NCBI GenBank assembly: GCA_017446745.1
Contig: JAFSQF010000044.1
Location: forward strand, 1-34,349
Reading direction: 5' to 3'
DNA: 34,349 nucleotides
Source of the DNA: Bacteroidales bacterium
GTDB taxonomy: Bacteria > Bacteroidota > Bacteroidia > Bacteroidales > P3
The notes under the pieces were generated by a model. The model ran no database searches, was not told the origin of the DNA, and saw only the letters and a program-made list of their open reading frames with translations. This document shows positions 1 through 34,349 of the stretch, piece by piece. Each line of letters opens with the position of its first letter. Position 1 is the first letter of the stretch. Made by a program: the position numbers and the translations under genes.

Positions 1-181
1 CACCTTCGAAGACGCCAAGCTCTTCATAAAGACATGGAACAACCGCGCCGCTCCTGCCAAAATGGACGGACGTTGGGGATGCATAGACCACACCGGACAA
101 TTCGTGGTAAAAAACATCTACGTCACCTCCGCCGATGCCTTCGAAGCCGGAAGAAGATGGGCGGAAAAAGGCAAATTTTAG
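1..181 (+). CDS. 3' end of a WG-repeat-type protein (partial)
   Basis: The reading frame is open from the window edge (codons starting at base 2) to a TAG at 179-181, leaving 59 residues of a C-terminus. The segment G-R-W-G-C-I-D-H-T-G-Q-F-V-V resembles one WG (KWG) repeat: a W-G followed by an I-D-x-x-G turn and a short hydrophobic strand. Such repeats occur in tandem in secreted or surface proteins of Bacteroidetes. The last 20 residues are charged and end in K-F. The gene runs in the same direction as pyrC, 76 bp away. The identification rests on a single repeat, so the function is unknown and the full length lies outside the window. Confidence 0.55.
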   Translation, partial: TFEDAKLFIKTWNNRAAPAKMDGRWGCIDHTGQFVVKNIYVTSADAFEAGRRWAEKGKF

Positions 182-257
182 CCCGTCTTTTGCTGGCCAG
201 CGACAGTCAGTCCGTCGCCAACTGTAGCATCTCTCAACCATCACCTCTTTTATCCCT

Positions 258-1667
258 ATGAATTATATCATCAATAACGCCTCCATAGTGAACGAAGGCC
301 AGATATTCACAGGCAACGTGTATATCAAGGACGGCGAAATAGCGGCGATCTGTCACGGCGAAGCCGATGTCCCTGCTCATGATTCCAACTTCCGCTCCAT
401 TGATGCCAACGGCCTCTTCCTGATTCCAGGAGTCATCGACACTCACGTGCACTTCAGAGAACCGGGGCTGACGGAAAAAGCCGACATCTACACCGAAAGC
501 CGCGCCGCCGTGGCCGGGGGCGTGACCTCTTTTGTCGATATGCCCAACACCGTGCCGCAGACCACCACCATGGAGCTGCTGGAACGGAAAGCCCTCATGG
601 CCGCCGAACGCAGCATGGCCAACTACGGCTTCATGCTCGGTGCCACAAACAACAACATCGACGAGCTCCTCGCCGCAGACCCCTCCAAATTCGCCGCCGT
701 GAAGCTCTTCCTCGGCAGCAGCACCGGCGACATGCTGGTGAACAACCCTCAAGCACTCGACCTCCTCTTCAGCCACTGCAAGAAACTCATCGTGGCGCAC
801 TGCGAAGAGGATGATATAGTGCAAGCCAACCTGCGCAATTTCAAAATGGAATGTGCTGGCACCGACCGCGAGACCGCCGCCCTACACCCCCAGATTCGCA
901 CCACCGAGGCCTGCTACGTTAGCACCTACAAAGCCATCGAACGCGCACGCCGCTTCGGCACACGTCTGCATATTGCCCACATCAGCACCGCCACCGAGCT
1001 GGACCTGCTCAGCAACCTACCCCTCGACCAGAAACACGTAACCGCCGAGGTGACACCGAACCACCTATGGTTCGACGAACGCGACTATGCCGCCCTGGGC
1101 AACCTCATTAAATGCAACCCCGCCATCAAACGCAACGAAGACCGCCTCGCACTCTGGGCCGCCCTTTACGACGGCCTCATCGACACCATCGCCACCGACC
1201 ACGCACCCCACACCCTGGCAAGCAAGCAGCAACGCTATTTCGACGCCCCCGGCGGCATCCCTTCCATTCAGCATTCACTGCTGATGATGCTCGAACCCCT
1301 GTTCAACAACAGCTACACGGCAAACGAACAGATAGAGTTCCGCAACACCTGGTTCCCTCTCATCGTCCGTCTGATGTGCCATAACCCCGCCACTCTCTTC
1401 GGCATCGAGAGGCGCGGCTTCATCCGACAAGGCTACCATGCCGACCTCACCCTTGTACGCCCCAACATCGAAACCAACGTCTCTCACGACAGCCTGCTCT
1501 ACAAATGCGGATGGTCGCCCCTCGAAGGCCAGACGTTCCACTGCCGCGTAGAGATGACCTTCGTCAACGGCCAACCGGCCTACACCGCCAGCAATGGATT
1601 GGCTGAGAACAGCAACGCTCAACGCCTCCTGTTCTCTTCTGCTTATCAGCCAAGCCCTCAACGTTAA
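258..1667 (+). CDS. pyrC: Dihydroorotase (type I, PyrC)
   Basis: This cytoplasmic metalloenzyme interconverts N-carbamoyl-L-aspartate and L-dihydroorotate, the third step of pyrimidine synthesis. It has 469 aa, in the normal range for the long (type I) bacterial form. The amidohydrolase H-x-H metal site is D-T-H-V-H-F-R-E-P-G (H63, H65). A-A-V-K-L-F-L-G-S-S carries a candidate metal-bridging Lys. The later ligands lie in I-A-H-I-S-T and in A-T-D-H-A-P-H, which holds the catalytic Asp. The ATG at 258 puts the first beta-strand (residues 2-6) directly at the N-terminus, as in relatives. The leader has no Shine-Dalgarno sequence. A hydantoinase or other amidohydrolase is less likely given the H-V-H-F-R-E-P-G motif. 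Confidence 0.93.
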   Translation: MNYIINNASIVNEGQIFTGNVYIKDGEIAAICHGEADVPAHDSNFRSIDANGLFLIPGVIDTHVHFREPGLTEKADIYTESRAAVAGGVTSFVDMPNTVPQTTTMELLERKALMAAERSMANYGFMLGATNNNIDELLAADPSKFAAVKLFLGSSTGDMLVNNPQALDLLFSHCKKLIVAHCEEDDIVQANLRNFKMECAGTDRETAALHPQIRTTEACYVSTYKAIERARRFGTRLHIAHISTATELDLLSNLPLDQKHVTAEVTPNHLWFDERDYAALGNLIKCNPAIKRNEDRLALWAALYDGLIDTIATDHAPHTLASKQQRYFDAPGGIPSIQHSLLMMLEPLFNNSYTANEQIEFRNTWFPLIVRLMCHNPATLFGIERRGFIRQGYHADLTLVRPNIETNVSHDSLLYKCGWSPLEGQTFHCRVEMTFVNGQPAYTASNGLAENSNAQRLLFSSAYQPSPQR

Positions 1668-1703
1668 CCAACATTTTTTCGCTCAATTAGTCGATTGGCA
1701 AAC

Positions 1704-1749
1704 AACAATCAAGCCAATAAACATTCAAACAATTCAACACAAGCCGCTT
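1704..1749 (+). repeat. Octamer-periodic leader of the PepSY-like gene
   Basis: Just upstream of the ATG at 1750 the leader falls into consecutive 8-bp units: AACAATCA, AGCCAATA, AACATTCA, AACAATTC and AACACAAG (1704-1743), plus six bases. The units are degenerate but keep strict 8-bp phase. The same design with other unit sequences recurs before several genes in the window. Confidence 0.6.
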
Positions 1750-2196
1750 ATGAATAAATCTTTGAAACTGCTGTTTTTTGTCGCTTTTATTTCCCTCATC
1801 AACTTCCCGTTCAACGATGCGTCGGCACAAATCACACAAATCAAGAGCACCAAACTGCCAGCACAAGCACGAAGCATAATCAAGACCACTTGGAACGGAG
1901 CGCCCATCGTCGACGCATGGCGCAACAAAGAGGGCCGCAGGATTGAATATAAAGCCTCGGTGGAGGACGGCTCGACCATCAAGTTCGACGCCGCCGGACG
2001 ATGGATTGAGGTGAAAAGCTACAGCGGTGTGCCTACCAAGTTGTTGCCCGCCAACCTGGTGAAATATATCAACACCTATTACGACGGCCAGCTGATTGTG
2101 TGGGCCGTAAAGAAAACCAGGTGCTATCAGGTGCAACTTACAGATGGCTCAAAACTGGAATTCAACCTGAAAGGAGTGTTTCAAGCCTTCCTATAG
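1750..2196 (+). CDS. Small secreted PepSY-like protein (DUF2874 type)
   Basis: The ATG at 1750 gives 148 aa and a typical signal peptide: M-N-K-S-L-K, a hydrophobic stretch to about residue 22, then A-S-A-Q as the likely cleavage site. The open frame extends upstream to 1594 inside pyrC, but that start would bury the signal peptide, so 1750 is preferred. The mature part has repeated beta-strands such as R-R-I-E-Y-K-A-S-V-E-D-G-S-T-I-K-F-D-A-A-G-R-W and L-T-D-G-S-K-L-E-F-N-L-K-G, each followed by a helix. That pattern fits the PepSY-like (beta-lactamase-inhibitor-like) small periplasmic proteins common in Bacteroidales. Their role is not established. It lies alone, 82 bp after pyrC, and is followed by a terminator-like hairpin. 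Confidence 0.72.
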   Translation: MNKSLKLLFFVAFISLINFPFNDASAQITQIKSTKLPAQARSIIKTTWNGAPIVDAWRNKEGRRIEYKASVEDGSTIKFDAAGRWIEVKSYSGVPTKLLPANLVKYINTYYDGQLIVWAVKKTRCYQVQLTDGSKLEFNLKGVFQAFL

Positions 2197-2234
2197 TGTA
2201 TTAACGCCTATCGGTTAGAGGTTAACGACCTTTT

Positions 2235-2283
2235 GAAGAATGAAAACTGCATAATCTTTTTTGTCTCTTTCATTCTTCTTTTT
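2235..2283 (+). terminator. Candidate intrinsic terminator after the PepSY-like gene
   Basis: A perfect 11-bp inverted repeat, GAAGAATGAAA (2235-2245) and TTTCATTCTTC (2268-2278), with a 22-nt loop is followed by a T tract to 2283. It lies 39 bp after the stop codon at 2196. The stem is AT-rich, which lowers confidence. The rest of the 252-bp gap holds the aspA promoter region and no gene. Confidence 0.55.
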
Positions 2284-2370
2284 CGTTACGCACCGCGCCA
2301 CTATTTACAACTCGAACCCATAATTGTTCGTTTCAATTGTTCTTTTTTACATTTGTTATACATATAATAC

Positions 2371-2379
2371 TATTTTTGC
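2371..2379 (+). promoter_or_regulatory. Candidate -7 box for aspA (and possibly nqr)
   Basis: TATTTTTGC matches the Bacteroidetes -7 consensus TAnnTTTG in full. The start codon of aspA is 70 bp downstream. A TTTG at 2352-2355 could be the -33 element, but the 15-bp gap is shorter than the usual 17-23 bp, so only the -7 box is proposed. Confidence 0.5.
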
Positions 2380-2448
2380 AAACTCAAAAAAAAGCCCTCA
2401 GAGGCTCTAACGAACTAAACTATTTAACTTTACACAAAAAAAACAATA

Positions 2449-3873
2449 ATGGACAATACTAAATATCGTACAGAAAGCGATCTCCTGGGTGCCCACGACG
2501 TGCCCTTTGATGCTTATTATGGCGTACAGACCTCGCGAGCCATGGAAAACTTCCACATCAGCGGACGCTTGCTCAGCAGTTTCCCCAACTTCATTAAAGG
2601 TATGGCCCTGACCAAGAAAGCAGCAGCCATCGCCAATATGGAGGTGGGCATGATCACTCCCGACCAAGGCAACGCCATCGTATGGGCTTGCGACCAACTC
2701 CTCGCAGGCAACTACCACGACCAGTTTCCCATCGACATGATTCAGGGTGGCGCCGGCACCAGCACCAACATGGCAGCCAACGAGGTTATTGCCAACCTGG
2801 CCCTCGAGCACATGGGATACAAGAAAGGCGAATACCAGTACTGCTCGCCCAACGACGTGGTCAACGCTTCGCAGAGCACCAACGACGCCTATCCCTGCGC
2901 CATCCACATGGCCATGTTCCTCGAACACGAGGCTTTCCTCCCCCATCTGGAAAAGATGATCAGCGCTCTGAAAGCCAAGTCGGAAGAATTTGCCCACGTC
3001 ATAAAGATGGGCCGCACCCAGTTGCAGGATGCCGTCCCCATGACCCTCGGGCAAACCTTCGGGGGCTTTGCCGCCAGCCTGCGCGGCGAAGTCAACAACC
3101 TCAACCTGGCAGCACGCGAGTTCCTCACGGTCAACATGGGTGCCACGGCCATTGGCACCGGCATCTGCTCCAAACCCGGCTACAGCGAGGCATGCATCAA
3201 AGCCCTGAGCCACGTAACCGGATGGAACATACGCCTCGCCGACAACCTGATAGAGGCCACCAGCGCCACAAGCTGCATGATACAGTACAGCTCGGCTCTG
3301 AAGCGTCTGGCCCTCAAAGTCAACAAAATATGCAACGACCTACGCCTCCTCAGCAGCGGTCCCCGTTGCGGCCTTAACGAGATTCACCTGCCCGAACGGC
3401 AGCCCGGCAGCAGCATTATGCCCGGCAAGGTCAACCCCGTCATCCCCGAGGTGATGAACCAGGTGTGCTACAAGGTGATAGGCAACGACATGACCATCAC
3501 TTTCGCCAGCGACAACGGCCAGCTGGAGCTCAACGTCATGGAGCCCGTCATTGCCTACACCCTCTTCGAAAGCATCCACCTGCTCGAAAACGGCCTCGAC
3601 ACCCTCCGCACCCTCTGTATCGACGGCATCCGCGCCAACGAGGAGCGTTGCCGCCAACTGGTGGAGCACTCCATTGGCATCGTCACCATGCTCAACCCCA
3701 TCATCGGCTATAAGCAGAGCACCAAGATTGCTAAGGAAGCCAGCGAAACGGGACGTGGCGTCTACGAGCTGGTGCTGGAGCACGGGCTGCTCACCAAGGA
3801 ACAACTCGACAAAGTGCTGCTCCCTGAAAACATGCTTAAACCGGTTGACATCAAATCGAAAATAGAAAAATAA
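2449..3873 (+). CDS. aspA: Aspartate ammonia-lyase (aspartase)
   Basis: It converts L-aspartate to fumarate and ammonia in the cytoplasm. The 474-aa length matches aspartases. The fumarase/aspartase signature G-S-S-I-M-P-G-K-V-N-P spans residues 320-330 and contains the catalytic-loop Ser and the fixed Lys/Asn. G-A-G-T-S-T-N-M and S-Q-S-T-N-D form the other two conserved substrate-binding regions. Fumarase C shares these motifs, but the N-terminus (R-T-E-S-D-L-L-G) and the tail favour aspartase. The nqrA start lies only 11 bp after the stop, suggesting cotranscription. With frdCAB farther downstream, the likely role is to feed fumarate to anaerobic respiration. Confidence 0.92.
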   Translation: MDNTKYRTESDLLGAHDVPFDAYYGVQTSRAMENFHISGRLLSSFPNFIKGMALTKKAAAIANMEVGMITPDQGNAIVWACDQLLAGNYHDQFPIDMIQGGAGTSTNMAANEVIANLALEHMGYKKGEYQYCSPNDVVNASQSTNDAYPCAIHMAMFLEHEAFLPHLEKMISALKAKSEEFAHVIKMGRTQLQDAVPMTLGQTFGGFAASLRGEVNNLNLAAREFLTVNMGATAIGTGICSKPGYSEACIKALSHVTGWNIRLADNLIEATSATSCMIQYSSALKRLALKVNKICNDLRLLSSGPRCGLNEIHLPERQPGSSIMPGKVNPVIPEVMNQVCYKVIGNDMTITFASDNGQLELNVMEPVIAYTLFESIHLLENGLDTLRTLCIDGIRANEERCRQLVEHSIGIVTMLNPIIGYKQSTKIAKEASETGRGVYELVLEHGLLTKEQLDKVLLPENMLKPVDIKSKIEK

Positions 3874-3884
3874 AGATTAGAGCC

Positions 3885-5237
3885 TTGAACATCAAGATAA
3901 AAAAAGGACTGGACATTCGTATTTCGGGGACGGCCGTAAAGGCTGTCTCCGAAATGACGAATTGCACTGAGTTCGCCGTTAAGCCCACCGACTTCGTGGG
4001 CGTCGTCCCACGACTGCTGGTCAAGGAGGGCGATGCCGTGAAGGCCGGCGATGCACTCTTTGTAGACAAAAGCAATGCCGACGCCATATTCGTGTCGCCC
4101 GTCGACGGCACCGTTAAATCCATCCTACGCGGCGAGAAACGTAAACTCCTCGCCGTCGTGGTGGAGGGTAATGCCGACACCGAGCCTAAGCCTTTATTCA
4201 ACCCCTCGCTATTGGCTCAAATGCACCGCGATGCCATTATCGACACTATGGTTTCCTCGGGATTATGGACGCTCCTCAAGCAACGTCCTTTCGGCATCGT
4301 GCCTCATCGCGACGACAAACCCAAGGCTGTCTTCATATCGGCTTTCGACAGTTCCCCCCTACCCGTCGACTATTATTTCATCCTCAATAAAGAGGATTTT
4401 GTGAAAGGCATCGAAATACTTCATCTGCTTGCCGGCAAAGTACATCTGTCCCTTAAAGATGGAGCCGAGCCGTCGTTCCTCGACAATCTGCCGAACGCCG
4501 AGACGCACCATTTCTCTGGCCCGCACCCTGCAGGTCTCGTGGGAACCCAGATTGCAAAAATCGACCCTATCAACAAAGGCGACACGGTATGGGTCATCAA
4601 TCCTCAGGATGTCAGCATCATAGGCCACTTGTTCCGCACCGGGTGCTACCGTCCGGAACGCATCATCGCACTCTGCGGCCCCGTCGTAGAGAAACCTCAA
4701 TACTACAAAACCCTCAGCGGCAGCAGCATCGCCTCTTTCAGTTCTGCCGTAAATAAGGAGTGTTCCAAACCGAGATTCATCTCTGGCGACGTGCTGAGTG
4801 GCACTGCCATATCCGCCGACGGCTTCATCAGCGCCTCCACCGACAAAGTCTGTGTGCTGCCCGAGGGCGACTACTACAACTTTATGGGCTGGCTGCGCCC
4901 CAACTTCCGCAAATTCAGTTTCTCAAGAACTTTCCTCAGCGGTATACTGGCAAAATTCAATATCCACGGCTCGAAATTTGATTTTGACACCAGCAGGCAT
5001 GGCGACAAACGCCCACTGTTCGTCACCGGCGAGTTCGAGAAACTGGTGCCTCTCGACATCTACCCCATGCAGCTCATCAAAGCTTGCATCGTGGGCGATA
5101 TCGAGCTGATGGAAAACCTCGGCATCTACGAGGTGGAGCCCGAAGACCTGGCTCTGTGCGAGTTCGCCGACACCTCCAAGACCGAAATCCAAGCCATTAT
5201 TCGCAATGCCCTGGAAAAAATCAGGGTCGAGGCTTGA
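3885..5237 (+). CDS. nqrA: Na+-translocating NADH:quinone reductase subunit A
   Basis: NqrA is the peripheral cytoplasmic subunit of the six-subunit Na+-NQR complex and is implicated in quinone binding. It has 450 aa, the usual size. The N-terminus I-K-I-K-K-G-L-D-I-R-I-S-G matches the family start. The central V-E-K-P-Q-Y-Y-K-T-L-S-G-S-S-I and the C-terminal E-P-E-D-L-A-L-C-E-F segments are typical. The start codon is TTG at 3885: no ATG is available in frame between the aspA stop and the conserved N-terminus. It heads nqrABCDEF and follows aspA by 11 bp. Confidence 0.93.
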   Translation: MNIKIKKGLDIRISGTAVKAVSEMTNCTEFAVKPTDFVGVVPRLLVKEGDAVKAGDALFVDKSNADAIFVSPVDGTVKSILRGEKRKLLAVVVEGNADTEPKPLFNPSLLAQMHRDAIIDTMVSSGLWTLLKQRPFGIVPHRDDKPKAVFISAFDSSPLPVDYYFILNKEDFVKGIEILHLLAGKVHLSLKDGAEPSFLDNLPNAETHHFSGPHPAGLVGTQIAKIDPINKGDTVWVINPQDVSIIGHLFRTGCYRPERIIALCGPVVEKPQYYKTLSGSSIASFSSAVNKECSKPRFISGDVLSGTAISADGFISASTDKVCVLPEGDYYNFMGWLRPNFRKFSFSRTFLSGILAKFNIHGSKFDFDTSRHGDKRPLFVTGEFEKLVPLDIYPMQLIKACIVGDIELMENLGIYEVEPEDLALCEFADTSKTEIQAIIRNALEKIRVEA

Positions 5238-5278
5238 GACAACGCATTCCCTCATTAACTCAATAATGCATTCCCGCA

Positions 5279-6460
5279 ATGTTTCTAAGAAATTTTTTCG
5301 ACAAAATAAAACCAAACTTCAGTGAAGGAGGACGCTTCGCAAAGCTCAGCTCGACGTTCGAGGCTTTCGAGTCGTTCGCTTTCACACCCAATACCGTCAC
5401 CGGCGGTCGCGTCGGGGCCTCCTATAAAGGATGCCATATCCGCGACGCCGTCGACCTGAAACGCACCATCATCACCGTCGTCATAGCACTGCTGCCGGCC
5501 CTGCTTTTCGGCATGTGGAACATAGGCCACCAAACTGCCATGGCCTACGGCCTCGATTGGACATTCCTCTACAAATGGTGGTTCGGCTTCTTGCGCATGC
5601 TGCCCATCATCGTGGTCAGCTATGTGGTGGGCCTCGGCATCGAGTTCCTCTTCGCCGAGATACGCCACGAGCAGGTCAGCGAAGGCTTTATAGGCACCGG
5701 CCTCATCATCTCCATGATTGTCCCCGTCACCGTGCCACTGTGGCAACTGGCTCTGGCCGTGGCTTTCGCCGTGGTCATCGGCAAGGAGGTCTTCGGTGGC
5801 AGCGGCTACAACTTCCTCAACCCGGCACTCGTGGCCCGCGCATTCCTTTTCTTCAGCTACCCCAGCCACATGAGCGGCGACAACGTATGGATCGCTCAAC
5901 CTTTCCATTTCGCGGGCGATGCCGTCACCGGGGCCACCCCGCTGGCCTTGCTGACAGAAGGCTCCTCGCTCAACTCCCATTTTTCTGTCCTCAATATGCT
6001 CGTCGGCACCATTCCCGGCAGCATAGGCGAGACCTCCGTCGTCGCCATCCTGCTCGGCGCTCTGCTGCTCCTCGTCACTGGCATTGCCAGCTGGCGCATC
6101 ATGCTCAGCGTGATCCTTGGCGGTGGCCTGATGGGGCTGCTTTTCAACGCCATCGGAACCAACGAATATATGCAACTGCCTTTCTATTACCACTACCTTA
6201 TGGGCGGTTTCATGTTCGGATGCGTCTTCATGGCCACCGACCCCGTAACAGCCGCTCAAACCAATGCCGGCAAATGGATCTACGGCTTCCTTATTGGCGC
6301 CTTCGCGGTGATGCTGCGCGTCCTGAACCCCGCATATCCCGAGGGCATGATGCTTGCCATACTTCTGATGAACTGCTTCGCACCGTTGATTGACCACTGC
6401 GTGGTGGCGGCAAATATACGCAAACGAAAGGCACGATGGCATCTGGAAGTATCAAAATAA
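5279..6460 (+). CDS. nqrB: Na+-NQR subunit B (FMN-bearing membrane subunit)
   Basis: This is the large integral membrane subunit, with covalent FMN and part of the Na+ path. The 393-aa protein has an amphipathic N-terminus followed by about ten hydrophobic segments from residue 63 on. The flavinylation motif D-A-V-T-G-A-T places the acceptor threonine at residue 220; an ApbE-type flavin transferase, not in this window, would attach FMN. The conserved G-G-S-G-Y-N-F-L-N-P-A-L-V-A-R-A segment precedes it. The gene starts 41 bp after nqrA. Confidence 0.95.
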   Translation: MFLRNFFDKIKPNFSEGGRFAKLSSTFEAFESFAFTPNTVTGGRVGASYKGCHIRDAVDLKRTIITVVIALLPALLFGMWNIGHQTAMAYGLDWTFLYKWWFGFLRMLPIIVVSYVVGLGIEFLFAEIRHEQVSEGFIGTGLIISMIVPVTVPLWQLALAVAFAVVIGKEVFGGSGYNFLNPALVARAFLFFSYPSHMSGDNVWIAQPFHFAGDAVTGATPLALLTEGSSLNSHFSVLNMLVGTIPGSIGETSVVAILLGALLLLVTGIASWRIMLSVILGGGLMGLLFNAIGTNEYMQLPFYYHYLMGGFMFGCVFMATDPVTAAQTNAGKWIYGFLIGAFAVMLRVLNPAYPEGMMLAILLMNCFAPLIDHCVVAANIRKRKARWHLEVSK

Positions 6461-6484
6461 TTGCCGTGATAGCGAAATAGCACA

Positions 6485-6516
6485 ACAACGAAACATCGAA
6501 TTACAGAAACGACAAC
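6485..6516 (+). repeat. Octamer-periodic leader of nqrC
   Basis: Four 8-bp units, ACAACGAA, ACATCGAA, TTACAGAA and ACGACAAC, end flush with the ATG at 6517. The unit ACATCGAA is identical to the unit of the long array before nqrF. Confidence 0.6.
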
Positions 6517-7107
6517 ATGAAATCATTCTCAAACAAATACATGCTGCTTTATGCCTTGGGGCTTGCCGCCGTGGTGGCCGTGCTGCTCACCCTGGTGGCC
6601 ACAAGCCTTAAGCCCCGGCAGCAGAAAAATCAGGATGCCGAGAAGAAACAGATGATTCTGAAAACCATAGGTATTGAGACCTCCCGCGAAGAAGCCGCAG
6701 AGCTCTTCGAGAAAAACGTCAGAATACCTCAAAAATCCAATGGCGAAGACGACTACTACCTCTTCAATGGTGGGGTTATAATACCACTGAAAGGCAACGG
6801 ATTGTGGGGACCCATTGGAGGATATTTGGCACTCGACAGCTCCTTCACTGTGGTTGGTGCCGTGTTCACCCACGAGAGCGAAACGCCAGGCCTCGGTGCC
6901 GAGATAGCAACAGACAAATTCGCCCAACGGTTTGTAGGCAAACAAATGGCTTCACAACCCATCGTAGTAAGGAAAAATGCCGACCACAACAGCATCAATG
7001 AGGTCGACGCCATCAGCGGCAGCACGATGACTTGCAACGGCGTATCGGCCATGATGACTGCCGCTTTCGAGCACTATAGCCATCTGAGAAAGGAGGTTAA
7101 CAAATGA
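6517..7107 (+). CDS. nqrC: Na+-NQR subunit C (FMN-bearing)
   Basis: NqrC is a 196-aa subunit with one N-terminal membrane helix (about residues 8-29) and a periplasmic FMN-binding domain. The flavinylation motif reads D-A-I-S-G-S-T near the C-terminus, with the final Thr as the expected FMN acceptor; most homologs have A rather than S before that Thr. T-P-G-L-G-A-E-I is a further conserved NqrC/RnfG motif. The last codons overlap the nqrD start (ATGA at 7104-7107) and also encode a Shine-Dalgarno sequence for nqrD. Confidence 0.94.
   Translation: MKSFSNKYMLLYALGLAAVVAVLLTLVATSLKPRQQKNQDAEKKQMILKTIGIETSREEAAELFEKNVRIPQKSNGEDDYYLFNGGVIIPLKGNGLWGPIGGYLALDSSFTVVGAVFTHESETPGLGAEIATDKFAQRFVGKQMASQPIVVRKNADHNSINEVDAISGSTMTCNGVSAMMTAAFEHYSHLRKEVNK
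7091..7096 (+). promoter_or_regulatory. Perfect Shine-Dalgarno sequence for nqrD
   Basis: AGGAGG lies 7 nt before the nqrD ATG and sits inside the final codons of nqrC. Most leaders in this window lack such a sequence, as expected for Bacteroidetes, so this ribosome binding site is exceptional. It coincides with the only ATGA-overlapped junction of the nqr operon. Confidence 0.7.
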
Positions 7108-7712
7108 AAAGAATAGACCTTATAAAAAATCCGTTGAGCAAGGACAACCCCATCACCGTGCAGGTGCTGGGCATCTGCTCCTGCCTGGCAGTGACAGCAC
7201 AACTGAAGCCTGCCGTGGTCATGGCTCTCTCCGTCACCGTGGTGGTGGCTCTCTCCAACCTCATCATTTCGCTGATGCGCAACACCATACCGCCACGCAT
7301 CCGCATCATCGTGCAGCTCGTGGTGGTCTCCACTCTCGTCATTCTCGTCAACCAAATCCTTATGGCTTTCGTCTACGACGTCAGCAAGCAACTGTCAGTC
7401 TATGTAGGACTTATCATCACCAACTGCATCGTCATGGGTCGTCTTGAAGCTTTTGCAATGAGCCACGGCCCCGTCGACTCGCTGCTCGACGGCATCGGCA
7501 ACGGACTGGGATATGGCATTATTCTGGTGATTCTCGGCTTCGTCCGCGAGCTCTTCGGCCGCGGCACTCTCTGGGGCTACCCCATCTTTGAGAAACTCGG
7601 GCTATACAACATAGGCTATGAGAACAACGGCTTCATCATCATGGCTCCTATGGCTTTGATTCTGGTTGGAATAATTATTTGGATACAACGTAGAAACTGC
7701 GAGAAGAGCTGA
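7104..7712 (+). CDS. nqrD: Na+-NQR subunit D
   Basis: NqrD is a polytopic inner-membrane subunit of 202 aa with about six hydrophobic segments, paralogous to NqrE. The conserved motifs N-P-L-S-K-D-N-P-I-T-V-Q-V-L-G-I-C-S-C-L-A-V and Y-V-G-L-I-I-T-N-C-I-V-M-G-R are visible. Each carries a cysteine (in G-I-C and in T-N-C) of the kind that coordinates the NqrD/NqrE iron site within the membrane. It overlaps nqrC by 4 bp. Confidence 0.94.
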   Translation: MKRIDLIKNPLSKDNPITVQVLGICSCLAVTAQLKPAVVMALSVTVVVALSNLIISLMRNTIPPRIRIIVQLVVVSTLVILVNQILMAFVYDVSKQLSVYVGLIITNCIVMGRLEAFAMSHGPVDSLLDGIGNGLGYGIILVILGFVRELFGRGTLWGYPIFEKLGLYNIGYENNGFIIMAPMALILVGIIIWIQRRNCEKS

Positions 7713-7734
7713 AAAAAAACGGCGGCAGCCCACC

Positions 7735-7758
7735 AACACAATAACACAATAACGCAAC
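7735..7758 (+). repeat. Octamer-periodic leader of nqrE
   Basis: Three 8-bp units, AACACAAT, AACACAAT and AACGCAAC, lie 13 bp before the ATG at 7772. Nearly the same sequence recurs just before nqrF (8576-8594). Confidence 0.55.
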
Positions 7759-7771
7759 TGTATATTATATT

Positions 7772-8386
7772 ATGGAATACTTTAATATATTCGTCAAGTC
7801 GATATTCATCGACAATATGATATTCGCATTCTTTCTGGGGATGTGCTCTTATCTTGCCGTTTCGAAGACAGTGAAGACATCCCTGGGACTCGGAGTGGCC
7901 GTCACTTTCGTGTTGCTTATCACAGTACCCGTCAACTACCTCATCGACAAATATCTGCTTCAGCCCGGTGCTCTGGCTTGGGTCAACCCAAAACTTGCCG
8001 ATGTCGACCTCAGTTTCTTGAGTCTCATACTCTTCATCGCCGTCATCGCTGCCATCGTGCAGATGGTGGAGATGATTGTCGAGAAGTTCTCTCCGTCGCT
8101 CTATAACGCTCTGGGCATCTTCCTACCCCTCATTGCCGTCAACTGCGCCGTGCTGGGCGGTTCGCTGTTCATGCAGCAGCGGGCCTACGCCAATGTCGGC
8201 GAGGTCACCTGCTTTGCCTTAGGAAGCGGCATAGGCTGGCTTCTGGCCATCGTTGGTATCGCCGCCATACGCGAGAAGTTGCGCTACTCTGCCATTCCCC
8301 CGGCCATGAAAGGCGTAGGCATCACCTTCATTATCACCGGCCTCATGGGAATAGCCTTCATGTCGTTTATGGGAATAAAAATTTGA
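7772..8386 (+). CDS. nqrE: Na+-NQR subunit E
   Basis: NqrE is a polytopic inner-membrane subunit of 204 aa with about six hydrophobic segments. It is the partner of NqrD, and together they form a pseudosymmetric pair around an iron centre. The conserved F-I-D-N-M-I-F-A-F-F-L-G-M-C-S-Y-L-A-V-S and L-P-L-I-A-V-N-C-A-V-L-G-G segments contain the cysteines expected as iron ligands. It is separated from nqrF by an unusual 211-bp spacer filled with octamer repeats. Confidence 0.94.
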   Translation: MEYFNIFVKSIFIDNMIFAFFLGMCSYLAVSKTVKTSLGLGVAVTFVLLITVPVNYLIDKYLLQPGALAWVNPKLADVDLSFLSLILFIAVIAAIVQMVEMIVEKFSPSLYNALGIFLPLIAVNCAVLGGSLFMQQRAYANVGEVTCFALGSGIGWLLAIVGIAAIREKLRYSAIPPAMKGVGITFIITGLMGIAFMSFMGIKI

Positions 8387-8399
8387 TTTTCAAAGCAAA

Positions 8400-8597
8400 A
8401 AATCAAAACATCGAGATATCGAAACATCGAAGCATCGAAACATCGAAACATCGAAACATCGAAGCATCGAAACATCGAAACATCGAAACATCGAAACATC
8501 GAAATATCGAAACATCGAAACATCGAGATATCGAAATATCGAAGCATCGAAGAATCAAAACATCAAAACATCGAAATAACACAATAACGCAATCAAA
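8400..8597 (+). repeat. Octamer tandem array between nqrE and nqrF (~22 units)
   Basis: The spacer consists of the 8-bp unit ACATCGAA and point variants (ATATCGAA, GCATCGAA, ACATCGAG, ACATCAAA). The triplet ATC recurs 22 times at exact 8-bp steps from 8402 to 8570 without an indel. The phase continues through ATAACACA and ATAACGCA up to the nqrF ATG at 8598. Because 8 is not a multiple of three, all frames read repetitive peptides with an eight-residue cycle; the open frames on both strands here are artefacts of the repeat. No terminator or promoter is evident within it. Confidence 0.93.
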
Positions 8598-9896
8598 ATG
8601 CTACAATCCATTCTATCAGCCATCATAATATTTTTGGTAATCATTGCCTTGCTGGTCATCTTGCTGCTCTTTCTGCGAGCACGGCTGATGCCACAGGGCA
8701 ACGTCACCATAACCGTCAACGGCGACAAAAAGCTCACCGTAGGCACAGGCAACAGCCTCATTTCCACCCTTGCCGAGCAAGGCATACACCTCCCGTCGGC
8801 ATGCGGTGGCAAGGGTTCCTGCGGCCAATGCCGCTGCCAGGTGCTTAAAGGCGGCGGCAGCATTCTGCCCACCGAGGTGGGGTTCTTCACGCGCAAGGAG
8901 ATACAACAAGGATGGCGCCTCGGCTGCCAGTGCAAAGTGAAGGAAGACCTCAGCATCGCTGTGCCCGCCAGCATCCTAAGTATCAAAGAATACGAATGCA
9001 CAGTAATCTCCAACCGCAACGTGGCCACCTTCATCAAGGAATTCAAGGTGCAACTGCCGGCGGGCGAGCACATGGACTTCATCCCCGGCAGCTACGCCCA
9101 AATAAAGATACCCGCCTTCAATGTCAACTATAACGATTTCGACCGCGACCAGATTGGCGAGCAATACATGCCGGCATGGGAGAAGAACAAGATGTTCAGC
9201 CTGCGCTGCGTCAACACCGAGCCCACGGTGCGCGCCTACTCTATGGCCAACTACCCCGCCGAGGGTGACGTCTTCATGCTCACCGTCCGTATTGCAACGC
9301 CGCCCATAGACCGCTCAGAGAAAGGCACTCAGCGTGCCGCAACTGGCGGCAGCCCCTTCCTCGAGGTAAGCCCCGGCATCGCTTCGAGCTATATCTTCTC
9401 GCTCAAACCTGGCGACAAGGTCATCATGAGCGGCCCCTACGGCGACTTCCACGTCCGCAATACAGATAGTTCACAACTCCCGGAGCGCATCTGGGTGGGC
9501 GGTGGTGCCGGCATGGCTCCTCTCCGCGCTCAGATTATGCACCTGACGCGTACCCTGCACACCACGGGCACCATGCACTTCTTCTACGGCGCACGCGCCC
9601 TCAACGAGGTGTTCTACCTCGACGATTTTCATCAACTGGAGAAAGACTTCCCCAACTTCCATTTCCATCTGGCTCTCGACCGTCCCGACCCCGCCGCCGA
9701 CAAGGCTGGCGTGCCCTACACTCCCGGCTTCGTACATAACGTGATGTACGAGACCTACCTGAAAGACCACCCCACCCCAGAGGATATCGAATACTACATG
9801 TGCGGTCCCGGTCCCATGTCGAAAGCAGTCATAGCCATGCTCGACAATCTTGGCGTTCAGCGCGAGAATATCATGTTCGACGACTTCGGCGGTTGA
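8598..9896 (+). CDS. nqrF: Na+-NQR subunit F (NADH dehydrogenase, FAD and 2Fe-2S)
   Basis: NqrF is the electron-input subunit: it oxidises NADH through FAD and passes electrons to a [2Fe-2S] cluster. The 432-aa protein has an N-terminal membrane helix (residues 5-27). A plant-type ferredoxin domain follows, with S-A-C-G-G-K-G-S-C-G-Q-C and a distal Cys in G-C-Q-C. The ferredoxin-reductase domain has R-A-Y-S-M-A-N-Y for FAD, G-G-G-A-G-M-A-P-L for NADH, and Y-Y-M-C-G-P-G-P-M near the end. It is the last nqr gene; the frdC start is 99 bp on. Confidence 0.95.
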   Translation: MLQSILSAIIIFLVIIALLVILLLFLRARLMPQGNVTITVNGDKKLTVGTGNSLISTLAEQGIHLPSACGGKGSCGQCRCQVLKGGGSILPTEVGFFTRKEIQQGWRLGCQCKVKEDLSIAVPASILSIKEYECTVISNRNVATFIKEFKVQLPAGEHMDFIPGSYAQIKIPAFNVNYNDFDRDQIGEQYMPAWEKNKMFSLRCVNTEPTVRAYSMANYPAEGDVFMLTVRIATPPIDRSEKGTQRAATGGSPFLEVSPGIASSYIFSLKPGDKVIMSGPYGDFHVRNTDSSQLPERIWVGGGAGMAPLRAQIMHLTRTLHTTGTMHFFYGARALNEVFYLDDFHQLEKDFPNFHFHLALDRPDPAADKAGVPYTPGFVHNVMYETYLKDHPTPEDIEYYMCGPGPMSKAVIAMLDNLGVQRENIMFDDFGG

Positions 9897-9933
9897 TGTT
9901 TTTTACAATTTATTCTCTGAAACGACGTTATCT

Positions 9934-9969
9934 GAATAATCTGAGTAATCCGAATAAACCCAGTAATCT
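9934..9969 (+). repeat. Nonamer-periodic leader of frdC
   Basis: Four 9-bp units, GAATAATCT, GAGTAATCC, GAATAAACC and CAGTAATCT, lie 26 bp before the frdC start and are followed by A-rich sequence. All three frd genes have 9-bp periodic leaders, whereas the nqr genes have 8-bp ones. Confidence 0.6.
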
Positions 9970-9995
9970 GAAAAAAACGAAAAAAAATATAACCA

Positions 9996-10835
9996 ATGGA
10001 CAACAATAAAATAATAAAAATCAGTTCAATCACCAAGAAGCTGCTGGTGGCGCTCTTTGCGTCATTTCTGTTGATTTTCCTGCTGTTCCACATGACGGCC
10101 AACCTGTTTATCCTCGCCAAGGACGGAGGCGATGCCTACAGTGCTTTCTGCCATTTCATGGGGACGAATGTTTTCGTCAAGGTCTTCGAGGTAGTCCTCT
10201 TCGGATGCCTCATCCTACATCTCTGCCTGGCCAGCTACCTGTGGTTCCAGAACCGCCGCAACCGCCCGGTGGGGTACCATAAACCCAGCCGCACAAAGAC
10301 CGGCAAAGGCTCCAAACTGATGATGATTACGGGCAGTCTGCTTCTGGTGTGCCTCATTTTCCACTTCTACGATTTCTACTTCGTGAAACTGAACTTCGTG
10401 AAGGGCACCTACATGGTAAAGACTGAAGACTTTATGGTTTCCGACCCCAGTATGGAAGTCAGCGAAGAGGCTCAACAGACATTCATGCAACTCATCAACG
10501 AGGGCAAGACAAGCAAGGATATGCAATGGATTCGTGAGATCAGCGACGAACAGCGCGACGTGCTTCAGGCCGCCTTCCCCGAGGCTGAGTTCGAGCCCGA
10601 CTTCTACCACATGGCACGACAGAAATTCTCCGTATGGCACATCGTGCTCTGCTATCTCCTTTTCTTTGCCGTGGTGGGCATCCACATACGCCACGGCTTC
10701 CAGTCGGCTTTCCAGACCTTTGGCCTGAACCATTACAAGTACAGCCGTCTTATAGAAATTCTGGGCGTTGTATACACATGGGTGGTAATCCTCGGCTTTG
10801 CCATAGTGCCCCTGGGGGTTTTCCTCGGATTATAA
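9996..10835 (+). CDS. frdC: Fumarate reductase / succinate dehydrogenase cytochrome b subunit
   Basis: This is the membrane anchor of a B-type (five-helix, diheme) quinol:fumarate reductase; it exchanges electrons with menaquinone. Five hydrophobic segments are visible, near residues 16-42, 60-84, 108-130, 211-231 and 256-278. Membrane-embedded histidines that could bind heme b lie in F-H-M-T, L-H-L-C, F-H-F-Y, W-H-I-V and G-I-H-I-R-H-G. At 279 aa it is longer than the roughly 220-240 aa I expect for the family. The extra length is a charged loop between helices 3 and 4 (about residues 141-205). It is followed by frdA and frdB in the usual C-A-B order. Confidence 0.92.
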   Translation: MDNNKIIKISSITKKLLVALFASFLLIFLLFHMTANLFILAKDGGDAYSAFCHFMGTNVFVKVFEVVLFGCLILHLCLASYLWFQNRRNRPVGYHKPSRTKTGKGSKLMMITGSLLLVCLIFHFYDFYFVKLNFVKGTYMVKTEDFMVSDPSMEVSEEAQQTFMQLINEGKTSKDMQWIREISDEQRDVLQAAFPEAEFEPDFYHMARQKFSVWHIVLCYLLFFAVVGIHIRHGFQSAFQTFGLNHYKYSRLIEILGVVYTWVVILGFAIVPLGVFLGL

Positions 10836-10838
10836 ATT

Positions 10839-10892
10839 AATCTAGAAACTATAGAAACTATAGAAACTATAAAAACTATAAAAACTATAGAA
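10839..10892 (+). repeat. Nonamer tandem repeat in the frdC-frdA spacer
   Basis: Five 9-bp units, ACTATAGAA or ACTATAAAA, start at 10848, 10857, 10866, 10875 and 10884. A degenerate unit AATCTAGAA precedes them. A pure A-rich stretch then leads into the frdA ATG at 10916. No Shine-Dalgarno sequence is present. Confidence 0.8.
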
Positions 10893-10915
10893 AAAAAACA
10901 GAAAAAAATAAAAAA

Positions 10916-12868
10916 ATGTTAGACTCCAAAATACCCGCCGGTCCGCTATCTGAGAAATGGACCAATTACAAGACATCACAAAAGCTTGTCAATCCGGCCA
11001 ACAAGCGCAAACTCGACATCATCGTTGTCGGTACCGGCCTTGCCGGGGCCTCTGCCGCCGCTTCGCTCGGCGCACTGGGCTTCAATGTCGACATATTCTG
11101 CATACAGGACTCGCCACGCCGTGCACACTCTATCGCAGCACAGGGCGGCATCAATGCCGCCAAGAACTACCAGAACGATGGCGACAGTGTGGAGCGTCTG
11201 TTCCGCGACACCATCAAGGGCGGCGACTACCGTGCTCGCGAAGCCAACGTCTACCGCCTGGCCGAAGTCAGCGGCGACATCATAGACCAATGTGTGGCGC
11301 AAGGGGTGCCCTTCGCACGCGACTACAGCGGCTTGCTCGACAACCGCTCGTTCGGAGGTGCACAAGTCAGCCGCACCTTCTACGCCCGCGGCCAGACGGG
11401 ACAGCAGCTCCTGCTCGGCGCCTACGGCGCTCTCAGCCGCGAGATTGAACGCGGCTCTGTGCGCCTGCATCAACGCTGCGAAATGGAAGAGCTGGTGCTG
11501 CTGAAAGACAAGGATGGGAAAGAACGGGCGCGCGGCATCATTGTACGCAATCTCGTCAGCGGCAAGTTGGAGCGCTACTCGGCACATGCCGTGGTGCTGG
11601 CCACTGGAGGCTACGGCAACGTCTACTTCCTCAGCACCAACGCCATGAACAGCAACGGCAGCGCCGCATGGATTTGCCACCGCAAGGGAGCCTACTTCGC
11701 CAACCCATGCTATGTGCAAATCCATCCCACCTGCATTCCCGTCCACGGCGACTACCAGTCGAAGCTGACACTGATGAGCGAAAGCCTACGCAACGACGGA
11801 CGCATCTGGGTGCCCAAGAAGAAAGAGGATGCCGAAGCACTGCGCGCCGGCAAGATGAAAGCCAACGACATAGCTGAAGAAGACCGCGACTACTACCTGG
11901 AGAGGCGCTACCCTGCCTTTGGCAACCTGGTGCCACGCGATGTGGCAAGCCGCGCCGCCAAGGAGCGCTGCGATGCCGGCTACGGCGTAGGAAGCACCGG
12001 ACTGGCTGTCTTCCTCGACTTCAGCGACGCCATAAAACGTCTCGGCAAGAACGTGGTGGAGCAGAAATATGGCAACCTCTTCCAAATGTACCAGAAGATC
12101 GTCGACGAGAACCCCTACGAAACGCCGATGATGATTTACCCCGCCGTGCACTACACCATGGGCGGCCTCTGGGTGGACTACGAGTTGCAGACTACCATTC
12201 CAGGCCTCTTCGCTGCCGGCGAGGCGAACTTCAGCGACCATGGAGCCAACCGCCTCGGTGCTTCGGCTCTGATGCAGGGCTTGGCCGACGGCTACTTCGT
12301 GCTGCCTTACACCCTTCAGAACTACCTCGCTGACCAAATCACCGTCGGGCATATCCCTACCGACACCCCAGAGTTCGATGAGGCCGAGAAGAGTGTTCGC
12401 CAACGCGAAGAACGCCTGATGAACATCAAGGGCGACAAGACCGTGGACCATTTCCACAAAGCCCTCGGCCGCATCATGTGGGAGCTGGTGGGCATGAGCC
12501 GCAACGAGGCCAGCCTCACTAAAGCCCTGACAATGATCGACGAGCTGGAGAAGGACTTTTGGCAGCATGTACGCGTGCCAGGCAATATCGAGAGTTTCAA
12601 CCCCGAGATGGAAAAAGCCATGCGTCTGGCCGACTACTTCGAGTTGGCTCACCTCATCACCACCGACGCTCTGCACCGCAAGGAGTCGTGCGGCGGCCAC
12701 TTCCGTACCGAAAGCCAGACCGAGGACGGCGAGACAAAACGCGACGACGAGAACTTCATGTACGTGGCCGCCTGGCAATACCAGGGCTACAAACAACCCG
12801 AGACTCTACACAAAGAACCTCTCAACTACGAGCACATCAAAATAGCCACAAGAAACTATAAGAACTAA
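10916..12868 (+). CDS. frdA: Fumarate reductase / succinate dehydrogenase flavoprotein subunit
   Basis: This is the catalytic subunit that interconverts fumarate and succinate. It has 650 aa, typical of the B-type enzyme. The N-terminal FAD fold is [11 protein letters not shown]. The covalent FAD attachment site is [11 protein letters not shown], with His71. H-P-T-C-I-P and [10 protein letters not shown] are active-site segments, and [18 protein letters not shown] completes the flavin site. The C-terminus (E-P-L-N-Y-E-H-I-K) is of the expected type. Given Na+-NQR upstream and aspA, fumarate reduction under anaerobic conditions is the likely direction. Confidence 0.96.
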
Positions 12869-12874
12869 AGAATT

Positions 12875-12919
12875 CTAAATAATCTAGAAAAACTAGAATA
12901 CTTAGGAAACTTAGATGAA
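12875..12919 (+). repeat. Degenerate nonamer-periodic leader of frdB
   Basis: The motif CTA or TTA recurs at 12875, 12884, 12893, 12902 and 12911, giving five degenerate 9-bp units in the 71-bp spacer between frdA and frdB. Confidence 0.45.
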
Positions 12920-12939
12920 ACAAGGAAAAACAAAGCACA

Positions 12940-13701
12940 ATGAACTTCACCCTACATATATGGCGTCAGGAGAACGCCCAAGCCCAAGGCCGCTTTGAGA
13001 CCTACAAGGTCAGCGGCATCTCCCCAGAATGCTCGTTCCTTGAGATGCTCGACATCCTCAACGAGCAACTGATAAATGACAACATCGCTCACCCCGTCTG
13101 TTTCGACAACGACTGCCGCGAGGGTATCTGCGGCATGTGCGGCCTCTACATCAACGGCCGTCCTCACGGCAACGACGACGGCATCACCACATGCCAGCTG
13201 CACATGCGCAAATTCAACGACGGCGACGAGATTTGGATAGAGCCATGGCGTGCCAAGGCCTTCCCCATAGTCCGCGACCTCGTGGTGGACCGCTCGGCAT
13301 TCGACAAAATCATCCAGGCGGGTGGCTACATCAGCGTCACCACCGGAGGGGTGCCCGATGCCAACGCTACACCCGTCCCAAAACGCCTCGCCGACATGGC
13401 CATGGATGCCGCCGAATGTATAGGGTGCGGCGCCTGTGTGGCGGCATGCAAAAACGCCAGTGCCATGCTCTTCGTCGGCGCTAAGGTGGCTCATCTTGCC
13501 ATGCTGCCCCAAGGACAGGCTGAGGCCCACGAACGCGTAAAGAAAATGGTGTGCCGCATGGATGAACTGGGCTTCGGCAGCTGCACCAACACCTACGCCT
13601 GTGAGGCAGAATGTCCCAAGCAAATCAAACGGCAGAACATAGCACGCCTAAACCGTGAATGGATCAAGCAACTCTTCGCCGGAAACCACAAACCTGAATA
13701 G
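12940..13701 (+). CDS. frdB: Fumarate reductase / succinate dehydrogenase iron-sulfur subunit
   Basis: This subunit carries electrons between the cytochrome b anchor and the flavoprotein. The 253-aa protein has an N-terminal [2Fe-2S] domain with C59-R-E-G-I-C64-G-M-C67 and a fourth ligand at C85. The C-terminal domain has [11 protein letters not shown] for the [4Fe-4S] cluster and [13 protein letters not shown] for the remaining cluster and ligands. It is the last gene of the aspA-nqr-frd block; a long hairpin array begins 24 bp after the stop. Confidence 0.96.
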
Positions 13702-13704
13702 GAA

Positions 13705-13729
13705 ACCTACACCATGCGAAATTGTAGGT
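13705..13729 (+). other. Hairpin just after frdB
   Basis: A perfect 7-bp inverted repeat, ACCTACA and TGTAGGT, encloses 11 nt and starts 4 bp after the frdB stop. No T tract follows, so it is not a standard terminator. It could stabilise the 3' end of the message, or be a decayed member of the array that follows. Confidence 0.45.
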
Positions 13730-14289
13730 AGTGATGGTCGGTTTGGCATTGGCTATTGAGCGGGATCCCCTACGGGGATTCTGAGAGGTGAGGGGTGATC
13801 GGTGGCTACTGAACGGGATCCCCTACGGGGATAATTTGAGATGTGTGGGGGTGAACGGTGGCTACTGAACGGGATCCCCTACGGGGATTGTGAGAGGTGT
13901 GGGGGTGATCGGTGGCTACTGAACGGGATCCACTACGGGGATTGTGAGAGCTGTGGGGGTGAACGGTGGCTACTGAACGGGATCCCCTACGGGGATAATG
14001 TGAGAGGTGTGGGAGTGAACGGTGGCTACTGAACGGGATCCCCGACGGGGATAATGTGAGAGGTATGGGGGTGAACCGTGGCTATTGAACGGGATCCCCT
14101 ACGGGGATTGTGAGAGGTGTGGTCGTCTGGGCATTGGCTATTGAACGGGATCCCCTACGGGGATAATGTGAGAGGTGTGGAGGTGAGCGGTGGCTACTGA
14201 ACGGGATCCCCTACGGGGATTGTGAGAGGTATGGGGGTGAACGGTGGCTACTGAACGGGAACCCCTATGGGGATTGTGTAAGAGGTGTA
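13726..14289 (+). repeat. Tandem array of ten 54/56-bp units with a GC hairpin core
   Basis: Ten copies of a hairpin core, ATCCCC-TAC-GGGGAT, start at 13765, 13818, 13874, 13928, 13982, 14038, 14094, 14150, 14206 and 14260. Spacing is 53, 54 or 56 bp. The intervening sequence is also conserved (GTGAGAGGTGTGGGGGTG, then GGTGGCTACTGAACGGG). Units 1 and 8 carry a variant, GGCATTGGCTATTGA. Spacing changes come from AT versus ATAA after the core. Units 4, 6 and 10 carry core substitutions. The 766-bp gap between frdB and corA is mostly this array; the rest is corA promoter and leader. Since the spacers are conserved it is not a CRISPR array. Short repetitive reading frames across it are not genes. 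Confidence 0.93.
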
Positions 14290-14366
14290 AAGTATAAATT
14301 TCCATGCTATTGTTTGATTTTTTTGTCCATTCTCATATTTCGTTTTATTTTTTTAATTATTCTTCC

Positions 14367-14375
14367 TATCTTTGC
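14367..14375 (+). promoter_or_regulatory. Candidate -7 box for the CorA gene
   Basis: TATCTTTGC matches the Bacteroidetes TAnnTTTG consensus and lies 92 bp before the ATG at 14468. No clear TTG -33 element is visible in the T-rich sequence upstream. It implies that corA has its own transcript, independent of frd. Confidence 0.5.
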
Positions 14376-14453
14376 AAATTCAAAACAAAAAACGAAACAG
14401 GCATGTAGTCCGCTGATTTCCAAATTCTATATACATTTTTTATAATTAAGAAA

Positions 14454-14462
14454 GGGGGAGGA
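14454..14462 (+). promoter_or_regulatory. Strong Shine-Dalgarno sequence for the CorA gene
   Basis: GGGGGAGGA ends 5 nt before the ATG at 14468 and contains GGGAGG. It decides the start codon and stands out because most genes here lack a Shine-Dalgarno sequence. Confidence 0.6.
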
Positions 14463-14467
14463 AAACC

Positions 14468-15397
14468 ATGATAGAGACCCTACAGCACGGCGAGGTGAAG
14501 TGGCAGCACATCACCAATCCCACAGAAAGCGACTTCGACTATCTTGAGGAAAACTATCCGTTCCACCCCTTGGATTTGGAGGACTTGCGGAGCACCAACC
14601 AGCGTCCGAAAATCGACGAATACGACGACTACTATTTCCTAATTCTCAACTTTCCTTATTTCGACAAGGGCAACAAAAACGTCCGTATTCGGGAGGTCAA
14701 AATTTTCTGGGGCAAGGATTATATCATCACCGTGGGCAAGTCGCACTGGGTGGTGAAGAAATTTTTCGACGAAATGAAGGACGACCTGTCGGAGAACGAC
14801 GAGGACACCATCGAAGCCTTTTCCTGCAGCGACCTGTTGCTCTACACCATCCTCGACCGCCTGATGCTCGAGACCTATCAGCTCATTCTAAGCATCGGGT
14901 CGGAGGTGGACCTCATCAACTACGACATCTTCAACAAGAAAGCCCGCAACATCATCGAACTTATCAGTACCACGCGGCGCAACGTCATCCTGCTCAACAC
15001 CTCGTTCAAACCCCAGTTGCGCGTGCTACACATGTTCGAAAGCGGCGGCATCAAAGGCTTCGCCGACCCCGAGGTGCTCGACATGGAAGACTACTGGGGC
15101 GATATCCTGGACCAATACCAGAAGATGTACGACCTCGTGGAGGACTACGGAGAGTTGACCGAAGGGCTCTCGCAGACTTTCGATTCGTTGCAGACCAACC
15201 GCACCAACGACATCATGCGCGTCATGACCTTCTTCAGCACCATCATGCTCCCTCTGACTGTGGTGGCCAGCTTGTTCGGCATGAATGTTGATTTCCCCTT
15301 TGTCACCAACACCTCCTCGTTCTGGGTAATCCTCGGCGTTATGGCTCTCATAACCACCTTGCTTCTCATCTATTTCAACCGCATGACCAACAGATAA
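14468..15397 (+). CDS. corA: CorA-family Mg2+ (divalent metal) transporter
   Basis: CorA proteins are pentameric inner-membrane channels for Mg2+ and sometimes Co2+ or Ni2+. The 309-aa protein has a long acidic cytoplasmic domain. Two C-terminal membrane helices follow, at about residues 248-269 and 284-303. The signature G-M-N lies at residues 271-273, in the context L-F-G-M-N-V-D-F-P; most CorA proteins have Y-G-M-N, so F replaces Y here. The loop between the helices is short and neutral rather than having the usual acidic M-P-E motif, so metal preference cannot be read from sequence. It is monocistronic by context: own -7 box and Shine-Dalgarno upstream, repeat element downstream. Confidence 0.9.
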   Translation: MIETLQHGEVKWQHITNPTESDFDYLEENYPFHPLDLEDLRSTNQRPKIDEYDDYYFLILNFPYFDKGNKNVRIREVKIFWGKDYIITVGKSHWVVKKFFDEMKDDLSENDEDTIEAFSCSDLLLYTILDRLMLETYQLILSIGSEVDLINYDIFNKKARNIIELISTTRRNVILLNTSFKPQLRVLHMFESGGIKGFADPEVLDMEDYWGDILDQYQKMYDLVEDYGELTEGLSQTFDSLQTNRTNDIMRVMTFFSTIMLPLTVVASLFGMNVDFPFVTNTSSFWVILGVMALITTLLLIYFNRMTNR

Positions 15398-15446
15398 TAA
15401 GCGAAAATCTTAGAATTTTGGTCTGCCGAAGGTGTCCCTACCCAAT

Positions 15447-15607
15447 TAAGTAAACGGTCAAAATTAGCGCTCATATTCTTTTAACAGCAATTAACAGCAA
15501 TTAACAGCAATTAAACAGCAATTATCCAGAAATTATTTATAGAACGTGAATGACCATGAATGCCCGTGAATTATCATAAATGTCAAATAAATTTGACTAA
15601 TTACTTA
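15447..15607 (-). mobile_element. MITE-like decamer-phased element, copy A (full length, 161 bp)
   Basis: A full copy in reverse orientation relative to copies B-E. Its ends are imperfect inverted repeats: TAAGTAATTAGTCAAATTTA at the left and, as reverse complement of the right end, TAAGTAAACGGTCAAAATTA, matching at 16 of 20 positions. Internal parts from the left: palindrome GTCAAATTTATTTGAC, three 10-bp units of the type ATTCACGGGC, a spacer, about four 10- or 11-bp units TTAATTGCTG, then a unique tail. It lies between corA and the nucleoside hydrolase; the palindrome end points at the latter, with 50 bp between element and ATG. No clear target duplication is seen. Confidence 0.85.
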
Positions 15608-15657
15608 TCGAGGCGAATACATTGTACTAACTTTAACTAATAACAGACTAAAGAACA

Positions 15658-16674
15658 ATGAAAAACATTACCTTACTACTTATTATAGCTTTTGTACTTG
15701 CCAGCTGCAAGAACGAGAATTCTACTGCACCGTCCGACATTCCTCTCGTAATCTTCGACACTGACATAGGTTCTTCAACCGACGACCTCTTCGCGCTCGA
15801 GATGCTTTACCGTTACCACGACGAAGGTCTATGTCGGCTGCTGGGCGTGGTAGTGGACAGGGAGGGTGAGCACTGCGCTGCCTGCGCCGACGTGATGAAT
15901 ACCTACTACGGGCATGGCGACATACCTATTGCCCTGGTTCGCGATGGTATCGACAACCCAATGGTATGGATTGACTACAAACCTCTTCCCTCCTACACCA
16001 ATCCCGACGGCACTCCAATGTTCGCACGTTCCGTCGATGACTACGCGTCGCTTCCCGACGGTTGGCAGCTCTACAGGCGTCTGCTGTCGGCACAACCGGA
16101 TCATTCTGTAAGCATCGTCAGTGTGGGCTTCGTAACATGCCTGGCTCAGCTGCTTCAGTCAGAAGCAGACAACTATTCGCCACTCAACGGCGTGGACCTG
16201 GTACGGCAAAAGGTGAAATGCGTCTATATTATGGGCGGCGTCTTCGGGGCATCAGAAGAACCCGACTTCAATTTCAGCCAAGGCATCAGCTTCGCCCAAA
16301 CTTTCTTCGAACTCTGGCCCTCGGATGTCGACATGGCCTTCTCACCCCAAGAGGTGGGCGAAAAAGTTGAATATACACCAGATATGGTGACAACCGACAT
16401 CAGCTGGACTGACGTGCACCCCATCAAACAAGTATACATGAACTGCGACTGCAACACTGGACAACGTATGTGGGACCCCATGGCCGTGATTCATGCCGTT
16501 GAGGGCGATGAGGCCTTCACGCTCTCCGGGCGCGGCACTGTCAGCATAACCCCCAACGCGGAAACGCATTTTACACCAACGCCCACAGGCAATGCCCGCT
16601 TCCAAATTGCCGGCACTACAGAATGGGCAGACTCCATGCTACAGAAAATACGTACCTCGACGCTCCGCCACTAA
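15658..16674 (+). CDS. Lipoprotein nucleoside hydrolase (IU_nuc_hydro family)
   Basis: A predicted lipoprotein: residues 1-17 are a signal peptide with lipobox L-A-S-C, Cys17 being the lipidation site. The mature part looks like an inosine-uridine-type nucleoside hydrolase, which cleaves the N-glycosidic bond of ribonucleosides. The N-terminal calcium-binding motif appears as D-T-D-I-G-S-S-T-D-D-L-F-A, with a spacing longer than the textbook D-T-D-P-G-x-D-D. I-M-G-G-V-F and W-D-P-M-A-V provide the later conserved strand and metal Asp. Length (338 aa) fits. A cell-surface or periplasmic salvage role is inferred. It is convergent with the cyclo-ligase gene; the 88-bp gap has no obvious terminator. 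Confidence 0.82.
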   Translation: MKNITLLLIIAFVLASCKNENSTAPSDIPLVIFDTDIGSSTDDLFALEMLYRYHDEGLCRLLGVVVDREGEHCAACADVMNTYYGHGDIPIALVRDGIDNPMVWIDYKPLPSYTNPDGTPMFARSVDDYASLPDGWQLYRRLLSAQPDHSVSIVSVGFVTCLAQLLQSEADNYSPLNGVDLVRQKVKCVYIMGGVFGASEEPDFNFSQGISFAQTFFELWPSDVDMAFSPQEVGEKVEYTPDMVTTDISWTDVHPIKQVYMNCDCNTGQRMWDPMAVIHAVEGDEAFTLSGRGTVSITPNAETHFTPTPTGNARFQIAGTTEWADSMLQKIRTSTLRH

Positions 16675-16762
16675 AGATATTCCAAGAAATCAAGTCTCGA
16701 AGCATTGCCCGATGTGTAATCCTGAGCACGACGCTTCTGAAGTGCCGCAGACAGCATAGGCC

Positions 16763-17293
16763 TTAACAAACAACGAAATCCATAGGAACGTCGAATGGTT
16801 CGGTGGGGATAGCGTCAAACAGCTGGAAGGGGAAAGCCACGCCCACCTTTATGGCATTGGGGGTAGTCTTCAGCAGGCGGTCGTAGAAGCCTCTCCCCCG
16901 CCCCATGCGGTTGTTGTGGGTGTCGAAAGCCATGCCGGGAACAACGATCATCTGTATTTTCTCCAGTTGGTCGAAAACAGGGCCTGTAGGTTCGGGGATG
17001 CCAAACTGAGGGCCTGGTTTCATGCTTTCGGGTCCGGAATACTGCCGGAGCAGCAGGTCGTTGCCCTCCACGCAAGGCAGCAGAAGATATTTCTTATCGA
17101 ACCAACGACGGACGAAATCATGAGTATACACCTCGTCGTCCATAGACCAATACAGTAACACAGTGGAGACGTTGCTCCATAGAGGCAACATCTCCACTTT
17201 ATGCATAATGGGGATAGAGAGCTCTTTTTTCTCGTCCAACGAATAGCGTCTCTTCTCTGCCCTTACCAGACGGCGAAGTTCAGTCTTGTCCAT
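16763..17293 (-). CDS. 5-formyltetrahydrofolate cyclo-ligase
   Basis: This ATP-dependent cytoplasmic enzyme returns 5-formyl-THF to the folate pool as 5,10-methenyl-THF. The 176-aa protein has the family motif V-P-G-M-A-F-D-x-x-x-x-R-M-G-R-G-R-G-F-Y-D-R, where the glycine-rich loop binds ATP. K3 and the R-A-E-K-R-R segment match the N-terminal nucleotide-contact region. The ATG at 17293 comes 3 bp after the stop of the DUF3127 gene, so the two are cotranscribed. Confidence 0.93.
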   Translation of the reverse strand: MDKTELRRLVRAEKRRYSLDEKKELSIPIMHKVEMLPLWSNVSTVLLYWSMDDEVYTHDFVRRWFDKKYLLLPCVEGNDLLLRQYSGPESMKPGPQFGIPEPTGPVFDQLEKIQMIVVPGMAFDTHNNRMGRGRGFYDRLLKTTPNAIKVGVAFPFQLFDAIPTEPFDVPMDFVVC

Positions 17294-17296
17294 GGC

Positions 17297-17734
17297 TTAG
17301 AAAGGGAGGTCGTCGTCGGAACCGGCGGGTTGGCTTGCAAACGCTGGGCCGGCAGGAGCGGCAGGGGCTGCGGCCATGGGCTGTGAGGCCATAGGAGCAG
17401 CGGCCATGGGCTGTCCTGCAGGGGCGGCAGCGGCCATGGGCTGTCCTGCCACCGGGGCAGCACCGGTGAAAGGCACCACACGAATGCAACGCAGGTCGGT
17501 ATACCAACGCTCTTGATATTCGCGGGATTCCGGCGAGAAGGTGACCACCACGGGGGCGTTGAGGACGAGGGTCTGAAGCATGGCAAGACGGTCTTCGCCA
17601 AAAAGGGTGAAGGCTACCTGACGCGGATAGGTATCATCAGTCTCGACAACAAAACCGCCACGAACCCAAGGGCCACGCTGCGACTCACCGCGCACTTCGG
17701 GCAAAATCTTTATTAATCTTCCTGTAAGTTCCAT
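17297..17734 (-). CDS. DUF3127 protein with SSB-like acidic C-terminal tip
   Basis: A 145-aa protein of unknown function. Residues 1-88 (M-E-L-T-G-R-L-I-K-I-L-P-E ... F-T-L-F-G-E-D-R ... F-S-P-E-S-R-E-Y) match the pattern of the DUF3127 family of Bacteroidetes, which I recognise as OB-fold-like. Residues 90-135 are Ala/Gly/Pro/Gln/Met-rich, with G-Q-P-M-A-A-A repeated. The end, D-D-D-L-P-F, closely resembles the D-D-D-I-P-F tip with which bacterial single-stranded DNA-binding proteins recruit replication and repair partners. The architecture (OB-like domain, flexible linker, acidic tip) is that of SSB. A role on single-stranded nucleic acid is inference. It is followed directly by the cyclo-ligase gene. 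Confidence 0.8.
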   Translation of the reverse strand: MELTGRLIKILPEVRGESQRGPWVRGGFVVETDDTYPRQVAFTLFGEDRLAMLQTLVLNAPVVVTFSPESREYQERWYTDLRCIRVVPFTGAAPVAGQPMAAAAPAGQPMAAAPMASQPMAAAPAAPAGPAFASQPAGSDDDLPF

Positions 17735-17742
17735 AGAGAGTA

Positions 17743-17782
17743 TTATTTAATTGTTTTATTGTTTTATCGTTTTATTGTTCCT
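17743..17782 (-). repeat. Octamer-periodic leader of the DUF3127 gene
   Basis: Read on the plus strand: TTATTTAA, TTGTTTTA, TTGTTTTA, TCGTTTTA, TTGTTCCT, five 8-bp units. On the coding strand this is an A-rich leader (TAAAACAA type) ending 8 bp before the ATG. Confidence 0.65.
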
Positions 17783-17800
17783 TTCGCATAGAAAAGAAAT

Positions 17801-17809
17801 GCAAAAATA
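17801..17809 (-). promoter_or_regulatory. Candidate -7 box for the DUF3127 / cyclo-ligase operon
   Basis: On the minus strand the sequence is TATTTTTGC, a full match to TAnnTTTG, 66 bp upstream of the ATG. A TTG lies 14 bp further upstream, closer than the usual -33 spacing. Confidence 0.45.
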
Positions 17810-17843
17810 CACAAAAAGAACGACAATGGATTGTATAGACACA

Positions 17844-17867
17844 AAAAAAGTTATCAACAACTTTTTT
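17844..17867 (-). terminator. AT-only hairpin, possible terminator of sdaA
   Basis: A perfect 9-bp inverted repeat, AAAAAAGTT and AACTTTTTT, has a 6-nt loop, 103 bp after the sdaA stop. The 3' arm itself supplies the T run in either direction. The stem is weak, so termination is uncertain. Confidence 0.3.
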
Positions 17868-17907
17868 CTTGCCGGGCGAGGAGTGCCGTGAAGTAGAATG
17901 CACGCGA

Positions 17908-17929
17908 TGACGCGCACTTTCCCGCGTCA
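17908..17929 (-). other. GC-rich hairpin downstream of sdaA
   Basis: A perfect 7-bp inverted repeat, TGACGCG and CGCGTCA, encloses 8 nt and lies 41 bp after the sdaA stop. No T tract follows on either strand. It may slow polymerase or protect the sdaA transcript end. Confidence 0.4.
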
Positions 17930-17970
17930 GCACCTGCGTACAAGAGGGGAACGGCAGCCAAGGAAGAGGG

Positions 17971-19161
17971 CTATGCAAGCAGAGCAAGGCCTCCCATGGC
18001 TGTCTCTTTGTAAAGGCTGGGGAGGTCTTTGCCTGTCTTTTTCATGGTTTCCACCACCTTGTCGAACGAAATAATATGTTTGCCATCGCTCATCATGGCA
18101 TAGAGGTTGATGTCGAGGGCTCGGAGTGCTGCCATTGCATTGCGTTCGATGCAAGGGATCTGAACCAGCCCACACATGGGGTCGCAGGTAAGGCCGAGGT
18201 TGTGTTCCATAGCCATCTCAGCGGCATACTCGATCTGCTGTGGACTGCCGCCGAAGAGCTGATTGGCGGCGACGGCGGCCATAACGCATGCCGAGCCCAC
18301 CTCGCCTTGGCACCCCACCTCGGCACCGGAGATGGATGCATTGGTCTTGATGACGTTGGCAAAAAGAGCGGCAGTGGCCATAGCACGCACTATCTCCACA
18401 TCGCTGAAACCATGGTTTTTCTTCAGATGGTAGAGCACCGCGGGCAGTACGCCGCTGGAGCCGCATGTGGGAGCCGTGACAATGGTGCCACCCACTGCAT
18501 TACGTTCGCTGGTGGCCAGAGCATATGCTATGACCAGACAACGGCTCTGGAGCGAAGGTTTATAGCTGGAGGCTCGAACATAGTATTGGTGCGCCTTGCT
18601 GCGTAGATGCAGCCCGCCAGGGATAACTCCTTCGGCAACAAGACCATCCTCTATAGTGTGTTGCATAGCCTCCCACATTTCCTGAAGGTATTCCCAGATA
18701 TCCTTGTCCTCGTGCAAGGCCACATACTCCCAGAAAGTAAGACCCTCATGCTCAATATACGATAAAATATCGGTGATATGTGAGAGCTCATAAACCTGCT
18801 GAGAGTCCTCGCTGCCCTCTTCGTTGGCAAGGAGCCCTCCGCCAATGCTATAGATCTTCCAGGATGCGGAGACGTTGTTTTCTTCGTCCAAAGCCTCGAA
18901 GAGCATACCGTTGGTGTGAAACTCGGGCACGATGTCTGGCCGCCAAACGATCTGAACAGGAATAGGGGCCAGAGCATCTGTTATGGCCACATCGGTACGG
19001 TGCCCCTTACCGGTGGCGGCAAGGCTCCCATAAAGGGTTACACGACAGCTGGCAGCATTGGCATGGCGTTCGTGGAATAGCGAGGCGGCGCGATGAGGCC
19101 CCAGGGTGTGGCTGCTCGATGGGCCGTAGCCTTTCTTTAGAATTTGTTTAATGGATACCAC
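17971..19161 (-). CDS. sdaA: L-serine ammonia-lyase (single-chain, iron-sulfur type)
   Basis: It converts L-serine to pyruvate and ammonia in the cytoplasm using an oxygen-sensitive [4Fe-4S] cluster. The 396-aa protein fuses the beta domain (N-terminal G-Y-G-P-S-S-S-H-T-L-G-P, substrate loop) and the alpha domain in one chain. Cluster cysteines are expected among A-P-T-C-G-S-S-G-V, C-D-P-M-C-G and I-P-C-I-E-R-N, all present. The start is GTG at 19161: upstream codons in frame contain no ATG before a stop. Its leader has four 8-bp units (19171-19202) that run into repeat element copy B. Confidence 0.93.
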   Translation of the reverse strand: MVSIKQILKKGYGPSSSHTLGPHRAASLFHERHANAASCRVTLYGSLAATGKGHRTDVAITDALAPIPVQIVWRPDIVPEFHTNGMLFEALDEENNVSASWKIYSIGGGLLANEEGSEDSQQVYELSHITDILSYIEHEGLTFWEYVALHEDKDIWEYLQEMWEAMQHTIEDGLVAEGVIPGGLHLRSKAHQYYVRASSYKPSLQSRCLVIAYALATSERNAVGGTIVTAPTCGSSGVLPAVLYHLKKNHGFSDVEIVRAMATAALFANVIKTNASISGAEVGCQGEVGSACVMAAVAANQLFGGSPQQIEYAAEMAMEHNLGLTCDPMCGLVQIPCIERNAMAALRALDINLYAMMSDGKHIISFDKVVETMKKTGKDLPSLYKETAMGGLALLA

Positions 19162-19170
19162 AGAAAGTAT

Positions 19171-19202
19171 GTTTAATTGTTGATTTGTTCAGTTAAGTAA
19201 TT
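19171..19202 (-). repeat. Octamer-periodic leader of sdaA
   Basis: Plus-strand units GTTTAATT, GTTGATTT, GTTCAGTT and AAGTAATT follow each other in strict 8-bp phase. The last unit is also the first bases of repeat element copy B (from 19194). Confidence 0.5.
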
Positions 19203-19341
19203 AGTCAAATTTATTTGACATTTACGATAATTCACGGGCATTCATGGTCATACACGTTCTATAAATAATTGCTGTTAATTGCTGTTAATTGCTGTTAATT
19301 GCTGTTAAAAGAATATGAGCGCTAATTTTGACCGTTTACTT
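19194..19341 (+). mobile_element. MITE-like decamer-phased element, copy B (full, 148 bp)
   Basis: Both ends of the element are present. It is 13 bp shorter than copies A and D, mainly because the segment TTTCTGGATA before the decamers is missing. Four TTAATTGCTG-type units are present. It lies between the porin stop and the sdaA start with the palindrome end facing sdaA. A stray ATAAGTAATCAGTC at the very end of the porin gene (19370-19383) resembles the left tip. Confidence 0.85.
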
Positions 19342-19376
19342 GTAATCGATTGTTTGTTGTTTAATTGTATAAGTAA

Positions 19377-21527
19377 TCAGTCGAAGAATTTCCAAATGAC
19401 GCCCCAGTAGAGGCCAAAATCCTCCATTGGATAATGTGGGAGAGAGAAATAGTTGGGAGTCAAGCCTGCCAGGTCTTCGATGGCGGCGTTGAAATGGCTG
19501 GCCTTGAGGTAGATGCTGGCGCGCTTGATCTGAAGCGTGAGCCAGAAATCGGCCACCAAATAACCGCCCACTTTCACATCATCCTGACGATACCAGGCTG
19601 CGAGGATGGGATTCCAGGCGTCGGCTTTAAAAGGCGAGTGATAGCGCAGGTCAAAGCCGGCCTGCATACGCAGGGTGTTTCGGAATAGGGTGAAGTCGGC
19701 ATAGAAACTGTTCTTGCTGGCAAACAAGGGGGCGCGCACCACGTTGTCGTCGCTGCTGTACTGGAGCATCTGCTGAGTTCTAATGTTAAACCAGCCGAAA
19801 CGCAGCTGGGCTAAAGCCTGGGTCTGCAAGAGCATGGCAGAAGCATCACCTTGAGAAGGTTGCATACTGGCATCCAGCCAAATATTATCGGATACAAGCG
19901 AGGCACTGGCTCGAGTTTGCAGGATACGAAGATGACCGCCGACGCTGTCGGGCTTGTTCATACTGTAGGCAAACGCCAGCTGCTGCCGCTTCACCTTGCG
20001 GAAATCGCTGTTGTCCCACGCATAGCAGCCCACGTTGTAGTAATAGAGCCAATCGGGCGACAGGGCCTGGCTAAGTGCGGCAAGATTCATGACGCTGAAG
20101 CGGCCAAGACGAAGCTCGATATTGGCCTGGAGGCGATAGTCGCCGTTGCGTTCGCCACCTGTAACCTCCTCACCACGCGCCAAAAGGCTGAACCGACCCA
20201 CATCGAGAGAGGCCTGCGCAAAAGGGGTGACGGAAAAGAAAGATTTTTTCCCGGCAACATAACTGATATTGTTCAATTCAGGCCTAATGCCAAACAGCAG
20301 CACAAAGGGGTTGTGCCAGCGATGGTTCATATAGGCGTCATTGGTCCAGTAGAGGTCGGCGCTGAGTTGATAATGAGTCGTAGAGTCATAATAGACAGAG
20401 GTGTCGAGGTTCGCGAAAGTATAGAACCAGCTGTCGGGCTGAATGTCGGAGAAGATGCGACGATGGCGAGCCAGATGGAGGTCGAAGCCGAAGACGCCTG
20501 AGTTGTAGGAGTGAGGAGCTCGCGGGAGCAGAGTGTCGTAGCCTGCTATGGAGTCGTAGGCTCCGGAGGAGTCCACAACGGAGACGATGCGAGGGCGCAC
20601 CTGCTGGAACTGACGCACGGTGTTGAGGCTCTGATGAAGGTCGAGTACAAGGTCGCGCCACTGGTTTTGAGCGTAGTACATATTAACAGGGATACCCTGT
20701 CGACGGGCGCCCGACATCCAGGTGGTGTCGTCGAGAAGTCCACCATTCTCTTCCTGCCGCATACGGTTGAAGGAGAGGGCTGCCTGGAGTTGATAGCGAG
20801 CGTCGGAGCTGTAATAGTTGGTGGTAAGGTCGACGATGTGGTTCGTACCACCGTCATTGGTATAAACGCCGTCGCGGCTGGTGAGGTCGTAGCGCAATGC
20901 GAAGTTCCAGCGGGGTTTGATGTTCTGCGTGTGCACCACTCCAATCTGGTAGTCCTTATTGAGCGAACTGCCATACCGCAGCATGGTGTAGGGCTTGTGG
21001 GTCTGAAACATAGAGAAGCGGTGCAACCTTTGGCGAAAAACGGGGAAAGGGTCGGTTTGCAGAGTGAAAGCAAGCGGGCATGAGGGCTCATGGAACGAGA
21101 GGAGCCTCATCGTTTCCAAGGCGAAAGGAGCCAGGTCGGTATGGGCTTGCCCCAAGGCTCCGCGGTCGGCATAAAAAAAGCCGTCGATGCCATGCACCGG
21201 ATTGAAGAACTCGACACCATGGGGTGATATGAGCGGATGCTGAACCTCATAGACTTTCACAGCTCTGAAGGCTGGCATGAAATTGTTCACCATGGCGGAG
21301 AGCATCGAGTCGCTCTCCGAGGCAACTTCATAGATAATACCCTCAGGTTCTTTATTTTGCGAACTGTCAGGGTCGTTATAATTGTTATTGTAGGTGTTGT
21401 CCGACGAATTGGGCAGATTCCTCGAAAGCTTGGAGACATCGATTTGAGCTACAGTGAGAGAAGGGCATAGCAGAAAGAGTGCCGCAAGAAGCACGAGACA
21501 AGGAAGCCTATGAAGAAGATAGCGCAT
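19377..21527 (-). CDS. Putative outer-membrane porin (Porin_10 type)
   Basis: A large outer-membrane beta-barrel candidate of 716 aa. The signal peptide spans about residues 1-27 (M-R-Y-L-L-H-R ... L-T-V-A-Q). The body is rich in alternating aromatic/hydrophobic strands with Tyr, Trp and Asn, and it ends in an aromatic cluster, W-K-F-F-D. Features such as the N-terminal Asn/Asp-rich linker, D-Y-Q-I-G-V-V-H-T-Q-N and R-Y-D-L-T-S-R-D-G-V-Y-T-N-D match the putative porins of Bacteroidetes. The frame also allows a TTG one codon upstream (21530), but the ATG at 21527 is preferred. It starts 21 bp after trxB and is probably cotranscribed with it. The transported substrate is unknown. Confidence 0.8.
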   Translation of the reverse strand: MRYLLHRLPCLVLLAALFLLCPSLTVAQIDVSKLSRNLPNSSDNTYNNNYNDPDSSQNKEPEGIIYEVASESDSMLSAMVNNFMPAFRAVKVYEVQHPLISPHGVEFFNPVHGIDGFFYADRGALGQAHTDLAPFALETMRLLSFHEPSCPLAFTLQTDPFPVFRQRLHRFSMFQTHKPYTMLRYGSSLNKDYQIGVVHTQNIKPRWNFALRYDLTSRDGVYTNDGGTNHIVDLTTNYYSSDARYQLQAALSFNRMRQEENGGLLDDTTWMSGARRQGIPVNMYYAQNQWRDLVLDLHQSLNTVRQFQQVRPRIVSVVDSSGAYDSIAGYDTLLPRAPHSYNSGVFGFDLHLARHRRIFSDIQPDSWFYTFANLDTSVYYDSTTHYQLSADLYWTNDAYMNHRWHNPFVLLFGIRPELNNISYVAGKKSFFSVTPFAQASLDVGRFSLLARGEEVTGGERNGDYRLQANIELRLGRFSVMNLAALSQALSPDWLYYYNVGCYAWDNSDFRKVKRQQLAFAYSMNKPDSVGGHLRILQTRASASLVSDNIWLDASMQPSQGDASAMLLQTQALAQLRFGWFNIRTQQMLQYSSDDNVVRAPLFASKNSFYADFTLFRNTLRMQAGFDLRYHSPFKADAWNPILAAWYRQDDVKVGGYLVADFWLTLQIKRASIYLKASHFNAAIEDLAGLTPNYFSLPHYPMEDFGLYWGVIWKFFD

Positions 21528-21548
21528 CAATGGATAGTCACTTGAATA

Positions 21549-22475
21549 TCAGCTATGCAGGAACCGTTCCACGTCGATGGCGGCCACGCAGCCTTTAGCA
21601 GCAGCCACGCAGGCCTGCCGATAGTTGGGGTCGCAGACATCACCGGCGGCGAAAACACCCTCCACACTTGTGGCGCTGGTGGGATTCTTCACCTTGATAT
21701 AGCCTGCCTCGTCAAGATCAAGTTGTCCGTCGAGGAAGGCTGTGTTGGGCTGATGGCCGATGGCAACGAAGAAGCCAGCGATGTCGAGGCGTGTCACCTC
21801 GCCGGTCTTTACGTTCTTGATGTCGGCGCCGACGACGCCATCCATGTCGTTACCCACAATTTCCTGAGTGACGCTGTTCCAAAGCACCTGAATCTTAGGG
21901 TTATCGAGGACGCGATGTTGCATAGCCTTTGAGGCACGGAGTTCGTCGCGGCGGACGATCTGGTAGACTTTTCGGCAGAGGGTGGCGAGATAAGCGGCCT
22001 CCTCGCATGCGGTGTCGCCACCGCCAACAACAGCCACATCAAGGTTTTTGTAGAAGAAGCCGTCGCAGGTGGCGCATGCCGAGACACCCTGACCATAGTA
22101 TTTCTTCTCGCTATCAAGTCCAAGCCAGCGTGCCGAAGCCCCCGTAGCAACCACAACGGTCTCGGCCTCAATCTCATTACCCTTATCGTCGATGGCTATG
22201 AAAGGGCGTTTGGAGAGGTCTATTTTCTCGATGGTACCCTGTCGCATCTCCGTTCCGAAGCGAAGAGCCTGCTTGCGGAGGTCATCCATCATGGCGGTGC
22301 CAGAGATACCGTCGGGATAGCCCGGGAAATTCTCTATTTCGGTGGTGATAGTAAGCTGTCCGCCGGGTTGGAGCCCTTCGTAGAGAAGGGGTTTAAGGTC
22401 GGCGCGGCCAGTGTAGATACCGCAAGTGTAGCCGGCAGGACCGGAACCAATGATTAAGCAACGTGTATGTGTCAT
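21549..22475 (-). CDS. trxB: Thioredoxin-disulfide reductase
   Basis: This cytoplasmic flavoprotein passes electrons from NADPH to thioredoxin. It has 308 aa, the usual length. The FAD fold is I-I-G-S-G-P-A-G-Y-T. The redox-active pair is C134-A-T-C137. The NADPH fold is V-V-G-G-G-D-T-A (about residues 149-156), and G-V-F-A-A-G-D-V-C-D is the C-terminal FAD segment. The 164-bp upstream gap is AT-rich and probably holds its promoter; I see no clean -7 box there. Confidence 0.95.
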   Translation of the reverse strand: MTHTRCLIIGSGPAGYTCGIYTGRADLKPLLYEGLQPGGQLTITTEIENFPGYPDGISGTAMMDDLRKQALRFGTEMRQGTIEKIDLSKRPFIAIDDKGNEIEAETVVVATGASARWLGLDSEKKYYGQGVSACATCDGFFYKNLDVAVVGGGDTACEEAAYLATLCRKVYQIVRRDELRASKAMQHRVLDNPKIQVLWNSVTQEIVGNDMDGVVGADIKNVKTGEVTRLDIAGFFVAIGHQPNTAFLDGQLDLDEAGYIKVKNPTSATSVEGVFAAGDVCDPNYRQACVAAAKGCVAAIDVERFLHS

Positions 22476-22639
22476 GGGAATTAAAGATTTATATTTTATA
22501 TTATTTTCTTTTATATAAGCCAGCGTTTAATAACTAACTACATTCAGCCTATTATTTAATCATCTGATTTACACACAACAATTCAACAGCCACACATTTC
22601 TACAAAAAACATAACCGCTCAACAGAGCAACAAGAGCGA

Positions 22640-23149
22640 TTAGATTTTCATTTTGTTAATCAGATTTGTTGTCGACTGTCCCTCGACAAGCGGTATTGTC
22701 ACTACCTTGCCGCCGTAACTCTCGACGAAGTCGGCCCCTACGATGGTGTCGCGAGAATAATCGCCGCCTTTGACAAGTACGTCGGGGCTGAGAAGTTGTA
22801 TCAGCTCCAGAGGGGTATCTTGAGCAAAAGGGACTACATAATCAACGCATTCGAGTCCAGCGAGGACCAGCTGACGGCTGTCGAGAGTCGCCACAGGACG
22901 TTGGGGTCCCTTGAGCCTACTGACCGAATCATCGTCATTGATGCCGACCACGAGGCAGTTGCCCAAATTGCGCGCCTTGCAGAGATATTCGACATGCCCT
23001 TTATGCAACAAGTCGAAGCAACCATTGGTGAACACCACCCTAAATGTCTTGTTTTGAGACTCGAAAGCAAACCTGAAGTCGAGAAGAAGCGTCCTCAGAA
23101 AGTCGGCGCGAACAATCTTATGTTGAACGTTATACCAAAAATCAAGCAT
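22640..23149 (-). CDS. rfaE2: D-glycero-beta-D-manno-heptose 1-phosphate adenylyltransferase (RfaE2)
   Basis: It adds AMP to heptose 1-phosphate to make ADP-heptose for the LPS core. The nucleotidyltransferase motif is [13 protein letters not shown], with HxGH at residues 49-52. [13 protein letters not shown] and V-K-G-G-D-Y complete the active site. This is the free-standing transferase domain (169 aa) without the RfaE1 kinase half. The open frame reaches back to 23275, inside the flippase gene. The ATG at 23149 is chosen because it removes a low-complexity Ser/Pro stretch and leaves an 8-bp overlap with the upstream gene. FAD synthetase or glycerol-3-phosphate cytidylyltransferase share the fold but fit the motif context less well. 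Confidence 0.87.
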
Positions 23150-24149
23150 TGGAATGTTTGCGTTTAAGTAGAGAGAAGAAAACCAGATAGGCCAGTCCGA
23201 CGACGAGGACGACAAGCTGTTGAGAGCCCCATAGGAGCCACCCGCAGGCCAAGGAGGTGGCCTCGCCAATACCATAGAGGGAGAGAGCCTGCCAAACCAA
23301 CACAGGATAGGTGCCCAGACCTCCCTGAGAGATCATCATGCCAACCGAACCGAAGAGATAGATTACGAAAGCGGTGGCAAACCCCAGATGCGTGGTCTCG
23401 GCAAAAGCCTGCAGAATAATCCAACCGCCAGCGATATAGAGGAAATAGATAACGACACTGTAGAGCATAAAGAGCGAGAAGGAACGCGGGCCGAGGTGCA
23501 AAATGCTCTTCACGCCGTCGACGCAGCCTCTGAGCAACTCCACCACACGACGGTAGAGGCCGAAATTAAGCAACTTGTGGTGGAAGAGTTTGAAAGCTAT
23601 AAAAGCCAGAACAATAAAAGCCACACCCAATGCGGCGATGCCGGCGAGGGTTGGCAAGGTGCTGAACTTGGTGCTGAGGGAATCGTAGAGGAAATCCTTG
23701 ACGCTCTTGAACATAAGAAGGAAGCCCAAAGCCACGATAACCAAGAACATAAGCATGTCGAAGAGACGTTCGGTGACCACGGTGCCGAGCGACTTCTCGA
23801 TGGGGATTTTCTCGCTGGTGCGGAGCATGGCGCAGCGCATAACCTCGCCCAGGCGGGGGAATGCCAAGTTGGCAAGATAGGTGACCATGACCGAACCAAA
23901 GGTGTTGTTGAGACCCGGATAGTAGCCTATAGGCTTGAAGAGCAGACGCCAGCGGAGGGCGCGGACAAAATGGGAAAGGAGGCTGACAAGCATCACCACG
24001 ACAACCCAACCCCATTCGGCAGAGAGAAAAGACTGCCAGATGGCCTCTTTCTCGTCAGGCCCCAGCTTGAGCAGGAACCAATAAACAAAAAAGAGTCCGA
24101 TGCCAAGAAAGACAACAAACTTCAGTATGTCGCCCAGTCGTTTCTTCAT
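23142..24149 (-). CDS. Flippase-like integral membrane protein (LPG synthase TM / UPF0104 family)
   Basis: A polytopic inner-membrane protein of 335 aa with about eight hydrophobic segments. The motif [12 protein letters not shown] and the segment [13 protein letters not shown] are characteristic of this family, which is related to the flippase half of lysylphosphatidylglycerol synthase. The substrate is unknown; lipid or lipid-linked glycan movement is the usual guess. The frame extends to 24191, but the ATG at 24149 gives a clean cytoplasmic M-K-K-R start and an ATGA overlap with panD. It overlaps rfaE2 by 8 bp, so the three genes form one operon. Confidence 0.82.
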
Positions 24150-24490
24150 CGGATGTGGTTGTCGGTTGGGAAAATGACCGTGGGGTGCCACCGTTGGGCC
24201 TCATCGAAATCCATGGAGGCATAGGAGGCTATAATCAGAAGGTCGCCCACATGTGCTTTGTGGGCTGCTGCCCCATTGATACCAATGATGCCGCTCCCCG
24301 CTTCGCCTCGGATAATATAGGTTGAAAAGCGTTCGCCGTTGGTGATATTGTAGATATCGACTCTCTCGTTCTCTATCATATTGGCGGCGGCCAACAAATC
24401 GGAGTCTATAGTGATACTTCCGATATAGTCAAGGTTAGCTTCTGTTACGGTAACTCTATGTATTTTAGATTTTAGAACCTCAATAAACAT
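24146..24490 (-). CDS. panD: Aspartate 1-decarboxylase (pyruvoyl enzyme)
   Basis: It makes beta-alanine from aspartate for pantothenate and CoA synthesis. The proenzyme self-cleaves at Gly24-Ser25 to create the pyruvoyl group. With the ATG at 24490 the site I-G-S-I-T-I-D falls exactly at G24-S25, and the protein begins [12 protein letters not shown] like its relatives. An ATG at 24508 would add six residues but lies inside the likely -7 box, so it is rejected. K9, H11, R54-type and G-A-A-A-H motifs are present. Length is 114 aa. It heads the panD-flippase-rfaE2 operon by ATGA overlap. Confidence 0.93.
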
Positions 24491-24504
24491 AGGCAAAAAT
24501 TTTT

Positions 24505-24513
24505 GCAAAAGTA
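24505..24513 (-). promoter_or_regulatory. Candidate -7 box for the panD operon
   Basis: The minus-strand sequence TACTTTTGC matches TAnnTTTG, 14 bp upstream of the chosen panD ATG. It predicts a very short leader. No clear -33 element is seen in the A/T-rich sequence upstream. Confidence 0.45.
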
Positions 24514-24535
24514 CAGAAAAAAAATGATATGAGAG

Positions 24536-25039
24536 TTACATAAAAATAAAATAGAGGAGCATACACACCAACAGGGTGTATATCATTATCTTACCAGCCG
24601 GCACCGGTTTAAAGCGGTCGTCCTCATCATCGTCGAAGCGGCGCGTTATGCGACGCTTGACGGCGTTGTCGGCAGTCGGGGATGCCGGGGTGTCTATGAT
24701 ATTGCCCTGGCTGTCGAAACGCGACACATAGTGAAACTTGGGCGTTTCGCGTTTGCGGAAGAGGTCGGCGAGCCCGAGTTTTTGGCGTTGCTGACGCTCC
24801 TGCCGGTCGATGTCGCGCACACGACGCTGAAAGTATTCCAAGTCGCTGTCTGAATGGTCAGCGGCTGTGGCCTGGTCTGCTGTGTCAGAAAAGTCCTGTC
24901 CTACAGCATTGTCCGACAGTGGCAAGCCATGCTCGAGACGATATTTGGTTTTCAAATTCTCCCATTCCTCTTTTTCAGGGTCATAGAAGCGGGGACGGTA
25001 ATGAAATTGTCTGGGCTTGGGAGTATAGAACATTGGCAT
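24536..25039 (-). CDS. Conserved protein of unknown function, C-terminally membrane-anchored
   Basis: A 167-aa protein with no recognised domain. The N-terminus M-P-M-F-Y-T-P-K-P-R-Q-F-H-Y-R-P-R-F-Y-D-P is aromatic and basic, and the phrase F-Y-D-P-E-K-E-E-W-E recurs in Bacteroidales proteins as far as I recall. The middle is charged and probably coiled (D-L-E-Y-F-Q-R-R-V-R-D-I-D-R-Q-E-R-Q-Q-R-Q). An acidic R-R-F-D-D-D-E-D-D-R patch precedes one C-terminal hydrophobic segment (about residues 149-167), suggesting a tail-anchored inner-membrane protein with a cytoplasmic body. A second ATG lies two codons in. Repeat copies C and D lie upstream. Confidence 0.7.
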   Translation of the reverse strand: MPMFYTPKPRQFHYRPRFYDPEKEEWENLKTKYRLEHGLPLSDNAVGQDFSDTADQATAADHSDSDLEYFQRRVRDIDRQERQQRQKLGLADLFRKRETPKFHYVSRFDSQGNIIDTPASPTADNAVKRRITRRFDDDEDDRFKPVPAGKIMIYTLLVCMLLYFIFM

Positions 25040-25091
25040 GATTTACAGAATATTAAAAGATGATGTTTAATTTACTGTTTCCTTGATTCAA

Positions 25092-25205
25092 TAAGAAATT
25101 AGTCAAATTTATTTGACATTTACGATAATTCACGGGCATTCATAGTCATTCACGTTCTATAAATAATTTCTGGATAATTGCTGTTTAATTGCTGTTAATT
25201 GCTGA
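25092..25205 (+). mobile_element. MITE-like element, copy C (right end missing)
   Basis: The left tip (TAAGAAATTAGTC), palindrome, attcac-type decamers and three TTAATTGCTG-type units are present; the unique tail and right inverted repeat are absent. The copy stops within the decamer block and copy D begins at the next base. The left end faces the start codon at 25039, 52 bp away. Confidence 0.8.
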
Positions 25206-25366
25206 TAAGTAATTAGTCAAATTTATTTGACATTTACGATAATTCACGGGCATTCATGGTCATTCACGTTCTATAAATAATATCTGGATAATTGCTGTTT
25301 AATTGCTGTTAATTGCTGTTAATTGCTGTTAAAAGAATATGAGCGCTAATTTTGACCGTTTACTTA
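25206..25366 (+). mobile_element. MITE-like element, copy D (full length, 161 bp)
   Basis: A complete copy, equal in length to copy A, with both inverted-repeat ends (left TAAGTAATTAG, right ACCGTTTACTTA). Joined head-to-tail to truncated copy C, it makes a 275-bp block. The 443-bp gap between the C-terminally anchored protein gene and the lipoprotein gene is filled by copies C and D plus a terminator; no gene is seen in it. Confidence 0.85.
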
Positions 25367-25403
25367 AGAAAAACTCAGTTAGGTGAAAAATATTGTGCGA
25401 AAT

Positions 25404-25438
25404 AAAAAATCCCCGAGGAACAGAGGCGTCATCAGGGA
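25404..25438 (-). terminator. Intrinsic terminator of the ECF sigma operon
   Basis: On the minus strand a stem TCCCTGA / TCGGGGA (one G-T wobble) with a ~15-nt loop is followed directly by TTTTTT. It lies 44 bp after the stop of the last lipoprotein gene and closes the four-gene operon. Confidence 0.65.
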
Positions 25439-25482
25439 CTTCTACGGAGCAGAACCGGGAGCGGTATTTATTGTATGTCAGT

Positions 25483-26640
25483 TTATTTGATACGGACGAA
25501 GCGTAGCTGGGTATCCATGATGTTCCAAATGACATAATCGTCAGTGATACGCTCAACGCCAAACGAATAGTCGGAACCGTCGGAGACGAAAATCACGCAG
25601 CTCTCGCCGCCTCCTTCCACACCAGACAACTCTCCACCCTGAATGCTGATGTCGCCATTGATGACTGGCACCATGTCGGAATTGGTCTGCACTGCAAAAA
25701 GGCCTGAGAAGGTATACGATGTGGTATCAATCGTGGAGCGGTCGACATGCATGACGATATTCATCTCGTTCTCGTCGCACACCCAGGTCTCGTACTGGCT
25801 GGTCTGAGAGAAATGCAGTTCGTCGGCAACATTTTGGTAACCATTCTGCTTGTCCATATAGAGCATAGAGAAGGAAGGGACATCGAAATTGAAGTTTTGG
25901 CAATCGGGTATCTTATAGTGGGAGGGGAAGGAATAATTATTATCCAACAGATTGCGCACAAAGAGCATTGTTGCCGCATTGTCCTCGGCAAAGCCCGAAT
26001 CGGCAGCATTGAAAGCGTTGTAGAGCACAACGCCCTGGTTGACAATGGGAAGCCAGAGGCCATTATTCTGCGAGGTGATGTAGAGTTTGCCGTTGGCGGG
26101 GTCGGCGGTGAGGAGGGTTACAAAATCCTTCGTTGAATAGTTGGCGACGAAGGTGGACATTTGCGATGATGACGAGGGGCCTATGGCATAAGCGTATCCG
26201 TTCCAGATGCCTGTCTTGTCGTCGTAGGAGATCACAACAGTGCGGCCGGCCTTTTCCATCTTGCTGCACCACGCCTTTAGCTCGTCGCGACTTGTAGTGC
26301 TAATGGACTGCTGACCGTTGTTGGAGTCCTTGCTTTTGGTGGATTTAGTCTGCTGCAGGTCGCCGGCCGAGGGGTTATAGAAAGTCACCGTGAAGCCCGC
26401 CGCCACACGGTCGCAGAACTGGTCGAGGAGGTTGTCCAGTTCCTCATCGCCCTCGACGGCCACGGCGACGGGGTCGGACATGTGGCCGGCATAGATATCG
26501 GCATTCTGGACAGAGTAGACAATGGTGGTTGTTTCCGTTGCTTCGGTGGAGTCGGTAGGCTTGCAGGCTGAGGTTAAAAAGAGGAATGCAGCGGCCACAG
26601 AAAGGATAATTGTATTGTGTTTCATGATTAAGGATTTCAT
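25483..26640 (-). CDS. Lipoprotein of unknown function, last gene of the ECF sigma operon
   Basis: A 385-aa predicted lipoprotein (380 aa if the ATG at 26625 is used) with lipobox L-T-S-A-C near residue 26. The ATG at 26640 overlaps the upstream stop (ATGA), which favours it, although the signal peptide starts more naturally at the internal M-K-H-N-T. The mature N-terminal part has V-Y-S-V-Q-N-A-D-I-Y-A-G, a Ser/Thr/Lys-rich linker, then W-C-S-K-M-E-K-A-G-R-T-V-V-I-S-Y-D-D. The C-terminal half is beta-rich with many aromatic and Asn residues. I recognise no family. Context suggests an envelope protein controlled by the sigma factor. Confidence 0.75.
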   Translation of the reverse strand: MKSLIMKHNTIILSVAAAFLFLTSACKPTDSTEATETTTIVYSVQNADIYAGHMSDPVAVAVEGDEELDNLLDQFCDRVAAGFTVTFYNPSAGDLQQTKSTKSKDSNNGQQSISTTSRDELKAWCSKMEKAGRTVVISYDDKTGIWNGYAYAIGPSSSSQMSTFVANYSTKDFVTLLTADPANGKLYITSQNNGLWLPIVNQGVVLYNAFNAADSGFAEDNAATMLFVRNLLDNNYSFPSHYKIPDCQNFNFDVPSFSMLYMDKQNGYQNVADELHFSQTSQYETWVCDENEMNIVMHVDRSTIDTTSYTFSGLFAVQTNSDMVPVINGDISIQGGELSGVEGGGESCVIFVSDGSDYSFGVERITDDYVIWNIMDTQLRFVRIK

Positions 26641-27086
26641 TTTGTGTTCATCAAAAGGTTCAGCTGATAATCGAGCAGGCTCTGATATTCAACATCGTTC
26701 TGGAGAGTATAGATACTGATTGTTTGTTTTGCCGGGGAGGCTATGACCTTGCAGCAGGGGTTGCCATCCCATGCCACACGACGTTCCGGATGGGCTGGCG
26801 CACCAATCCAGGAGGCCACGCCCTCGGAGTTGCGGATGTCGAACTCCTCAGTGCAATCCTGCCAAACCTTAGCATCGTCGGCGACGAGGATGAGGACATC
26901 GATCTTCACGCTGTCGTTGATGCGCATGCCTCTGACCTGGGAGACGGTAAGGCCATCGCGCGAGGCGTAGCGCTTATAGAGCTCTGACTGCATATCGTTG
27001 CGCGAATCAACGGCACAGCCTTGCAAAGCAAGGAGTGTGGCGGCCAGAGCGAGGAGCAGAATCAGATGATTAAAAAGAGTTTTCAT
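26637..27086 (-). CDS. Small lipoprotein of unknown function in the ECF sigma operon
   Basis: A 149-aa predicted lipoprotein: signal peptide 1-23 with lipobox L-Q-G-C and Cys24. The mature part has E-L-Y-K-R-Y-A-S-R-D-G-L-T-V-S-Q-V-R and a strand V-K-I-D-V-L-I-L-V-A-D-D. C-C pair and W-I-G-A-P-A-H-P-E-R-R-V-A-W-D are other distinctive points. The K-R-Y-A-S-R-D-G-L-T-V segment is faintly like the small DUF4252 proteins often found in such Bacteroidetes operons; this is a weak impression. Both ends overlap neighbours by ATGA, so it is translated as part of one unit. Confidence 0.72.
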   Translation of the reverse strand: MKTLFNHLILLLALAATLLALQGCAVDSRNDMQSELYKRYASRDGLTVSQVRGMRINDSVKIDVLILVADDAKVWQDCTEEFDIRNSEGVASWIGAPAHPERRVAWDGNPCCKVIASPAKQTISIYTLQNDVEYQSLLDYQLNLLMNTK

Positions 27087-27367
27087 ACTTCAGTAATTAG
27101 CATATCGTTGGCCACATCGAGCCAATGGCTGTCGGAATAGCCGCTACGGTTGCAAGCCACCGAATCGTAGGCCTGGGGGTCTGGCGACGAGGCGAACCAG
27201 ACGGAGAGGCCGACGACAGAGGCCACCATAAGCGATGCAGCGATGTTGCGGCGTTGCCGACGGCGACGGTTCCAGGCGGGGAACTGGCCGGAAAGGCGCG
27301 CCGACATTCCTTTCACCGTCTCTTGTTGCCAGAGTTTCTCAAATTCTTCGTCGGTAAGTTTTTTCAT
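27083..27367 (-). CDS. Small single-pass membrane protein, putative anti-sigma factor
   Basis: A 94-aa protein encoded directly after the sigma factor with an ATGA overlap. Residues 1-40 are charged and cytoplasmic in character (M-K-K-L-T-D-E-E-F-E-K-L-W-Q-Q-E; later R-R-R-R-Q-R-R). One hydrophobic helix follows, at about 42-60, then a short outer segment with one Cys. It lacks the H-x-x-x-C-x-x-C zinc motif of ZAS anti-sigma factors. Position, size and topology are the grounds for the anti-sigma proposal, which is inference. Confidence 0.6.
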   Translation of the reverse strand: MKKLTDEEFEKLWQQETVKGMSARLSGQFPAWNRRRRQRRNIAASLMVASVVGLSVWFASSPDPQAYDSVACNRSGYSDSHWLDVANDMLITEV

Positions 27368-27864
27368 GTCATTAATTTTCTCAGTTTTTCTTTCAGGCGC
27401 ACCAGACGGACGCTGACATTCTTGACGGACATTTGCATTTGTGCCGCTATTTCTTCGTAGGAATAGCCTTGCAGCTGCAACCGCACCAAGGAGCTGTCGG
27501 GTTCGCCGAGGGTCGCTATCTGTTCGTGGAGGCTGTCCGACAAGGAGGTATCCTCTTCTAAGAGTGTCTCTTCCACCCCTGTTTCGATTGGCACATGCCC
27601 CGGCGTTCGCCTAAGGCAGTCGATGGCAGCATTGCGTCCCACGCGCCAGATCCATGCCGCCCGCTGAACACCGTCAGGCACCTGCCATAGCTTCTCGCGC
27701 TGGTTCCAGAGCGCGAGAGCGATTTCCTGCATCAGATCTTCCACCGTGGCCTCGCGGCTGCTGAATCGACTGCTCAACCTGAAAAGCAAGCCCTTGTAGC
27801 GAGACAAGACAGCCTCGAAAGCCCTGCTTTCATCGGGCGGAGTATAGTCGTCTGGTTGCTTCAT
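27364..27864 (-). CDS. ECF-type RNA polymerase sigma factor
   Basis: A 166-aa sigma-70 family protein with only regions 2 and 4. Region 2 is at about residues 15-85: R-Y-K-G-L-L-F-R-L-S-S-R, then V-E-D-L-M-Q-E-I-A-L-A-L-W, then A-W-I-W-R-V-G-R-N-A-A-I-D. Region 4 is a helix-turn-helix near the end (L-Q-L-Q-G-Y-S-Y-E-E-I-A-A-Q-M-Q-M-S-V-K-N-V-S-V-R-L). It directs RNA polymerase to a small regulon, often including its own operon. It starts the ATGA-coupled four-gene operon, 54 bp after fcl, a gap that could hold its promoter. Confidence 0.92.
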   Translation of the reverse strand: MKQPDDYTPPDESRAFEAVLSRYKGLLFRLSSRFSSREATVEDLMQEIALALWNQREKLWQVPDGVQRAAWIWRVGRNAAIDCLRRTPGHVPIETGVEETLLEEDTSLSDSLHEQIATLGEPDSSLVRLQLQGYSYEEIAAQMQMSVKNVSVRLVRLKEKLRKLMT

Positions 27865-27918
27865 TCGTCTATAAGAACGCTAATAAGACGTAAAAAACTA
27901 CAGAGCCACGAAAAAAAA

Positions 27919-28860
27919 TCATCGGCAGGCACGAACGGGGTTGTTGAGGAAGTCGGCGTAGCTAAGGCGAATGCCTTGCTCAAGAGGTGTGGTATAGTGC
28001 CATCCCATGGCAGTGGCCTTGCTGACATCGAGGAGTTTACGGGGAGTACCGTTAGGCCTGGAAGTGTCCCATTCTATGGTGCCCTTAAAGCCTACAATAC
28101 GGGCCACCATTTCCGACAACGCTTTGATAGATATCTCTTTGCCAGTGCCGGCATTGACGGTTTCGTTGCCGCTATAATTGTTCATCAGGAAGAGGCAAAG
28201 GTCGGCAAGGTCGTCGACATACAAGAATTCGCGCAGAGGGCTGCCATCGCCCCAGCAAACCACCTTTTCAAGATGCTGCTCCTTGGCCTCGTGGAAACGA
28301 CGAATCAAAGCCGGGAGGACATGGCTATGCTCGGGGTGGTAGTTGTCGTTAGGGCCGTAGAGATTGGTGGGCATCACGCTGATGAAGTCGGTGCCATACT
28401 GTCGGTTGAGATATTCGCAATACTTAAGACCGCTGATTTTGGCGAGGGCGTAGGCCTCGTTGGTGGCTTCCAGGCTGCCGGTGAGGAGGCAGGCCTCAGG
28501 CATGGGCTGAGGGGCGAGACGCGGATAGATGCAGCTGCTGCCAAGGAACTCGAGTTTCTTCACACCATGACGCCAAGCGGCATTGATAACATTCATCTCG
28601 AGCATCATATTCTGATACATGAAATCAGCCGGGGCTTTATTGTTGGCTACGATACCGCCAACCTTAGCAGCGGCGAGAAATACATATTCCGGCTTTTCGG
28701 TGGCGAAAAAATTCTCGACATCGCTCTGGTTTGTGAGGTCGAGCTGGGCATGCGGACATGTCACGAGGTTGGAATAGCCCTGCCGTTGCAGCTGCCGCAC
28801 TATGGCGCTGCCTACCATTCCCTTATGGCCAGCAACATAGATTTTAGAGTTTTTGTCCAT
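27919..28860 (-). CDS. fcl: GDP-L-fucose synthase
   Basis: An NADPH-dependent epimerase/reductase that turns GDP-4-keto-6-deoxy-D-mannose into GDP-L-fucose. The 313-aa short-chain-dehydrogenase-like protein has [12 protein letters not shown] for dinucleotide binding and the catalytic Y-A-L-A-K (YxxxK) preceded by [26 protein letters not shown] is typical of Fcl. It follows gmd by 42 bp and completes the same pathway, presumably for surface glycans or glycoproteins. Confidence 0.95.
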
Positions 28861-28902
28861 TTTTGAATAAAGTACGGGGTTGGAGAGAGAGAGTGTGTGT
28901 GG

Positions 28903-29955
28903 TTATTTTACGGTTTCGAGATCATGTTTCACCATAATTTTCACCAGGTCTTCAAAGCTGGTTTTTTCCGGGTCCCAGCCCAGTCGGCGTTTTGCCTTGG
29001 AGGGGTCGCCAAGGAGTTGGTCGACTTCGGCGGGGCGGAAATACTTGGGGTCGACCTCTACCAGCACCTTGCCGGTGCGTCTGTCAACGCCACGCTCGTC
29101 AACCCCACGGCCGAACCAGTTCAGCTCGATGCCAGCCTCGCGGAAAGCCAAAATGCAGAAATCGCGCACAGAATGGTAGTGGCCGGTGGCAATGACGTAA
29201 TCGTCGGGCTTGGGCTGCTGCAACATAAGCCACATGCACTCTACGTAATCGCGTGCGTAGCCCCAATCACGCAAGGCGTTGAGATTGCCGAGATAAAGCT
29301 TATCTTGGAGCCCTTTCGCGATGCGAGCTGCCGCCAAGGTAATCTTGCGGGTGACGAAGGTCTCGCCGCGGCGTTCGCTCTCGTGGTTGAAGAGGATGCC
29401 ATTACAGCAGTACATACCATAACTCTCGCGATAGTTTTTCATAATCCAGTAGGCGTAGAGCTTCGCCACGCCATAGGGGGAACGGGGATAGAAAGGGGTG
29501 GTCTCGCACTGAGGCACTTCCTGAACCTTGCCAAAAAGCTCGGAGGTGGAAGCCTGATAGATGCGGCAGGTGTTGGCAAGGCCGGCGATACGGACAGCCT
29601 CGAGGAGACGCAGAACGCCCAAAGCATCGGCATCGGCGGTGAACTCCGGGACATCGAACGACACCTTGACGTGGCTCTGCGCCGCGAGGTTATAGATCTC
29701 GTCGGGTCTTACCTCGCTGATTATGCGAATGAGCGAGCTGCTGTCGGTCATATCGCCCCAATGCAGATTCACGAGGCGGCGTTGCCGCATGTCGCGCACC
29801 CATTCGTCGAGGTAGAGATGCTCGATACGACCGGTGTTGAAGGACGAACTGCGTCGCATTATGCCATGCACTTCATAGCCTTTATCTATAAGAAATTCAG
29901 CCAAGAAAGAACCATCCTGACCTGTGATACCTGTAATGAGCGCTTTTTTATTCAT
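28903..29955 (-). CDS. gmd: GDP-mannose 4,6-dehydratase
   Basis: The first step of GDP-L-fucose synthesis, producing GDP-4-keto-6-deoxy-D-mannose. The 350-aa protein has [15 protein letters not shown] for NADP binding and R-R-S-S-S-F-N for the substrate/cofactor contact. [11 protein letters not shown] and Y-G-V-A-K hold the catalytic Thr/Glu and YxxxK. The ATG at 29955 places the beta-alpha-beta fold at residue 5. Its leader shows an 8-bp periodic TTAT motif (at 29960, 29968 and 29976). The 123-bp spacer to the ABC transporter has no other feature I can support. Confidence 0.96.
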
Positions 29956-30078
29956 AGGATTATCTCTTTATTGTTTTATACATTAATAGTGCTGTAATTC
30001 AGTTTTTTTTGCTATGTGTCGCCACTATGGGACTATCATTAGGCACAATTTAATAGTGAACAATCACTTTGTCTACTA

Positions 30079-31713
30079 TCACTCCTCGGTGTGGCGGATA
30101 AGAAGAATAATATGGTCTGGTTTTAATTTATCAAGGGTTTGACGGAACTGGCGGCGAGCGGCCACATCCATCCATGCCGTGGGCTCGTCGAATATTAGCA
30201 CCGGGGCACGGGAGAAGAGCTGGCGAGCCAGAGCTATACGTTGCCACTGTCCCATGCTGAGCTCCTCGCCATGATCGAACTGGCGCCCCAGGGGGGTGTC
30301 GAGCCCCTTGCTGAGTTTTGCCACCACCCCGTCGGCGTCGGCCAATTCAAGAGCTTCGGCCAAACGGCGCGCATCGTCGGCATTGTCGACATCGCCAAAG
30401 ACTACATTCTCGCGGGCGGTGAAATAGAACTGCACATAGTCCTGAAAGATGGCACTGACATTGCGGCGCAACGTAGGCACGTCGAACTGACGGATATCGA
30501 TGCCATTTATGCGGATTGCACCCTGCTGCGGGTCGTAGAGACGCAGCAAAAGTTTGAGCAGGGTAGTTTTCCCGAAGCCGTTCTCACCCCCGATAACAGT
30601 CACCTCACCGCGACGCGCCGTGAGCGAGAAATGGCTCACGGTGGGCTGTTTCATGTCGGGATAAGAAAACGTGACATCGTCGAAACGCACCTCCTCAACC
30701 CACGCAGGAAAGGCCGTAGGATTGGCGGGCGAGAGTATGGAGGGCTTGAGTTCCAAGAACTCGAACAAGTTATTGATGAAAAGCTTATGCTCATACAGCC
30801 CGCTGATGCCTGACACCAGACTGCCGAGATAGGACTGTCCGCGCCGGAAGGCCTCGAAAAGCATAACAAAGGTACCAATAGTCAAAGCCCCGCCCACCAC
30901 GGGTTTGACGAGGAAAAAAAGCACAAGCCCGAGGGCCAAGGCCTCGACCAAAGCGGTGATGGCATCGTAGACGGCAAGACGTCGCGAGATGGCAAGCAGC
31001 TGGGTCACAAGACTACGGCGTATTTCTACATAGCAGCCGCGGAAATAATCGGCCAGCCCAAACGAACGCACCTCTTTGGCAAAATTGCGATTGGTGAGCA
31101 ACGAGCCATAGTAGTTGCTTCGACGCATCAACTGGGTGGTTTCGCGACGGAAGCGGTAAATGCGTCGCGACTTATAGAGTTTGACGCAGAAGGTGGGCAC
31201 CACGGCCACCACCATCACAACGATGACCTGCCAGGACGAAGCAAGCAGCATGGCCGCGACACCCGCCAAGGATATGACCGAGCCAACCAGCTGGACCATA
31301 TTTTCCAGAATACGTATCGGACGGAAGGCGGCCTCCTGCTGGGCTCGGTGGAAGGTGTCGTGGAACTCAGGATTATCGTAGTAGGCCATGTCGAGACGCA
31401 CCGACTGGGTCTGTATCTTGTCATTGATATAGTCAATAAGCCGCTGTGTCAGGACATCATTGTTCACTGCACTGACAACATTTATCAAGCGATTGAGAAG
31501 GGTGATAACGCAGAAAGCCAGGAGCGACTGCAGCAACAACGAATCTCGCAGCATGAAACCATCAACGGTGGCCGCTGCCGTCACTTCATCGACTATCAGT
31601 TTCAAGACATAGAGATTAGCCAATGGCAACAAACTGTTACACACTGTATAGAAAAGCTTGAGGAGAAAGCTTCTCTTGTCGCATCGCCATATTAGCTTAA
31701 AGGCTTCTTTCAT
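30079..31713 (-). CDS. ABC exporter, fused permease and ATPase (short C-terminus)
   Basis: A 544-aa half-transporter: an N-terminal six-helix membrane domain (about residues 18-320), then an ATPase domain. Walker A is G-G-E-N-G-F-G-K-T-T (K382). The Q-loop is I-F-Q-D-Y. The signature reads L-S-M-G-Q (485-489) instead of L-S-G-G-Q. Walker B is V-L-I-F-D-E, with D-loop W-M-D rather than A-L-D. The chain ends three residues after the H-loop His (I-R-H-T-E-E, His541), whereas most exporters continue for about 40 residues. No frame downstream continues the domain, so I treat the end as genuine. The substrate is unknown. Confidence 0.85.
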   Translation of the reverse strand: MKEAFKLIWRCDKRSFLLKLFYTVCNSLLPLANLYVLKLIVDEVTAAATVDGFMLRDSLLLQSLLAFCVITLLNRLINVVSAVNNDVLTQRLIDYINDKIQTQSVRLDMAYYDNPEFHDTFHRAQQEAAFRPIRILENMVQLVGSVISLAGVAAMLLASSWQVIVVMVVAVVPTFCVKLYKSRRIYRFRRETTQLMRRSNYYGSLLTNRNFAKEVRSFGLADYFRGCYVEIRRSLVTQLLAISRRLAVYDAITALVEALALGLVLFFLVKPVVGGALTIGTFVMLFEAFRRGQSYLGSLVSGISGLYEHKLFINNLFEFLELKPSILSPANPTAFPAWVEEVRFDDVTFSYPDMKQPTVSHFSLTARRGEVTVIGGENGFGKTTLLKLLLRLYDPQQGAIRINGIDIRQFDVPTLRRNVSAIFQDYVQFYFTARENVVFGDVDNADDARRLAEALELADADGVVAKLSKGLDTPLGRQFDHGEELSMGQWQRIALARQLFSRAPVLIFDEPTAWMDVAARRQFRQTLDKLKPDHIILLIRHTEE

Positions 31714-31776
31714 TTAACTGCTTAATTGTTGAACTGCTCAACTGCCAAATCATTAAATTGCAAATCATCTAATTAC
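31713..31776 (-). repeat. Octamer-periodic leader of the ABC exporter gene
   Basis: Plus-strand units: TTTAACTG, CTTAATTG, TTGAACTG, CTCAACTG, CCAAATCA, TTAAATTG, CAAATCAT, CTAATTAC. The motif AACTG or AATTG recurs at exact multiples of 8 bp. The leader fills the 59-bp spacer to the NfeD gene. Confidence 0.65.
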
Positions 31777-33128
31777 ACTCCAACTATCGGCTTCACGACA
31801 AGACTTCCATTGACATAGTCGACCACCAGCACCGGCTTTCCGGCATCGATATAGCCCATCTGAGCCACAGCATCGTAGGGTTGGCCATCGATGACAATCT
31901 TCCCTGCCGGGCGAAGGATGGACTCTGCCACACCCTGATGGCCTATCATAGAGCGGATATGCTCGTCGGCCACGGTGAACCCCTCTTTGGAGTCGACTTC
32001 TGTATTCAATGCCAAGCCGCCGAAGAGGTTGCTCTCGAAGAGTTTCTTTCCGAAATAGAGGCCAAGCAGCAGGGCAGCCACAAGCGCCAGCAGGGTAATC
32101 ATGAGACTGATGGAGATGGAGTGAGCCGACACGGCCGAGAAGTCGAGGCCATCGTTGCCAAGCATGCTGAACATCAATCCTGTGGCAAGGCATATTATTC
32201 CTGAGATGCCGGCGACACCGAAGCCCGGAATAATGAATATCTCTAAGATGATGAGCACTATACCCACGAAGAAGAGTATTATTTCCCAATAGGATGCGAG
32301 ACCCTCGAGATAAAGAGGGGCGAAATAAAGTGCCGCAGCTATTAGAGCCAAAATCAGGGGGAAGCCTATGCCCGGCTGCTGCAGCTCAAAATAGATACCT
32401 CCGATTATCAGCATGATAAGGATGCCCGACACTATGGGATTAACAAGGAAACCTATAACCTTATCGATGAACGTATAGCGTTGTTCGTGGAGCGAATACT
32501 TCTCAATGCCGGCATGCTTAAGCAACTCGTGAAGACTCTCGACTTCGGCCTCGCAGTAGCCATGTTCTATAGCCTCGGCTGTGGTGAACGTCAACACCTT
32601 GCCACTGTCGCAAATACCCTCTACATAGATATCTGGATCCACCATGGCTTGTGCTATGTCAGGCCGGCGCCCTTTGGCTTCCGCGGTGGTGCGCATCAAC
32701 GACCGCATATAGCTTTGGTACTTGTCGGGCTGGACGGCTCCAGTCTGGTCGACAACGGTAGCGGCACCTATCGATGAGCCGCTGTGCATGAAAATAGAAT
32801 CGCACGCCAGGGAGATGAGGGCGCCTGCCGATGCCGCATTATTGTCGATATATGCCCATACGGGTATGGGCGACTGCAGAAAGGCTGTGCGGATCTTGTC
32901 GGCATCGTCAAGGGTTCCTCCAAAGGTATTGATATGTACCACTATAAGATTGGCTTCCATTTCCTTTGCCTCTTGCAAGGCTTTCTCTACCCGCAACGAT
33001 GCGGGGGGCGCAATCTCCTCATCAATATGGAAATAGTACACCTTTTGCTTCTCATTTCCCGCTAAAGAATAGGCGGTCTGGAAAAAGAAAAAAGAGAAAA
33101 ATGCTGCAAATAAAAAGAAACGTTTCAT
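31773..33128 (-). CDS. NfeD-family membrane serine protease (long form, ClpP-like)
   Basis: A 451-aa protein: signal peptide (1-23), a ClpP/crotonase-like protease domain (about 28-220), four or more membrane helices (about 235-385), and a C-terminal OB-like NfeD domain. The candidate catalytic Ser is S100 in N-N-A-A-S-A-G-A. The candidate Lys is K136 in P-D-K-Y-Q-S-Y, similar in spacing to the Ser-Lys dyad known for the archaeal 1510-N protease. Relatives act in membrane-protein quality control, often with stomatin-like partners; none is seen in this window. The frame extends to 33260 inside the IMPase gene, but the ATG at 33128 gives the signal peptide. Confidence 0.88.
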   Translation of the reverse strand: MKRFFLFAAFFSFFFFQTAYSLAGNEKQKVYYFHIDEEIAPPASLRVEKALQEAKEMEANLIVVHINTFGGTLDDADKIRTAFLQSPIPVWAYIDNNAASAGALISLACDSIFMHSGSSIGAATVVDQTGAVQPDKYQSYMRSLMRTTAEAKGRRPDIAQAMVDPDIYVEGICDSGKVLTFTTAEAIEHGYCEAEVESLHELLKHAGIEKYSLHEQRYTFIDKVIGFLVNPIVSGILIMLIIGGIYFELQQPGIGFPLILALIAAALYFAPLYLEGLASYWEIILFFVGIVLIILEIFIIPGFGVAGISGIICLATGLMFSMLGNDGLDFSAVSAHSISISLMITLLALVAALLLGLYFGKKLFESNLFGGLALNTEVDSKEGFTVADEHIRSMIGHQGVAESILRPAGKIVIDGQPYDAVAQMGYIDAGKPVLVVDYVNGSLVVKPIVGV

Positions 33129-33148
33129 AGGTATTGTTCTGTTTTGTT

Positions 33149-33973
33149 TTAAAGACCAAAAGATTTGATAGCCTCCACCAACTGACTGAAAATAGCCGGA
33201 TTCGATGCCACCATCTCGGCGCCGTGGAGCCAATTGAAGCCGCCGTGGAAATCGCCGCAACGTCCGCCGGCCTTCTCAACGAGATAGGCACCGGCAGCCA
33301 CGTCGTAGGGTTTTAAGCCATACTCAAAGAAGCCATCGGCACGCCCGCAAGCCACATAGGCCAGGTCGGCAGCGGCCGAGCCCAACCGGCGCACGCCATG
33401 TGTGCCTGTCATAGTCCACTCCAACAACGACATATATTCTTTCAACTTACCGAAATCCTTGTAGGGGAAGCCCGTGGCTATCAAAGAATCATTCAAGGAA
33501 GCCGACCTCGACACCTGCATGGCTTTTCCGTTAAGGCTGGCTCCCTCCTGATCGGCAGAAGCCGAGAAGCACTCGCGGCCCCACAGCTCGTAGACCACGC
33601 CAAGCAGCATCACGGGGCGTTGCGCCTCGACGGACTGCCGGTTGTCCTGCAACGCTATAGATATACACGTCGGTGGAAAAGCATGGATGAAGTTGGTGGT
33701 GCCATCAATGGGGTCTATAATCCACGTATAACGCTCAGTACCCAAGCGTCCGGCACTACCCTCCTCGGCAATAAACCCTCCTTCGGGCAACAGCCGACGC
33801 AAGCGCTGCACGATGCGACGCTCCGACTCGCGGTCGAAGCGGGTGACGTAGTCGTGCACGCCCTTGCTCTCTGCTTCTACTCCCTCCACCTGGCGTCGTT
33901 CCTGAACCAACCACTCGCCAACCTCGCTGGCAAGCTCGCTAATCTCATGACATAAAAATCGTGTGTCTATCAT
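33149..33973 (-). CDS. Inositol monophosphatase family protein
   Basis: An Mg2+-dependent, Li+-sensitive-type sugar phosphatase of 274 aa. Metal-binding motifs: E70-E71 in F-I-A-E-E-G; W-I-I-D-P-I-D-G-T-T-N-F with D87 and D90; and late K-P-Y-D-V-A-A-G. G-S-A-A-A-D-L-A-Y-V-A is also typical. The true substrate may be inositol phosphate, another sugar phosphate, or a SuhB-like regulatory role; sequence alone does not decide. It starts the IMPase-NfeD-ABC run, 20 bp ahead of NfeD. Confidence 0.92.
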   Translation of the reverse strand: MIDTRFLCHEISELASEVGEWLVQERRQVEGVEAESKGVHDYVTRFDRESERRIVQRLRRLLPEGGFIAEEGSAGRLGTERYTWIIDPIDGTTNFIHAFPPTCISIALQDNRQSVEAQRPVMLLGVVYELWGRECFSASADQEGASLNGKAMQVSRSASLNDSLIATGFPYKDFGKLKEYMSLLEWTMTGTHGVRRLGSAAADLAYVACGRADGFFEYGLKPYDVAAGAYLVEKAGGRCGDFHGGFNWLHGAEMVASNPAIFSQLVEAIKSFGL

Positions 33974-34012
33974 TGTTGATTTGTTTATTTGTTCTTTGAT
34001 TGCATTGAAATA
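33973..34012 (-). repeat. Octamer-periodic leader of the IMPase gene
   Basis: Plus-strand units TTGTTGAT, TTGTTTAT, TTGTTCTT, TGATTGCA and TTGAAATA start immediately at the start codon (the first T is the complement of the ATG's A). Confidence 0.6.
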
Positions 34013-34055
34013 TAATTCAGCTAAGCAATCATCAAAAAATAAGTTGATACAATAA

Positions 34056-34140
34056 AGCCCTGGAGGGGCTTACTCTCAATAACCCCGCACATAGTGTGGG
34101 GCTGTTGACAACCAATATTCTATGCGTTTCGTAGAAACGC
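34056..34140. repeat. Cluster of three short palindromes (hairpins)
   Basis: Three different hairpins in 85 bp: AGCCC-TGGAG-GGGCT (34056-34070); CCCCGCAC-ATA-GTGTGGGG (34083-34101, one wobble); and GCGTTTC-GTA-GAAACGC (34124-34140). The 3-nt loops with TA recall the TAC loop of the array after frdB. With copy E it occupies the 376 bp right of the IMPase gene, where no coding frame is supported. Confidence 0.75.
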
Positions 34141-34208
34141 GCTCTCATTTTATCCATCATATTACCTTATTTTTTTACCGTTGCTAAAGACTATGCTGTT
34201 TTATTATA

Positions 34209-34323
34209 TAAGTAATTAGTCAAATTTATTTGACATTTACGATAATTCACGGGCATTCATGGTCATTCACGTTCTATAAATAATTTCTGGATAATTGCTG
34301 TTAATTGCTGATAATTGCTGTTA
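34209..34323 (+). mobile_element. MITE-like element, copy E (right end missing)
   Basis: Left tip TAAGTAATTAG, the palindrome, attcac-type decamers, TTTCTGGATA and three TTAATTGCTG-type units are present; then the sequence diverges (TTAGTGACAATG). Like copy C it lacks the unique tail and right inverted repeat. The palindrome end faces the IMPase gene 236 bp away. Confidence 0.8.
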
Positions 34324-34349
34324 GTGACAATGAAAAAATAAGGTGATAC

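Follow-up and report, generated by a model that had tools for sequence, protein, structure and literature searches.

The short repeats scattered through the genome of an uncultured Bacteroidales bacterium form a family of non-coding miniature transposons (MITEs) that insert at TA dinucleotides. The element is about 130-162 bp long, its imperfect ends have the consensus TAAGTAANNNNTCAAA, and it is very probably placed into TA by an IS630 (Tc1/mariner-type) transposase supplied in trans. The window, meaning the whole stretch of 34,349 nucleotides that was analysed, contains five copies, as proposed in a preliminary description of this DNA, and their coordinates differ from those proposed by at most two bases, at the 3' ends. 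The copies align and the family is confirmed as real. The features of the window are as follows.

15447-15607, reverse strand: copy A, a complete 161-bp element
19194-19342, forward strand: copy B, complete
25092-25207, forward strand: copy C, left part only
25206-25366, forward strand: copy D, a complete 161-bp element and the reference copy
25206-25226, forward strand: left terminal inverted repeat of copy D, TA followed by AGTAATTAGTCAAATTTAT
25216-25231, no strand: subterminal palindrome GTCAAATTTATTTGAC of copy D
25242-25271, forward strand: three ATTCANNNNN decamers of copy D, read from the sequence
25289-25332, forward strand: TTAATTGCTG decamer array of copy D
25346-25366, reverse strand: right terminal inverted repeat of copy D, TA followed by AGTAAACGGTCAAAATTAG when read inward
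34209-34323, forward strand: copy E, left part
34322-34349, forward strand: start of a second repeat, which breaks into copy E and continues past the contig end

The internal organisation first described for the element is visible in copy D. The 20-bp terminal inverted repeats are identical at 16 of 20 positions, and the palindrome and the three ATTCANNNNN decamers are both present; the palindrome is found in the subfamily of the window copies and is absent from relatives of the type seen in genome G027 (TCAAATTTATTTTACA). A repeat of about 10 bp was reported by Tandem Repeats Finder in all five copies (15481-15524, 19266-19308, 25175-25208, 25289-25332 and 34292-34323), and the count of units in the TTAATTGCTG array differs among copies. 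Copy B is shorter than copy A by 12 bp, roughly a single repeat unit, and its final base is G rather than A (CTTG). A nucleoside hydrolase gene (15658-16674) follows the left end of copy A at a distance of 50 bp. No open reading frame of 90 or more amino acids in the window's list lies inside any copy. Among the fetched loci, the complete copies of subfamily 1 (n=25) are 130-162 bp long; there are several subfamilies, in which the interiors differ and the ends are alike.

Copies C and E had been called truncated. Both are indeed incomplete left parts, but each is interrupted at a TA of its decamers: copy C is broken off at the array TA where copy D starts, and copy E at 34322-34323 by a different, second repeat that opens with TTAGTGACAATGAAAAAATAAGG, the contig ending 26 bp further on. 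The right part of copy C was looked for downstream of copy D and was not found. Some nested insertions land on the TAs of decamer arrays.

A search of the genome assembly with copy D, as suggested at the outset, returned at least 48 matches. With up to 3 mismatches allowed, this genome has 44 occurrences of the 26-bp left end and 29 of the 24-bp right end, and none of the reversed control patterns; the repeat is therefore not a product of chance. The pattern TAAGTNNNNNNTCAAA has 101 sites in this genome against 8 for its reversed form. The end pattern is present in 13 further Bacteroidales assemblies, and a genome of the same genus, entered twice with identical coordinates as G027 and G070, is itself rich in element ends (24 against 7 reversed). 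A copy D search of 60 relatives gave weak matches in four, of which G007 and G052 were unconvincing by eye. Within the reach of the searches the family appears to be new, as had been thought: no exact match to a described repeat or RNA family turned up, Rfam gave no match in the window (gathering score), copy D has no plasmid or phage match, no viral contig carries the exact end pattern, and a limited literature search yielded no fitting description.

The target site duplication is TA, as seen from empty sites: filled sites have TA on both flanks and their empty counterparts a single TA. In the 25 complete subfamily-1 copies TA stands at the start in 21 and at the end in 24, and no longer consistent duplication was found among them. 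Four insertions have an uninterrupted single-TA counterpart within the same genome, with matches of 88% over 68 bp (#21), 97% over 34 bp (#25), 96% over 82 bp (#89) and 100% over 53 bp (#93). For insertion #14 the single-TA counterparts (94% over 84 bp) lie in another genome only, with 0 of 23 in its own, and a similar empty and filled case (#52) occurs within RGIG2655. These come from 100 element pairs, 17 with a spanning match and 83 with none; nine of the 17 are self-matching tandem arrays, #16 is a composite, and #79, which lies in decamer sequence with matches to many arrays (91 hits), was left out of the count. The short length, lack of coding sequence, abundance, inverted ends and TA duplication all bear out the designation as a MITE, which can now be tied to the IS630 family.

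A transposase gene with matching ends, which it had been proposed to seek, exists in the same genus, but none was found in the genome of the window. A DDE_3 profile search of that genome, an incomplete assembly (91.86%), gave nothing, and no relative of the transposase described here was found in it; among 49 genome entries the same search was positive only in G027/G070. There an IS630 element (locus L180, 291-2482) has the ends TAAGTAA...TCAAA, with Pfam matches to HTH_32/HTH_23 and to DDE_3 in two different frames, and an NCBIfam assignment to IS630. It is broken by an IS30-type insertion; since this sole transposase with closely matching ends is interrupted, no working source is seen. Searched against the PDB, the IS630 fragment had no hit up to E 1.

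The left end of the L180 element is close to those of the MITEs in its own genome, its first 36 bp being identical at 33 positions in eight MITE loci. The right ends agree less well (15-21 of 21): the right 21 bp are matched 21/21 in L204, 16-18/21 in four other loci and 15/21 in L143. BLAST of the element beyond its ends found no MITE match. Copy D agrees with L180 at 28/36 positions on the left and 22/36 on the right. The best places in L180 for the left 21 bp of copy D are the two IS ends (18/21 each; next best 13/21), and for its right 21 bp the best score 17/21 and 16/21 (next best 14/21), with 17/21 in register at the IS630 right end. Because the ends match those of an IS630-type element in a close relative, an IS630-type enzyme is the most likely mover.

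TAAGT termini are found in most, not all, of the IS630 relatives examined. They stand at both ends, beginning at TA as in the MITE, in L182, L184, L190-L194, L211-L214 and L216; these elements differ from the MITE in carrying a transposase. In L212, L213, L214 and L216 there are 2-4 mismatches at one or both of these ends, a level at which chance hits occur. In the first set of relatives (n=13), L183, L188 and L189 have one TAAGT end and L185, L186 and L187 no placeable one.

It is proposed that an IS630-family transposase, supplied in trans, would place the element into TA dinucleotides, presumably by cut-and-paste, and that an enzyme of the L180 subgroup may have moved, or may still move, the copies of this genome. 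The decamer arrays could be filler that is prone to slippage and also provides TA targets where insertion does no harm, which would let elements nest in each other. The family is most likely an IS630-dependent MITE, of the same kind as RUP of Streptococcus pneumoniae, a mobilisation predicted from its ends and target: it has the TA target and the ends common to an IS630-family element (L180), and an autonomous partner was not found in its own, incompletely assembled genome but is present, in interrupted form, in G027.

RUP, for which mobilisation by IS630-Spn1 has been proposed, is described, like the present repeat, as a short non-coding intergenic repeat with TA-containing targets, ends that match an IS630-family element and insertions into other mobile elements (PMC2229807, PMC3049150). 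Set beside the present repeat by description only, RUP is 107 bp long with no decamer arrays in the descriptions used here; the present repeat has several interiors with like ends. A 2007 review singles out RUP as the one bacterial repeat for which an IS partner had been proposed (PMC2229807). A limited literature search found no Bacteroidales repeat with such a proposed partner. The hosts of RUP and of the Bacteroidales repeat belong to different phyla; the repeat probably works like RUP, and membership of RUP is not claimed.

A closer host is Porphyromonas, which belongs to the Bacteroidales, and the preliminary description had likened the element to the BrickBuilt MITEs of P. gingivalis. 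The likeness holds for the architecture: BrickBuilt is portrayed as intergenic, with a leader, number-variable tandem direct repeats, a tail and inverted ends (PMC4596501). It fails for the ends, the repeat length and the target, since in that account BrickBuilt has ISPg1/IS5-like ends (GAGACCTTCGCA) resembling ISPg1/ISPg9 and the IS5-family ISNme1, a 23-nt repeat and target duplications of variable length (PMC4596501). On these three points membership of the BrickBuilt type is refuted with near certainty: the present element has TAAGTAA..TCAAA ends, repeats a unit of about 10 bp and targets TA.

Three functional explanations for the spread of the repeat were weighed. The inverted ends could pair and four window copies closely precede a gene start, and yet a structured RNA or RNA-processing element is highly improbable: besides the lack of Rfam matches, the predicted folding of copy D does not surpass that of dinucleotide shuffles (z -0.04 on one strand, -0.49 on the other), and a functional RNA is not supported. 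It is scarcely more probable that AATT-phased decamers form a curved site for a nucleoid protein and that the repeat spread for that function. AATT does recur at intervals of 10-11 bp within the decamers, and AA/TT power at this period is high in copies A and D, a level reached by 3% and 6% of shuffles respectively, but it is unremarkable in copy B (22%), subfamily 2 (12%), the G027 type (65%) and subfamily 3 (81%). The intrinsic curvature suggested at the outset was not upheld: in a wedge model, the predicted compaction of five AATT-rich elements is equalled by 8-25% of dinucleotide shuffles (12-25% for whole elements, 8-17% for the best 110 bp).

A regulatory role, in which an outward promoter at the right end would lead copies to be kept as switches for their neighbours, is unlikely, though less so than these two. 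The Bacteroidetes-type promoter motif is TTG, 19-22 bp, then TAnnTTTG. Of the 25 complete copies, 21 have it facing outward at their right end, compared with 15 among 1000 mononucleotide-shuffled copies, and copies A, B, C and D lie 32-166 bp from a gene start. However, the 21 copies have one inherited site in common and are therefore not independent, and the left end, which in the window is the side towards the gene starts, has the motif facing outward in 0 of 25. Subfamily 2 (TAATTTAG) lacks it by eye, as do the G027-type copies. An orientation bias to genes was hinted at by the left ends of A-D, but none is clear in 36 rows from the genome (both subfamilies, with the C-D composite counted as one row): when neighbours up to 400 bp away are considered, a left end faces a gene start in 19 cases and a stop in 15, and a right end in 12 and 15 cases. 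The Correia elements of Neisseria, likened here by description, are abundant MITEs that often adjoin genes and have documented promoters inside the element (PMC10969869); they have another host, and here the promoter is a sequence motif alone.

An extension of the IS630-dependent reading, rather doubtful at present, is that one IS630 subgroup with TAAGT ends, Bacteroidota-wide, keeps a guild of MITEs in animal Bacteroidales, the decamers being a cis platform and not filler. Such a guild would take in unrelated interiors (a decamer type, a 20-bp-repeat type, a GCCCCGTAGGGGC type and an AATT 11-bp type). The decamer blocks would then give the transposase additional contacts and present a row of TA landing sites; elements would feed on each other and form composite intergenic islands.

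The present results name a probable driver for an abundant repeat in a little-studied uncultured Bacteroidales group, and TAAGT ends with a TA target could serve as a signature for annotating such MITEs and their IS630 parents. One candidate autonomous element, contig C57 with identical ends 3.08 kb apart, proved to be two separate subfamily-2 copies; no transposase was recognised by eye in the frames between them. Eight contigs (C14, C84, C95, C101, C102, C103, C108 and C116) have a match to copy D no more than 30 bp from one of their ends, so that the repeat helps to explain where this assembly breaks.

The five copies of the MITE in the window (A to E) can be aligned with one another; within their shared part, gaps are confined to the variable block, where B has 12 gap columns and E a gap of one base, and the tail is absent from C and E. 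Tandem Repeats Finder detected the array of ~10-bp units (decamers) in all five, and Rfam gave no matches in the window. The window is contig C84 of a genome of 2.79 Mb (117 contigs, 91.86% complete), where a sequence search with the 161-bp copy D (25206-25366) found at least 48 matching places, probably a lower bound, since scoring covered 40 of the 100 first-look candidates. The left-end 26 bp occurs there at 44 sites at ≤3 mismatches and the right-end 24 bp at 29 sites, against none for either reversed control.

Relatives share the ends more than the interior. An exact scan of genome_contigs, which may omit the window's own genome, with TAAGTAANNNNTCAAATTTATTTNACA returned 44 stretches from 13 assemblies; every title reads Bacteroidales, and five refer to the rumen, omasum or rectum of goat, sheep, roe deer or yak. 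No viral contig carried this exact end pattern, and copy D matched no plasmid or phage. In the carrier assemblies the ends are alike and the interiors often different, some copies being partial. The window's own genome itself holds at least two further subfamilies with common ends: subfamily 2, with 44 matches, some at subfamily-1 places, and a third (L169-L171, L173, L174) with like ends and GCCCCGTAGGGGCG and CCGTGGGC blocks inside. Among 37 other same-genus genomes searched, TAAGTNNNNNNTCAAA was clearly enriched in G027 (24 sites vs 7 reversed) and G029 (12 vs 1). Some insertions, e.g. L129/L158 and L146/L149, have the same flank in different assemblies, and therefore part of the set looks to be inherited. 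G027-type copies in L118 and L141 (RGIG2655) contain tandemly duplicated internal segments several tens of bp long; copies in L127, L148 and L154 (UBA3724, RGIG2655) hold an insert with inverted halves (GTAATAAGTGACCTGTGACAAG...).

The fetched loci yielded 25 complete copies belonging to the window's subfamily. Their lengths are 130, 140, 141, 149 and 162 bp (one each), 150 and 151 bp (seven each) and 161 bp (six), classes that differ mostly by about one repeat unit, and pairwise identity has a median of 95.4% (range 74-99.4%, gaps ignored). TA is present at the start of 21 and at the end of 24; past it, flank agreement is sporadic (one base in 7 copies, two in 3, three in none, four in one).

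The flanks of 100 element pairs (54 own) were joined at one TA and uninterrupted counterparts were sought in the fetched loci, a spanning match being obtained for 17. Own-genome counterparts exist for four own insertions: L023 (88% over 68 bp) and L030 (97% over 34), both within the second repeat, a different repeat that also interrupts copy E, and L163 (96% over 82) and L167 (100% over 53). The last two are subfamily-2 copies (L163 1586-1736, L167 1523-1673) lying in opposite orientations at one TA of one host repeat (L108:83-84 in the empty copy). The L018 insertion, inside a G027-type MITE, has 23 counterparts (best 94% over 84), none in its own genome, and L131, in the RGIG2655 assembly, is a like case. 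The empty sites have a single TA, compared with TA on both sides of the filled ones. L157, whose match is to decamer arrays generally, was left uncounted; of the other spanning matches, nine come from tandem arrays aligning with themselves and one from a composite.

The decamers are themselves entered. Copy D starts exactly at the decamer-array TA where copy C stops, and contig C26 has the same arrangement, with a remainder resembling the outer copy (ATTGCTGT) after the inner one. Copy E is broken at a decamer TA by the second repeat (TTAGTGAC..AAAAAATAAGG; other end TAAGCAATAAGTAAAAAATAAGTTGATACAATC), the kind that also splits copies on C46 and C67. In own loci, judged by sequence context, decamer sequence lies immediately outside the element at 5 of 125 ends of the own family and 4 of 25 ends of the second repeat; in genome_contigs loci the figure is 3 of 89 for the own family. 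From these counts, nesting in decamers is recurrent, yet a minority of insertions. The second repeat family (window 34322-34349; L101, L102, L105, L112) has ends TTAGTGAC..TAAAAAAATAAGG and TAAGCAATAAGTAAAAAATAAGTTGATACAATC with internal ATTCGTGT repeats, and apparently also inserts at TA. Contigs C84 and C116 terminate within it.

Because TA was targeted, an IS630-type transposase was suspected. A domain search found no DDE_3, the Pfam domain of this transposase, in the window's own genome; among 49 genome entries (36 same-genus, 13 carriers; not all distinct) it was found only in G027 and G070, which are one genome entered twice, at identical coordinates. The element there is:

L180:291-2482, IS630-type element, bounded by TAAGTAATTGTTCAAATTTAATTTACATATAAT and, inverted, TAAGTAAGTAGTCAAAATTAAGCTGCATAATG

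Two frames lie on its minus strand: a helix-turn-helix frame (HTH_32, HTH_23), scoring 60.2 bits with NCBIfam IS630, which is under that model's cut-off of 100, and a frame with DDE_3, scoring 100.6 bits. The end of the DDE_3 frame is overlain by an IS30-family transposase gene. BLAST places its first 36 bp, with 33/36 identities, in eight MITE loci of that genome, not all of them complete, and with 31-32/36 in other MITE loci. Its right end matches at 21/21 in L204, 16-18/21 in L195, L199, L202 and L208, and 15/21 in L143; L198 holds a remnant of this right end itself (36/36). The two best places in L180 for the left 21 bp of copy D score 18 and 18 (next 13), and for the right 21 bp 17 and 16 (next 14); in register, D left agrees with the IS left end at 18/21 and D right with the IS right end at 17/21.

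Among 393 genomes of the order, 8 hold relatives of the L180 DDE fragment (E 1e-20), at 13 loci. TAAGT ends flank seven on both sides, 1066-1114 bp apart (L182; L184 and L190-L194, these six from one genome), another three carry a single one (L183, whose contig stops there; L188; L189), and none could be placed in L185, L186 or L187. Six further relatives were opened, three among 590 plasmid records and all three of the loci on viral contigs; five have both ends and the sixth, L215, has one:

L211: ends 1109 bp apart, 1 mismatch each
L212: ends 1110 bp apart, 1 and 4 mismatches
L213: ends 1095 bp apart, 3 and 2 mismatches
L214, Runella: ends 1096 bp apart, 2 and 3 mismatches
L216, Hymenobacter: ends 1088 bp apart, 4 and 2 mismatches
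L215, Bacteroides uniformis pBUN1: one end, 0 mismatches

Chance hits are also present in these loci at four mismatches; support for the weaker ends therefore comes from where they lie relative to the gene.

The nearest precedent is RUP with IS630-Spn1 (PMC2229807, PMC3049150); BrickBuilt (PMC4596501) is alike in layout only. Literature searches, judged by title and start of abstract, gave no fitting IS630 MITE of Bacteroidetes, Bacteroidales or Bacteroides.

Predicted curvature and RNA folding of the element are both ordinary. A promoter-like motif points outward at the right end in 21 of the 25 complete copies; by eye, the sister subfamilies have none. Relative to genes, no clear orientation bias is seen in 36 own rows, whose positions were set by flanking open reading frames of at least 100 aa, often no more than 200 bp away. 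For these two reasons a regulatory role, suggested by the motif, is ranked as possible and secondary.

Two other repeats lie in the window: a GC-rich unit of 54-56 bp that includes the palindrome ATCCCCTACGGGGAT and is repeated in tandem ~ten times (13750-14288), upstream of a CorA-like gene, and ~22 copies of the octamer AAACATCG (8398-8576), immediately preceding an open reading frame at 8598.
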